Shown piece after piece: positions 1-64,000 of a DNA stretch of 64,000 bases (position 1 is its first letter; every line of letters starts with the position of its first letter). The DNA comes from Symbiodinium sp. CCMP2592 (lineage: Eukaryota > Sar > Dinophyceae > Suessiales > Symbiodiniaceae): NCBI GenBank assembly GCA_905221615.1, contig CAJNDT010005557.1:543630-607629 (forward strand). Reading direction: 5' to 3'. The notes below the pieces were generated by a model that was given only the letters and a program-made list of their open reading frames with translations, ran no database searches and had not been told where the DNA came from. The position numbers and the translations under genes were made by a program.

Positions 1-364
1 TAGGATTTAGGTAAAGGGTTTAGGGTCTGGGGTCTAGGGTACAGGGTTCAGGGCATAGAGTTCAGGGTGTGTTGAGCTCATTAATTGGAGTGTGGGCTGA
101 GGCTCTAATGTACGCACTTCTATAGTTTGAGTAGGTTTCTGTGGTGTCCTCAGAACAGTACTATATTAAAGGTAAGCCCTGAGTTTCAAACATCATAGTA
201 GTTTGAATAGGGTTCCGGGGTCTCTTCAAATTAGTACAAAAAAGTAGCCCGTCGGATCAAGAAAGTTCAGGCCCCTATGTATATAGTACTGGCACGCTCT
301 ATTCAATCCCTTGTAGAACCCTTATGGCACGCGTATAAGACTCCTTGAGGAATCCTTCAATCAA

Positions 365-480
365 GACACCCCCGAAACCCCTAAGCCCTAAACCCAAACC
401 CTAAACCCAAACTCTAAACCCTGAACCCTAAACCCAAACTCTAAACCCTAAACCCAAACGCTAAATCCTGAATCCCGTAA
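365..480. repeat. CCCTAAA-type interstitial telomere-like tract
   Basis: About 14 degenerate CCCTAAACCCAAA words. Confidence 0.8.
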
Positions 481-626
481 AGGAGGCATACCGTCAGGGT
501 TCCGATTTCAGGCTGACGTCTCGGAGTTCATCGGGCTCAGACACTTCCAATTACAAGCTAGGAAAGGATTTAGGATTATAGGTCAAGTCAGGGCTAAGGG
601 TTTAGGCCGACTGTAAAAACCTGACC

Positions 627-734
627 TCAAGGGTCCAAAGGACCCCATAATTCGGTACTCGGGTTTGGGATAGTAGTTATGTAGGTTAGGGTTTTGGGGA
701 GTGTGTGAAAATAGGGTACTTGGACCCTTAGGGT
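627..734. mobile_element. Family D palindrome
   Basis: CTCAAGGGTCCAAAGGACCC opposite GGGTACTTGGACCCTTAGGG; centre GATAGTAGTTATGTAGGTTA. Confidence 0.82.
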
Positions 735-890
735 GACATATGTATATAGACAGATAGATGCAGGACGGAATACTTGGAACACGATTTTGGGTGTACTTCC
801 GTAAAGCTACACGGGGATTATAAGGGGATGTTCTTGCGAAGAACCCAAGCCTCGATAGCCAGCGCGGTACTTATGCCATACTATAGTCTT

Positions 891-992
891 ACCCTAAGGC
901 TCCATGTACCCACTTAGGACTTAAAGTACCTATATATAGGGACCCCGTTTGGGCCTCAGTATCTACTATAAAGATACATGGAGCCTTTGGGT
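891..992. mobile_element. Family C' palindrome
   Basis: ACCCTAAGGCTCCATGTACC opposite AAGATACATGGAGCCTTTGG. Confidence 0.8.
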
Positions 993-1148
993 TAGTGCTA
1001 CTTTCAGACACGCTGAGGTTACTTATAAGCCAGACTCAGAGAACACACCCAATGGCAAAGCTGCATCCCAAAGGGTACAAGTATAATCACATTCTCCGCA
1101 ACATGCAAAGCTACACCTAAAACTGGCCTAACTGCAACTACCTATTAT

Positions 1149-1259
1149 CTAGACCCAAGAGTAACCTAGGAACAAAAAGGATGCCCTTTTTGGTTTAAAG
1201 GGGGTTATAAGGGAACCTGAACCCTCAAAAAGGGAATAAGGGCCTACTCTAGGTCCTAG
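1149..1259. mobile_element. Family B palindrome (111 bp)
   Basis: CTAGACCCAAGAGTAACCTA opposite GGCCTACTCTAGGTCCTAG. Identical over all 111 bp to 17891..18001. Confidence 0.9.
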
Positions 1260-1544
1260 TTATTCGATCCTTTGGACCCGTATAAAACCTCTTTACCACA
1301 CCAGAACAGTAAAAGAACCCTCATAGAACCGGTGTCGGACCCACCTATATATGTGCATAGACATATACGCAACTAAATGAACATATATAAAGAGTATAGG
1401 TGCATGCAGAGGATCTAATAAGGCAAACCATTAATCATTACGCCATTATTCCAAATGATTTCGGCTGCAGCGTCAGAAAGTCTTGGCTTGCTGCCGAAAT
1501 GTGTTGAACAATGCTTACATGGGCTAAAGACTTGGTGCGCCCAC

Positions 1545-1554
1545 ATATGCATAC

Positions 1555-1628
<74 letters not shown>

Positions 1629-1650
1629 GCATATATATATATATATAATA
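1545..1650. repeat. (TA)n/(CATA)n microsatellite
   Basis: Uninterrupted TA runs; short ORFs across it are artefacts. Confidence 0.95.
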
Positions 1651-1806
1651 TTAGTTGTACGTAATCATTAGGTAGTTGGGACCCTTAGAGGGAAGCATCT
1701 CCGGGCTGGAAAGTTTAGCTGCTTAGCCCGAGGGAACATGGAAACCCGAAACCCAACGGGGGCTGAGGTTTGGCCGTTTTGGGAATTACCAGCACGGCCT
1801 GAGGGT

Positions 1807-2432
1807 TTAGGGGCTAGGGTTTAAGGGTTTCTGGTTTAGGGGGGTTAGGGTTTAGGGGTTTCTGGTTTAAGAGGGTTTAGGGGTTTCTGGTTTAGGAGGG
1901 TCAGGGTTTAGGGGTTTCTGGTTTAGGGGCTTAGGGTTTAGGGGTTTCTGGTTTAGGGGGGTTAGGGTTCAGGGGTTTCTGGTTTAGGGGGGTTAGGGTT
2001 TAGGGGTTTCTGGTTTAGGGGGGTTAGGGTTTAGGGGCTTCTGGTTTAGGGGGGTTAGGGTTTAGGGGCTTCTGGTTTAGGGGGGTTAGGGTTTAGGGGC
2101 TTCTGGTTTAGGGGGGGTTAGGGTTTAAGGGTTTCTGGTTTAGGGGGGTTAGGGTTTAGGTGCTTCTGGTTTAGAGGGGTTAGGGTTTAGGGGTTTCTGG
2201 TTTAGGGGGGTTTAGGGTTTAGGGGCTTCTGGTTCAGGGGGGTTGAGGTTTAGGGGCTTCTGGTTTAGGGGGGTTAGGGTTTAGGGGCTTCTGGTTTAGG
2301 GGGGTTAGGGTTTAGGGGTTTCTGGTTTAGGGGGGTTAGGGTTTAGGGGCTTTTGGTTTAGGGGGGTTAGGGTTTAGGGGTTTCTGGTTTAGGGGGTGGT
2401 TTAGAGGTTTCTAGTTTAAGGGGGTTAGGGTT
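1807..2432. repeat. Minisatellite, about 20 units of about 31 bp
   Basis: Unit TTAGGGTTTAGGGGTTTCTG GTTTAGGGGGG, built from TTTAGGG-type words. Downstream of the gene's stop. Confidence 0.92.
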
Positions 2433-2548
2433 TAAGGCTAGGGCTGCGGGTTGCGAGTTCAGTGGTCTAGGGCTTCGGGTTCGGAAGTTTCGGGGCTAAG
2501 ACGGCTTAGACACAAAGGCAGCACCCTACGTCTCAAACTTCAACAAGA

Positions 2549-2650
2549 AACTGGGCTTTTGAGTAACCAGGGAGAACAAAGTATAAACTTGTATTTCATA
2601 ATGGTTCCTTTAAGAAAAAAGTATTAAAGTATGGTACTCCAAAGCCCAGG
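2549..2650. mobile_element. Family AA palindrome
   Basis: AACTGGGCTTTTGAGTAACC to AGTATGGTACTCCAAAGCCC. Downstream of the thiolase-like gene. Confidence 0.8.
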
Positions 2651-3132
2651 AAACCAAGCGGCTGCACCACAGACCAAGGCCAGTACTCATGTTCCTAGGT
2701 GCCAACATCTGCGACCAATGTCATAAGTAAACAAACCTGGAGCGTAATGCTACCATTACAGATGGTGTTCGAGGGGCTCAGGTGCTTAGCTCACAAGTAC
2801 ATAGATAGAACCTGAAAGCCCTAAACTCCAAGCGGCCTCAACGGCAAAACCTCAATTCTTTGGTCAGGTCCGTAGATGTTGAAGTTCAAAAACAATGTTC
2901 CCAAAACCGCCACACCCTAAATCCAACATGAAGGATGCCTTCAACCTTTGCATACTCTTTGGATAACCTTCGCGGAGAAGCCTGGCAAGCAACGGATGAG
3001 TTTGTCCTCATGTGCGCGATGCACGTCACACCTAAACCCTAAACCGTTTCGAAGTGCTGGGTTGAGCGCTCTGGGCCTCTCAACCCTGAAGCCTGGGCAG
3101 CCTACTTGGAGGGTCATGGGACATTGTCACTA

Positions 3133-3243
3133 GCCCGAAGGGTCCATGTACCCAAATAGTATTTGCTTTGGCCTTAAAGTAGTCCCTGTATAGGTACTTT
3201 GGTGACAATGTATATAATGTTTGGGAACATGGACCCTTCGGGT
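3133..3243. mobile_element. Family C palindrome
   Basis: CCGAAGGGTCCATGTACCCA opposite GGGAACATGGACCCTTCGGG. Confidence 0.85.
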
Positions 3244-3257
3244 GGAGCTGTCAATAC

Positions 3258-3342
3258 GGTAACTGTACATACAATTACGTAGATATAACCCAACTTAAGG
3301 TACTTTTAATTGTACTTACTAAGTCCCATTATCCTCCAAGTA
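3258..3342. mobile_element. Family A palindrome, 3' half
   Basis: Ends with the family-A arm (TTACTAAGTCCCATTATCCT then CCAAGTA). The 5' arm is missing; a family-C copy ends just before it. Confidence 0.55.
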
Positions 3343-3364
3343 GAGGACTACTCCTACATCGAGG

Positions 3365-3428
3365 TCAGTCGACGGGCTTCGCCAGAATCGCCACAGCGCT
3401 GTGGGAAAAGATGCCGCCGTTCCCGTAC
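3365..3428 (-). CDS. Exon 22 of thiolase-like gene (stop)
   Basis: CGAG|G acceptor, then [20 protein letters not shown] and TGA. This is the family's final strand; the usual catalytic Cys of the C-x-G motif is absent. Confidence 0.92.
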
Positions 3429-5751
3429 CTCGTGCATTCTGCATTGAGTCTAGACCCTACCTATCAATTCCGTTGCAGTTCCGATTTTGGGCACAACCAA
3501 TTCCATATGTAGGATCCTATAACAACCGAACCACAATGAGACTACAGGTAAACTCTAAACCACCAGTTGTTTCGGCTCGTTACGGCATGAAGGTTCTGGT
3601 GTCGGCACATGGAGGAAAGGGTTCATGCAAATTAGGATTGTAAGGATGCAGCTTTGAGGGTTTATCGGAGACCCTAACTTCTACATTTGCTGGATATCCG
3701 ATGATGTCTCACAGATACGTTTCAACGGCATCAGCCGGTATGCGCTCTCGAAGATGACCCCTAAGCCTCCAAACCCTTGAGCTCAGCATCTGTGTTGAAC
3801 CTCCGTCCCAGCTATGAATGAAAGTCGATCTGCGGTACAGTTCCAGAAGGGCAATCCAACAAAGAAATATGTCTGAGAATGTGAATGTGTATAAGGACAA
3901 AATGCAAATTACTAGGTGCCAAAAGGTTTCTTCGAAGTACATGTCTGAATACGTGATAGCGCCCTTCTCAAAGCTCATACAAGGCCCCATACTTACCCCT
4001 TCCCTATTCCCTTGTTAGGTCATTTCTTGTTCGTGCTGCATGGGTGCAGGCACCCTTATAATACTCCTTGAAAGAACCCTTGTAAAAGTAATCCTTGAAG
4101 TTGCTTAACTGGGCTTTGAAGTAACCAGGGAGAAAAAAGTATAGACTTTTTTCTCATGATTGGATTCTTTTAAGTAACAGGTCCCAAAAAAGTATTAAAG
4201 TATGGTACTCCAAAGCCCAGTTAACGTAACCCTTAACTCTGAAGGCCATGAGGGTTCTATACTGGAAGCCGTGAAGGACCCTTTAAAGGAACCCCCTGTT
4301 GGGGCTACTTGCATCCGATCCCCTGAACCCCAAAACCCTAGACCTTTAAACCCAAAGACCTACACCTCAAACCCCAAACCGAAACCCTTAAACCCTAGAC
4401 CCTTAAACCCTCAAACCTGAATGCTTGCTATAGGGGCATTACCAATTAAGGTTTCGGGTCCCAGTATACTATAATTACTATGAGGAACGCCCAAAACAGT
4501 ATAGATAATTATTTAGGCCCCTCCCCTTATACAACCCTTTAGAGGAACCGTATAGGTAAATCTTTAGGCCCTATAGTACAAGAGCCTTGTAAAGCTACTT
4601 GCATCCGATCAGCACGAGAGCTCTTCGCACGTTCCTCACCTGCCGCGCACCGGCAGTCTCGGACAGCTGCTCACCTGGGGTTTCGGGGTCCTTTCAGGGA
4701 TCTTGAAGGGTTTTGCTTAGGGTGTAGGATTTATTAGGGTGTGGGGGTTCGAGGTGTAAGTGTTTAGGCTTCAGTGGTTTGGGGGTTTAACTGTTTTTAG
4801 TTTAGGGGTTTAGGGGTTCAGGGGAGTTGTTGGGGGTTTCTGGTTTGGGGGTTTAGGGGTTACAAAGGGCTGGCATCGGAAACGGCGAGGATAGGATCTT
4901 TCAGGGTTCCTAGAAGGGCTCTTTAAGGGTACCCCAAAAGGCTCTACAAGGGTTACTATACAAGGCTACGGGTTGGGAGTTTAGGGCGAAGAGTCTGGGA
5001 TTTCGAGTTGCTTACTGGATGTCCTATGAGGCTGCAGGCGGAGAAAAGTATTACGTTCTCAGGCTTCAGGGTTTTGGTGGCATCATTAGGGCTTGGGCAT
5101 TATGTTGGTGGGGATTGGGTCGAGGCTATAGGGGAGGGTTGTTGAGGGTTCTGATCTAGAGATAGGTTCAGGGCTTAGGGCTTAGGGTTCCAGGGATTGT
5201 AAACCTGAAACTTAGACTCCTAGCCTTGAACCTTTTCTCGGGATTTAGATTTGCGGGTCAGGGTTGACCTCACGGTACTTATAAGCCTAGCATCCAAAAA
5301 AGGACCCTAAGCCCCACAACTCTCGCTACCTAGGTCGCGTACTTGTCTAACAGGTTGCCAGAAGTTGGTTCAGGGCTCAGGGTGTAGCATTCCCAGCCCT
5401 AGACCCCAAATCCCGTACAACTGACAATCAATCATTACTGATCCCTCGTTTCATTCGGGAGTGATGAAGGCTGCTAGGGTCTGGGATTCTGTCTCTGTGC
5501 TTTGGATTGGAGCTTGGTAGCTTGCTTGAGCGCATAACAAGACTTCGGCCAAGCTTCAAGACTCACCTAAAAGAGATTAGGGTTTATGGCCGGAGTTTCG
5601 GGCTTTGGGGTTGGCACGACTTCCCGCGTAGGGTGGATGTTCGCACGCCTGGTACCGCTTCTAGTTGCTACTGCGAACCCTCCTCCTCCTTCTACTACTG
5701 CTCCTCCTACTACGCCTCCTCCTCCTCCTACTACTACTACTACCACTACTC

Positions 5752-5788
<37 letters not shown>

Positions 5789-8700
5789 CACTACTCCTAC
5801 TACTACTACACGACGACGACCGACCGTCTTACTAACTCGATCAGGGCTTTGTAATGTTTTATAATATAAGCTGCTATACGGACTTACAAGGCTTTAAAGC
5901 GTTAAGGGGCTGAAGTCCTAGGGAAGTAATTCTGAAAGGCTTCCTCTTCTAAGACCTATGCAGGGGCCCATACATACACTCTCCGCGTACTTCACGATTC
6001 GAACCCTAAGGCTCCAAGTACCCTTATAGTAGATACTTAGGCCTTAAACTACCTATATAGGGACCCCTTTAAGGCCTAAGTATCTCCCCTAAACCCTAAA
6101 CCCTAAACCCAAAACCCTAAACCCCTAAACCCTAAACCCTAAACCCTAAACCCTGGGAGCCTTTGGGGAACTTAGACCATTGATCTCAAGAGGACCCACG
6201 CCGCAACTCCGAAGCCGAAACCCTCTGACACGACTATGCCTGTTACTTGGAAGGTCTAGGGTTCCTTAAGGGCCCCTTTAAAGGGATCTATAGGGATTCT
6301 ATAAGGGTATAGGGTTTAGGGTTGAGGGGGACTTAGTAACTGGTTATTTTAAGGACTTACAAGTACCATAACCCCAATTAGGGTCCCTTTTAGGGTACTT
6401 ATAAGTCTACTTACTACTTACTTACTAAGTCGCCCGACCCTCCAAGTACCCTAAGCCCCCAAGCCCGTAAATCCTAACTAGCCCAATCTCTAAACACTTT
6501 GCAGATGTGGTTTGGACCTTGGGAATTGAAACTTGCGAGCCTTGGTTTACCATCGTCAGGGTCCATGTGCTTATGCAGTATACTTAGGCCTTGAACGTGC
6601 TGAGGGCCACAGGAACTGAGAATGCAACATGAACCTGTTATATAACCAAAGGTAGCGACATTCCTTCGTTACGTTCCTATTTAGCTTGAGCCACTACAGT
6701 AGAGCTGCGTGTGAAGTACCTGCCCTGGTTCTGAATGCGTCAAGGCGCATGCTTCGATGATATTGTACCTCGGCTAACTTTGTGCGAGGAGGCGAGTAGG
6801 CATCACTTATTCTCTCATTATTGTTATCACTCTTGTGATTGCTGCAGTATGACTATATAACAACTCATATTTCAGCTACCCAGTGGCGCAGGACCTAATG
6901 TGGTCGGCTTCCCCGACGTTTATTCACTGACTGTTGAGGACTAGACTGAACGGTGTTGGGGAAGATCATACAAAAATATAACAAGGACCCCTAGCCCCCC
7001 CCCAAAAAAAAACACAAAAAACACATAAAAAGAAACAAATGTGATTCTAAAGGGGCACTAGAGTAAGCCTAAGCCCTAAACCTAAGCCTACCTGAAACCC
7101 AAATACCCTGCCTGTTTAAGGACCTGTATCAGGAGTTCATAATATGATTGTAGTATAATATACCGCAAAACTCTATTCTATTTAATAAGGCCCGTATGGT
7201 ATGTGTTTGCTCTGAGCCTCTGCGGCCTGCAAGAGCTTCTCGTGCCGGGGCAGACAGCAAGTCCGCATACCACTATCATTTAACTGCGAAAGCTGTCACA
7301 ACAAACATGTTTCCCAGACTTCTTATGAACACATGTGGAAATACGGAGCTCTTCAGCAGACGAAGAAGAAGCGACGACGACAACAACAACGACAATAACT
7401 ACAAGAACAAGTCATCAACGCAGAAACAGTAACATTTATCATCTACTAAGCACAAAACAAGGACAATAACAACAGGAACCACAGCAAGATACAATAAGTA
7501 TAATATCACTGGCAACAGCGATGGGAACATTAACTGACAATAAGCATCATCACAACACTATTGACAACATATTACTAACAACAGCCCAACCCTGAACACG
7601 AAATACGATCAGCAAGCGAATAAAACGACGCCTCGATGCAGGGCTGTGGGTCTAAGTTTTACCTGGACCCCCAAAAGAACCTTCCTTTGTCAGGATCCCT
7701 ATTATCATGTCATTATATATGTCAACAAGGTAGGATATTTGGGGTCCCCTGCACCATAGAACCCTACTATAGATCCCTTTGAGGAACCCTTTAGGAGGCC
7801 ACGGTGCATGGCTGGCACCTCCCAGGGTGCTCCAAAGGCCAGCAGACCCCCATGGGTGTTCACTGGAAACCTGGGGGCTTAGGGTGTACCTTAACCCCGA
7901 ATAACCTACCTTTTTAAGGACTCATATAAAGCAATCATAATAGGGAGCCTTAAAAAGGTAGGTTTTTCAGGGTTAAGGTAGGGCTTAGGGCTGAGGGTTT
8001 AGGGCTTAGGGTTTTTGTTGAGCACCTCTTTCTCCAGTGCCCCGAAAGGTCTGAGACGCTTAGGGTTTAGGGAACCGGGGGAGTTGATAAGAGTAGGGGT
8101 CATAATTCTTAACCTACAAGTAGAATACTGTTGATGGTACCAGACTATGGGAATTATGATATATTCCTGATTATGGGTACTCCAGGATTTATATCATAAC
8201 CGTAGGATTCCCTTTAGAACCCCATGTGCTAGACCTAAGAGTAACCTAGGAATAAAAAGGGTGCCCTTTTTGGTTTAAAGGGGGTTATAAGGGAACCGAA
8301 CCCTCAAAAAGGGAATAAGGGCCTACTCTGGGTCCTAGTGTGTGTTCACTGGCGACCTGCGAAGCCGATGTGTAGGTTTCGGTTGAAACTGAGAGCTCGA
8401 TACGTATAGGGGAAAGGAGGGACCCTTAAGGGGTCCCTTTAAAGGGGGCTATAGGGATTCTATAAGGGTATAGGGTTTAGGGTTTGGGGGTTGAGGGTTC
8501 GGGGCTTAGGGTTTAGAGTGTATTAAAGAGGAAAAGGAGGGACCCTTAATGGGGACTCCTACCCTAGAATGGGCTATATAATGGGTGTATAGTGGCTATA
8601 TTAAGGGTATATACCGAGGGACCATGAGTGAAGCTACGGTTTAGGGTTTAGGGTTTAAGGTAGGGGTTTCGGGTTTAGGGGTTCAGGGTTTGAAGGTTTA

Positions 8701-10316
8701 TCATGAGTATTAGTCTACGAGTCGAATCGGGTTCCCTTGTCGGGTTGCCCTAAACCCTAAACCCTAAGGGTTATAGTCTAGGGGCATTGGTACACATTCT
8801 GGTTAGGCTTGCCCTTGACAATGTTAAGAAGGGATACCTTACGGAACTCACGAACTGAACAACTAAGTATTTCGGCTTCTATATTACGGCTCAGGGTGTT
8901 TAGATGGCCTTTTGAAGTATAGCGTTCTGGGGAGGGGTTCGGGGGGATTCAGCAGTATTTAGGACTTACCCCCAGGGTCCAAGTACCTAATAATCATATA
9001 CTCTCCAAAATCCTAACCTACATAACTACGATCCTAAAACCGAGTAGATAATTAATGGGTCCTTTGGGCACTTGGGGTTAGGTTCATGGAGTCTAACTAC
9101 AAGTGTTTAAGGCATGACTTTCTGCTAAGAAGCCTCAGATTTGAAGTTGGAGTCGGGCCCAAGGGATCTAATCCACTGCTCTGGTGGCAAAGACTCTCCA
9201 CAAGGGGAACAGGAGGGACCCTTAATAAGGACCCCTAGGTAATACCTTAATATACCCATTATATAGCCCATTATAGGGTAGGGGTCCCCCTTAAGGGTCC
9301 CTCCTGTTCCCCTTTGACTCTCCACACCACCCATGCCTATATGGGCCTTTTGTTGCCGGGGAGGGAATATTATGTAGTATAGTAAAACGGAGTAGAAACC
9401 TTAGTTACCCAGACCAGCTCCCTAAGGGTCCAAGTGCCTAATAATCATATGCTCGCCCAAAAATAGTAACCTACATAACTACTATCCGACACCTGGTACC
9501 TAATTATTGGTTCCTTTGGACCCTCAGGGGTCTAGCAGTACCCAAAAAGGGCTCCAAACCGCCCTACCGCGATGCCGCAGAACTGCCATGGGTGCAGGCC
9601 GGGCCACCCCTTCGCAGAAAAAAAGACCTATCTTAGGTACTGCTCCCCATTCAGTAACAGTTGAATAATGTTCATGGTATAGATATATTAGGACGTTAAT
9701 AGGAGCCCTACTATAGACTGTTCCTGTATGGGAGCAGTACCCAAGATCTATCCCTATGCGAGGTGTCGACTTCAGCAATCCCCAATTTTGTTGTACACGA
9801 TTACGGCTCTAGATTCGACAGTAAGGGACATCAAACACTTATCTTCGCACTTGGGGCTCTGCATTGAACAACAAGGGAAACTGAACAAAGCATCCAAATC
9901 GATACCCAGTTTACACTGCACGTAAGAACCGCCCCGCCCTCGCAACGCTGTGAGGGAACCAAGTTCTAGTCATAGTTGGGGGATCATGAGACTTAGTAAC
10001 TTGGGCTATAAATAAGGTAACTGTATTTATAACTACTATTAACTCCAATTAAGGTACTTACCGTCGTAGTTACTAAGTCTCAAGATAGCCAGGGGCCCTG
10101 CATCACAAGGTGGGTTTCTGGTAGGTATGGGTCTAGGACACGCGGACAAGCAGGTAGGTCACATGTGAATAGAGTTGCAGTTGTGCAACCTTGATAGATA
10201 TGTGTGTAAAAACATCAAGAAGCGTCTATTTTTCTGAAAAACAAATCAACAAATCATTCAACAAATAAACAAGCAAATAAGACTGGACATAAATACATAT
10301 ATATATATATACATAT

Positions 10317-10362
<46 letters not shown>

Positions 10363-12995
10363 ATATATACATATACATATATATATATATATATATATAC
10401 ACATACATATAGGCATGCCGCACTCAGGAAATACCTTAAGCCGCGTATATAGGGGATCCTGCTATCACGGATTAAGGTATATCCCTGAGTTGAGGGCTTC
10501 TGGAAGGTCTGGGTTTATATGGGCCCTTAACCCTGAACCTTGAGCATACCATGCCTCTGAGGCACTCATCGGGGTGAAAATTCGTCGGATGCTTTGTCCG
10601 TTCGTACATCTGTTCCACCCACTCCTCAGTCAACTTTGGGTTTAGGGCTTCTGGCAGAGGGTTTAGAGCTTAGGGCGCAGAGCTTGGGGTTTCTGGGCCA
10701 GATTGTAGAGCTGCTCATGCGAAGGTTGCACCTGACGAAGCCTAAAAAGCTTGAACCCCAAAACCGAAAACCAACCGCTGTCAACCCGAAGCGCGACCCC
10801 TGCGAGCAACCAAGGTCAAACAGGGGTGTCATCCATCGAAAAAGGCGCTACACTGCACAACCAAATAAACCAAACAAGCGCATGGAACTCGACGACAAAC
10901 AAAACGAAACCTACAGAAATGGAGAAATGCTAAGATGACTTATGATTTAGAGGGACCCCCCTGAGGGGGGATGGCAAACGGCGTTTGCTAGCAAAGGTTT
11001 CTGAGGATAGTTGGTTTGGGGGCAACCTTGAAACTCTGTGTACCCCGGCATAAACTGTTATGGCCTCACCAGCACTCACTAGCACTCACTAGCGCTCATT
11101 AGCGCTCACTAGCGCTCCGCAGTCCCTACTAGCGCCCACTAGCGCTCAGCAGTACAAGCTTCGCAGAGCGCTGCTATACTAGTGCTCACGAGCGCTCAAA
11201 ACCAACGTCGTGCCTCGGTGTGCTATGTAGTTCTTACTAGGCCTTAGCAAGGCTTTGCAAGCCTCACGAACAAACCAAACTACTAATGCTTGCTAGGCGC
11301 TACTAAGACTTACCAGCTCTTGCCAATGCTTGGCAGGCCTTGCTATCCAACCATCAGCTTCTGCTGGCAAACTCTATTTGCCATCCCCCCTTAGAGGGGT
11401 CCCTCTAAATCACACTTCATAAGAGCACGGAACCCCAAACCCGTCCTGAACCCTGAAACCCCAAATCGGTTCGACACCTTAGACCAACAGCCACGAAAAC
11501 GTCAGGCGAAGACCACACATTCAAAACCCAAAAAACTCTAAGCTAGAGGGTCCTAAGTACCTGTGTAGCAATTAGAATGTAGGATTTCTCTATATGGTTT
11601 AGGTAAGTATTCCCCAATTAGGTACTTAGGAACCTTTGAGTAAGCCCCTAAATCCTCGACCCGAAGCCCACCTAAACCTTAAAACCCTAAACCCCAAACG
11701 CCTAAACCCCAAACCCTAAACCCCAAACCAAACCGTAAAACCCAAAGCCCAACAGCCAAGCATCTCCAGCTGAGCCCTTGGGTGCAACCCCACAGGCCTC
11801 AAGGGCCCGAATGAAGCAGACCGGATAGCAGTCCTCAGAAGCTTCCATTCGGACTTAGGAAGTAAGGCTCCTTAAAGGGATCCTGAAAGGGATCCTTAAA
11901 GGGATCTATAAGGGTACTATATGGGACTTAGTAAGTAAGGTTACCAGGCCTGAAGCTTCCATTAAGGGCTGCTTGGGGTGTACTAAGGTTTAGGGTTCTC
12001 AGAAGATTCCCCTTAGGGCTCCCTTTAAGGGTCCCTTTAAGGCTGCACCTCTAGTCCATCAACAACAATCATGGCCCTCAATTCGAAAACCCCGTGTATC
12101 CCCAAGAGCAAGCGAAGTCCGATGCACTTCAACACTCATGAACCCTACTTCTAGGAACGTGGGACTTATATAGAAACTAGGGTTAGACAAAAGTTAACTA
12201 TAGCCATAATTACGTATATCTGGAATTCGGGTACTTCTAATCTTATTCATTAGGTCCCATGATCCTCCAAGTAGAGCCTGAAGTTTCGGTTTTAGGGCTT
12301 ACGGCCGAACTAGCCAGAGCGCATAGAGGCCGAACCAATCAATGTCGCCCGGTAGCAGCTGGGCCTGCAAATCACAGCACTGTCTTGAGGTTCGATACAT
12401 GTTTCCAGAGCCTCCAAGCCCCTTGATTAAGGAATATACCTTAAATCATAATAGGATCCCAAATATGATTTAAGGTATATTCCTTAATTAAGGGCTTCGG
12501 GAGGCTTCGGGTTCTATAGGGGAGCAATTTGTAAGCAAACAGTCACCCTAAACTCTAAACCCCAAATCCGTAAACCCAACCCACGCGTCTTAAAGTCCTT
12601 TCGAGCGATGGAGTAGTGGATCTGTTGATCTACCCTAAGGGTCCATGTACCCATACACTAGATACTTTGGCCCTAAAGTACTTATATAGGGACTACTTTA
12701 GGGCCCATGTATATACTAGTTGGGTACATGGACCCTTACACCCTAAACCCTAAACCCTTACAGGAACCCTTAAAGGATCCCTTAAAGGATCCCTTAAGGG
12801 ATCCCTTAAAGGAACCCCTACTTAGGGCTAAAACATCGCGTCCAACTGTCCCTAAGAAACGTCCTGCAGGCCTGGCTTTGAAAGAAGAGGCACCCATAAC
12901 AATTTCACTAGAGTGCGGAGGAGTATATATGTGTATAAATATATATAAATAAATATATATATATATATATATGTATACACATATATATATAGAGA

Positions 12996-13039
<44 letters not shown>

Positions 13040-16000
13040 GAGAGAGAGAGAGGGGAGAGAGAGACGAGAGAGATAGATATTGAGAAACACTTAGGCTTCT
13101 ATGCCGCTGTCAGAAAGAAATCAGCGCCGAATGGTTTTCGCCCTGGTAGGGCCAACCAGCACGACTGCTGACCCTACCCGTAACGAACTGCCAATGAGCG
13201 AGGAGAAAAGATAGGCATAGTCTGTAATACTCCAGCACATGGGGGTTTCCGAAAATGGGGGACCCTAATGTCGTATCCTAAATAGTAGGATCCTTATTGT
13301 AAGGACCCCAACATAAGGTACCCCTAATTTTCGGAAACTCCCTAAACCCTAAACCCTATACATCCCTTAAAGGAACCCTTAGAGGATCCCTTTAAAGGAA
13401 CCCTAAGGTACCCCCTAATTTTCGGAAACTCCCACATCAAGTCCAAGTATTTATAAAAAACGACGAGCGTGAGGCGAACTGAGCCAAGAACTGAAAGGAC
13501 ATGACTATACTCAACTTAGACTAGACCTAAGAGTAACCTAGGAGTAAAAAGGGTGCCCTTTTTTGTTTAAAGGGTGCTATAAGGGAACCTGAACCCTCAA
13601 AAAGGGAATAAGGGCCTACTCTGGGTCCTAGATACTGAACTTAGCAACAATTATTATTTTAGCTGTTTCTTAGGGGTTATAATAACCAGAAGTTAAAACT
13701 TGTTTCTAAGTACCCCTAAGATGGCAGTACACAGGGTAAGCGAACATCAGAAGTTAAAGTGAAGCAAGGAGCCAGCAAGAAATGAGCTTTTGTTGAGCAA
13801 CAGTTCTCTAGATTCGCAAATTTACTAAATATTTATGAAGGCCTTCGTAACCTTAGTAATTTGAATAGGTGGTTGCGTACATCTTCGAAAAAAGGCCCTC
13901 AGCAGCATGCTATTGGCAATTCTTCAGGCTTCGTTATATTGGGTTACTATGCACCTGAACACCATATGAACTCTCAAGCATAATCCGAAATCCTACATCC
14001 CTATGTTCCATGTCCCTAAACCCTACATCCCCTAAACACTCTGAAACCCCGAATCCCTAAACTCTACACCACCCTAAACCGTAAATCCCCAAAGTCTATA
14101 GACGTTCTTGCCCAGAAATGAGGAACGTTTGAAAGTCATGCCTCCGAGAAAGCCGCCCTTGCAGCAGCCTGCGTAAGTCTTAACATCTCTCTGGTAGGAC
14201 CCTCAAGTTAGGTTTGGGGTTTAGGGTTTATAATTATAAGTATGTGGGGGTGGGTTTAGGGTTTTGTTAGGGCTTGAGTTTTAAGGACGCAAAGCGCACT
14301 GAAAAAGGTTTAGGGTTCAAATATCATACAGGGATTCCAGGGACCCTACTCCTAGGGTTTAGGGTTCGGCGTCAGTGGGTTCAGGAACTGGGTAGAAATC
14401 GTGGGTAAGGTCTTTTTGCTTGACAGGTTGTACGCGGCACTGTTGCATCTAGTATGCTAATCTAATTCCCATAGACCCACCCTAAACCCTAAACCCTAAA
14501 CCCTGAACGGTAATGCAGGATTTCTATCATCAACAGTACTGACTTCGGATCTCTAAGACCGCGAAAAGCATGTTCAAAAAGCTCTATGACGCTCGGGTCT
14601 GACGGTTACGGGCATTTTTTGTGTCAAGAGATTGTAAATGAGGAGTTGCGGGAAAAAAGCAATCAGGGCTTATGAGTCTGAAGCTTGAGAGAGGAGGTGT
14701 ACCCAGACTTACGGAACACACCCTGAATCTTATTAGGAGTCCTACTAATTTACAGTATATTCCGTTATGTAGGGATCCTGGAAGGCCTGTGTACTCGAAA
14801 CCGTAACGACCATCCTTGGCAGTCCGGTGGAGTTTGCACCAACTCCAGAGCTACTTATAGCTTCTGATGTGCACGTCGCTGGGGGTTTCCAGGTTTGACA
14901 GAACCGCACGGTGCCCTTCAAGGGAGCCGGGACCCCTAATATAGAACCCCATAATACCAAAACCCTCGGTCTAGCTCAGTTGGATCTGAAACCCAATCCA
15001 TAGACCATGACCCCAAAACTCCAAGCACTGCTCTTTTTTAGGGGCTAAAGCCCCCAAGCCCCAAACCCTTTTAGCTACTCCCTGAACCCTACACCCGAAA
15101 CTCTAACCCCATACCCTGGACCGTAAAACCTAAAACCCTAAACCCTGCAAGCCTGAAAACCTTAAACCCCCAAGCCCTCGACCCTGAAAACCCTAAACCC
15201 CCAAGCCCTAAACCCTAAAACCTTAAAACCCAGGCCCTGCCCTGCACCTCGCAGCTGAAGACCCGGTCGTCGATCTGAGGGGGCGGGAAAAGTGGCCCAG
15301 AAGCTTCTCCGCCACCCAGGACCTTGGTTTAGGGGTACTCTGACTCTGACTTCTTTAAGGGGCTCGTTCAAGGGATCTAGAGGGTTCCTCAAAGGGATCT
15401 ATAGTGTTTCGGGCTTGGGGCCTACTTGGAGGATCATGGGACTTAGTAAGTACGATTATAAGTACCCTAACTGGGGTTAAAATGAGTTATAAGTATTCTT
15501 ACCTTATTTATAACTCTAGCTTCTCCGCCTCCCTGGACCTTGGTTTGGGGTTTAGGGTAGTTGAGGGTTTGGGGTAGTTGAGGGTTTAGGGTTTTCGGGT
15601 AGTTGAGGGGTAAGATTAAGGGGTTTTCGGGTAGTTGAGGTTTTTTCTTAATGGCTTGGGGCTTGTAAAATTTAGGGTCTCGGGGATTGAGGGTTTTGGG
15701 GAGTAGGGTTTATAATTTGGGGCTTACAGGGTTTAGGGTTTAGGGGATTTGGTCTGAGTATTTTTTCTGCAGAATGATGTGGAGATTGTTTGTAGCCTTG
15801 GACTTGTGTTCCGCGTGTTGCTATGTGGTTTTGAGTGCTAGAAGATTTAGGACTGGCTATAAACGCTACCCTAAATCCAACCGTAAACCCCAACCGCTAA
15901 ACTTGCCAAAGTGCCACGATGCCGCCTGTCGCAGCCAGCGGGCCCAGCCTTTCTCCAACCACACCATCCTCGCTTGCGGACCCTAGTGCTGCACTGGGTC

Positions 16001-19000
16001 ACTAGGGTTTACTTGGAGGATCATGGGACTTAGGAAGTAAGGTTATAAGTACCCTAATTGCAGTTATAAGTATAGTTACGTTATTTATAACCCTAGTTAC
16101 TCAGTCCCATGATCCTCCAAGTAGGGTGTTGGGACATGAACGGTAGGGATAATGTTCAGGCTTCAAGGACTCGTGTGTTAAGGATGCTGTTGAGCCTAAA
16201 GACCATGCTAGATGAGGCTTTCGGGCCAGTTTGAGTCTTAGGGTAATAGTCAAAATAGGATGCGTTTGAGAGACACTGTGAGCATGTAGCAACCCCTGAA
16301 CGCACTAACCCTAAACCCCCTAAGCCACCTTAACCCCTTAAACCGCTTAAACCTCTTCAACGCCCAAACCCTAAACCTCAATCCCCAAACCCTAAACCCT
16401 AAAACCCCCCAACCCTAAAACCCCCCAACCCTAAACCCTTAACCCCAAAACCCTAAACCCCTAAACCCCCAAAACCCTGAACCCAAGCTGAATGAAGCCA
16501 AGGGACCGGGCTGCTAACTGCATCGTGGCCCAAGTGTTCGTCCATGAAGGCACCTCGGCTTGGGATCACCAAGAGGGTCTATCTATCTCTATAAATAAAT
16601 AAATGTATATATATATATATATATATATATACCTATATATATATATATATATATACATACATAGAGAGGCCTTAATAATTAGAATAGGGTTTGGGGGCCC
16701 GTTATACTATAAATATAATAAGGAACCCCCAGAATGGTATAGGTAGTTATACTACTATTATGATCAAGGGACTTAGTAGCTACGGTTATAAATAAGGTAA
16801 CTATTCTTATAGCTCCAATTAGGGTAATTACAACCGTTTACTGGGTCGCATGATCCTCCAAGCATACTACTATTATGGAATTAGGACCGGCGGTCTTTTG
16901 GCTAATTCCATACTGGTACTATACATGGACCCTCTGGGTCTAAGTCTACCTGAACCCTATAAGACCTTCCTTATATAACTCCCTTCTTCAGCAACCGGGC
17001 CCCAACAAGTTCAAACTTTCGAAAGTAGAGCTAATATATGAGGCCAAAAAGTTTAAAGTTCCCCTGTTCACTAACTAAGATAAGTCCTTAAAGAGGTTGG
17101 TTCTTTGGGGTCTCAGTCGAGGGCTGCACTCGGTTTAAAGCTTATAGGGGTTTCGAGTTCAGTAAAATCCAGGTACTGTTGGCGACGATGATGGCAGCGC
17201 CGCCATCAGCTCGCCTTGTGCCCAATACTTGGGGTTTCAGGTTGCCAAGGTCCACAGTTGCATCCTTGCGGTAAAGATTAGGGTTTGGAGCTAGGGCTTG
17301 AGCCTCGTTTTAAACCTTATTCGGGTGTATGTTGGGCTCAGAGCACTGCAACTCCGTAACCCCATAAAGTGCATACTACACCTCATGCGGCAAGTTTCTG
17401 CTAGCTCACTACATCCTCGAAGCAAAAACCTGTCAAGAACCCTGTTTGCCCTGCTCGCCTGGCACATTCTAAAAGGTTCGTCGCTGGGGCGATCTTCCTG
17501 GCACCAGAGTGGAGCTTTCTGCTTGTTTTTGTTTTGAAGCGGCCGCGATGGGTGTGCCTTGGAGTTTCGTGTCTAGGGCTTGGGGTTTCCGGATATCCTA
17601 CCCGTACTTGGAGGATCATGGGACTTAGTAACTAGGGCTATAAATAAGGTAACTATACTTATAACTCCAATTAGGGTATTTAGAACCTTACTCACTAAGT
17701 CCCATGATCCTCCAAGTAGTACCCTAAACCCTAAACCCTATACATCCCTTTAAGGAACCCTATAGATCCCTTTAAGGAGCCCCTTTTAAGGAACCTTACT
17801 CACTAAGTCCCATGATCCTCCAAGTAGGGACTAGGACCTGATCAGGGTTTCGTGACCGGCTCCTCTGCTTCGGATCGGGAAAATGTGGGTCTAGACCCAA
17901 GAGTAACCTAGGAACAAAAAGGATGCCCTTTTTGGTTTAAAGGGGGTTATAAGGGAACCTGAACCCTCAAAAAGGGAATAAGGGCCTACTCTAGGTCCTA
18001 GTTCATGTTAGCTTACACGGCAAAGTGCTTGACGATGTAATTTCAGTAGGGATTTTGGCGTAAACTATAGCATGATTCTACGGGGCCTAGCAGGGGGAGA
18101 TTGATACTCATTGCTCAGACCTCTACAGTAGGGATGCATGAAGTATAATCCCAACAAGGACATTTGTAAGTCTACAGTGAACTGCCCGGTCCCCAATCCT
18201 CACGAAGCCCTTGACTTCCCCAAACCCTGGGCCCAGGGTTTAGGGTTTAGGGTTTGTTCAAAGTCTACTCTTGCAAGCTGCTAGAAAACATGTCCCGTCA
18301 CGGGTTCCATGAGTCCTTTACCCCAAACCCGAAAATTTACCCTACCACTGAGTCCTAATCCCTGACATGCCGAGCTATTGCGCCTGGAGTTGAGCACCTC
18401 CTCCAGGGTTCGTGGCATCTGCGTCCTATGCTGAGGCTTTTCGGGCTTAGGTCTTGCAAAATCGTCTGTTTCTAAGCAGGAGGGTTGAGCTTTGATCCCT
18501 CTTTGTATGTCGATTTTTGGCTCTGACTGGGTTTTGACTGCTTTTCTGTTTCCTTTGATAATAGGGTTCAGGGTTACAGGGTGCAGGGGCCAAGGTTCCT
18601 GGCAAACAGGGTGTTCGGGACCTTTGTGTTGCGAAAGTTATATGCCTTGGCGGGGTCATCGTAGCTGCTACCTGCAATAGCTACGACGACCCCCCGAGCC
18701 CTGAAGAAGCACCGTTCCCAGAGTGTGGGGTTTAAGGACTAGGGTTTAGGGCACCCCCTCCCAGTCTCTCCCGCATCCTTTGCTCGAGGGCTCAGGACCA
18801 TCCTTTCAGTTGAAACATGCCCGAAGGGTCCATGTACCCAAATAGTATATACATTGGCCCCAAAGTACCTACACAGGGACTACTTTAAGGCCAGACTGTA
18901 TCCTGTTTGTGTACGTGGACCCTTAGAGATGCGTTCTGAGTATAGAAGCCTGATCAGTTTGACTAGGGTGTTGGGAGCTTCTATACAACGACTCAACGTT

Positions 19001-22000
19001 ACGTTTCGCATCCTAGTCGAGTCAAGCGCTTCTGCTAACGTGGCTCAAAAGGTGGGATGAAGGTAGGTAGGATGAAGTAGGTGGAATGCTCGCAAATAAT
19101 AGCCTGGTGGGATGAATTAGGTGGCATGCTCGCAAATAAAAGCCTGGTGGGATGAAGTAGGTGGAAAGCTCCCGAATAAGAGCCCTTTTACATGCTAACT
19201 ACTTCGATCCCACCTTGTGAGGTCTTTGATCTGCGGTCCCTGAGTGCTGGGCCTCTTTGTGCGTTTAGTTGCTTGTTTGCTTGTTGGTTTGCTGCAATCT
19301 TCGCTGATTTCTGAACCCCTCCTAAAAGTTATACTTTTAGCCTCCTTACTATAGCTCAGATAGAAACCCAAGAAGTCAAAGTGCTAAGATCCAACCAAAA
19401 GAACGCAAAGTCTTGGTCTCTCTGTCCGTCTTTCTTTCCGGCCGTCCGGCCGTGCGTCTGCAGCCCAGGTGCAAGGCCAGAGGATGACGGGCAGCTTGCC
19501 TTCAGGGTTTAGGGTTTAGGAGTTTGGGGTTTAGGAGTTTAGGGTTTTGGGGGTCTAGGGGTCTAGGGGTTTAGGGGTTTCGGGTTTAGGGGTTTAGGGG
19601 TTTAGGACTTTAGGGTTTAGGGGTTTAGGAGTTCCGGGTTCAGGGTTTAGGGTTAGGGAGGCCTTGCTTTTGTCGGTCTTCGGCCTTGGGGGGTCCAGAG
19701 CTTTGGGCGTTCTGCGCAGTTTGCGCTTAGGCGGTTTGGATGATTGTTTTTGCTTACCTTTAGTTAGTAGGGAATGGAAGAATGGCAGTAATAGCAGTTG
19801 TAATTGTACCCCATTCCTCCATTCCCTACTAAGCAAAGGTAAGTTTGCTGAGGAGGACTGTCCAGGGCCTGTCCGACCTTTCTTTTCCTCGAAAACCATG
19901 TTCCGAGATCGAGGCGGTATCAGGAGAACTGAGCTGCTGGGAGTGGCATCCTTGTGGCGTGGGATAGGGTAGGTTTCAATGCTTTGGGTTTAAGTGCCGG
20001 CACATTTTCCGCCATTAAAGATTCGCGACTCTCCTGCACATGCAAGTCACACAACACGTACACAGATGGGTTTCCGCAACATCTGCGAACAAAAAATTAA
20101 ACATCGGTGAACCCTTCTGAGATACGTAGAACTGAGTCAAGGTAAGAAGCCGCACGAATTCGACTCAAACACCCATACAGACCCAGAAAGAAAACCCACA
20201 TGTAATTACAAGAACATATGAGAACAGCAGTTAAATGCGAAGCTCCGGGATTCTTCCAAAACTCTATAAACATCTTTCGGCGCCCCGTGATCACTTCACA
20301 ACCCTACTGACTAACCCTTGATGCAGAATGCTATCCTCTGACAGGTCATGGTTGTTCACAATAACAGGTTCTGGGATGGCCTACTACGATCCCATCGTAC
20401 GCTTAGTTTAGGGTTTACGGAATACATAACTCCGTATAACCTTGAAGAAGTGGGATTAGGGTTTCGGGTCGAATAGCGAGGATCAAAGGACTCGTAGTTG
20501 TCAAGGCATATGCCCTTGCAGGAACATATGAGTTGAGAGTTTAGGGTTTAGTGTTCTCCAAATCGTCCCTTTTTCAAGTCTCGGGAATACTACGGCACGA
20601 CTGTAGAAAGGATCCGCAAAGGGGTCCGAATTTGGAGAACTGCACATATATGCTACGGGCACATGCACAGTAGCCCCTATATGCCTATATAGGTACGTTA
20701 GTACACATATCTATACATATTTTAACTATATACACCATATCAGCACAGGAACCCTTAAAGGAACCCTCAAAGGGACCCCAAACCCCGAACCCTAGAAGGT
20801 TGCAGTAAGAGTCTGATCGAAGGATTTTGGGGGCGACTCGCAACCGTGACTCTGCTGGCGGCATTCTTGAAAAGGGTTTAGGGGTTTAGGGTTTAGGGCT
20901 TAGGGTGAAAGCCTGAGGGGCGAAAGGTATCCTGAGAAGGTTTGATTAAGGTTCAGCATTGGGGTTCATAGTAGAACGGTTTCGCGTCTCAGCTTTCAAG
21001 GGCCTTTCGGCCCTTATAAGGTATGGCTAAATTCGCATCTCACACATGCTTCAGAATCTATAGGAAGAGGAACATTCAGCAGAGACAACTGGGTGAAGAT
21101 TCGTGTCTAGGATTTCGGGAGCATGTTGAAGACTTTCCTGGTTTTCCGGCCTCGACATCAGCACTGACACCATTGCCAGCTGCTCTCGCGTGACGCTGCC
21201 ATGTTCAATTTGCCACCTGCGCGTAAGTACGGGGTCCTTTAAGACTTTAAGTCTAATGATCTATATATATATATAACAGTTCCGTCAAGGGTTCGGCTGG
21301 GATTCCTTAAATGGAAACCCTGAAGCCTTGTCCTCTTTGTGTGGTCGTGTAGTGACCAGAACCAGGTACAACCCTCCAAATTATGATCTACAGCATGCCA
21401 GCGAGCCTGTACGAATATCTTCGAATATGTGTATGCGTGTATATGTATGTATGCATGTGTAGATACAATTTTTTTGTACCTACAAGGCTCAGGACGAACA
21501 ACTCCGGTATACCTGAACACTGGCTCTTCAACTCCTGCACCCTGTAAGCCCTAGTCAGCACTAGTTTCTAGTCCCCGTAAGTCCTCAACCCTAGAAAAAA
21601 CAAATTATAAAGTCCCTAAGGGAAGGTGGTCCAAGGCGGAGGCTACAAGGGATCCTTGGGGAACTGTATGGGAACCTTTGCGAGCCCTCAATCCTGAACT
21701 CCAAAACCTGAAGCCCGAACAGTACAAACACAGACATTCACATGGATGTAAGTAAGTATGAGCTACAGCTTGCGGCTTTAAGGCTTGAAAAGGGTTCGTT
21801 TGGTTGGATACCGGCTTGCCTGGTTGCTGGAAGCGACACACAAAGCAAGCCGTCCCAAGCATGAAAACGCGAGTGTCTGCAAGCTGCGACTGGTTGCACA
21901 CCTCGCGTATTGGTCGTAACCGTGCGGTATGCAGGGAGATGGCAGCATCCCGGTCCTTGTGGCTCGGGCCGAGGGTGTTAAAGCTCCAGGTAGCTATGCA

Positions 22001-24605
22001 GTAACTTAGTAGTAGCATAAAGTAATAGCATAAGAAGTATTGGCGCTAGTGGTCGTAATAGTATTGGAATGAGGATGGGCACTACTGCGCTGAGTATGCA
22101 CGTTGACTTTAAAGTGCTTGTAGGCCCCAGCCCAAGATAAGCCCAAGATCAAATCATGTACGGACCCCTGGAGTTTAAACCCTAAACCCTAAACCCTAAA
22201 CCACTGCTGTAGCGGTCAGGAGCGGCTGCGAGTCCTTTTTACATTACTACTATTTGCTTAAGAACCCCCAAAAAATAGAAAATAATAATCCCTATATTAC
22301 CCCTATAAGGAATATATTTTTTATTTTTTTGGTGTTCTTAAGCAAATAGTAGATTAGGGTTACTTTGAGGGTCCCTTTGAGAGATGCTTTCAGGATTCCT
22401 CCGCTTAAGCAAGTAACTGCGCAGTGTCCGTCGAGGTAGCTTAGGATCTCTACAGACTAAACCCCCCCCAAACCCTGAACCCTACACCCTTGGAGACCCT
22501 AGCCCTAAGGGTCCAAGTACCTAATAATCATATACTCTCACAGATACTAACCTACATAACTACTATCCTGAACCCAAATACCTGATTATTGGGTCCTTTG
22601 GAATTTTGGGGTAGGGCACACCTGATCGGATTTGGGGTTTACTCGGGTTTAGGGGAACATAAACCTCGAAGAAGTGAACCAAGAAAGGTGCCCCAAAGAG
22701 AACTTGAACATCAGCCCAGTATCCCAAAAAAGGTGTAGGATTGAATCTAAACCCTGAGCTCTGCACCCTACTCTAGGGGCCTGAATAATTACCTATACTA
22801 TTTTTTGGGGGGACCCTTATCTTAATCCAAACCCTACTCTAATTCTTGACGCCCCTACATTAGGTGCTTTTCCGGACCCTTAGAAACAAGTAGAGCCCCA
22901 AAAAAGCACATAAGCAAAAATTAGGATAGGGATATCCCAGGGATATAACTATAAAATGCTTATGCTTATGTGCTTTTTTGTCCCCTAGACAAGAGCTTCG
23001 AGGAGGCACGGATCGCGGCATCCTTGATCCGCCCGCCGTAGGAACCTCTGCTCCAGAACGGGTTTGGGGTTTTGGAATTCGTAAGGTTTACCTTCAGCCG
23101 GAATAACCTACCTTTTTAGGGTTCCTTATTATGATTTCCTTATATAAATCCTTGAAAAGGTAGGTTATTCCGGCTTAAGGTAGGGTTTAGGGTCCAGAAC
23201 AGCTGTAGGAGCTTGACAAGGATTTCGGGTGTTTGTGCTGTGGTCCAGAACGGTCCGTGAGAAACTGCGAAGGGAAATCAACTACCTTACTTAAGGGTGC
23301 ATGTACCCATAAAGTATATACGGTGGTCCTACCGTAGCATGTCGATTTGCCAGCATGTAGCTAGATAGGTAGGTAGGTAGGTATAGTAAGTAGGTATGGG
23401 TAGGTATAGGTAGGTAGGCAGCCAGCCAGGCAGGCAGGGTAGGTAGGCAGGGCAGGTAGGCAGGCGGCAGGTATAGTATGCAGGTATAGTAGGTAGGTAA
23501 TTAGGCAGGTTGGTGGGATGCTTGTCCATACCGTTTTTTCTTCGATTGCCTTTATCTAGAAGTCTATCCAAATTTATCTGCTTGTGTCTGTCTATGCATC
23601 TGTCTGTCTATCTGTCTGTATAAACACAAACATAGGTATCGGCAATCATGTGCATATATATATACATATACATATACGTACTTGTTTACTCCTGGATCTT
23701 ATGTTTTGCTTATGTTTATGTATGCATACATTCACTCATTGCCGCAAAAAAACTTGTCGATTTCTCTGACCCCTCGCACTCAGCCCTCAAACCGCCTCAT
23801 TGATCATACACCCGAATCATTATAACACATGGGTCTGAATAGGTAGAAGAGGGTTCTGGGGTGTTTTACGGGAGCATTCTTTTGGGATGCTGGCTAAGGG
23901 AAGATTACTCCTAATCTAAACCCTCTACCCGAACTATGCAGACCTCTGTATTCACGACAGGTAGCTCCTCCGTGTTCAGGGAGGACACGGCGTCGCCGGC
24001 AACGACTGCGACGGCTTGGCAGCGCTCGTCCTGACAGGGCTTGTGGAATTAAGGCTTCATCCTACACCCCAAGCCATAATCTTAAACCCTGAACCCTAAA
24101 CCCCTAAGCCCTGAACCCTAGAACCTGAACCCAAATCCCTGAACCCTAAACTTCAACCTTAAACCCTAAGCCCTGAACCCTAATCCCCGAACCTTATATA
24201 AAACCTTAACCAAGATGGAGGTCAAACGTTTTGCAACGATTTCATCGAGTTACTATACTTTCTGGTCCAGCATCCTAGGCGAACTAGAAGTTACATAACC
24301 CTTTAGGTGAAAAAAGGGGTATAGTACCCAGAAATGGTTAAAGGCTGCCTGCTCTACTACTATGCATAAGGTTTCACCAGGAGTTCATACATGTTTTTAG
24401 GCGGTCTATGCAGATTCCATGACTGTTTGTATGCTATACCCCCCTTAGAAGCATACTATTTGTTTTATGAACCAAATGGAACTTATTCCGAAGGAGACTA
24501 TAGTACGGTTGATGATATAAACCCTGCATTACCTTAATGACCCTAAACTATGGGAATTATTGTATATTCCTTATTACGGGTAATGCAGGATTTATACCAT
24601 CAACC

Positions 24606-24696
<91 letters not shown>

Positions 24697-27600
24697 GCTT
24701 CATGTCGGACCTTTGTTTAGGTGTTGTGTTTTTCCATCTGTTGTTGCATTCGGAGACCAAAGGATTTATATCATCAACCGTAGGAGCTCCTGAGGGCATT
24801 AGAGTTTCTCCAGATCGGACCAAGGGTTTAGGGTTTTAGGGTTTTAGGGTTTAGGGGTTTAGGGTTTAGGGTTTAGGATTTAGGGTTTTAGGGTTTAGGG
24901 TTTAGGGTTTAGGGTTTAGGGTTTTGGGTTTTGCTTAGGTACGGCCCCCATACAGTAAGAGTCGATAATAGGGCTACTATTAGGGTCCTACTATATCTAT
25001 AGGTATCTATATTACTAATATTATTCAACTATTATTGAGTGGGGGCCGTGCCCAACGTGTTACCTAGTTTGGGGGGGTCTAGGTAGGCCCCAAACCCTAC
25101 ACCTGTTCCCAATACTTCTTGAAGCTATGCAGCTTTTTTTGCCCCCGTCCTATACCCAAAACCTGAAGCCCAAAAACCTTAAACCCTACAACCAAATCCT
25201 TAAACTCTAACCCCAAGGGTCCACAGGACCCAATAATTAGTATTCGGTTTCAGGATAGTAGTTATGTAGGTTAGGGTGTTGGAGAGTATATGATTATTGG
25301 GTACTTGGACCCTTGGGGTAACCTTGGCCGAACTATGCTAATCTCGGAGGCCTCAAAAGGTGGGATGAAGGTAGGTGGGATATTCCCAAATAGGAGTCCT
25401 TATACAAGGGATCCTTAACCCTACCTACCTTCATGCCACCTTTTGAGGCCTCCGCTAATCCGGAACTCTACTATATTGTTTCTTAGAAAAATGTACCCTA
25501 AACCCTAAACCCTAAACCGAACCAAAGATTAAAACAAATATTTCTAAGTACCCCTGAGGCTAGCCTTGGCCACACTTTGCTAATCCGTTTCTAGGGACCC
25601 CTTTAAGGCCTAAGTATCTACTACAACTAGGATACCAAGGGTTAAGGGGTTCCTTAAACGGGCCCTACCCTATAATGGACCATATAATGGGTATATAACT
25701 AAGATACCCAGTAACCTAAGAATAAAAAGGCCTTTCTTTGTGGTACTGGGTAACTTTTTAAGGAACCCAGGACTACAAAAAGGGAATAAGGGTACTACTG
25801 GGCATCCTAGACTATAAAGATACATGGAGCCAATTTGCGTGCTAATCCGGAGGAGGAGAGCTCCTTCACCATGCGCACGGCCTCAAGCAGCCCGCTCACC
25901 TGGCAGTCTGAGCGATAACAGGCCCCTTGAAAGGCAACCCTTAAAGGAGCCCTTAAAAGCAAGGATTCAGGGTTTAGGGCTTAAGGTTTAAGTTTGATTA
26001 TGGCTCAGGGTGTAAGATAAGCCCTAAATTCCCCAAGCCCTGATAGGGTTTACAGTTTACGGTTTAGGGCTTAGGGTTTAAGCACACTTTACAAGGATCC
26101 TTACAGGCGCCCCTACAGGAACCCTAAAAGGAACCCTTAAACGAGCCTTTAAAGGAGCCCTTAAAGGAAACTTGAGCGGAGCCCCCAAAGCAAACTTTAA
26201 AAGGAACCCTGCGAGAAAGCTTAAAAGGAGCCCCTGAAGGAACCCTGAAAGGCAACCGTAAAGGAACCCGTAACGGCAAGTCCGAAGGAACCTTACGGGA
26301 ACGCTGAAAGGCACCCTGAAGGAGCCCTTAAAGGAACCCCTACACTCCCTAAAGTTTAAAGGAGGTCTGGACGAAGCCCACGCAGGCCGTAAGGCTAAAG
26401 GATCCGGGGTTCACGGGTGCAGGGTCTGGGGGTTTAGGGTTTCGGCTCCAAGGAACGAATATACATATACTCTTCCATACTTGCTAACCCACATAAGTGC
26501 TATCCCGAACCCGGGTACCTCATTGTTGGGTCCGTTGGTATCCAAATCCCTTAACCATGCACCTTGCGACACAGGTTAATGGCAAGGCAATCACGGGTTC
26601 CGTTTTGGGGGATCTTCTTTGCTAATGTAGGGGTCGTAATACTTAGTAGTACTATTCCCTCATACTCCCTATATACACTTACGGCACACTTAACCCCAAA
26701 ACTTTACTCCTACTAATGACTAAGGCGGCTATATTGAAACAAAAAGCCCTACAGCATCCCTATATTGAAATAAAGCACTACCGGATCCCTATATCGAAAT
26801 AAAGCATTTCAGGATCCTTACCAAGAAAAGAAGCCTTAAAGTAACTAAACCCTCAACCCTACATCCTAAACCGGTAGGTCCTGATCCCCTTAAGCCTTAA
26901 GGGATCCCCATACTTAAAGGATCGTGGGAATAACTAGGGTAACTATACTTATAACCCCAAATTAAAGTACTTATAACCTTACTTACTGAGTCTCATGATC
27001 CTTCAAGTAGGGCTTGAACTTTTACAAGGGTTTAGGGTTTAGGATTTTCGGTGGTGTTTAAGGTCCTGGGTTTAAGGGTTTTTAAGTCCCATGATCCTTC
27101 AAGTACAGTACCCCTCCCTAAACGCTAAATCCTAAATCCTAAACCGGTAGGTCCTGATCCCCTGAAGGGATCCCCATACAGTACCCGTTTTATGACAAAG
27201 CAGCCCAGGCGCAGGTCCCGCGCCGCCGGTGTCGATGGTGCGCACGCGCACAGCAGGTCTGGGGAGAAGGCCCACCTGCCTTGCGGGCTTTAGGGTTTCG
27301 GGTTTTAGGGTTCTAGGGCTTTAGGGATTTGGGGTTTTAGGATTTAGGGCTTTAGGGTTTCTAGTTCATGGTCGGGATAGGATTAAAAATCTAAATCTTT
27401 ATTCAGGGGGCGGGGGGGGTGGGGCAGGGTTGCACATGAATGTGTGCTTCCGGGGGTCCTGCTTCTTGGGAATTATTGAATGATGGAATCATGCGGAAAA
27501 ATCTAGGTAATCTTCTTGCGCTGTAAGACGTAGCATTTCCAGAGTTTCTTCGGCCTGCGGGTTTATAAGTCTACGGCTTTGGGTCTTATGGGCACAGATT

Positions 27601-30600
27601 TGGGATTAAGGGTTCCACACATCGATTCGGGGTTTCTAAGGGCTCAATGACGGCTTCAGGAAAGCGTTGTAAGAGGTTCTTGGGAGGATCTTCAGATGAT
27701 GCATAACTGCAGCTCGCAGCTACCCCGGTTACACAACTCATCTTCATACTCTGAATTCCGAGTCCTCGTGTTCCCATGTGACTTATAATACAAGGGATCG
27801 AGTGCCTATATCGTATACATGTGTATGTATGTATGTATGTATGTATGTATGTATGTTCATATATACACACACACACGCATACTTTCTCTCGTCAAGGCCG
27901 AAGCATATAGCATTGAGGGTTTATTTAGGTTTTTACGACGTGTTACAAGTCATATACGGGCCTTCATACTTTGACTCTGTCTTTAGGACTTGTAGCATCA
28001 ATCGCAGATCAATAGTATATATACACATATATATATATGTATAGAGGGACAACAAAGGGATGCTACTGGTGATGATTCCGACGCATATACTACAAGGACC
28101 CGTCATTTAAGTACAGGATCCCTCCGCATGGCCTATTGAAGGGTCACGGTGGGGCTTGCTGTAGGAGCGTCGAGTAATTAAAGGTTTAGGTTTAGGCTTA
28201 AGGGTTATTGGTTAGAACTCGGTTCCGAGGTATATCTTGGTAAACTTGTTCATAGTTAAGAACTTCTTAACGGACCCTCATGAACACGATTGCCACTTGG
28301 TCATGCTCCGATATTCTTGACTCAACAAGAATCAGGTTGGACATCGCGTTTCAAATTCAGGATGAAGATCCGGCGGCGCTTAGGGTTCTGCCCAAAACAT
28401 CAATGAATCTGTGTGAGCCGTGTCCTTTTTTTAAAATTCCGGCTCTCGAGTTTTGGCACATGGGAGTTTCCGAAAACAGGGGACCCCAATATAGTACCTT
28501 AAATAATCGGATCCCCATTATAAGGACCCCTAAATAAGGTACCCCTAATTTTCGGAAACTCCCACACTCCAACTGCAGACAAAGGGCGTCGCTAAGTTAT
28601 GGGCCTCCATGAAGTGCGGATCGGACAGTGAAGGCACGGCAATGAGACCGTCCAACTCCTCAGGGTGTAGGGTTAAGGGTTTAGGGTTTAGGGTTTACAG
28701 GTTATAGTTCAATCCAAAAGGTACATGTACCTATGCAGCATACGGCTACCCACAATTCCAAATGTGTAGTGCACACATACATGTAGGTTCGTGCCTCGTC
28801 ACTTCAACCAGGGCTTTCGATAGCTATGATGGCTCAAGTTTCGTGTTTCTACTGCGCTTGGGTACTTGCTCTTTTTCTCCCCTGTCGTCGCCCTTGCTGT
28901 CGTCTTGCTGACTATGCCAGCTCCCCAAGTGATGGCTCTGCTAATAGTATGCAAGACGAATCATGAGCACCGGCTTCTTGGCATCCAGAGTCCCCCGAGG
29001 TTGATGCTTCCGGAAGCAGCCATCCACATGCAGAGTTCGTTTTGTTCAAACATCTCGCTCCGTTCTTTCGGGTAACCTCAGCCTCAGTAGCGAGCACGGA
29101 GCAGTCTGAGCGAGGACGTTCCGGTCTGAGCGAGCGCATTGGACAGGTAGACAGAATGAATGACTGCCGCCGAACGGCTGCAGAAGTGCATCCAGTCTTT
29201 TGTGGAGCCATTATAGAAAAGGAACCCCCAAAATAGTATACGTAATTACTAAGGCTCCTACATTATTCTGTTGCCACTGTACGACAGCCATGACATCGCT
29301 CGTGGCTGTGGTGCTCATAGGCCGTGCGTTTTATGCGGGTGCGGCGACAACGGTGCACCGAAGACCAAGGGAGGAGTAGACCGGAGGGTAGCTGAGTTAG
29401 GGTTTAAGGTTTAAAATCCAACAACGCAACACCGACGAGGGTGGGGAAGAACGAAATGACAACCCTTTGTGAAACTTTGGTATTAGTCGGAGCCGCCGGA
29501 AGAAGAACGGACAGAATGCACGTCGTATCTATCTGTGCATACGTATAACTCATACTCCGCTCGCGCTCCACGCTCTCATAAGGAAGATGAGACCCCGTTA
29601 AAGTGTTATAGGGTCTAGGATTTAGGGCTTCGGGGCTCCTTTAAGGGATACTGGGTCCGGGTAAAGCGTACGCCGAAATCCGCTCCTCCATGACCAGGCC
29701 GGCCGACTTCAGCGCCTTCTTCAGCGCTTCCTGCATTCAACACGGTTTAGGGATTAGGGATTAGGGTTCAGGGTTTTGGGTTTTGGGCTACACGGTTTAG
29801 GGTTTAGGGACTAGGGCTCAGGGTTTGGGGTTTAGGGCTACACGGTTTAGGGTTTAGGGACTAGGGCTCAGGGTTTGGGGTTTAGGGCTTAGAAGTGTAA
29901 GGTTTCAGGGTCCAGAGAGGCTCGTTTCAAGCGTTACCAGAGTTTAGGGTGAGATTATAAGGGCCCTTAAGAGCTAAAATAGGAGGAGGGGAGGGGTTGT
30001 AGATGGACGAACGACGAAACAAGGAGAACTCACTAAGATTTGTTGCGGGACCTCAATAATCAATGTTTGGCAGCTTGAGGGTTCTAAGGTGCAGGATTCG
30101 GGTGCTGAAGGATCAGCTGTCGGACGTTGCTTCCGGCACCCGGCAACAAAGGGACAAAGAGCCTCAGCAATTGGAGCAAAGGCTTGGAACATGGGGGTTA
30201 TGAAGTGCCACGGAATATTTGTATGTACTTTAACTTTATACCATATACACTTTAGTAGTACACACAATCGTCTTTGGGCAGGCGATGGCGTAAGCGTGTT
30301 AACGGGTTAAAGACAGGATACATATAGCAATACCTCCCACAACCTTCACAACGTCTTCACATCTTCAACCCCCCAAGCCCTAAACCCTTCACAACATCTT
30401 TATAACTTAACACTAAATACGACGAACAAAACCTCCCTGGTCCCTCAACCCCACGCCGCTCCTGCATCAACTCTGTGGCTGGCCGGCCCAACTTTCCGAG
30501 CTTTGTCCTAGGGTTGGGGGGTGGGTGTCAGGGGTTGGGGGTCTTCGGGTATCGGGATTAGGCTCGGTTTTGGTTCTAAGTGGCGATTGGAGTGGGTGCA

Positions 30601-31512
30601 GGTCGTGGCAACATATAGCGAATCACCCCCAAACCCTAAACGCTGAACCCTAAACCCTAAACCCCAAGCCCTAAACCCTAAGACCCTTTCATTTACCTCG
30701 AGCTTGAGCCCAATCGGCCACCGAGCCTTTTTCGATCCGTACATTAACCCCAAGGGTCCAAAGGACCCAATAATTAGGTACTCGGTTTTAGGATAGTAGT
30801 TACGTAGGTTAGGATTTCGGAGAGTGTATGATTATTAGGTACTTGGACCCTTGGGGTTAAGCCCTACATAAAGTCTGCATTGGAATCCTTTTGGTTAACC
30901 AGTGCTATGGTAAGGACCCTACAGTATGAAACTGATTAAAGGAATTGCAATGGATACTGTAGGCAAACCCTAACTGGCTCAACCATAAACCGTTGGTAAG
31001 TAGCGCGCTTCCAGCATAGAGGCTAGTGGGCGAGTGTGCGTCTAGACGAAGCACAACACAAAACCCTCATCTAAGATCTCATACTCGAAACCTTAAACCC
31101 TAAACCCTAGACCCTAGTGGCCTTGAAGCGGAGACCTATAAGCTGTCAACACCCCAACAAAAGGATCCGCAGCCCCGAACCCTGAACCTTAAACCCGAAC
31201 CAGAGCCTCCATCTAGACCACCATTGTGGAATGAGGCCCCAAAAGATGCTTTTGGGGGACCTAGTTCCATAATGGTAGTATATATGGAGCCTCTGGGTAA
31301 GACCGAAATATTTGCACTTCTAGGTTCCCCAGTATCCCCAGAATAAAACGGCACTGTCCCCTAGTATTTGGTTTTGGTGAGGGAACCACAGAGGAAAAAA
31401 ACTGTGAACAGTGTAGTATTACTCCTCGTGAACTTAGACTTTCTAGCCCAAGGCCGACGGCGAGGTTCATCCCATGGCCGACAATGCGCACGGTACTCAC
31501 CGGCAGTGGCAT
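3365..31512 (-). CDS. Thiolase-like protein (SCP2-thiolase / TLP family), 22 exons, 396 aa
   Basis: Split gene read 31512 to 3365. Exons: 31469-31512, 30462-30507, 29686-29730, 28588-28658, 27213-27279, 25843-25899, 23966-24030, 23010-23045, 21902-21955, 21151-21216, 19466-19499, 17177-17264, 16519-16553, 15248-15322, 14142-14168, 12323-12364, 11762-11833, 10566-10624, 7808-7870, 6749-6768, 4614-4674, 3365-3428. They sum to 1191 nt with one frame and a TGA. Seen in order: N-terminal [192 protein letters not shown]. Known: these match the thiolase fold of SCP2-thiolase/TLP proteins, about 390-440 aa. The nucleophile site reads GGAG and the C-terminal CxG site reads GNG, so both catalytic Cys seem absent; a binding or unknown CoA-ester role is inferred. 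The frame is open upstream of the chosen ATG, so the start is less certain, as are junctions 2, 3 and 11. No PTS1 at the C-terminus (AKPVD). Confidence 0.88.
4105..4225. mobile_element. Family AA palindrome
   Basis: AACTGGGCTTTGAAGTAACC opposite GGTACTCCAAAGCCCAGTTA. Intron 21. Confidence 0.85.
4430..4543. mobile_element. Family T palindrome
   Basis: TATAGGGGCATTACCAATTA to AGATAATTATTTAGGCCCCT. Lies between two 17-bp direct repeats (4304..4320, 4594..4610) in intron 21. Confidence 0.78.
4614..4674 (-). CDS. Exon 21 of thiolase-like gene
   Basis: CCAG|G acceptor, then (C)[20 protein letters not shown]. Donor GT|GC, three bases from a 17-bp direct repeat (4594..4610) that recurs at 4304..4320. 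Confidence 0.88.
5665..5820. repeat. (CTA)n trinucleotide microsatellite
   Basis: CTACTACTA and CTCCTC runs. Intron 20. Confidence 0.95.
6002..6170. mobile_element. Family C' palindrome with telomere-type insert replacing part of one arm
   Basis: Left arm and centre are intact to GGCCTAAGTATCT; about 80 bp of CCCTAAA repeats follow, then GGGAGCCTTTGGGG, the outer end of the right arm. Confidence 0.75.
6326..6448. mobile_element. Family A palindrome, diverged
   Basis: Begins GGGGGACTTAGTAAC and ends TTACTAAGTCGCCCGACCCT then CCAAGTA, with a GTTAT/ATAAC-type centre. Intron 20. Confidence 0.6.
6749..6768 (-). CDS. Exon 20 of thiolase-like gene (20-nt microexon)
   Basis: CGAG|G acceptor, 20 nt coding (M)YNIIEA, donor T|GC. 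Without it the frame between exons 19 and 21 breaks and the family's YNIIEA segment is missing. Confidence 0.8.
7360..7560. repeat. A/C-rich low-complexity tract
   Basis: CAACAACAACGACAATAAC-type sequence. Intron 19. Confidence 0.7.
7808..7870 (-). CDS. Exon 19 of thiolase-like gene
   Basis: CCAG|G acceptor, then [20 protein letters not shown] (NTHGG active-site loop). Donor AT|GC. Confidence 0.93.
7887..7980. mobile_element. Family N palindrome, probable 10-bp target duplication
   Basis: TACCTTAACCCCGAATAACC opposite GGTTTTTCAGGGTTAAGGTA. GGGCTTAGGG lies at 7875..7884 and 7981..7990. Starts 16 bp from exon 19. Confidence 0.87.
8125..8208. mobile_element. Family H palindrome, diverged
   Basis: GACTATGGGAATTATGATAT centre and CAGGATTTATATCATAACCG 3' arm. 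Confidence 0.65.
8229..8338. mobile_element. Family B palindrome
   Basis: 110 bp, a few differences from the 1149 copy. TGTG on both sides may be a short target duplication. Confidence 0.88.
8409..8618. mobile_element. Family F arm, reverse module, diverged family F palindrome
   Basis: GGGGAAAGGAGGGACCCTTA, then CCCTTTAAAGGGGGCTATAG and TTAGGG repeats, then GAAAAGGAGGGACCCTTAAT and a degenerate remainder. Confidence 0.75.
8969..9077. mobile_element. Family D palindrome
   Basis: CAGGGTCCAAGTACCTAATA with centre AACCTACATAACTACGATCC. Confidence 0.8.
9202..9315. mobile_element. Family F palindrome with 10-bp target duplication
   Basis: AAGGGGAACAGGAGGGACCC opposite GGGTCCCTCCTGTTCCCCTT. GACTCTCCAC is present at 9192..9201 and 9316..9325. 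Confidence 0.92.
9420..9530. mobile_element. Family D palindrome
   Basis: CTAAGGGTCCAAGTGCCTAA opposite ATTATTGGTTCCTTTGGACC. Confidence 0.82.
9976..10092. mobile_element. Family A palindrome, diverged
   Basis: GGATCATGAGACTTAGTAAC opposite TTACTAAGTCTCAAGATAGC. Intron 18. Confidence 0.6.
10285..10412. repeat. (TA)n/(CATATA)n microsatellite
   Basis: Intron 18. Confidence 0.95.
10427..10508. mobile_element. Family G palindrome, diverged
   Basis: GGAAATACCTTAAGCCG opposite GGATTAAGGTATATCCCTGA. Intron 18. Confidence 0.6.
10566..10624 (-). CDS. Exon 18 of thiolase-like gene
   Basis: TGAG|G acceptor, then [20 protein letters not shown]. Donor GA|GT. Confidence 0.85.
10944..11411. mobile_element. 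Long terminal-inverted-repeat element X (468 bp)
   Basis: About 50-bp inverted repeats (GATTTAGAGGGACCCCCCTG ... / ... CCCTTAGAGGGGTCCCTCTA then AATC). The interior carries a 10-bp tandem repeat, CACTAGCGCT-like, at 11071..11150. Longest such element here; no ORF, so presumably non-autonomous. Intron 17. Confidence 0.88.
11546..11641. mobile_element. Family K palindrome
   Basis: GAGGGTCCTAAGTACCTGTG with TAGAATGTAGGATT; ends GGTACTTAGGAACCTTTG. Intron 17. Confidence 0.75.
11640..11760. repeat. CCCTAAA-type tract
   Basis: Degenerate ACCCTAAACCCCAAA words immediately downstream (in transcription) of exon 17. Confidence 0.8.
11762..11833 (-). CDS. Exon 17 of thiolase-like gene
   Basis: TGAG|G acceptor, then [20 protein letters not shown] and SAGD. 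DCYP corresponds to the HDCF-type active-site motif of SCP2-thiolases. Donor GAT|GC. Confidence 0.9.
11850..11951. mobile_element. Family A arms plus module, flanked by 12-bp direct repeat
   Basis: Two A-type arm pieces (GGACTTAGGAAGTAAGG and GGGACTTAGTAAGTAAGG) flank reverse-orientation module sequence (AAAGGGATCTATAAGGG). GAAGCTTCCATT occurs at 11838..11849 and 11952..11963, a likely target-site duplication. Confidence 0.65.
12146..12273. mobile_element. Family A palindrome, diverged
   Basis: ACTTCTAGGAACGTGGGACT opposite AGGTCCCATGATCCTCCAAG. Intron 16, just before exon 16 is transcribed. Confidence 0.6.
12323..12364 (-). CDS. Exon 16 of thiolase-like gene
   Basis: TGCAG|G acceptor, then [14 protein letters not shown]. 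Donor TAT|GC. Confidence 0.92.
12407..12506. mobile_element. Family G palindrome
   Basis: CTTGATTAAGGAATATACCT opposite AGGTATATTCCTTAATTAAG; outer ends AGAGCCTCC / GGAGGCT. Transcribed upstream of exon 16. Confidence 0.88.
12632..12826. mobile_element. Family C palindrome followed by module
   Basis: Palindrome 12632..12737 (ACCCTAAGGGTCCATGTACC / GGGTACATGGACCCTTA), then CCCTAAA repeats and four AAAGGATCCCTT-type units to 12826. Confidence 0.8.
12930..13080. repeat. (TA)n and (GA)n microsatellite
   Basis: ATATAT run changing to GAGAGA run. Intron 15. Confidence 0.95.
13241..13433. mobile_element. Family E palindrome plus module with repeated 3' arm
   Basis: Palindrome 13241..13342 (GGGGGTTTCCGAAAATGGGG / CCCTAATTTTCGGAAACTCC), 60-bp module, then a second 3' arm (TAAGGTACCCCCTAATTTTC, 13404..13433). 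Same architecture at 52165. Confidence 0.9.
13521..13631. mobile_element. Family B palindrome with 14-bp target duplication
   Basis: Flanks ATACTCAACTTAGA (13507..13520) and ATACTGAACTTAGC (13632..13645) match at 12 of 14. Confidence 0.88.
13669..13732. mobile_element. Family V palindrome
   Basis: TTCTTAGGGGTTATAATAAC opposite TTTCTAAGTACCCCTAAG, directly after a family-B copy. Confidence 0.6.
14142..14168 (-). CDS. Exon 15 of thiolase-like gene (27-nt exon)
   Basis: GCAG|G acceptor, then AAARAAFSE, linking FSCE to [14 protein letters not shown]. Donor GAG|GC. Confidence 0.8.
14505..14538. mobile_element. Family H 3' arm fragment
   Basis: GGTAATGCAGGATTTCTATC then ATCAACAGT, directly after CCCTAAA repeats. 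Confidence 0.55.
15040..15235. repeat. CCCTAAA-type tract
   Basis: Degenerate CCCTAAACCCCCAAGCCC words, starting 13 bp from exon 14. Confidence 0.8.
15248..15322 (-). CDS. Exon 14 of thiolase-like gene
   Basis: CAAG|G acceptor, then [20 protein letters not shown] and VFSCE. Donor GAG|GT. About 21 nt of its start are duplicated inside the preceding intron (15518..15550). Confidence 0.92.
15423..15522. mobile_element. Family A palindrome, 3' arm lost
   Basis: Complete 5' arm (TACTTGGAGGATCATGGGAC then TTAGTAAG) and centre; replaced after TTATTTATAACTCTAG by a copy of the exon 14 start. Confidence 0.7.
15540..15760. repeat. TTTAGGG-type tract with GGGTAGTTGAGG units
   Basis: GGGTAGTTGAGG repeats at least five times among TTTAGGG words. 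Confidence 0.75.
16010..16123. mobile_element. Family A palindrome, full (114 bp)
   Basis: Arms TACTTGGAGGATCATGGGAC and its complement, 27 bp with few mismatches. Confidence 0.85.
16290..16495. repeat. CCCTAAA-type tract
   Basis: Degenerate ACCCCCTAAACCC words, ending about 24 bp from exon 13. Confidence 0.8.
16519..16553 (-). CDS. Exon 13 of thiolase-like gene
   Basis: CGAG|G acceptor; (S)[11 protein letters not shown]. Donor GCA|GT. Confidence 0.85.
16590..16662. repeat. (TA)n microsatellite
   Basis: TA runs beside exon 13's acceptor side. Confidence 0.93.
16668..16752. mobile_element. Family T palindrome, 3' end cut
   Basis: GGCCTTAATAATTAGAATAG GGTTTGGGGGCC-type arm, then CCAGAATGGTATAGG. 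Confidence 0.75.
16763..16863. mobile_element. Family A palindrome with 14-bp target duplication
   Basis: Inserted into ATACTACTATTATG, present on both sides (16749..16762 and 16864..16877). The target belongs to a family-S element. Confidence 0.85.
16866..16943. mobile_element. Family S palindrome, target of a family A insertion
   Basis: CTATTATGGAATTAGGACC opposite GGCTAATTCCATACTGGTAC. The 5' end was split by the A copy at 16763..16863. Confidence 0.7.
17177..17264 (-). CDS. Exon 12 of thiolase-like gene
   Basis: CAAG|G acceptor, then [20 protein letters not shown] followed by [20 protein letters not shown] is a hallmark thiolase strand. Donor A|GT. Largest exon, 88 nt. Confidence 0.88.
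17605..17827. mobile_element. Family A palindrome plus module with duplicated arm
   Basis: Full 114-bp palindrome (17605..17718), then a 71-bp module (17720..17790), then a second perfect copy of the 37-bp 3' arm region (17683..17719 equals 17791..17827). Both carry the private variant TTACTCACTAAG. Confidence 0.92.
17891..18001. mobile_element. Family B palindrome
   Basis: 111 bp, identical to 1149..1259; flanks unrelated. Confidence 0.9.
18652..18698. repeat. Short inverted repeat
   Basis: GGGGTCATCGTAGCTGCTAC opposite TAGCTACGACGACCCC; about 47 bp, single copy. Confidence 0.6.
18820..18925. mobile_element. Family C palindrome
   Basis: CCCGAAGGGTCCATGTACCC opposite GTGTACGTGGACCCTTAG. 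Intron 11. Confidence 0.75.
19041..19222. mobile_element. Family U palindrome with 40-bp tandem triplication
   Basis: TGGCTCAAAAGGTGGGATGA opposite ATCCCACCTTGTGAGGTC. Inside, a 40-bp unit (GATGAAGTAGGTGGAATGCT...) repeats at 19071, 19111 and 19151. Confidence 0.8.
19466..19499 (-). CDS. Exon 11 of thiolase-like gene
   Basis: GAAG|G acceptor, then [11 protein letters not shown], continuing VLMSR from exon 10. The donor is unclear: CTG|GG, or GC one base later with a frame cost. Confidence 0.75.
19500..19660. repeat. TTTAGGG-type tract abutting exon 11
   Basis: GGGTTTAGG words begin about 5 bp from the exon 11 acceptor, so the tract occupies the polypyrimidine region on the coding strand (CCCTAAAC). 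Confidence 0.8.
19751..19848. mobile_element. Palindrome Z
   Basis: TTTAGTTAGTAGGGAATGGA opposite TCCATTCCCTACTAAGCAAA. Single copy seen. Intron 10. Confidence 0.85.
20552..20641. mobile_element. Palindrome Y
   Basis: GTTCTCCAAATCGTCCCTTT opposite GGGGTCCGAATTTGGAGAAC. Single copy seen. Intron 10. Confidence 0.82.
21151..21216 (-). CDS. Exon 10 of thiolase-like gene
   Basis: GCAG|G acceptor, then [20 protein letters not shown] and S(R). The [13 protein letters not shown] helix is typical. Donor AG|GC. Confidence 0.9.
21902..21955 (-). CDS. Exon 9 of thiolase-like gene
   Basis: CAAG|G acceptor, then [18 protein letters not shown], matching the family's P-x-P-x-I-P-x-G-Y-D segment. Donor AG|GT. 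Confidence 0.88.
22247..22352. mobile_element. Family O palindrome
   Basis: CTACTATTTGCTTAAGAACC opposite GTTCTTAAGCAAATAGTAG; AT-rich centre. Confidence 0.92.
22503..22611. mobile_element. Family D palindrome
   Basis: CCTAAGGGTCCAAGTACCTA opposite TGATTATTGGGTCCTTTGG. Confidence 0.82.
22772..22863. mobile_element. Family T palindrome
   Basis: CTCTAGGGGCCTGAATAATT to TCTTGACGCCCCTACATTAG. Confidence 0.78.
22887..22988. mobile_element. Family M palindrome
   Basis: CCCCAAAAAAGCACATAAGC opposite GCTTATGTGCTTTTTTGTCC. Abuts the transcribed downstream side of exon 8. Confidence 0.87.
23010..23045 (-). CDS. Exon 8 of thiolase-like gene
   Basis: AGAG|G acceptor, then [12 protein letters not shown]. 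Donor CC|GT. Confidence 0.85.
23089..23182. mobile_element. Family N palindrome
   Basis: TACCTTCAGCCGGAATAACC opposite GGTTATTCCGGCTTAAGGTA; near-perfect arms. Confidence 0.9.
23289..23335. mobile_element. Family C palindrome, 5' arm only
   Basis: TTACTTAAGGGTGCATGTAC then CCATAAAGTATA; the rest is replaced by unrelated sequence and a (GTAG) tract. Confidence 0.6.
23360..23515. repeat. (GTAG)/(GCAG) tetranucleotide tract
   Basis: TAGGTAGGTAGG and CAGGCAGG words. Intron 7. Confidence 0.88.
23966..24030 (-). CDS. Exon 7 of thiolase-like gene
   Basis: GTCAG|G acceptor, then [20 protein letters not shown] and EE, the family's [10 protein letters not shown] strand. Donor GA|GC, phase 2. Confidence 0.9.
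24060..24205. repeat. CCCTAAA-type tract
   Basis: Degenerate CCCTGAACCCTAAACC words upstream of the exon 7 acceptor. Confidence 0.8.
24314..24362. mobile_element. Family I palindrome, 3' part
   Basis: TATAGTACCCAGAAATGGTT then AAAGGCTGCCTGCTCTACTA. Confidence 0.55.
24504..24784. mobile_element. Family H palindrome with (TAG)n expansion and repeated 3' arm
   Basis: Palindrome 24504..24608 (TACGGTTGATGATATAAACC / GGATTTATACCATCAACCGT), a 30-unit TAG microsatellite to about 24695, unique sequence, then a second arm GGATTTATATCATCAACCGT at 24763. Confidence 0.85.
24825..24935. repeat. TTTAGGG-type tract
   Basis: Nearly regular GGGTTTA repeats, the least degenerate telomere-like run here. Confidence 0.87.
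24939..25051. mobile_element. Family P palindrome
   Basis: TACGGCCCCCATACAGTAAG opposite TATTGAGTGGGGGCCGTGCC. Confidence 0.85.
25211..25319. mobile_element. Family D palindrome
   Basis: CCCCAAGGGTCCACAGGACC opposite GGTACTTGGACCCTTGGGG. Confidence 0.85.
25344..25453. mobile_element. Family U palindrome at a repeatedly hit site
   Basis: CGGAGGCCTCAAAAGGTGGG opposite CCACCTTTTGAGGCCTCCG. GCTAATC on both sides (25337..25343, 25454..25460). Confidence 0.87.
25475..25553. mobile_element. Family V palindrome interrupted by CCCTAAA repeats
   Basis: TATTGTTTCTTAG, then three CCCTAAA units, then AAACAAATATTTCTAAGTAC CCCTGAG-type arm. Confidence 0.6.
25591..25832. mobile_element. Family C' element interrupted by module and a B-like palindrome
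   Basis: Starts as the second half of C' (ACCCCTTTAAGGCCTAAGTA), is interrupted by module-like sequence (GGGGTTCCTTAAACGGGCCC) and a B variant (25700..25810, GTAACCTAAGAATAAAAAGG), then ends in the C' arm (AAAGATACATGGAGCC). Confidence 0.75.
25843..25899 (-). CDS. Exon 6 of thiolase-like gene
   Basis: CCAG|G acceptor, then [19 protein letters not shown], the nucleophile-loop helix. Donor TTA|GC. The exon end (GGATTAGC on the minus strand) recurs three more times inside the following intron. Confidence 0.9.
26090..26345. repeat. Tandem array of AAAGGAACCCTT-type units
   Basis: About 16 degenerate 16-17 bp units (AAAGGARCCCTTAAAGGAAC) expand the module's core motif. Intron 5. Confidence 0.75.
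26446..26550. mobile_element. Family D palindrome, diverged
   Basis: Keeps ATACTCTTCCATACTTGCTA, ACCCACATAAGTGCTATCCC and TTGTTGGGTCCGTTGG. Confidence 0.5.
26911..27105. mobile_element. Family A palindrome plus TTTAGGG-rich insert and repeated 3' arm
   Basis: Palindrome 26911..27009, then TTTAGGG-type sequence, then another 3' arm (AAGTCCCATGATCCTTCAAG) at 27084..27105. Both share CCTTCAAG instead of the usual CCTCCAAG. Confidence 0.8.
27213..27279 (-). CDS. Exon 5 of thiolase-like gene
   Basis: CAAG|G acceptor, then [20 protein letters not shown] and GP. This covers the nucleophile loop; the usual Cys is replaced by small residues (GGAG). Donor CCT|GC. Confidence 0.88.
27811..27870. repeat. 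(GTAT)n microsatellite
   Basis: GTATGTATGTAT run followed by ACACAC. Intron 4. Confidence 0.93.
28462..28563. mobile_element. Family E palindrome, simple
   Basis: GGGAGTTTCCGAAAACAGGG opposite CCCTAATTTTCGGAAACTCC, 102 bp. Intron 4. Confidence 0.9.
28588..28658 (-). CDS. Exon 4 of thiolase-like gene
   Basis: TGAG|G acceptor, then [20 protein letters not shown] and NLAT, a strongly conserved TLP segment. Donor AC|GC. Confidence 0.88.
28817..28838 (+). other. Possible relict dinoflagellate spliced-leader sequence
   Basis: Matches the 22-nt dinoflagellate spliced leader at 17 of 22 positions, with the last nine (TGGCTCAAG) exact. Known: retroposed dinoflagellate cDNAs can keep relict leaders. 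An ATG at 28829 opens a 45-codon frame (to 28966) with a hydrophobic start ([18 protein letters not shown]). It lies in intron 3, antisense to the host gene. A chance match is possible. Confidence 0.25.
29209..29270. mobile_element. Family T 3' part
   Basis: GGAACCCCCAAAATAGTATA CGTAATTAC-type arm ending GGCTCCTACATT. Intron 3. Confidence 0.6.
29686..29730 (-). CDS. Exon 3 of thiolase-like gene
   Basis: GCAG|G acceptor, then [15 protein letters not shown], the amphipathic helix that usually precedes the first variable loop of thiolases. The end may instead be 29683 because GAG is repeated at both boundaries; the protein is the same. Confidence 0.8.
29741..29890. repeat. Three 50-bp tandem units
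   Basis: Each begins CACGGTTTAGGG, at 29741, 29791 and 29841. Starts 10 bp outside exon 3. Confidence 0.9.
30462..30507 (-). CDS. Exon 2 of thiolase-like gene
   Basis: After a TAG|G acceptor it codes [15 protein letters not shown]. Donor reads CAG|GAGCGG (GA type). The sequence around its end (TGATGCAGGA) recurs at the start of exon 3 (GAATGCAGGA), a boundary direct repeat. Confidence 0.75.
30746..30859. mobile_element. Family D palindrome, full
   Basis: AACCCCAAGGGTCCAAAGGA opposite TACTTGGACCCTTGGGGTT. Intron 1. Confidence 0.87.
31200..31299. mobile_element. Family S palindrome
   Basis: AGAGCCTCCATCTAGACCAC to ATGGTAGTATATATGGAGCC. Confidence 0.82.
31469..31512 (-). CDS. Exon 1 of thiolase-like gene (start)
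   Basis: Codes [15 protein letters not shown] up to an AT|GA donor; joins exon 2 to rebuild the ATG codon. This Met lies about ten residues before the family's first beta strand. The frame stays open upstream (RYHATV before the Met), so an earlier start or further exon is possible. Confidence 0.65.
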
Positions 31513-31931
31513 GACGGTGGCGTGGTATCGGCGCTTTGGTGCAAGGCTTTGGGCTACAAAGGGGCCGTTTTTTCGGCTCAGGGCTTAGGGTTCGAAAAGC
31601 TGTCCTTTTGCATGGTTTGGGGTTTAGGTTTAGGGTTTAACTTAGCCCTCTTTATGGATTTTTAGGGTGTCCCTTGTTGCTATGTTTAAGGGTGTGAATG
31701 TGATTAGAGCTTAGGGTTTGTAAGCGCCGGCTTGAATGGGCTTAACATTAATTGCCTAAACCCTGAACATCCCGAAACCCCAAAACCTCAAACACTATAT
31801 CTTAAACCCCAACCTAAAGCACCAACACCATAAACCGGGCAACATAAGAGCACCTTGAAGGGATACTTACGAGACTCTGCAGAGCAACGTTGGCGTCGAC
31901 TCATGAGGAAGGTCTTTGACAGCTTAGTTTA

Positions 31932-32073
31932 ATGAGGGTTCTATACTCAACTATAGGGATTTTAGAGTCTAGGGTTTAGGCTGCTGGGGTTTAGGGTTTT
32001 ATGAGAGGTGGTACGATAACGGGCTCCATAAGGGTAGTAGAAGGGTTCTTCCTGGTAATATGAGGGTTCTATA
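31932..32073. repeat. 14-bp direct repeat flanking TTTAGGG-rich insert
   Basis: ATGAGGGTTCTATA at 31932..31945 and 32060..32073 brackets 114 bp containing TTTAGGG-type units; likely target duplication. Confidence 0.5.
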
Positions 32074-32399
32074 ATCTACTACAAAGCCTTTGGCCTATGG
32101 CTGAAAAAAGAATAGGGGTTCAGGATTTGGGGTTTAGATGCGGGGCTTGGGGTGTAGGGGTCTAGGGGTTTAGGGTTGCAGGGTTTGGGGTCTAGGGGGC
32201 TGCAAAGCATTCACTGTCGGGAATTTACTCGAACGTGTGCAGTAAAGGGGGTACAGGATGACCGCTGAGGCCTGCGGATAGGACATACAAAGCATCGAGC
32301 CAAAAGCTCCCGAGCGAATGAGTGCAGTCCCGTGATCTAGATCTGCATGTCACAAACCCTGAAACATGTCTAATGCTCATGCTTGTAGCAATCATTTTC

Positions 32400-32790
32400 C
32401 TACTCCGGAAGTTTCCTCATGTGCCACTACTTACTCCTATTCCTGCTCCTGCAGCTCCTCCTGCACCTTCTACTCCACTCCTCTAGTCACTGTACTGCTC
32501 ATTGCTACCAGAATACTCCTGTACTCCTGTAGTACTCCCACCTCCTAGTACTTCCAATACTCCATCCCCTCCCCGCAACCCCTCACCCTGCTCCTGCTCC
32601 TGTCCTAGTCCTACTCCAACCACAACCACGACTGCTGCTTCTGCTATCACCACCGCCGCTACCACTACCACGACGACTATTATGACCACGACACCGATGA
32701 CGACGACGGCTGCGACTGCGACGGCCACCTGCTACTGATGCTACGACTATGACGACGACGACTACGACTACTGCGACGACCACGACCACG
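32400..32790. repeat. Trinucleotide-rich low-complexity tract (CTC, ACC, ACG)
   Basis: CTCCTG, CCACCG and GACGACGAC words; all reading frames give low-complexity peptides. Confidence 0.85.
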
Positions 32791-33003
32791 ACCGCTCCAA
32801 AACCGTAGCCAAGGCCTCATCGGCCGCAATTGCGGCAGCACGATTTAGAACCTTCGGCGAGGGCTTTTCGGGGCTCTAGGGCCTAGTGTACGCAGCAATC
32901 TCTCTTGAAGGGATTTGAAGCTTTTCGGGCGGTGGTTATCGGGGCATTTTGTCTTGGCGTGTATGGTTTAAGTGAAAGGTGTGGGTTTAAGGCGTGGGAA
33001 ATA

Positions 33004-33103
33004 TAGGGGCCTTAATAGTTAGAATAGGGTTTTGGGCCCATTTTAGTATAGTTATAAACAAGGAACCACCAAACTAGTATAATCGCTAATTATTGAAGCC
33101 CCC
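33004..33103. mobile_element. Family T palindrome
   Basis: AGGGGCCTTAATAGTTAGAA opposite CGCTAATTATTGAAGCCCCC; module-like CATAGAACCCTACTACAGAT follows. Confidence 0.82.
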
Positions 33104-33269
33104 TTTACCATAGAACCCTACTACAGATCCCTTATAGACCCGGTCAAGGGACCCTTTAAAGGAACCCCCCCAAGGGTTGAAGGCATGGGTACGTTGGGCC
33201 TGGGGAGGGGGGATGCCCCCTGGGGCTCCAGTTCGTATTCACTCCGCCGTAGCAAGGCCCCTGTGGGTG

Positions 33270-33430
33270 TGATTTAGGGTTTCATGGTTTAGGGTTTAGG
33301 GTTTCTTGGTGTAGGGTTTCATGGTTTAGGGTTTCATGGTTTAGGGTTTCACGGGTTTTGGGTTTCATGGTTTTGGGTTTCATTGTTTTGGGTTTCATGA
33401 TTTAGGGTTTCATGGTTTTAGGTTTCGGGT
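33270..33430. repeat. 15-bp minisatellite
   Basis: About ten units of TTTAGGGTTTCATGG. Confidence 0.85.
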
Positions 33431-33463
33431 TAGGGTATAAGGAGGCTCTCGTGGGTAATGCCT

Positions 33464-33587
33464 CGTATTATAGTGGCCTCAGTTATAGAAATAGGGTTTG
33501 GGGGGGGCATATTATACTAGAACTCTAATAAGGAACCTCCCAAAATAGTAGTGGTAAGTATTTAGGCCCCTATGGTAGATGCAGTGC
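33464..33587. mobile_element. Family T palindrome
   Basis: TATTATAGTGGCCTCAGTTA to TAAGTATTTAGGCCCCTATG. Confidence 0.75.
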
Positions 33588-33734
33588 GTCTCAGGCTCCC
33601 AGACTGCACGGAAACAGCGATGACAAGGAAACTCAAGTATCAGTTTGTTGAGGCTGAACCTGCAATGCCCAAACCACCAACAAGAGAAAAGCATCCGCAG
33701 AACCCCATCTGAACTTCCCAACTACCCTTTTTCC

Positions 33735-33844
33735 TACTTGTCGGGTATCAGGGGGAACTAAAGGCTAACCTTTTTGGGTATGTAGGGATTACATAGGGGC
33801 TATATTACCCAAAAAAGGTTAAAGGTTGCCTACTCTACTACTAT
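33735..33844. mobile_element. Family I palindrome
   Basis: TACTTGTCGGGTATCAGGGG with AACCTTTTTGGGTA opposite TACCCAAAAAAGGTT. Confidence 0.82.
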
Positions 33845-34273
33845 AATTAGGTCTTGCAACAACTAGAACCTGATAATCCCGAAACCCAACCGATCTTGGA
33901 AGCAAAACCGTCCTTCAGCAAAAAATGCAAACACACAAGGATCTCGGGCTTTGCGTCGAGGGCTTAGGGGTTTGAACTGAGGTCTGTTGATGTCTCTTGG
34001 AACCCCCTTACCGAATCCTGGAACCGAACTTATGCCCCTAGGAGTTCCCTGTCTTCCTGTGGCCTCCCTGCAACGCTACGAACCCTACAACCCCAAACAG
34101 TAACACCCCAAAAACCCTGAACCCTAGATTCCCCCCCAAAACTTACAATCCCGTCAACAAAAACCCTGAAGCCCTGAAACCCCAAACCCTTAAACCCTGC
34201 ACCTTATAGATCCCTTCAAGGAGCCAGTTGTGGATCCCTTTATAGGAACCCTTAACTCTTCTTGGCTAAACTC

Positions 34274-34382
34274 CCCAGACATTCCAAAATCCTTTAATCA
34301 AGGAATATACCTTAAATCATATCAGGGATCCTACCATAGTTTAAGGTATATTCCTTAATTAAGGGACTTTGGAAGGTCTGGG
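34274..34382. mobile_element. Family G palindrome
   Basis: CCTTTAATCAAGGAATATAC opposite GTATATTCCTTAATTAAGGG; outer ends CCCAGAC / GTCTGGG. Confidence 0.9.
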
Positions 34383-34403
34383 TCTAAGCATGGGCATCCT
34401 CAG

Positions 34404-34446
34404 ATCCCCCCATCCGAGGCCGCAGCAGCATCCGTCAACCCGGCAC
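34404..34446 (-). CDS. Candidate exon, unidentified gene upstream of the thiolase-like gene
   Basis: GC-rich island after a TGAG|G acceptor, coding AGLTDAAAASDGG in the phase that stays open. Same strand and splice style as the thiolase-like gene. Function unknown. Confidence 0.35.
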
Positions 34447-34466
34447 CTCACCAAATCCGACCAGTT

Positions 34467-34700
34467 GGGGAGTTTAGGGCTTAAGGTTCAATTCGGGTTA
34501 GGGATCTTGAAGGCCCTTTTAGGGTTTAAGGTTCAATTTGGGTTAGGGACCTTTAAGGGTTACTGTAAAGGTCTGGGAGTTTAGGGCTTAAGGTTCAATT
34601 TGGGTTAGGGATCTTTAAGGCCCTAAGGGGTTTAGGGTTTAGGGACCAATTCGGGTTAGGGTTCTTTAAGGGTTACTGTAAGGGTCTGGGAGTTTGTGGG
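34467..34700. repeat. Four approximately 57-bp tandem units
   Basis: Units share TTAAGGTTCAATTTGGGTTA GGGA and TTTAAGGGTTACTGTAAG. Confidence 0.8.
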
Positions 34701-35019
34701 TCTGGGGAAATTTAGAGCTTGGGGGTTCGGGTTTCGGGATCCAGGGTGTAGGGTTGTCCATTTGGTAGGCTAATGCTTCTTTCAGGATTATTCCCAAGCC
34801 TATTACTTGAAACCATGAGTCCTGAACTGCGTTGCCGTCAATCCGGCATGTCCAAATCAGCCTAGCTTTAGGGAGTTTCGAGCCAAGTTACGTAGGTAAA
34901 CAGCTCCTAGCCCAAAAGCACCTCAAGCAACATAGCAACATCCCCGGCACTGACCCCTGGTCCCTCTTACAGAAAGCGGTTCGGAACTAGGTCTGGGAAA
35001 TCATGCCTTGCTCGGGCCC

Positions 35020-35069
35020 CGACAGCGCACCCAAAAGGCTGCGCCACCAGCATCCCCTCGCAGAACAAC
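35020..35069 (-). CDS. Candidate exon, unidentified
   Basis: CAAG|G acceptor, then LFCEGMLVAQPFG with GC donors available after V or after G. GC-rich island amid repeats. Confidence 0.35.
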
Positions 35070-35429
35070 CTTGCAAGGTTTAAGGAAATCAAAGACTCAG
35101 CGTTTCCTAAACCCTAAACCCCGAAACCTAAACCTTAAGGCCCTAAACCCTATAAACCCTAAATCCTGAACCCTAAACCTTAGTTTAGGATTTGTGGGTT
35201 CAGGCTGGCGGGACTTCCACTCTCACAAAATGCAACCTGTTCCCGCTAGTCAGCCGAAGAAGCTGAAGCAATTTAGGGTTTAGGGTTTAGGGGCTTAAGA
35301 TTAGGTTTACGCATAACATGATAGAACTCTGCGAAGGCGTAACCAGGTCGAGAGGAGAGCGTTCACGCAAGCACCCCGAAAAGCCACCCTGATACATCCG
35401 TGTGTAGTATGCGAATCTTATGTGTATTT

Positions 35430-35436
35430 CTATACA

Positions 35437-35481
<45 letters not shown>

Positions 35482-35535
35482 TTATATATATATATATGTA
35501 CGTAAGTATGATGCATGTATGTATGCATGTATGTG
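35430..35535. repeat. (TA)n/(GTAT)n microsatellite
   Basis: TA run then GTATGCATGTAT. Confidence 0.93.
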
Positions 35536-35642
35536 TATAGACACTGGCTCATCGTTCCTACGACAGCCTGACCTTAGAATATGTGGCTGATGTGGCTTAT
35601 TTGCTTCAACCAACTAGTGCTGCATCCGAGACAAGAAAACCC

Positions 35643-35900
35643 AAAGGGTCCAAGTATCATTATGGTATATACTTATAGGGCATTCTTTTAAAATGTAATG
35701 CACCACACCTTTGACTCAAGCAGGCGCTGCTCAAATTGAGCTTACACTATAGAGTATTTTGGGGGTCTAAGTATATACCTGGACCCTACGGAACCTTCCC
35801 TTTTAGGGCCCCCTAATAAGATTTCTTTATATAAGTTCCTAAAAAGGTAGGTCATGTGGGGTTAAGGATAGTATATACCATAATGATACCTGGACCCTTT
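35643..35900. mobile_element. Palindrome BB (258 bp) with a nested family N copy
   Basis: 30-bp terminal inverted repeats differing at one base (AAAGGGTCCAAGTATCATTA ...). A second 3'-arm-like stretch (CTAAGTATATACCTGGACCC) precedes a nested family-N palindrome at about 35792..35868. Confidence 0.82.
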
Positions 35901-36680
35901 GTTGGGAAAGCACCTGAAACATAAACCCCTGCACACTGGAACCTGGAGCCGCAAAATTACCAACACCTGCTAGCCCGCACCGTCATCGGTCACCCAAAGC
36001 CCATACGAGACCCTCCACCAGGTTTGGAGAAGTATCTTATTAGTTAAAGTCGGAGTTTATAGTCAAAGTTGAAGCTAACAGAAGGTAGCCATGCTCACGA
36101 GAGTCCCAGATCTGGGTGCTTGTGGATCTACTCATGATCCTCTTGCTCACCCCCCAAATCCTGCTACAGTACACAAAACCTGAAAGCAAAGTAACTACGA
36201 AGTGGTACGTGACCCTTGCACAAAGCCGTAAAACCCGTAGCAGGTTCCCAAGATGTCCTCAGTCTCAACCCCCAAACCCTAGACCCGGCAGCAGCTTTGG
36301 TTTGAGGTGTTTAGGGTTTAGGGTTTAGGGAGCCCTACACCCTAAACGATTAGAATCCTTTTTAAGGGAATCTTAAACAAAAGAAGAGGCTGTTAGAGGT
36401 TTGGGGTTTAGGGCTTGGGGGTTTGGGGTTCAGGGTTTGCAGTAAGTATGAGAGCACACCCCCAGAAAAGAAATTCAATAACATAACCAAAAAGTTAAAT
36501 TTGGGGTTAAGCTTTCGCTGAACCATGCGAAGCTTTGAGGCCAACCTGATCGAGATCCTGGAATGAGCCACAACAACAAGGTCTCATCTTTCAACCATGC
36601 AGATTGTCTCATCTGCTGTTCTGCGGAGTGGTTGGCTGGGCCGGGGAGGGTCGTCGTTGACGTTTGAGGCGCAGCTTTGC

Positions 36681-36726
36681 CATGCCTCCCGCTGTCAACA
36701 ACCCCTCTGGCCCCAAGTTCTGATGC
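36681..36726 (-). CDS. Candidate exon, unidentified
   Basis: AGAG|G acceptor, HQNLGPEGLLTAGGM, donor ATG|GC. Both boundaries fit the rule derived from the thiolase-like gene. Confidence 0.45.
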
Positions 36727-36850
36727 CTCTTAATTAATGAGGAAGGCGAGACCCCTTTAATGGCACTTCCTGAAGAGCTATATCTGTAATATTGGGGCCT
36801 CAATCATTTCAGCGATAAAGGGATATTGCTACTACTTACTACTTAGTTCG

Positions 36851-37027
36851 TCTTATTCCGTCCCAACCCTAAAGCCCTAAAACCCTACAAACCCTAAAGC
36901 CCCAAACCCTAAAGCCCCTTAAGCTCGAAACACTAAAACCCTACAGGCCCTTTAAAACCCTATAAACCCTAAAGCCCCTTTAGCCCCCAAGCACTAAAAC
37001 CCTACAGGCCCTTAAATCCTGAAACCT
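36851..37027. repeat. CCCTAAAGCCCC-type tandem repeat
   Basis: A larger unit (CACTAAAACCCTACAGGCCC) is duplicated at about 36930 and 36990. Confidence 0.75.
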
Positions 37028-37141
37028 TACTTGGAGGATCATGGGACTTAGTAAATAAGGTTATAAGTACCCTAATTGGAGTTATAAGTATAGTTACCTT
37101 ATTTATAACCCTAGTTACTAAGTCCCATGATCCTCCAAGTA
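37028..37141. mobile_element. Family A palindrome, full
   Basis: 27-bp perfect terminal inverted repeats, 114 bp. Abuts a candidate exon at 37149. Confidence 0.9.
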
Positions 37142-37148
37142 AATCTGC

Positions 37149-37237
37149 AGGCCGCCGACTTTCTGCAGATCGATGGCTGGTGCCCCAGACAGCTCCTCGG
37201 CAAGCTGGGCCTCGGTGGCAGATGACTTCAACTGGGA
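37149..37237 (-). CDS. Candidate exon, unidentified
   Basis: Open frame LKSSATEAQLAEELSGAPAI then DLQKVGGLQ, helix-like and GC-rich. Acceptor could be CCAG|T at 37237 or CGAG|G at 37210. A family-A palindrome abuts its 3' end. Confidence 0.45.
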
Positions 37238-37382
37238 GTTAGGATTAGGGGGACCCGTGGGGATATAGACCCTCTCAATAAGGCCCCTTTTAAGAGAGCC
37301 AGAAGTAGGGTTCAGAAGGGGTACCCCTTAAGGGGTCTCCCTAATAATACTACCTATCAACCCTCTGCAAGCCTCCCCAACC

Positions 37383-37475
37383 GAGAGGTCCAAAGTACCT
37401 ATATAAGTAGAATGTAGGATTTTATTCGGAATTAATTACCAAGCTTCCCCCAAAGTACGTATTTCTAAGTAGAAT
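37383..37475. mobile_element. Family K element with repeated arm
   Basis: CCAAAGTACCTATATAAGTA GAATGT-type arm occurs twice (37390 and 37450), directly before the C' copy. Confidence 0.6.
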
Positions 37476-37503
37476 GTCGGGTTTCGGTTACTATTATAGA
37501 TTT

Positions 37504-37614
37504 CCCTCAGGCTCCATGTACCCATATAGTAGATACTTAGGCCTTAAAGTGCCAAAATAGGGACCCCTTTAAGGCCTAAGTATCTACTATATAGGATACA
37601 TGGAGCCTTTGGAT
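37504..37614. mobile_element. Family C' palindrome, full
   Basis: GGCTCCATGTACCCATATAG opposite CTATATAGGATACATGGAGC. A K-type arm precedes it. Confidence 0.85.
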
Positions 37615-37656
37615 TTGGGGAAGTTGAAGTACCCAACCCTCTGCAAGCTTCGTAAC

Positions 37657-37735
37657 TACTTGGGCGATCATGGGACTTAGTAGGAAAGGTTCCTTAAGGG
37701 GTCTTTAAAGGGTTCTATAGGGATGCATTAGGAGT
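37657..37735. mobile_element. Family A 5' arm followed by module
   Basis: TACTTGGGCGATCATGGGAC then TTAG, running into GGTTCCTTAAGGGGTC and GGGTTCTATAGGGAT of the module in reverse orientation. Confidence 0.65.
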
Positions 37736-38077
37736 TTAGGCTTTAGGGTGATAAGTACCTAGCTTGACTTAAACTGAGTTATATGTAATGACAACTAGAT
37801 TTGCTGAACCCAGAGACTCCGAAACCCCATAATTGCACATCAATCCTCAACTCACGATTCCCAAAACCACATCGGAAGTCTTTTAGGAACCCGTTGAAAG
37901 CAACCCTATACTCTCATCCCGCACCGTCTAAACCCTTTCCCTCGACCCTACACCAACCTAAGCTCTACACCCGAAACCCCTAACCCCCAAACCCTTCAAT
38001 GAATCCTCACAGGAACCCTAAACCTAAAGTCTACACCCTCAACCCCTCTGCACCTACACCTTTACAGGCATCCAAAC

Positions 38078-38160
38078 AACCAGGAACGCGAAGTGTTGCG
38101 ACGAACTGGGCGCCCGGACCGCAACCTGCAGCTCCATCTCCAGAGCCCGTGCCTGCGGAC
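38078..38160 (-). CDS. Candidate exon, unidentified
   Basis: GCAG|G acceptor; frame ARALEMELQVAVRAPSSSQH is open, a GLY/ALA-rich frame also is, so phase is unresolved. Confidence 0.35.
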
Positions 38161-38325
38161 AAATTCCTAGGGTATCGGGGTTTAGGGTTTCGGGGTTAAG
38201 GGTGTAGGGTTTGAGCATTTCTGGGTTTAGGGTTTCGGGCATTAGGGACAGGATTGGTGTTTAGGGTCGGGATAACTACAAGGTCCGACGAGACTCTTCA
38301 AGTATACCGGCTGTTGTATATGGCT

Positions 38326-38436
38326 TGGGTACTGCCCCCATACAGTAACAATCAATCTACAATAGCGCTACTATTAAAGTCCTAATATGTCTATATTAAG
38401 AATTTTTTTCAACTGTTACTGACATGGCCCCTAAGC
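38326..38436. mobile_element. Family P palindrome, diverged
   Basis: GGTACTGCCCCCATACAGTA to ACTGTTACTGACATGGCCCC. Confidence 0.75.
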
Positions 38437-38814
38437 CCAACAAATTAGTGGCCGAGGGTTCGTAACTATTAGACGGTTTAGGGCTTCTGGGACCAAAAGT
38501 TTCAATTCTCAAGCCTCAGATAGGGGTCACTTGTGGGCAACTGGATCCTTGTCGACACCTATACATCCGTGTAGACCCCAATAAAAGACTATAATCACAC
38601 TGCTACGTGGCCACTTGGACCCTTAGGTAAGGCAAGGGATTCCCAAGGCTTTCATGTATATGTTCGGCAGCGTATACAACTCGATGTCCTCTGACTCTAC
38701 GCGGTGCTCCAGCACTGTTGTCTGTCATGCACATCTTTGCAAAACTAAAAAGTCCTAAACCCTTAAATACTACAACTAAAACCATAAACCTCAAAACGTC
38801 CACGCAACTGTAAA

Positions 38815-38973
38815 CCATATATATATATATATATATATATATTTATTTATTTATATTTATTTATCTATTTTATGTATTTATATCACAAACCATACCCGAA
38901 GTATGGAGCTATGAGGTTTTAGGCCGTCTGTCCGTCTATCTATGTATCTATGTATCTATCTATATCTACAAAA

Positions 38974-39010
<37 letters not shown>
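38815..39010. repeat. (TA)n and (TTTA)n tracts
   Basis: Two TA runs separated by about 60 bp. Confidence 0.92.
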
Positions 39011-39013
<3 letters not shown>

Positions 39014-39123
39014 GTCTTAATGAAACCTGGAAACCTGGATTCCAGATGCCTTAACCACAGGAATTCCCCGTCAGGGCTAGCTGTTCCTAGACCCGAAGCC
39101 CTGAACCCTAGACCCCTAAAGAC

Positions 39124-39214
39124 TAAACCCAAGAGTAACCTGGGTGCCCTTTTTGGTTTAAAGGAACTTATAAGGGAACCTGAGCCCTAAAAAAAGGGCC
39201 TACTCTAGATCCCT
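39124..39214. mobile_element. Family B palindrome, internally deleted
   Basis: Keeps AACCCAAGAGTAACCT, CCCTTTTTGGTTTAAAGG and GGGCCTACTCTAGATCC; about 20 bp are missing. Confidence 0.75.
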
Positions 39215-39253
39215 AAGGACTATAAATAAACTATAAACCCTAAATCTCGTGTA

Positions 39254-39362
39254 CCCAGAGCCTCCAAAATCCCTTAATTAAGGAATATACCTTTAGTAAT
39301 AACAGGGGATCCTATTATGATGTCCGGTATATTCCCTAACTAAGGGAGTACGGAGGCTCTGA
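39254..39362. mobile_element. Family G palindrome with about 22-bp target duplication
   Basis: Arms CAGAGCCTCCAAAATCCCTT / GTACGGAGGCTCTG. Flanks CTATAAACCCTAAATCTCGT (39231..) and CTATAACCCTGAATCTCGTG (39363..) are an imperfect 22-23 bp direct repeat. Confidence 0.85.
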
Positions 39363-39549
39363 CTATAACCCTGAATCTCGTGTAAATCTCAAGTTCAGCG
39401 ATGGGGTTCCCTTCTGTTGTGGGGTTTTCGGGCAGCAGACGGTGCCACGGTTGAGGGTTTAGGGTTTAGGGTTAGGGTTTAGGGTTTCGGGTTTGTCAGA
39501 TTTACCATTTGTCTGTGCAACATGACCTATATCATCACATACACAACGC

Positions 39550-39589
39550 ATGCGGAACTCCACCTTGAGCAACGGCTCCTCTGTAGAAC
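39550..39589 (-). CDS. Candidate exon, unidentified
   Basis: CGAG|G acceptor, FYRGAVAQGGVPH, donor CAT|GC. Good fit to the splice rule. Confidence 0.45.
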
Positions 39590-39663
39590 CTCGCCAACAG
39601 CACCGAGTGTGAGGAAGGGTGGTGGTGGTCAAGTGGGCCCTTGTTCTTCCTGCAGAACTTACC

Positions 39664-39800
39664 CAGAGCCTCAAAAACCCCTTAATTGAGGATATTAGGG
39701 GCTCCTATGATAATTTAAGGTATATTCCTTAAAGGATAGAAGGGCTCCTATGATAATTTATAAGGCAAATTCCTTAGTTGGGGGATTTTGGGGTTCTGTC
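39664..39800. mobile_element. Family G palindrome with internal duplication
   Basis: GGGCTCCTATGATAATTTA occurs twice (39700 and 39750 regions), lengthening the element to 137 bp. Confidence 0.75.
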
Positions 39801-40038
39801 CAGGTAAGAACAGGGGTGCCAAAAGGAGGGCGCACGTACCTGTTTGATACGTTGGCCTTAGAGGGCTTTTTGGAGTTTAGGGTGTAGGGTAAAGTATGTA
39901 CTATGTTTACTAATGCTCGGACCCGTCGGACCCAGTAAAACTCAGTCAAACACTAAGGTACCCTTATGCGACGCTGATATGAAACGTATGAAGCTCGGGG
40001 GCGGAGGGGACTCAACCTCAATACTCCGGGGTTCGCGC

Positions 40039-40078
40039 TGTGGGCGCAAAACTGGATGTCGAGGAGTACCTCGATGGC
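40039..40078 (-). CDS. Candidate exon, unidentified
   Basis: CGAG|G acceptor, AIEVLLDIQFCAH, donor A|GC. Confidence 0.42.
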
Positions 40079-40090
40079 CTCGGATCACTT

Positions 40091-40202
40091 ACCCTAAGGG
40101 TCCATGTACCCATATACTAGATACTTTGGCCCCAAAGTACCTATATAGGGACTACTTTAAGGCCCATGTATATACTATATAGGTACATGAACCCTTAGGG
40201 TT
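40091..40202. mobile_element. Family C palindrome, full
   Basis: ACCCTAAGGGTCCATGTACC opposite AGGTACATGAACCCTTAGGG. Confidence 0.9.
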
Positions 40203-41302
40203 AGGGTCTGGTTGAGGGACTAGGGTCTAGGGGTTTGGGATTTGGAGTTCAGGGCCCTGGAACGGACCAGCTACCTACAAAGATGGTTGCTGTTCCTTAA
40301 GCTTCAACCTGATATGAGCATCCCGGTAGCATCCGTAACTAAGCTCAACGGCTGGAAATGAGTAGCAAGGACCCAGAGTGCACCAGAGGCTCAGACAGTT
40401 CTCTATTCCATAAACTTGACATCAAGAGCGCTCCTGCACCGAAACGAAGGAACATCTACAACTCACGTTGAAGCATTTAGCGTGAACCGGCGCTAGCAAT
40501 AACCATGGAAAGTTACAGAATCATATTGTTCATGCAAACTGCTCAAGCATCAAGCAGTTTTCAAGGGTCTACCCTCGCCTCTAAAAGAGCTGGAGCTTTG
40601 TTTTCCGCTTGCCAAACAGGTAAGCAAACATAACTCCGACACAACTCATCCTCAACCCAGCAAAGGTACTTGGCATGCACAGGCTTACACATCTGCCAGA
40701 GAGGTGCGTGGTCCCTGAACCCTTTACCTAGACCCTATAGACATTCGACCTCGAACACTGAACCCTAAACCCTAAATCCCTTAACCTTGATCCCTAACCC
40801 TAAGACTCCAAGGGCTCACATTTCAAGGCTTTTGGGCCCAAAGACCATATTATGTAAGGCTTTTGGGCCATGTTGAGCCTTAGGGTAACCTCTAGACCTT
40901 GAACCCTAAACTTAGGTACAACACCCACCGGAAAGCTGCACCCGATCCCTCCGGGGCACGCGCCTGAATAAGGCGTATCCTGCTCCACTCCTTCGATCGA
41001 CGGTTTTTGGGAGTTTAGGCCTTGGGGCCCTGAACCCGAAACCCTGAAGGACCCTCCTTGTACCCTCAAATAGGGGGTATATGGTACCAAATAAGGGGCA
41101 TTTAGGGTCTAGTAGAGGGTAGATGGAGGGTCTAGGCTCTGTTGTTGTACATAAAACAATCCGGGCCTTAAGCCTTGAACCCTGAACCCTTAGTTAGGGT
41201 TTAGGGTACGGTTCTTGAGGCTTTAGAGTATATAGGCAGTATACGTAGGTCTGAATCTAATGGAGACCCTTTGGCATAAAGCCCCGAAACCCGGAACATG
41301 AA

Positions 41303-41398
41303 GCCCTACCCTTGGGCCCAAAGTAGTTCCTTTTTGGGATGACCTAATAGGATTCTAAACATGAACCCCAAAAAGGAACTACTTTAGGGCCTTAGGGC
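41303..41398. mobile_element. Family J palindrome
   Basis: GGGCCCAAAGTAGTTCCTTT opposite AAAGGAACTACTTTAGGGCC. Confidence 0.88.
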
Positions 41399-41793
41399 AA
41401 AGCCTAGCGCTCCCAAAAAACTCTGAAGGCCTGGTTCCGAGTTGTGCTTACGAAAGGTAGGGTACTGTTTTGGCGCTTGGTGATATCAGCGTCTTGGCGA
41501 GAGTCTCACCAACTTCACGGTTCAAACCCTTCAGGGCTTAGGGCTTGAGGTTGAGGGCGTTGAGTTCGCAGGTTGCTAAGCCCTGTAATTACGAGAGTGA
41601 GTCCTGGACTCTGATCCCTAAACGCTTGGGGGCTCTTGCTTACATCCCTACAGAATTTTATTCTGTAGTCCCGGAGAGCTTGCCTGGAAATTCGCCTCCT
41701 TCTCCAGCCGTCCTATCACCAATTGGACCAACCTTGGCTGTGATTTCGTTTGGGTTCGGATCTAAAGGCTACAGCGCTAGGATTATACGCTAC

Positions 41794-41889
41794 AGCGGCC
41801 TTAATAGTTGGAATGGAGTTGGGGGTATGTTAGTTAAGGCATAATTACAATCGGGAACCTTCAGGAACAGCATTGCTAATTATTCAGGC
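41794..41889. mobile_element. Family T palindrome, diverged
   Basis: GCGGCCTTAATAGTTGGAAT to GCATTGCTAATTATTCAGGC. Confidence 0.68.
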
Positions 41890-42057
41890 TTCTTGTCTTG
41901 CCGTCTGACAGTGTACGGCATAACACTACTCAATAGAACAGTCGCGATAGCAGTACTGCCCAGTCTTCCGCAAGCTCGAATCACATTGTTCAAAGCCCAC
42001 GGCAAATTGCCTAAATCCTAAACCCTACAGCCTAAAAATGCCTAAAACCTATAACCC

Positions 42058-42176
42058 TACAGTAAACTCCAAAAAGTTGGAAACCGGATTAAGGCACAAA
42101 TAGTGCTGGGATTCCCTATACATTGCTCTTAAGGATCGCGGCTATGGGGTTTCCAACTTTTAAGCTGCTACTGTAA
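42058..42176. mobile_element. Family L palindrome
   Basis: TACAGTAAACTCCAAAAAGT then TGGAAACC, opposite GGTTTCCAACTTTTAAGCTG then CTACTGTA. Confidence 0.85.
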
Positions 42177-42362
42177 GCCCTGAACACCCCGTACTCAACC
42201 CGATTGGAAACCTAGGCTCAGTTTGGAGCCTCTGCTATGAAGATTCCGGCTGCTGAAAATGGTTGTGGACACAAGAACTGCAAGCAACAAACAGATGACT
42301 CACCGGAAGCCCTAAGCCATGCAAGGTCCTCACACTTAGGTTTCGGGCTTCGGGGATGTGCT

Positions 42363-42474
42363 ACCCTAAGGGTCCATGTGCCTATATACTATATACATGG
42401 GCCTTAAAGTAGTCCCTATATAGGTAATTTTAGGGCCAAAGTATCTAGTATATGGGCACATGGACCGTTAGGGC
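42363..42474. mobile_element. Family C palindrome, full
   Basis: ACCCTAAGGGTCCATGTGCC opposite GGGCACATGGACCGTTAGGG. Confidence 0.88.
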
Positions 42475-42863
42475 GATATCCGAAACTCGAAACGTACTCC
42501 CAAGAATGGAAAGCCTGAAGCCTCAAATCCTGCACAGGGACACCATGAAGCCCTTAAGCCTAAACACCTATAGACCAGCACAAACCACAATTCACACATC
42601 ATGCCTTCGACTTAGCCGATTCCTGCCACGTATACAACGCGCGGATGCATGCATGTTTGAGTGGGGTCGCTGTCTGCTGATGTGGATTCGGGGGGACTAC
42701 CGCGACACAGAGGCAATTAGGTTGGTTCGCCAAACCCGAGACACTTAAGCCCTAAATCCCCACCGCGGCGTACCCCTTTTGTTACGTCTTAACGAGGAAT
42801 ATGAGGCCCTTTAAGCGATGCGGGGGGGGGGGGTTCTCGCAGACCCCTGAGCCTTATAAACCC

Positions 42864-42960
42864 TACCCATAGGCTCCACAGTAAGAGTAGTTCCTTAATG
42901 AGATTACCTTATAAGATTCTATATACAACCACAAAAAGGCACTTCTATGGAGCCTCGAGG
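42864..42960. mobile_element. Family J palindrome
   Basis: CATAGGCTCCACAGTAAGAG to AGGCACTTCTATGGAGCCTC. Confidence 0.75.
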
Positions 42961-42972
42961 TAAGCACCATGC

Positions 42973-43040
42973 CCCAAATCAAAATAGTAATTCCGAATAA
43001 AACTCCTACATTCTACTGTATAGGTACTTTGGACCCTTAG
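42973..43040. mobile_element. Family K fragment with 14-bp target duplication
   Basis: CTACATTCTACTGTATAGGT then ACTTTGGACCCTTAG; flanked by GGTAAGCACCATGC at 42959..42972 and 43041..43054. Confidence 0.8.
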
Positions 43041-43139
43041 GGTAAGCACCATGCTCAAAGCTTCCTCTGAGGATCTGGCTCCGGGAGACGGGATAACCTT
43101 TGGGGACAGTAGCCCAGTCTCAGGGCTTAGAGAGTTGAC

Positions 43140-43236
43140 CCACTTGTCGGGTATCATGGGGAACTACAGCTTAAACTTTTGGCTATATAGGGACTCTACT
43201 ACCCGAAAAAGGCTAAAGGTTGCCTACTCTACCACT
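43140..43236. mobile_element. Family I palindrome
   Basis: CACTTGTCGGGTATCATGGG to AAGGTTGCCTACTCTACCAC. Confidence 0.8.
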
Positions 43237-43244
43237 AGGTTGAA

Positions 43245-43342
43245 CCCTCAACCACCCAAAAGCCTACCCTTTTTCAAGGATTCATATGCGGACATCCATT
43301 TAAGGAATCCTAAAAGGGTAAGTTCTTCAGGGCTCAGGTAGG
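43245..43342. mobile_element. Family N palindrome
   Basis: AAAAGCCTACCCTTTTTCAA opposite TAAAAGGGTAAGTTCTTCAG. Confidence 0.72.
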
Positions 43343-43439
43343 GCTCAGGGTTTACGGCTACGGATCAAGGCTTAGGATGCTTTAGGGCTTGCGCTTCAAT
43401 TTTAAGGCTACTTAGCTTCAGGGCTTACATGGCTCTGTT

Positions 43440-43565
43440 TAGGGTTGAGGGTTTAAGGTTTAGGGTTTAGTGTTTAGGGTTTAAGGTTTAGGGTTTAGGG
43501 TTTAAGGTTTAGGGTTTAGGGTTTTAAGGTTTAGGGTTTAGGGTTTTAAGGTTTAGGGGTTAGGA
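43440..43565. repeat. TTTAGGG-type array
   Basis: GGTTTAGGGTTTAA-type units in tandem. Confidence 0.85.
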
Positions 43566-43592
43566 TCCTGCGGTTTCAGAGTTCAGGGTGAA

Positions 43593-43760
43593 GGGCTATA
43601 GGGCTTATTGTAGTATCCTTAAGGGAGGGGGGTCCAAGGGGGGTATATAGCCTAGTGATCCCTAATCCTCCCTAGTACTCCCTAAGTTTCCCTTACAGTC
43701 CCCTAAGGATTCCTTATACCCTCCCCCCTTGAACCACCCTCCCTTAAGGATCCTATAAGC
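43593..43760. mobile_element. Palindrome W (168 bp)
   Basis: About 46-bp imperfect inverted repeats: GTATCCTTAAGGGAGGGGGG opposite CCACCCTCCCTTAAGGATCC. Confidence 0.85.
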
Positions 43761-44084
43761 TTAGGGTTTAGGATTACGACAGGGTTGCGAAGAGGGATAC
43801 TACACGGGATCCTGACAGGGAAACTAAGGGCTTTGCTGATTTAGGGTTTCAGGGTTCAGCGTTTCAAGGCTTCAAGGCTTGTTTCCATCCTGACGAGCTT
43901 TTGGGCTTAAGGGTTTAGGGTTGAAATATCAGCGGGCTTAGACAGTAAGGGTAAGCAGGTGTAGGATTTGGGAACTCTGTCCTTGAGGCTTTACTTGCCT
44001 CATATACAGCACCCAGTTGAAGCGAGCTTTTTTCCCTAAACCCGAAACTTTAAACAGTGAACCTTTGCCTGAGCACTTGGCAAC

Positions 44085-44181
44085 GTACTCGGTGAGCGTT
44101 TTTCATGCAAAGCTCCGCAACTGCGCACGCGAACTTGTAGAACTCCATCTCCCGCTGGTTTCCGCATCCTTCTCGCAGGCG
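44085..44181 (-). CDS. Candidate exon, possibly medium-chain dehydrogenase/reductase-like
   Basis: After GAAG|G one frame codes RKPAGDGVLQVRVRSCGALH, resembling the GxGEVLVRVxACGxxHSD start of zinc-type/MDR reductases. A second frame (NQREMEFYKFACAVAELCMK) is also open, so the identity is weak. Confidence 0.3.
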
Positions 44182-44399
44182 TCTGCCTCCCGTTTGTAAG
44201 GGAAGCCAAATCTGCGGATTTGATACACCTGCTTGTCGCATGGGACCATCATGCAGCCCGTTCCTGCTGTATCACAATGAGGAGGATATATTTAAGGACT
44301 TACGGACTACATATCTCCATGATCGCCCACCCAAATTAGATCCTGCACTAGACCCAGGGCTTTCGGTCACTATAAGACATAGACATGCACGTAAACAAA

Positions 44400-44458
44400 A
44401 GCAAGTATATATATATATATATATATATATACTATAATATACACATATGCACACCTAC

Positions 44459-44529
<71 letters not shown>

Positions 44530-44633
44530 TACAAATACACATGCGCATGCGCATGCGCATGCGCATGCGCCTACACATACACATACACAGACACATACAT
44601 AACATACATACACATAAACATACACATACCCAT

Positions 44634-44668
<35 letters not shown>

Positions 44669-44750
44669 ACCATACCCACACACGCACACATACACATATA
44701 CACACACATGAACATGCACATGCACATGCACATGCACACACATGCACAGA
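44400..44750. repeat. Long (CACATA)n/(GCGCAT)n/(CA)n microsatellite
   Basis: 350 bp of compound repeat, including five GCGCAT units at about 44541..44570. Gives several false Cys/Val/Met ORFs. Confidence 0.95.
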
Positions 44751-45077
44751 GACAAAGGAGCTGCGTAAGTTGCAACTTTGTTCAACCACCTATATTTCCG
44801 CACACACACCCACACTCGTTCAGATTAATCTAAAAACCAGACCCCGAAAACACACAAAGGCATCAAACAACAACGACTCTGAAGTGCCAGATGCCCAGAG
44901 CACTATCGACTCTAACAGAGTTTACGGTTTCGGTCCTGCAGCCCTTTCTCTCTGGAACAGCCTCAGCGCCTGAAGTGAGACCACATCGGCACAGCGAAAC
45001 CCCAAACCCGGGTTTAGGATTTCAGGGTTTACTCAGGGTATCCAGCCCCAAACCCTTAGTCCACTAACCTAGGCAAA

Positions 45078-45186
45078 CCCAAAGGGTCCTAGGTACTGTT
45101 ACGGGGGATACTTCCCCAAATCAGAACAGTAGTTCCTAATATAGAAACCCTACATTCTACTATATAGGTACTTTGGACCCTAAGGC
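45078..45186. mobile_element. Family K palindrome
   Basis: CCAAAGGGTCCTAGGTACTG to TATAGGTACTTTGGACCCTA. Confidence 0.8.
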
Positions 45187-45278
45187 AAAAACAAAAACAC
45201 AACATCACTCCAGGTCGAAACCCTAGTCTCGACTTCAAGAGGCCTCAACCACGGATCCTTTATGAAGGAGGAGCTCTC

Positions 45279-45481
45279 CCTAAGGGTCCATGTGCCCATG
45301 AAGGGGTTCCTTTAAGGGTTCCTTTAAGGGTTGCTATAAGGGTTCTATAGGGGCTCTATAGGGGTTTAGGGTTTAAGGGTCCATGTACCCATAAACTAGT
45401 TACTTTGGCCCTAAAGTAGCTCTATAGGGACTACTTTAAGGCCCATGTATATACCATATAGGTACATGGACCCTTAGGGTC
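45279..45481. mobile_element. Family C palindrome with module and repeated 5' arm
   Basis: Outer arm copy TAAGGGTCCATGTGCCCAT (45281..45299), reverse module (GGTTCCTTTAAGGGTTCC to GGGTTTAGGG), then a full palindrome starting with the same arm (45374..45392). Confidence 0.85.
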
Positions 45482-45529
45482 TATTTCTAGCTGAGGCCAT
45501 ATGCTTGACGCAGGGTGCCTGGAGGTTGT

Positions 45530-45708
45530 ACCCTTAGGGTGAAGGACCTTTTTATCATATACTCTCAAAAATACCAAACTTATTATCGAATAGGGCTCCG
45601 TTTAAAGGGCTCTACAAGGGATCTATTATAGGCTTCTAGAATACTCTCCATACATAACTACTATTCCAAAACCGAATACCTAATTATTGGTTTTTGGGAC
45701 CCTTGGGG
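45530..45708. mobile_element. Family D palindrome interrupted by a module fragment
   Basis: D arms at both ends; the middle holds GGGCTCCGTTTAAAGGGCTC and GGGATCTATTATAGG. ATACTCTC of the host occurs on both sides of the insert. Confidence 0.75.
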
Positions 45709-46042
45709 CTGTACCCCCCATCGTCTGACTCAAGTCTTGGGGTTTAGGGTTTAGGGTTTAGGGTGCTTTTGCCACCCCTGGTCCTAAACCCCACAGTGCT
45801 ATGAAAACCGGTACAACCCCACCAAATCCTAAACCGTCAACCCTAAACCACAGAAACACACTAAGGCCTGCGCGGACCGAAACCCTAAACTCAAAATGGC
45901 CCTAAACCCTAAACCCCTGAAATTCCCGACACAGCCAAAATCTATTACCCCCTTAAACCTTGTGGAATCCTCTGCGGAACCCTTACGATATTGCAATGCC
46001 CCTAAACCCAAAACGCACCAAACCCTAAACCACCCTAAACCC

Positions 46043-46145
46043 CTACCTGCAGCCGAAAAGACCTACCTTTTCAAGGAACTTTGTATAGAAACCATATGTA
46101 ATAAGGAACCCTTTTAAAAAGGTAGGTCTTTTCGGCTACAGGTAA
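46043..46145. mobile_element. Family N palindrome
   Basis: CTACCTGCAGCCGAAAAGAC opposite GTCTTTTCGGCTACAGGTA; long arms. Confidence 0.9.
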
Positions 46146-46154
46146 GCTCTTGGT

Positions 46155-46204
46155 AAACCACCCCTTATTTACAACCCTAGTTACTAAGTCCCATGATCCT
46201 CCAA
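46155..46204. mobile_element. Family A fragment with 13-bp target duplication
   Basis: 3' half only (TTATTTACAACCCTAGTTAC to CCTCCAA), flanked by GTAAGCTCTTGGT at 46142..46154 and 46205..46217. Confidence 0.75.
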
Positions 46205-46216
46205 GTAAGCTCTTGG

Positions 46217-46264
46217 TGTCCGAGCCCGAGCTCCGCCAGCTCCTTGAAAGCCCAAAGGAGGACC
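46217..46264 (-). CDS. Candidate exon, unidentified
   Basis: Minus frame LLWAFKELAELGLGH is coding-like; the plus strand also reads SEPELRQLLESPKED, so strand rests only on agreement with its neighbours. Confidence 0.25.
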
Positions 46265-46279
46265 ATTCCTTCCTTCCAA

Positions 46280-46553
46280 GAGACTCGGAGGTTTCCGAAA
46301 ATTTCCGAGACTTGGGAGTGTCCGAAAATTTCCGAGACTTGGGAGTTTCCGAACATTTCCGAAAATAGGGGGCCCTTTAGGGTTCCTTTAAAGGGTACCA
46401 GAAGGGTTCCCTTAAGGGATCTATAGGCTTCTATTAAGGGTTTAGGGTTTTGGGGTATAGGAGTTTGCGAAAATAGGGGACCCTAATATCTCTAAATAGT
46501 CGGATCCTTATTATAAGGACTCCAAAAAAAGGTACCCCTAATTTTCGGAAACT
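46280..46553. mobile_element. Family E palindrome with triplicated arm and reverse module
   Basis: Three 27-bp tandem copies of the 5' arm (GTTTCCGAAAATTTCCGAGA), then reverse module (GGTTCCTTTAAAGGG to TTAGGGTTTTGGGG), then a full palindrome (46459..46553). Confidence 0.88.
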
Positions 46554-46689
46554 GAAATTTTCGAATTCCTGTACGGGTTCCTAGGTTCTATTGGGGCTAC
46601 TTTAAGGGTATAATTAGTATATATGATGCAGGGCCTGAGCCCCCCACATCCCCACACTCTATAGCGACAATGGCGATGAACTATACGCT

Positions 46690-46880
46690 TTCCAGGCATA
46701 TGCATCCGTGTATGTATGCGTACATGTTTGTATGTAAGTATGTACATATTGTATGTATGCCTGTACGTATGTCTGGATGTATGTATGTATGTGTGTATAG
46801 TATGTATGTAGGTATGTATGTATAGTATGTATGTACGTATGTATGTATGTAGGAGCTCATGTATGTATGTAAGCACGAAT
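46690..46880. repeat. (GTAT)n tract
   Basis: Degenerate GTATGTATGTAC words. Confidence 0.92.
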
Positions 46881-46975
46881 ATACCTGTGAGATACACACG
46901 AAAGCTACAGCCCCTAAGCCCAGTAAGCTCGGAGATTTCAGGGATCCAGAAAGGAGGTTGCACGCACAATGACAC

Positions 46976-47104
46976 CACTTGGAGGATCATGGGACTTAGT
47001 AAGTAAGGTTATAAGTACCCGTACGCTAATTGGAGTTATAAGATGTTATAAGTATAGTTACCTTATTTATAACCCTAGTTACTAAGTCCCATGATCCTCC
47101 AAGC
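46976..47104. mobile_element. Family A palindrome, full with internal duplication
   Basis: Arms as for family A; the centre has an extra GTTATAAGAT copy, giving 129 bp. Confidence 0.85.
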
Positions 47105-48085
47105 ACTGGGTTATCTGACTGATTGCAAAGTTCCCTGACACACTACGTACGGAACACAAAGCTGCGGGCATTACCGTAGAACTTCGGGAACTAAGATAGG
47201 GGCCTAAGTGATGTTTACTAGACGTCGCCCGGGGAAATAGTGCAGCAGCACAAGCCATTGCAACAACAACACCAACAACGGCTCTCATGCGGACCTGTGA
47301 TTGTTAGACCCCACAAACACCACGTCCGATAGAGGAGTTTCTTAATCAGGGGGCTACTTTAATAGCCTTGCTCTACAAAGTGCCTCTGCGGTCACGGCGC
47401 CCGAAGGCACAGCAATCTGGTGCGCCCAACCTGAGGAAAGCAAAGACGTTGCTCGTCCGTGTCTTCAGCTTTTACTAGTTCTGAACCGTCTCCTGCCTCT
47501 GGACAAGCGTACATACCCCTAAACTATATATGAACTCTGTTAAACCCTAAATCCAGTAGTTTCTTTTGTGGCGCCCGGGTCTCCTGACTGACAAACAGCG
47601 AGCATTGACGATACTACGAGACTTTTCTACTAGCAGTGACTTCGTGCATTCGTGCATTCTGTGAGTCATGTAGCATCCTACGCAACGTAACCCACTGATT
47701 ACCTAAGATGCCACAAAACACTGGATGAAACAACCCTGCCCTCGAACCAGAACCCCATAACAAAGTGAACAAACTTCGATATTGTTGCAAGTTTTCGCAT
47801 GTCGTGTGCTTGAGTGCCTCAGTGTGCATGTATCACGCTTCTAAAGCCTGAATGAAAACACACAGACACAATCCCGACATCATCAAGGCCATGGTTGCCC
47901 AGCTTGGGGATATGCTCAGAGTGGAGGTTTTCAGATTTCCCGCTTCAGATTTTTCGTTCTTACCAAAATTGTCAGATCTCTGCAGAGGTTTTCGAAGATC
48001 CATCCGTTCAAGCGGGAACCCAATTTGGATCTCGTGGGGGTCTTGGGAAGGGGCGGTTTCAAGCACGCACACATCGGTGTAGGTC
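47105..48085. other. Stretch without a supported gene
   Basis: No palindrome seen. A minus frame around 47850..47930 (NLKTSTLSISPSWATMALMM) is mildly coding-like but has no fixed splice sites. Confidence 0.3.
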
Positions 48086-48099
48086 TAAAGATGTATAAA

Positions 48100-48226
48100 C
48101 ATACATGCGTGCATAAATAGATATACATATACACCTATGCATGTGTATGTATGTATGTATGTAGGTATGTATGTAGGTATGTAGGTGTGTGTGTGAGGGA
48201 TTTCATGTACTTTCATTTGTACACAC

Positions 48227-48261
<35 letters not shown>

Positions 48262-48300
48262 CTTTTGTGTGCATATATATATATACATGTACACACATGT
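48100..48300. repeat. (GTAT)n, (TA)n, (GA)n tracts
   Basis: Compound microsatellite followed by T-rich sequence to about 48700 with no recognisable feature. Confidence 0.9.
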
Positions 48301-48714
48301 GTTGTAGATGTGATAGTTGTATTAACATGCCCTATATCATATCCTACTATCGTGTGTTGTATTGTCTCATGTCTTGCTGTATTACATCAGATTTCACTGC
48401 ACTGTAACATGCTAAAGTTGTATCATATCTTAATTGCAGTATGTTATGTTATATTGTGCTTGGTTGAACAAAACTATACTTTAATGAACTATACTATACG
48501 ACATTGTGTCTTGTTCTACTGTGTTATGTGCTACTCGTTCTGTATATTAACCTATATTTTGCTGTGCTGTTTCATATTGTAGCATATCTTTTAGTCTGAT
48601 ACTAGTTCGTAGTATAATGCATACTTGTATTCTATGATGCCACATCATATTAGAGTATGTCGTATTGCGTTCGTAAAATACATAATCATATACTGTACTA
48701 TGATATGTTACAAT

Positions 48715-48820
48715 GCGCCCCAAAAGAGTACATAAGCAAACATTGGAATAGGGATATCCCATATACACCCCCTTATAATGAAGCGCATCACTGTAGGGAT
48801 ATGCCTACAACATGCTTGTT
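48715..48820. mobile_element. Family M palindrome, diverged
   Basis: GCGCCCCAAAAGAGTACATA AGC and GATAGGGATATCCC-type centre. Confidence 0.6.
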
Positions 48821-48889
48821 ACCGCTGAACCTCAAAGCCCCCAAGCCATAGGACCCAAAAGTGGTATGTAACGAGGACCCAGCGCGGAA

Positions 48890-48937
48890 CAACTGCCAAG
48901 AAGTTTTCCATCCTCGAAATGGCAGAGATAGGTTTCT
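48890..48937 (-). CDS. Candidate exon, unidentified
   Basis: Open minus frame HFEDGKLLGSCSALGP in a small GC-rich island. No splice sites fixed. Confidence 0.25.
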
Positions 48938-49323
48938 TAAGGGTTTGGGGTCTGGTCTGGGGTTCGATGGTTACGGGAGTAGAGTTTGGGGTTCAACAGT
49001 TCAGGGTTGAGGGTAGGAATGACGAGGTTCCTTGACTTGCTGGATATACTTCCATCTGAGGTCTTTGGTTTAGGATTCAGCGCCCGTCTCTCGAGGCACA
49101 CCCCTCTCGCACAAGTTCTCCGGTTCCGGGCTTACAGGCGAGATCAGCAAGTAATTCAAGCGTGCAGTTCAAACAACCATCGAACACACTTGTGCAAGCA
49201 TACGTGGCAACAGAAAACTACCATATCTAGTCTCATGTAGAACCCTAAACCCCCAAACCCTAAACCCTAACCGTTAAACCCCAAACCGGGAAGCACAGTG
49301 GCAGTTCCATTTCGGGAACCCTT

Positions 49324-49433
49324 TAGCTACTTATATTAGCTAGAGGCTCCATAGTGGTTCCTTTTTGTGGTTCATTTTTTGAATCCTATAAGGTGATCCC
49401 AAAAAGGAACTATTATGGAGACTATGGGTAGCT
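49324..49433. mobile_element. Family J palindrome
   Basis: GGCTCCATAGTGGTTCCTTT opposite AAAGGAACTATTATGGAGAC; outer TAGCTAC / GTAGCT. Confidence 0.85.
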
Positions 49434-49453
49434 TGTGAAACTTGGCCCCGAAC

Positions 49454-49507
49454 CAGAGGGTGTCGGGATCTGTGCATTTTGTGATTTCGATGATGAGGCT
49501 GAGTTCC
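49454..49507 (-). CDS. Candidate exon, unidentified
   Basis: TTAG|G acceptor, ELSLIIEITKCTDPDTL, donor TG|GT. Confidence 0.42.
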
Positions 49508-49665
49508 CTAAACCCCGGACCCTTACCTACCTGTGGATTTCAACAGTCCACGCATGTTTACACTTAGGGCTCTATGTTAAACAGAACGGGCAGTTAAACT
49601 CTATCCCAAATCCATACCTGTAATTGCGGTGTAAAACTTTCGGGCTGCCGATGGCTGTTGGGTAG

Positions 49666-50148
49666 TTGAGTCCAAAATCTGGTTTCCGGAACAACAGTTG
49701 TGGCAAATGCTACAAGCTATTCAGCAGCCTGTACTTTCAAAGCCTGCACATGGCGAAAGTGGCAGCACCTGTGCGCGTCGGGACCCTGCCATTGCAGCAA
49801 GTTGGCAACATTTCCCCGTTTCCGAAGCCCGCACATGCTCGGATTGCAGCACTGACAAGAACAACGGTGTTCTTCGGAATTCTGCAAGCGATTGAACAAG
49901 TTGCTTCCTTGTTTGTCTCTTCCTGGTTTAGAATTGTAGGGTTATCCAGACACCTGGGCCTCGTCCAAAAGCCTTGCAATTGGGCGCTTGAAGCCCTTGT
50001 GTTGTTTGGGGTTCCAACACCAAAAAACTGCAAACCTCATTGTTTGAAGACGCAAAAAGCGTTTAGGGGTCGCAATAAACCTGTCAAGCTTCGAAAAAAG
50101 CGGAACCCCACACCAATCAGACCCTTGCAATTACACTCTGTTGCCTGA
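49666..50148 (+). other. Longest plus-strand ORF (160 aa), probably not a gene
   Basis: An open frame of this length is expected about once by chance in 64 kb on six frames. It has no recognisable domain, and the minus strand of the same stretch (49760..49870) has an equally coding-like frame. Confidence 0.12.
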
Positions 50149-50240
50149 TGTCCATGCTAGTGGTAGAAGTACACAGCTCAGTGCGCAACTCCGTAAACCC
50201 TAAACCCTAAACTCTAAACCCTAAACCCTACACCGGTCCT

Positions 50241-50297
50241 GAGCTGGTTGCGGACGAGCAATGGTGCACTCGCCAGCGAAACTGACAGCGAGATCAC
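50241..50297 (-). CDS. Candidate exon, unidentified
   Basis: GGAG|G acceptor, VISLSVSLASAPLLVRNQL, hydrophobic strand or membrane-like. Confidence 0.4.
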
Positions 50298-50336
50298 CTC
50301 CATAAGATGGGCTGCAGGTCTGGCCCTAAACCTTAG

Positions 50337-50431
50337 AAGCTGCCCCCACCCTGTAATAGTGACTCTAAGGATTATATTAGGGTCCTATTATATTCCTATT
50401 ATATCACTATTACAGGGTGGGGGGCAGCTTG
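50337..50431. mobile_element. Family Q palindrome
   Basis: AAGCTGCCCCCACCCTGTAA opposite TTACAGGGTGGGGGGCAGCT. Confidence 0.92.
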
Positions 50432-50460
50432 TAACCTAAACCCTAAACCGGATGGATATG

Positions 50461-50562
50461 GGTGGTTGTCAAATCTATGGTCCCTTTTTTTGGGTCCCTG
50501 TTATAATACGGCGCCTATTATTTAGGGTACCCCAAAAAGGGACCTGAATCTTGACAACTACC
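50461..50562. mobile_element. Family R palindrome
   Basis: GGTGGTTGTCAAATCTATGG opposite CCTGAATCTTGACAACTACC. Confidence 0.88.
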
Positions 50563-50594
50563 AAGCTTCGGTGTCTAAGCTTTAAGGTTGAGGG

Positions 50595-50633
50595 CGGTAG
50601 TACTACTGCTGCTACTGATTACGACGACGACTA

Positions 50634-50673
<40 letters not shown>

Positions 50674-50684
50674 AACCACTACTG

Positions 50685-50748
<64 letters not shown>

Positions 50749-50843
50749 CACTACCACTACCACTACCACTACCACTACCACCACTACCACTACCACTACC
50801 ACTACCACTACCACTACCACTACCACTACCACTACCACTACCA

Positions 50844-50909
<66 letters not shown>

Positions 50910-50912
50910 TTA
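50595..50912. repeat. (TAC)n/(CCACTA)n microsatellite, about 315 bp
   Basis: CTACTACTA runs flank a central block of CACTAC hexamers. Upstream of a candidate exon (50933). Confidence 0.95.
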
Positions 50913-50932
50913 CTGGCGCCAACCGTTGGAGC

Positions 50933-50972
50933 GGTGGTCGTGGAAGATGCTTCTAGCAATGGTCTTGAGTTC
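50933..50972 (-). CDS. Candidate exon, unidentified
   Basis: GAAG|G acceptor, ELKTIARSIFHDH, donor C|GC. Lies beside the long TAC microsatellite. Confidence 0.4.
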
Positions 50973-51007
50973 CTTCGTCTGAACTTTAACTGAAACCTTA
51001 AGCCCCA

Positions 51008-51084
51008 TAGCAGTTCCTTTTGGGATTACCTTATAGGATTCGAAATATGAACCCCAAAAAGGAACTACTTTGGGGCCTTAGGGT
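51008..51084. mobile_element. Family J palindrome with 15-bp target duplication
   Basis: AAACCTTAAGCCCCA lies at 50993..51007 and 51085..51099 around CAGTTCCTTTTGGGA / CCAAAAAGGAACTACTTTGG. Confidence 0.85.
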
Positions 51085-51224
51085 AAACCTTAAGCCCCAG
51101 TGCAACACCCCGGGCCAGGCTCTGTCTTTTGCTTCGCGAGTGGGAGCAGCTGGGCAATCGGTGGGCGGAATGAATAAGAACCCTTGTTACCAAACGTCAA
51201 GCTTCAAACTGAAAACCCTAAACC

Positions 51225-51300
51225 CTAAGCCTTATAGGGAACCCTTATAGAACCCTTAAAGGAACCCCTATTTGGGCACATGGACCCTTAAACCCTAAAC
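51225..51300. mobile_element. Module followed by a family C 3' arm
   Basis: CCCTTATAGAACCCTTAAAG and GAACCCC, then GGGCACATGGACCCTTAA. Confidence 0.6.
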
Positions 51301-51461
51301 CCTTAACTGAGCCTTTGAGCTTAAGGCTTCAGCACTAGGCCACGAGTCTGAGCCGAAGTACAACTTGTCAACGAACTGTTGGGGACTCCTTAGCTTCACT
51401 CAGAGCTCGGCTACTTTAGTCGTTTATAACTGTAACGGCTACGGGCACAAAGTGATAAATT

Positions 51462-51545
51462 TTGGGGTTCTTTCCACAGGTGAATCATTTTCACTGTTTG
51501 GCCTCTGTGCCCGATTCCAATGTAGGCTCCTTCTTTGAGAAATGG
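51462..51545 (-). CDS. Candidate exon, unidentified
   Basis: Open minus frame LRPFLKEGAYIGIGHRGQTV then KMIHLW. A second frame (PPESCGHFSKKEPTLESG) is open too. Confidence 0.3.
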
Positions 51546-51595
51546 CCGCAGGATTCTGGAGGCATGCCAACCCTAAACCCTAAACCCAACCTTAC

Positions 51596-51700
51596 GATCG
51601 ATTGTAGCGTGGCATTCCGATCGTCTAGAAAGACACCTCCGATTTTGGAGGCCTTCTTTGCCAGAAACTCCAGCATCCCAATGATGTTGGAGGCTGGCGC
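51596..51700 (-). CDS. Candidate exon, unidentified
   Basis: NIIGMLEFLAKKASKIGGVF then LDDRNATLQSI, ending at a classical donor ATC|GTAAGG. Acceptor not fixed. Confidence 0.45.
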
Positions 51701-52164
51701 TTATGTTTAGGGCTTTGTCATCTGTCATACCTACATCATACCTAAGGCCAGGGCCTAAACTGCTCATAAATGGTCCAGGGACTAAGTCAGTAGGTTACCT
51801 GTATATAGGACATTTATACTTACAACAACTCTAGTTGGGCTACTTGTATGTAAGGCTATGTGCAGCGTGTTGTTTTACCCATGCGGCCCTCGAAGTGAAA
51901 CCCGATGCCTCAAACTTGCACGAGCTTCAAGGTTACACAAGGGAGTGACAGTGTTTCAAGGTTCGACGAGCGTTTGTCAAGATTAACTTTTCGATGTTTG
52001 ATTCTAAACGGGCTACAAACGGCATTCGATTTACGTAGGGTGTAGTGGTTTGGGGTTTATGGTTGAAGAGTGTGTTGCAGGCATTTGGTTTAGGCGATGA
52101 TGCATTGGAAAGTCGCGCACAGTTGCTGTGTAGGATGTCTGGCTTGCGGTTGCAGGATCCATAC

Positions 52165-52355
52165 GGGAGTTTCCGAAAATAGGGGACTCTAGTATAGGAC
52201 CCTAAGTAGTAGGATCCTTATTATAAGGACCCTAGAATAAAGTACCCCTATTTTCGGAAACTCCCTAAACCCTAAACCCTATAGATCCATTATAGGAACC
52301 CTTAGAGGATCCCTTTAAAGGAACCCTAAAGTACCCCTAATGCTCGGAAACTCCC
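52165..52355. mobile_element. Family E palindrome plus module with repeated 3' arm
   Basis: Palindrome 52165..52265, 61-bp module almost identical to that at 13344..13403, then the repeated 3' arm 52327..52355. Confidence 0.9.
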
Positions 52356-52421
52356 ATGCCAAGGTTCAGGCTGCTCGAAGGCTGTCGGAGTTAGTTCAAC
52401 GATTGAAGCGTTTAGGTTAGA

Positions 52422-52513
52422 CGCTGCCCCCACCCTGCAATAGTGACTATAAGGATTAAATTAGGGCCCTATTATATTCCTATTATACCACTATTACAGG
52501 GAGGGGGCCCCCT
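52422..52513. mobile_element. Family Q palindrome
   Basis: GCTGCCCCCACCCTGCAATA to CACTATTACAGGGAGGGGGC. Confidence 0.88.
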
Positions 52514-52944
52514 TCTAAGGTTTAGGTCCGTTTAGGTTTAGTGTTTTGGCTTCCATTATTCAATGCTCTAAACCTGCTTTACAACTCCTCAAAACCCTAG
52601 AGAAACCGCATTGAACCCATAATACAAGAACCGTATAAGGATAAGGCCAGAAAGGTAAGTAACTCCAGAGCTTGGTTTGCCGTTCAGCCCTACATAGGCC
52701 CCAACAGCATGTAGAAGCATAGCCTTGCGTAGGCGTTGGACCCACATGTTTACCTACCTTGAGGGGTTGAAGTACACCCCGAGCCCTTAACCCAAAGCCC
52801 TGAACCCTAAACCCCAAACCCTACACCCTGACCCGGAATCCCAAACCCTAAACCCCAGAGCCTAAACCCTTGCCCGGAACCCGAACCGGGCTGTCGGAGT
52901 TTCTGAGAAACGCGTCTTGGCCCTCCAGCTTCCCTGACGAGACC

Positions 52945-52980
52945 CCAGAGACTCCAAAACCCCTTAATTAAGGAATCTTT
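52945..52980. mobile_element. Family G 5' arm fragment
   Basis: AGAGACTCCAAAACCCCTTA then ATTAAGGAAT, then unrelated sequence. Confidence 0.55.
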
Positions 52981-53012
52981 TGTGTTCTGATGGGGGGGTT
53001 AGAGTAAGCGTG

Positions 53013-53119
53013 TACAGTGGTTACGTTCTCTAAACTAGGGTCCTTTTTGAGGTTCCCAAAATAATACGACACCTTACAAAGAGGACCTAATACACAACAC
53101 CCGCATTTGGACAACTACC
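53013..53119. mobile_element. Family R palindrome, diverged
   Basis: GGTCCTTTTTGAGGTTCCC, AATAATACGACACC and GGACAACTACCC are kept. Confidence 0.65.
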
Positions 53120-53151
53120 CAAGTCCAGGGTTCAGGGTTTAGGGTACAGCG

Positions 53152-53332
53152 CCACAAGGATCCAAAGGACCCAATAATTAGGTATTCGGGTTTGGGATAG
53201 GAGAGTACATGATAACAAGCCCAGAGGGTCCAAGTACTCCCTATTATAGGACTTTAGGGCCTTTTTAGGTATCAAAAGCCATACATAAGGACTGCTTGGA
53301 CCCTTAGGGAAGGTACTTGGACCCTTAGGGGT
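53152..53332. mobile_element. Family D palindrome with a nested palindrome (CC)
   Basis: D left arm (AAGGATCCAAAGGACCCAAT) and right arm (GGTACTTGGACCCTTAGGGG) are split by a second palindrome at 53219..53310 (CCAGAGGGTCCAAGTACTCC / GCTTGGACCCTTAGGG). Confidence 0.8.
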
Positions 53333-53430
53333 CGGGTCAAGTGGGTTACCGGATTTTGCGGGCTCGGTGGGTGTAGAGCTTAGGATTCAATGGGCTGAGG
53401 GTTCACTTTATACCTTAGACACCAGAAAAC

Positions 53431-53560
53431 GGGGCCCCAAAAACGCACATAAGCGAACATAGGGATAGGGCTATCCCATATAAATCCCATTGCAGTGAAG
53501 CCCAATCAGGTCGGGGTATCTCCTGTAAAGTGCTTCTGCTTACGGTCTTTTGGGGATCCC
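53431..53560. mobile_element. Family M palindrome
   Basis: GGGGCCCCAAAAACGCACAT opposite CTTACGGTCTTTTGGGGATC. Confidence 0.78.
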
Positions 53561-53601
53561 TAATGTAAACCACAGCGGAGTCCAAGAAACTACGATTTTT
53601 A

Positions 53602-53721
53602 TAGTAGAAGCCTAAAAGTTGGAAACCCAGTCGCCTCAATCTTTAAGCGTCATGTAGAGGGAATCCCAGCACAATTTCTCCTTAATTGATCCGGTTTCCA
53701 ACTTTCCGGGGTCTATTGTAG
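53602..53721. mobile_element. Family L palindrome
   Basis: CCTAAAAGTTGGAAACCCAG opposite CCGGTTTCCAACTTTCCGGG; shared centre GGGAATCCCAGCAC-type. Confidence 0.82.
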
Positions 53722-54638
53722 GGGTAGACCTTCTGATTACTAAGTGGTCATAACCTACTATTTTGTGGGAACTAAGCGGTCGTAACCTACCAGTTCCCCC
53801 TCCATGCTCTCATTACATCGGCATTTGGTGAGCTCTAAACCGTGAAGCCTTGCGATCACTTAGCCTAAGCCTGAAGCAGTGAAACTGGCGGGCTCTCGTG
53901 ACATAACTTGCTGTCCAAGGTACAGGCGTGACGGCACGAAATGCAAGTGGCTTGCGCGTAGCAACTATGCAAAGTACGAAATAACACAAGCCACAAAAGC
54001 AATCATAGCAAGAAAAGAACCCTAAAGACTTAGATGTGTCACGGCTTCAGTTGTCGGCTCTTGGCAAACACTTGATGAGACTGGCGTTCGGGGTTTAGGG
54101 TTGAGCAGGGTTTAGGATTTAAGGCTTAAGGCTTGGGGTTCGGGGCGAAGGGCTCATGGTTCAACATTCTGGTTTCAGGTCCCTGATTGCTAAAGTGGTC
54201 CCTCACCAAAGACCCTAAATTTCTGCATCCGGTGTGTTGTTGGTTGTTTGGGCCGGGAGTTATCGGATGGTACGAGGTGGGCAGTAAAGCTCCGTCTGGC
54301 AAATGAATTGTTGCTTCAGACACTCGGGCAGGCGTTCGCTGTTGAGGTGTCTGTATGGGACATAGCTCTCGGCATACCACAAACTTCGGCCAACCTAGAC
54401 TTCTAGACTTTAGACTCTTCATCCTAGAACAAACTCCACCCAAATCCCGAAATTAAGACGACTAGATACTAAACCCGGCTCCCCAAAGCCAGCGAAAGGT
54501 TGATCAAACCATGGCTTCATTGAAATTCAAGCCAGCAACTGCAGACCTCACACCCCAAAACCCTGAATCCTAGGCCAAGCTCTAGGTATACCCTACTCGT
54601 GGCCCCCATGGCATGCAGTTCTCCATAGCTTGCCAAGA

Positions 54639-54763
54639 GCGTCCATATATACTACTACTTGTGGAACTAGACTAGGATCCCATAACGATAATGGAGGTGA
54701 TCTTTTGGGACCTAGTTACCTAGTTAATTCCACAATGGTACTACACATGGGGCCTCTTGGGTA
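54639..54763. mobile_element. Family S palindrome
   Basis: CATATATACTACTACTTGTG GAA-type arm opposite TTCCACAATGGTACTACACA. Confidence 0.75.
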
Positions 54764-54865
54764 ACTATCACTGTACATGTGTTTTGAGTTCAGGGTTCAT
54801 GGCTCCGGGCTTTAGGGCTTGGGGCTCAAACCCCGATGCCTCACCGCACTTTCGGAATCTTTCAA

Positions 54866-54961
54866 CCAGGATGCCCAGTAACCTAGGACTGAAATGGTCT
54901 TGGGAAACTTTATAAGGAACCTAGGACTACAAAAACGGAAAAAGAACCCACTGGGAGGCCT
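54866..54961. mobile_element. Family B variant
   Basis: GGATGCCCAGTAACCTAGGA to GAACCCACTGGGAGGCC; same subtype as 25700..25810. Confidence 0.65.
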
Positions 54962-55485
54962 CGTCAACCTGGTCCTTATTGACCGCCAGATCTCAGCCGC
55001 CCCGCATGCACCCAAACATGCAGTCCCCGGTGGGACCCGCAAGATTCGTTTTAGACTTTGGTGTTGAGGGCCAGGCTTGGCCTCTGGGTTTCGGGTTGAG
55101 GATTTTGGTTTCAGCTGTTGTGGCTCTTAGCATATCCTTCGAAACTAGGGCGGTGACGGGGAGAGGAGGGGCACTGACAAACGTTGGTAGGGGTTGCAAC
55201 TATACGAGCAAATCGATTTGATAGCAGATTAAGGTTGCTGTGCTCTCTATGGAAAGCTGGACACCTAAACCCTGTAGTGGCAGATGTAGGCGCATAAACC
55301 CGTATTCCTAAACGTAAGCAAGCCCTTGCCGTTAACCTTAACCGAAAACCCTGCCTAAACCAACCTCAGGCTTGAGTGTTACTGTTTAGCGGCTTTGGTG
55401 TTTGGGGGTTTAGGATTTAGGCCCCGGAGGGTTCCTCAATTGTTCAAGATCCTCCCTTAAAAAGGACCTTGGGAACAACCCTCAC

Positions 55486-55550
55486 TTGGTGTTGGGCCGC
55501 AAGAAGGTCGAAGCCAGTGCTGCTGCCGGATCAAGTCTGACCGCTGGGTC
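55486..55550 (-). CDS. Candidate exon, unidentified
   Basis: CAAG|G acceptor, DPAVRLDPAAALASTFLRPN then T, donor AA|GTGAGG. Both sites are good. Confidence 0.45.
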
Positions 55551-55778
55551 CTTGATTTTGTCGTTGCGTGGATCGCTTTGGGGCTTTAAGTGATATTTGG
55601 TTGAGGACTTTGGTCGTTTTTGTTGTTCTAACTGCGGGCTTCAGGGTTTTAGGTGAGATTCTGTTGAGGGCTTTTGGGGTTTACCTCTTGGCCTTGAAAT
55701 GTTGAATGGCGATCTTTGTCCCGAGGCCTAACCCGAAAGAGCCGAAGTAACCCTTATAGGAACCCTTGTATAATCCCG

Positions 55779-55895
55779 TACTCGGAGGATCATGGGACTT
55801 AGTAAGTAAGGTTGTAAGTACCCTAACTGGAGTTATAAGCATAGTTACCTTATTATATATAACCCGAGTTACTAACTCCCATGATCCTCCAAGTA
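55779..55895. mobile_element. Family A palindrome, full
   Basis: TACTCGGAGGATCATGGGAC opposite CCCATGATCCTCCAAGTA. Module-like GTAACCC-TATAG pieces on both sides. Confidence 0.85.
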
Positions 55896-56099
55896 TGGTA
55901 ACCCCTATAGTAGCCCTTTTGGCAACCCTTCTGGGACACTAACCCCAGGAACACTTAAATAATATAATATGTAGAAACTCAAGGCTACAAGTTACGATGC
56001 GGGGGACCCTCGATACATACAGACCCTGTCAATAAGGTCCCGCTTAAGAGAGTTAGAAGTAGGGTTAAGAAGGGCTCTTTTTTAGGGGTTTCCCGAACA

Positions 56100-56171
56100 C
56101 TAGACCCATGGGCAATTACAAGGGAACCTGAACCCTAAAAACCGGGAATAAGGGCCTACTCTAGGTCCTAG
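56100..56171. mobile_element. Family B palindrome, 5' part deleted
   Basis: CTAGACCCATGGGCAATTAC then the usual 3' half to CTACTCTAGGTCCTAG. Confidence 0.75.
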
Positions 56172-56461
56172 AATCCTAGAACACTACTTAGAAGGATAGT
56201 AGTCAGGTTAAGTAGCACATTCGAGCGTAACTATAAGGTACCACAGGGCCGGATATGAATCAAGCCCAAAATCTGAAATCTAGCTTTGCCCGTGACCCTT
56301 CAACCCCGGCCGAGAAACCGAACCCCAAAACCTTATAAGCCTTAAGCCTGATCCTCAAGCACTGCACCCTTGCCCCCAAACTCCCTATACCCTACGCCCG
56401 AAGAACAAATGCAAGCCCTCATGGAACACCTATCAAGGCAGACGCTCTAAAACCGCAATCT

Positions 56462-57160
56462 TCAAAACATGTGGGCGCCCACATCGGACCAGTTGTCCGA
56501 GAGGTACCGTGGGTTCAGGCGTTGAAAGGAGTGTGCATCGGATTGTTCATCTGCGAGTGCATAGGCTTTCACAGCGAGGCCTTCCCGAAGCATGCAAGAG
56601 AGGTCGGTATAAAACGCCCCCAACAGCACCGTTCGGTCTGTGTCCCCGGAGGCGGGGGTGACGGTGCTCCGTTGTCCCGGGGGGTATAGCCATCTCTCGG
56701 CTTCACGCCAGGTCATATGGTCCGGCTTGGTCCAACCTCTTTGTTGGAACGCAGCTTGGACTGCGGATTTATGCTCCTTGTTCCGCATGCGTTGCTCGCC
56801 CCGACCTCCAGGCCAGCGTCCTTGTTTGTCAGCTCGGCCGGGGCTGGGCTGTTGACAGCTGTTGTGGTGCACACTGTAGCGTTTCAAAGTGTGCAGTGTG
56901 TCGCAACACTCGGACCCACACGGTCAAGTATCCGAACGTCATGAACATCAAGAAGTCCAACTGCCGTGCTTCGCAATTCTCCCAGAAAAGGGTGCCTGAC
57001 AGGCAGATCTGGGGAACAGCTTCGCCCAATAGGAAGTCTTGTGTGATCTTGTTGACGGTTCCACCGTCCATGGCAATGCCGATGGGGAGAGTCTCCTGCT
57101 CCGCAGTGACATGTAAGATCATATCCAAAATCCGGAAATGGATAAGTCTATCCTAAACCC
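56462..57160 (-). CDS. Possible coding region, hypothetical
   Basis: Two overlapping minus frames. The upper reads LDMILHVTAEQETLPIGIAM, then DGGTVNKITQDFLLGEAVPQ and on to FMTFGYLT. The lower reads through QQRGWTKPDHMTWREAERWL and ends DNWSDVGAHMF. A short intron or a frameshift near 56890 would join them. Unusually long for this window and GC-rich; could be a retrocopy or a gene fragment. No family recognised. Confidence 0.3.
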
Positions 57161-57839
57161 TCAACCCTAAGCCCTTCGTCTGGAATCTTAACACCACACC
57201 CTTTGAGCAGGTAAGCAACAGAGCAACAACCCCATGCCTTAGAGACCCCGCTTCAGAAAGCAGCAGAAACACAGCAAACACCAACAAAGAATTCTTCTGC
57301 TAGCTTGTGGTTAGGGTTTAGGCTTTCGGGCTTGTAGGGTTTAGGGTTTGAAGGGTTTAAGGTTTAGGGTGTAGGTTTTAGGGCTGTAGGGTTTAGGGCT
57401 TTTCCGTTTATGGGGTCATTGACAAGGAGCACCAAACTTAAAGCCCACCCCCATCCCTTTGAGTTAAGCAGCAGGTGTCACGCAAGACACGATCCTCGGG
57501 TCTCGAGCAATGGGCTGGGTCTGGGTTAGGGTTTAAGGGCGTCGGGCTTACGTGGGTTGACGGTTCGGTAGTTTAAGGCACAGGGGGGGCTGACTTTTTG
57601 TGATTTAGTGGCTATGGTTTTGGGGTTAAGTTGTTAAAGTTTAGGGGTGTAGGGGTATCGAGTTTACTGCTTTGTGCCACAGGACAGTATCATGCCAATG
57701 TATTACTGGCATTCTTGCCGGCTGGACTACTCTGAATTGCTGCAAATTAAATACGGGTGGTTACATGGATCAACGACAGACATGCTGACACATTCCACTA
57801 TTTGTGTAGATTTTCATTTAATACGTGCACCAGTCAGTA

Positions 57840-58145
57840 CACACGCACATTATATACATTCAGATATGTATGTGTGTATGTTTGTATGCGTGTATGTTTG
57901 TATGCATGCATGCATGTGTTTATGCATGTGTGGATGTGCATATGTGTATGTATCTATGTATGTACGCATGTGTACACATATATATATATATATATATACA
58001 CATGTATATACTCGCGCATGTAAATATGATGCTATACCTACGCTTATGTCTGTAAACACTCACACCTCATATGGGTATTGGGCATGAGAAACTACAGGTA
58101 CAGTACCTGTATATGTGCCACATATATATATATATATATACCGGC
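57840..58145. repeat. (GTAT)n/(TA)n tracts
   Basis: GTATG and GCATGCATG words, then TA runs. Confidence 0.9.
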
Positions 58146-58289
58146 ATACACATGCAAGCTCTATTTAGTGCGCGTACATACACAGAGCCATGCAGACCGA
58201 GGTCGGAGCTGGGATTTACGGTCAGGCTACAGTATGGCGAAGGCATGACGGCATGCCGGGATCGGTTTAGGGTGTGGCAGCAACGTTTC

Positions 58290-58405
58290 TTACTTGTCGG
58301 GTATCATGGGGAACTAAAGGTTAACCGTTTTGGTTGTATGGGGATTATATAGGGACTATACTACCCAAAAAAGGTTAAAGGCCAAAGGTTACCTACTCGA
58401 CTACC
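58290..58405. mobile_element. Family I palindrome
   Basis: TACTTGTCGGGTATCATGGG to AAGGTTACCTACTCGACTAC; ends repeat GGCCAAAGG. Confidence 0.82.
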
Positions 58406-58791
58406 AGGGTTTTACATAACTCGTCTCTATGGCATCAGGTATAATGCCAGCGAAGTTTTTCAGAACCTACACCCCGAGAGCAAAACGAACACGCACCCTC
58501 ATTGCTACTCTGTCGCGGGTCGTGGGGTCTTTGTCTTATTACGGGCTCCTGAAGGGGCTCGATAAGGGTACTATAAGAAGGGTAGGGTTCCATTATAGGG
58601 TACCATCAGATTTCAGTATGGTATGCCGGCGCGGCGTGAGTTTGTGGTCGTCGTATTTTTCATTGTTTAACATGAGGGTAACAGGATCGATTATGTGCCT
58701 GAAGGCTACATACTTGGGCCTTCTTATTGGCGTTTCCCTAAGGCAAACTAATACGATGTAGGTGCAAGGACACAGAGCCTTGTCTCCTAGC

Positions 58792-58896
58792 CTACTATTT
58801 GCTTAAGAAACACCCAAAAAATAAAAATAATAATCCCTATATTACCCCCATAAGGAATATTTTTTAATTTTTTGGGGGTTCTTAAGCAAATAGTAG
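58792..58896. mobile_element. Family O palindrome
   Basis: Same arms and centre (ATAATCCCTATATTACCCC) as the copy at 22247. Confidence 0.92.
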
Positions 58897-59303
58897 TAGC
58901 ATAGGCTTGCCATTAGCAGCATATCAAACAGCTACGCCCCAAATCCTACGCCACTGCCTCAAAACCCCAACACCTAAACGCCATGCAGGGGACCAACAAC
59001 GGTTTTGCTGCAGGGACCTGCTGCAACATTGCCAACATTTCTGTTCTTTAGGGCTCCTTGCAGTTATACCAGAATATAAACGAAAAAAACTTCTTACCAT
59101 TTCCTAAACCCTAAACCCCTAAACTCTAAACCCCTAAACATTAGTAATTCTGAGGCCCCTTTCTAAGCCTAGAGGCAGGTCCGCAAAGGCTTTCAGTGCC
59201 GCGGGGCTCGCATCCGTCAGAGTCTCCTGTGAACGTAGGGTTTCTATAGTAGGAACTACCATGATGCTTTGAGGAAGTGTCCCCCAGGACCGTAAATACC
59301 TAG

Positions 59304-59400
59304 CACCCTTGTTGGGCTTTTAAGGTTCTTTTTAAGGGTGTCGTACCACTTTGGGTTTAATAAAACGGGACCCTTATTTAGAGAACTACCCATGTATGCT
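59304..59400. mobile_element. Family R palindrome, diverged, reversed
   Basis: TTCTTTTTAAGGGTGTCGTA and GGGACCCTTATTTAGAGAAC CTACCC-like end. Confidence 0.5.
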
Positions 59401-59462
59401 CCAAGTGTTTCTATAGGCTGCTGTGTATTGGGTGTTGGGCCGGTTTGGGTTACGGTTTTATG

Positions 59463-59613
59463 GGGGCCTTGATTATTGGAATAGGGTTTAGGTGTCCTGA
59501 ATACTCTGATGTAGGGGCCTTAGAAATGTGAATAGGGTTTGGGGATACATTATGCTATACTTGTAATAAGGAACCCCCAAAACCATATTCTAATTATTAA
59601 GGCCCCTACATTA
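59463..59613. mobile_element. Family T palindrome preceded by an extra 5' arm
   Basis: Extra arm GGGGCCTTGATTATTGGAAT AGGGTTTAGG (59463..), then a full palindrome 59509..59613 (GTAGGGGCCTTAGAAATGTG / TAATTATTAAGGCCCCTACA). Confidence 0.82.
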
Positions 59614-59879
59614 ATAACAAGCAGGCCCCCCAAAGAGAAGACAAACAGGCCTTGGGAGGCTCGCTTGGGGCTGAGAGTCTTTAGGTTCTTGGGGCTTATG
59701 CAGGATTTTGAAAAACGTTGGGGTCTAGGGATTTTCCTTCTGAAACCACCTTTGCCGAATTTGGCTACAACGGGCCCAAGAAATTTGTAGCCTACGTGCT
59801 TGCACCTGCAGGACCTACAGCTGCAGCATGCCACTTTCACGACGACAAACAAACCCCAAAAGGACTTAACCCTGACGTC

Positions 59880-60900
59880 CGTGCATGCAAAACCTAAACC
59901 CCTGAACCCGTAAACCCAAGGACTTTGGACTCTGAAGCTCTAAACGCCCATAACCCGAACCCCCACACCCGAACCGGTAGACAGAAACCCCCAGCGCCCA
60001 AACTTACAACCTCCAAAGCTCTACCTAGACCCTGAACTGTAGTAGTTGTCTTGCTTCCCTCGTTCACTTAGTATAAGATCCTAACCGCGAACTAAGCGGA
60101 TCAGAAAAAAGCACACCAAGCTAGGCTCTCTAGGTAAAAACCAACACGGAAAACCCGAAGCCCAACCACCAAACCTAAAATCTTGAACTCTTAACAACCT
60201 CTACAGTTTAGGGAGTGTTCTACGAAGATAAACTTACAAATCATTCCGACCACCAAAGTATAACCTCTAAAGCACTGCGGCCCTAAGAAACCTTGTTATG
60301 AATTATCCTGACCCAAATGTATAATCTCTAAAGCTTGATACCACTGAACATCATCTTAGTAAAAATTCAGACCGCAGTAGCACAAACGCTGAAGCTCTGA
60401 AGCACGCGTCTCACGGATAATCTTCCCTCTAAACCCCCTAAAAACCCTTAAATCCTCAACCCTTCCCCTGAACCCTGCACCACTAAAGCCCTAAGGCATC
60501 TCAAGATCAAAGGTGTCCTGGAGCCTGTCACAGAGCGGCCTGGCGCTGCAAAATAGGGCCGTTGTCGAAGGTCTTGGGATTTTGTTGGAAATCGCAGCTT
60601 TAAGGTTTAAGGTCCAAACAAAAGATTGCCTAGACCCAGCCTTCCTTTTAATTTAAATGCCTTGATATTTGGATAAACATATGAATCCTTACTAAGCCAC
60701 AGGGGTGTAAAGAGCTTCAGTGTTTAGGTTTAGAGCTTAAACCGTAACCCAACACCCTGAAACGTAAGCATTGAGGGGTTAAAGGACTTTAAACACTAAC
60801 AACACCACCTGCCGGTGGGGAAGCTATTCGTCCATCTGGGCCACGCAGACGATCCGAAGCTTCGTGTTCTGGTCATCCAGATCCAATGCAGTCGGGTAGG
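59880..60900. other. Stretch with degenerate CCCTAAA words only
   Basis: No palindrome, ORF or RNA recognised. Confidence 0.4.
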
Positions 60901-60944
60901 CCCTTATATCACGTACTTTGGAGCTCGCCTGCACTAAGCCCCAA

Positions 60945-61400
60945 ACCCTAAACCCCTAAACCCCTAAACCCAAACCCCTAAACCCCTAAACCCTAGAAGC
61001 CCTAAACCCCTAAACCCAAAATCCCCTAAAAGCCCTAAACCCCCAAACCCAACACCCCTAAAAGCCCTAAACCCCTAAACCCAAAACCCCTAAAAGCCCT
61101 AAACCCCTAAACCCAAAACCCCTAAAAGCCCTAAACCCCTAAACCCAACACCCCTGAAAGCCCTAAACGCCTAAACCCAAAACCCCTGAAAGCCCTAAAC
61201 CCCCAAACCCAACACCCGTAAAAGCCCAGCCTTAACCCCTAAACCCAAAACCCCTAAAAGCCCTAAACACCTAAACCCAAAACCCCTAAAAGCCCTAAAC
61301 CCCTAAACCCCAGCACCCCTAAAAGCCCTAAACCCCTATACTAAAGCCTACACCCCTAAACCCCAAAAGACCAAAACCCCTAAACCCCTAAACCCCAAAC
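60945..61400. repeat. Minisatellite, about 11 units of about 31 bp
   Basis: Unit AAAGCCCTAAACCCCTAAAC CCAAAACCCCT, CCCTAAA-derived, opposite orientation to the array at 1807. Confidence 0.92.
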
Positions 61401-61750
61401 CCTTCTATCACGTACTCAGGAGCTCGCAAGATCCTTGAAGACCCGACGTCCAAGCCCCAAAAATCCCCCCTCGGCCTAGAAATGGCTTTTGTAAAGCAGC
61501 TTTTGGAAAAAGCTTTTTTTAATTTGTTTTATAAAAGCAGTGCTTATAAAAGCAAGCCCCCAAAAGAACGACTAAATCCCACACACTTTAGCCCATATAA
61601 GCCCCATCGAAAGACCATGAAGGACCCAAAACTTGAAATTGATATCCCTTTTTCAAAAACTCGAAATCCCCCAAAACGCCTAAATCCCAAACACCCTTCC
61701 TCTTCAACCCGTTGAATTCGAATAGAACCGACCCCTGGTGAGTCCACATG

Positions 61751-61793
61751 TATACCTTAACCCCCTACAAAACCTACCTTTTCAAGGATGTGT
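61751..61793. mobile_element. Family N 5' arm fragment
   Basis: TATACCTTAACCCCCTACAA AACCTACCTTTTCAAGGA-type arm only. Confidence 0.55.
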
Positions 61794-62099
61794 GTCAGAA
61801 ACTCTGAACCCTCAGCATTAGATCCTAAACCCGAAAGCCGCGTAACCCTTAACCCTGAAGCGCTGAAGGTCCTCAAAATCCACTTTGGCCTCGCGGGGCG
61901 CGGGAAGTTTTCCCGGCCGACGAAGAGCTCACCGCCCATGCAGAAGGCGCCATCCTCTTCAGGGTGTAAGGATATAGGGTTCAGGTTTAGGGTGTAGGGC
62001 TCAAGGTGTATAGTATATACAGTGTAAATCATATAGTTGTGGGACATAGTATGATACCATACATCCTCCCCCAACTTCCCGAAGAGACGAACCATCCTT

Positions 62100-63000
62100 G
62101 AATCATATATTGATACGGTTTTACAAGATTTTGTTTTATTCGCCCGGCATCCCTGTGTACAGGTATCTTAATATGGGGTTTTGAGCCTCGTGCAGTCGCA
62201 CTGGATCTTCCTGGCCTCGCAGATATTATGAGCCTTCGTGAAGCTAGGACAGGCATTTCAACATCATGGGTTCATAATTAACTCACTGATCCACAATATC
62301 TAAACGAGTTATCCCGTCATACTGCAGCGGACAATTTAAGCCGGTATCTCACATCTGCAAACCCGGGATTCCTAAACCTCGAAACACCCGTGCGGTCCTC
62401 CCGTCGGAAATGCTTGCTCGATAGCAGTCCGGCTCCGCAAAAGCGCCGTGAAAACGCGCCAAGGTGCCTCTATTTTCTGCGCGAAGTAAAGAAGAGGCCT
62501 TCATCCAATGAAAATTACGGCTTGGGGTATACTTCAGTGCATCTACCCTGAACCCTACACCCTGTCCGTCTACGAATAATTACCGTACTGCTGATGAAAG
62601 CACGATGCTTCAGGAATCGATTCAATGGAAGTTATGAGAAATGCCGCCCAATCCACAGGTTTTGCACGGCTTTAAACGACTCTTTATGGGCTGTTATATA
62701 TATATATATACACATATGTTATAAGGCTGTAGACCTCTGACTAACCATCCCCCTTCTTCTACTAGGATACAAGTAGAGACACTAGCATCATTAGCCTGGC
62801 CACGCAGAAAACAACACCGGTAAAGCATAAGCTCGAGCAAAGTCTATTATGATTCAACGAAACAGACATAATCCAGTTGCAGACTCGTAAGTGAGATTTT
62901 CGAATACCCTCGCCTAGGTCCCAAGTGCAAACGTCCTGAACCTCAAAACTCGGACCTTAAACATAGCTCTTATTCCAACACAGAATACCCTTAAGGCCAA
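62100..63000. other. Stretch without recognisable features
   Basis: Only a short TA run (62693..62712) and a CCCTAAA run just beyond (63030..63065). Confidence 0.4.
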
Positions 63001-63127
63001 TGTACCTCGACCCCTGAAGGGAAACCACACCCTAAACCCTAAACCCTGAACCCTAAACCCTAAACTTGCAGATAAATCAACCCAGGCCTGCCTTGGGGAT
63101 GTCATCAACAACACAAGAAACCTTCCC

Positions 63128-63244
63128 TACTTGGAGGATCATGGGACTTAGTAAGTAAAGTTATAATAAGTACCCTAAATGGAGTTATAAGTATAGTTAC
63201 CTTATTTATAACCCCAGTTAGTAAGTCCCATGATCCTCCAAGTA
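63128..63244. mobile_element. Family A palindrome, full
   Basis: Near-perfect arms, 117 bp; a truncated family-N copy follows at once. Confidence 0.88.
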
Positions 63245-63245
63245 A

Positions 63246-63310
63246 GCCGTACCTGGACCTGAAGAACCTACCTTTTAGGTATAAGAGGGCTCCTTCATGT
63301 GATTTCCTCA
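63246..63310. mobile_element. Family N fragment
   Basis: GGACCTGAAGAACCTACCTT then TTAGGTATAAG, following a family-A copy. Confidence 0.5.
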
Positions 63311-63469
63311 TAATAGCCCTATTGTTTAGTCAGTGGCAGTAAACCTTCAAGCCCAGAACTCTGAAGCCATAAATGCTACACCTGAGCCAATACGCCGTGA
63401 ACAAAGCACCAGTCAACTCTCTTCGTCAATCACCGGGCCCACAAATGTTGAAACTGTACAAAATAGACC

Positions 63470-63510
63470 ATATATATACATACATACATATATATATATA
63501 TATAGATATA
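63470..63510. repeat. (TA)n microsatellite
   Basis: Short TA/CATA run. Confidence 0.9.
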
Positions 63511-63740
63511 AGGTCAAGAAAGCTTAAAGTTCTGCCTGGCTATCTAAGTCAAGGCGCTTCATCATGTCATGAAGCATCTCTGAGTTGTTGCGGCCGGTGA
63601 AAAGGAACACACCGGAGGCAAGTTCAAAGACAGTGCACCCAGCACCCCAAACCTGAGGCTTTGGCTAAAGGATGTGGGGTTGAAACGGTTTCATCAGGTT
63701 GTGTTTAGGGTCTGGGGGTCGGGGGTTTAGGGTTGAGGAC

Positions 63741-63854
63741 TACTAGGAGGATCATGGGACTTAGTAAGTAAGGTTATAAGTACCCTAACTGGAGTTATAA
63801 GTATAGTTACATTATTTATAACCCCAGTTAGTAAGTCCCATGATCCTCCAAGTA
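63741..63854. mobile_element. Family A palindrome, full
   Basis: Near-identical to the copy 500 bp upstream, 114 bp. Confidence 0.88.
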
Positions 63855-64000
63855 ATTTGCAACTTGTTTTAGTCTTTGGGGGCTGGGAGGCGCCAGAGTC
63901 AAAGCCAGGGGTTCAAGTTTAGTGCGCTTTACCCTGAGGCTTAGCATATTAGTTCACCTTATTAGTAATTGGACAAAGGTTTGCGGGGGTATGTTACAGT

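Follow-up and report, generated by a model that had tools for sequence, protein, structure and literature searches.

A spliced gene on the minus strand

The 64,000-nucleotide stretch of DNA analysed here (the window) comes from contig CAJNDT010005557.1 of the dinoflagellate Symbiodinium sp. CCMP2592, and carries on its minus strand, from an ATG at 31512 to a TGA at 3365, a predicted gene for an SCP2-thiolase-like protein (SLP), which splice-aware alignment divides into approximately 24 exons and 23 introns (Table 1). When joined, the exons give 1203 nt including the stop and encode 400 aa, with 0 internal stops. Exons are 20–75 nt in size (median 46.5 nt) and occupy 4.3% of the gene span, introns are 244–2695 nt (median 1054 nt), and exon GC is 62% (GC3 71%) as compared with 43–50% in the 2-kb bins of the window. 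An earlier note on this DNA had proposed a single spliced gene in one reading frame, about 96% intron, with the same two ends, all of which the model bears out, and the eight motifs that it quoted were all recovered in the 5' to 3' order given, within open islands of the minus strand, when 17 sub-strings were searched; its 22 exons, 1191 nt, 396 aa and longest exon of 88 nt are superseded by the figures above. The assignment of ATG 31512 as the start codon is uncertain, the reading frame upstream being open to 31584, with no ATG and no AG/G acceptor in that interval.

Table 1 Features of the window; exons of the SLP gene are in 5' to 3' order, and alternatives refer to the optimum of the second splice-aware run
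Feature	Position	Strand	Length	Masking cost (nats)	Remarks
Exon 1	31469..31512	-	44 nt	0.7	ATG; GA donor; weak alone
Exon 2	30462..30507	-	46 nt	5.1	
Exon 3	29686..29730	-	45 nt	8.5	
Exon 4	28588..28658	-	71 nt	32.0	DPHFMEAH
Exon 5	27213..27279	-	67 nt	28.8	Gly88 at place of thiolase nucleophile Cys
Exon 6	25864..25899	-	36 nt	7.2	GA donor
Exon 7	23966..24030	-	65 nt	20.1	motif of earlier note
Exon 8	23010..23045	-	36 nt	17.4	
Exon 9	21902..21955	-	54 nt	18.9	IPHGYD
Exon 10	21151..21216	-	66 nt	22.6	motif of earlier note
Exon 11	19473..19499	-	27 nt	9.0	
Exon 12	18384..18425	-	42 nt	11.3	
Exon 13	17459..17497	-	39 nt	16.9	
Exon 14	17177..17214	-	38 nt	9.9	alternative 17155-17214
Exon 15	16507..16553	-	47 nt	0.0	least certain; alternative 15898-15925
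Exon 16	15248..15322	-	75 nt	31.7	motif of earlier note
Exon 17	14142..14168	-	27 nt	5.5	
Exon 18	12323..12364	-	42 nt	14.1	GDIDWFGLY; Tyr289 of YDCY
Exon 19	11765..11833	-	69 nt	30.2	DCYP; Asp290, Cys291, Tyr292
Exon 20	10566..10624	-	59 nt	11.6	
Exon 21	7808..7870	-	63 nt	38.0	Ala346 at place of GHP His
Exon 22	6749..6768	-	20 nt	3.7	YNIIEA
Exon 23	4614..4674	-	61 nt	8.8	
Exon 24	3365..3428	-	64 nt	16.4	YGNGG; terminal TGA
114-base element, copy 1	1148..1261		114 bases		100% identical to copy 2
114-base element, copy 2	17890..18003		114 bases		16.7 kb from copy 1
Telomere-like repeats	1801..2430				one of many places
Foldback example	16010..16123				
Foldback example	37027..37142				
Foldback example	63741..63854				
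Coding-like stretches	56468..57143	-	80 and 112 aa		two best-scoring in window

Ten rough pieces of the gene were joined into a 187-aa draft, which was used for searches of PDB and of bacterial contigs, and gave a Trypanosoma brucei PDB match at 5e-21 as well as five bacterial relatives in genome contigs; the draft had no match in NCBIfam or Pfam because much of the protein was missing, and the 400-aa model did match. Four of the bacterial SLPs (L001, L002, L003 and L005) became the rows of a profile, and L004, which shares 89–92% identity with the two remaining planctomycete sequences (L003, L005), was left out. A first splice-aware run, in which donors were limited to GT and GC and a general consensus was applied, scored 211.1 nats with 21 exons, ending exon 19 at 11762 and starting exon 20 at 10621; a second run on the minus strand of 2500–33500, with GT, GC and GA donors, gave 24 exons along the profile and an alignment with 64.5% identity to L002 across 386 columns. 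In the final model exon 1 was extended by hand to the ATG and exon 24 to the TGA, and exons 14 and 15 were taken from the first run in place of the two alternatives of the second-run optimum. The chosen pair aligns better to four of five relatives, worse to L001 (73 versus 76), and has a GC of 60% versus 48% for the alternative. All exon boundaries rest on homology and are to be read as predicted.

The spliced-profile score of the gene was 276.6 nats, as compared with 11.8–17.7 nats across 23 controls, comprising the plus strand of the gene region (12.4), the minus and plus strands of 33.5–64 kb (16.3 and 11.8), ten column-shuffled profiles (12.5–17.5) and ten Markov-1 DNAs (11.9–17.7). Exon-by-exon masking cost 3.7–38.0 nats for 22 of the 24 exons, and 0.0 nats for each of ten random intron stretches; exon 15 costs nothing because the program's own optimum leaves it out. 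We consider it almost certain that the gene is real and of the assigned family; it is very probably intact and presumably expressed. That the locus instead holds a decaying pseudogene, a reading to which the finding of a single copy lends something, is very unlikely in view of 24 exons in a single frame with no internal stop, dinoflagellate-type ends on all 23 introns and a protein that is strongly conserved along its length. It is of negligible probability that open islands were merely chained together by eye and by chance: tiny exons were indeed selected from many islands, and only five places reach E<1e-5 individually in a translated genome search, but every control fell far below the score of the gene and the PDB match stands at E=7e-123.

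Splice sites and the surrounding DNA

Among the 23 introns of the final model, donors are GC in 12, GT in six and GA in five, and all 23 acceptors are AG/G. The scoring scheme of the splice-aware program favoured G after AG; with no base preference after AG and any G-starting donor allowed, AG/G was still found in 23/23, and 20 of the 24 exons were recovered exactly and 23 overlapped, the two hand-extended exons being unable to be exact. When any donor was permitted, 15/24 exons were exact and 19 of 21 acceptors were AG/G, and with any donor and any acceptor one exon was exact and 21/24 were still overlapped. Splicing by GT-AG only was rejected, the score dropping to 176.2 nats with 17 exons, four of them exact.

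The predicted splice sites fit published dinoflagellate splicing. In the part of PMC10666404 used here, GT/GC/GA donors make up 28.8/52.7/18.5% in Polarella glacialis and 30.3/52.3/17.4% in Durusdinium trenchii, with an AGG acceptor in approximately 97% in both, whereas Amphidinium gibbosum (74.9/25.0/0.1%) and Amoebophrya (GT 99.9%) differ. The same tables give a mean gene length of 15–26 kb in five of seven species and, for the six species other than Amoebophrya, mean genes of 8.8–26.2 kb and mean introns of 486–4709 bp, and the portion of PMC4083563 consulted gives 19.6 exons per gene for Symbiodinium minutum. Exons of the SLP gene are shorter than the species means tabled in PMC10666404, which are 98.7–239.9 nt in those six species and 578.7 nt in Amoebophrya. 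Intron-rich genes of Symbiodinium, Polarella, Durusdinium and Prorocentrum share with the SLP gene the donor order GC>GT>GA, AG/G acceptors, long introns and many short exons. Because the published splice-site, gene-length and exon-count figures are similar, the intron-filled layout is ordinary for dinoflagellates, and the hidden 28-kb arrangement pointed out in the earlier note is real without being unusual.

The 21-mer of the dinoflagellate spliced leader has 429 exact copies in the assembly (1.098 Gb, 5383 contigs) and 0 in a reversed control; no copy with up to three mismatches lies within the 64-kb window. Together with the splice sites, these copies mark the SLP gene as a nuclear gene of a dinoflagellate. 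Introner-borne introns would have direct repeats across their ends and inverted repeats at them, and the former were looked for by comparing the two ends of each intron. Matches at intron-end junctions numbered 70 as compared with 55.6 +/- 4.1 in 5000 permutations (p=0.0014), with p=0.0016 for the downstream part and p=0.18 for the upstream part, an excess in keeping with the repeated intron boundary sequences mentioned for dinoflagellates in the part of PMC7789003 used here.

The window is also rich in repeats. Foldback (palindromic) elements of 50–222 bases, most near 100–120, occur at 52 places (including a small number of AT- or telomere-like false positives), or about one per 1.2 kb, belong to several recurring families and look like MITEs. 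Twenty-six of them start within the SLP gene, with 0 exon overlaps. Five Markov controls gave 0–1 such elements. One foldback end motif has 8,649 exact copies genome-wide and 0 in a reversed control. The identity of the two copies of a 114-base element (Table 1), of which two more copies exist at 91% and 73% identity, suggests recent movement or conversion. Degenerate telomere-like repeats related to TTTAGGG/CCCTAAA are scattered through introns and flanks, and include a tandem block with 15–16-base spacing.

Scanning of 10 of the 166 coding-like stretches in the window yielded no Pfam family above its cut-off, and weak matches for two (E 0.058 and 0.23). The two best-scoring stretches, at 56468-57143, had no Pfam family above cut-off, and may represent a gene or a transposon remnant.

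Family membership, distribution and history

A profile or family search had been proposed in the earlier note as a check, and it returned a full-length match: residues 6–396 of the 400-aa protein align to PDB 5ab4 (TbSLP of T. brucei) at E=7.4e-123, and Pfam Thiolase_C_1 is matched at E=8.6e-33. The next PDB sequence follows at E=3.5e-31, and the full-length similarity to TbSLP is thus well above that to other thiolase-like proteins. Identity to the dinoflagellate SLP is 54% for TbSLP, 63% and 64% for L001 and L002, which derive from Deltaproteobacteria/Myxococcales metagenome-assembled genomes, and 56% and 55% for L003 and L005. A family model, in which four of the five SLPs scored also serve as rows, gave these SLPs 722.9–739.9 bits, as compared with 122.5 and 80.3 bits for other thiolase-like proteins of genome G002. 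Pfam Thiolase_N scored 17.6 bits, below its cut-off of 26.4, and among NCBIfam models 23 families, mostly thiolase-like, appeared at E<=1, with 0/23 reaching their own cut-off. In place of HDCF the protein has a YDCF-type motif, here YDCY (residues 289–292), as in L001. Judged by its sequence the protein is an SLP, a new member of a known family, and presumably has the thiolase fold. With TbSLP (PDB 5ab4-5ab7), whose chain residues 1–19 lay outside the comparison, it shares the YDC motif, YGNGGIFS and further blocks, whereas TbSLP has YDCF instead of YDCY and groups with planctomycete sequences. L001 and L002 share an RDPxGxL stretch with it, and differ in being bacterial and encoded in one open frame.

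Used as a query against the translated assembly, the 400-aa protein hit 15 places, 14 of them at the SLP locus and one elsewhere (E=0.33, 28% identity). With 20 first-look candidates scored, this search would have revealed a copy that was intact and intronless, or bacterial, and may have overlooked a diverged one divided into tiny exons. Within this depth of search a paralogue or retrocopy was rejected, with one locus found in the 1.1-Gb assembly, and so was bacterial contamination, as the window bears the abundant foldback end motif described above. Separately, assembly contigs C5051, C1002, C101 and C4334 have Thiolase_N matches in single long intronless open frames, some of which may be bacterial contigs or intronless genes.

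Few of the sampled bacteria had an SLP. With a threshold of E<=1e-100 it was found in at least 1/377 genomes in the phylum of L002 and at least 1/392 in the phylum of L003, and at 1e-90 in at least 1/192 in the class of L001 and at least 3/154 in the order of L005, these being lower bounds from the best few candidates scored per genome (up to 4, 5, 9 and 12). All positives correspond to the five loci identified beforehand, and the G878 and L004 proteins are 100% identical. Plasmids gave no match with the 187-aa draft; with L002 they gave 335 records, all below 60% identity, with 20 of the 335 listed at approximately 34%. Viral contigs gave 27 pattern matches and 0 relatives.

In a tree of seven SLPs, a branch with 100/100 support separates the dinoflagellate SLP, L001 and L002 from TbSLP and the planctomycete proteins. 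A grouping of the dinoflagellate SLP with TbSLP was rejected (p-AU 9.9e-6, and 2.9e-5 with four outgroup rows) in a test that was chosen after viewing an earlier tree and that draws on a tiny sample, in which the eukaryotic SLPs are those of the dinoflagellate and T. brucei. With outgroups, support for the group of the dinoflagellate SLP, L001 and L002 is only 79/75, and long branches were flagged for the outgroup L030 and, in the seven-row tree, for TbSLP. Separate acquisition of SLP by dinoflagellates and trypanosomes is therefore best treated as a lead, not a result.

Active site and proposed chemistry

Alignment to two thiolase-like proteins encoded in the same genome as L002, namely L030 and, in the C-terminal half, L031, places Gly88 at the nucleophilic Cys, Ala346 at the GHP His and YDCY at HDCF. 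We also aligned the protein to PDB 9myr, which we take to be CtSal, the steroid aldolase of Comamonas testosteroni, because the residues named in the CtSal paper fall, with their numbering, on the right letters. Tyr302, Asp303, Cys304, Tyr305, Gly89, Tyr165 and Gly391 of CtSal are kept in the dinoflagellate SLP (with Y289 opposite Tyr302, C291 opposite Cys304 and G88 opposite Gly89), and Gln161, Gln347, Gln352, His59 and Thr355 are not. The catalytic Tyr and Cys of the motif are thus present, whereas Gln161 of the oxyanion hole, as well as Gln347 and Gln352 near the Cys, are replaced by Ile146, Leu341 and Ala346, letters that are identical in the four other SLPs compared.

The Tyr-Asp-Cys motif was found to be catalytic in CtSal in a 2025 study (PMC12329534), and since it is kept at 289–291, our best guess is aldolase-type chemistry on a beta-hydroxyacyl-CoA. 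The SLP would bind an acyl-CoA, Tyr289 would accept the proton from the beta-hydroxyl, the C-C bond would be cleaved by a retro-aldol reaction (or formed in reverse), and Cys291 would protonate the enolate of acetyl-CoA, in line with the mechanism put forward for CtSal (PMC12329534). We put this at little better than an even chance, because the lost Gln residues and the apparent lack of a DUF35 partner suggest that the substrate differs. The match to CtSal itself is only E=1.5e-26; CtSal works with a DUF35 partner and TbSLP without one, and no DUF35 or steroid gene was found in the nine neighbouring ORFs at the bacterial loci L001, L002 and L005, nor any gene family common between the three loci.

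A malonyl-CoA-binding decarboxylase, or an enzyme that forms C-C bonds and supplies lipid or sterol precursors, is a less likely alternative. In its favour, the measured activity of TbSLP is a slow decarboxylation of malonyl-CoA, which CtSal does not perform (PMC12329534), and the relevant part of a review (PMC9719944) has SLP taking part in the synthesis of sterols by procyclic T. brucei. That activity is, however, very low (kcat 0.005 per s; PMC12329534). Moreover, the gene id Tb927.8.2540 denotes SLP in the section of PMC9719944 concerned and SCP2-thiolase in that of PMC5993337, and the connection with sterols may therefore really concern SCP2-thiolase. Claims on a role of SLP in sterol synthesis hence need a check against their source for this shared id (PMC9719944, PMC5993337). 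A true thiolase, as the superfamily matches in PDB, Pfam and NCBIfam might suggest, is hardly credible and was rejected, since the catalytic residues are missing and neither Thiolase_N nor any NCBIfam family reached its cut-off. The earlier note had called the gene thiolase-like and SCP2-type: its superfamily holds by the full-length match, and 'thiolase' is the wrong function because the nucleophile and the GHP His are gone, and the protein should not act as one.

The best joint explanation, a spliced SLP gene at a single locus whose product would work by a retro-aldol type mechanism, has in our estimate a probability of about 0.72, a figure that blends those for gene and family and for the aldolase. 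A wider scenario, which we hold to be doubtful, would make SLP an acyl-CoA aldolase of bacterial origin, rare among bacteria, that would have entered eukaryotes at least twice, in a Myxococcota-like form in dinoflagellates, where it would then have gained approximately 23 introns, and in a planctomycete-like form in trypanosomatids, and that in both would act on sterol or lipid side chains as an aldolase and not as a thiolase.

A literature search, with most subscription papers outside its scope, found no paper on a thiolase-like protein in dinoflagellates, and within the same limited scope no paper on the SCP2-thiolase-like protein of T. brucei was about dinoflagellates by its title. An SLP in a dinoflagellate is a modest surprise, and its fragmented layout is normal for the group. 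Raw DNA is shown to suffice for recognising a dinoflagellate gene of 24 exons, and a protein described from trypanosomes is now placed in another eukaryotic lineage with an apparently different bacterial kinship. Dinoflagellate sterols are unusual, and if SLP is an aldolase a link between the two is possible, though speculative. If SLPs are aldolases, the dinoflagellate protein would offer a further source for assays.
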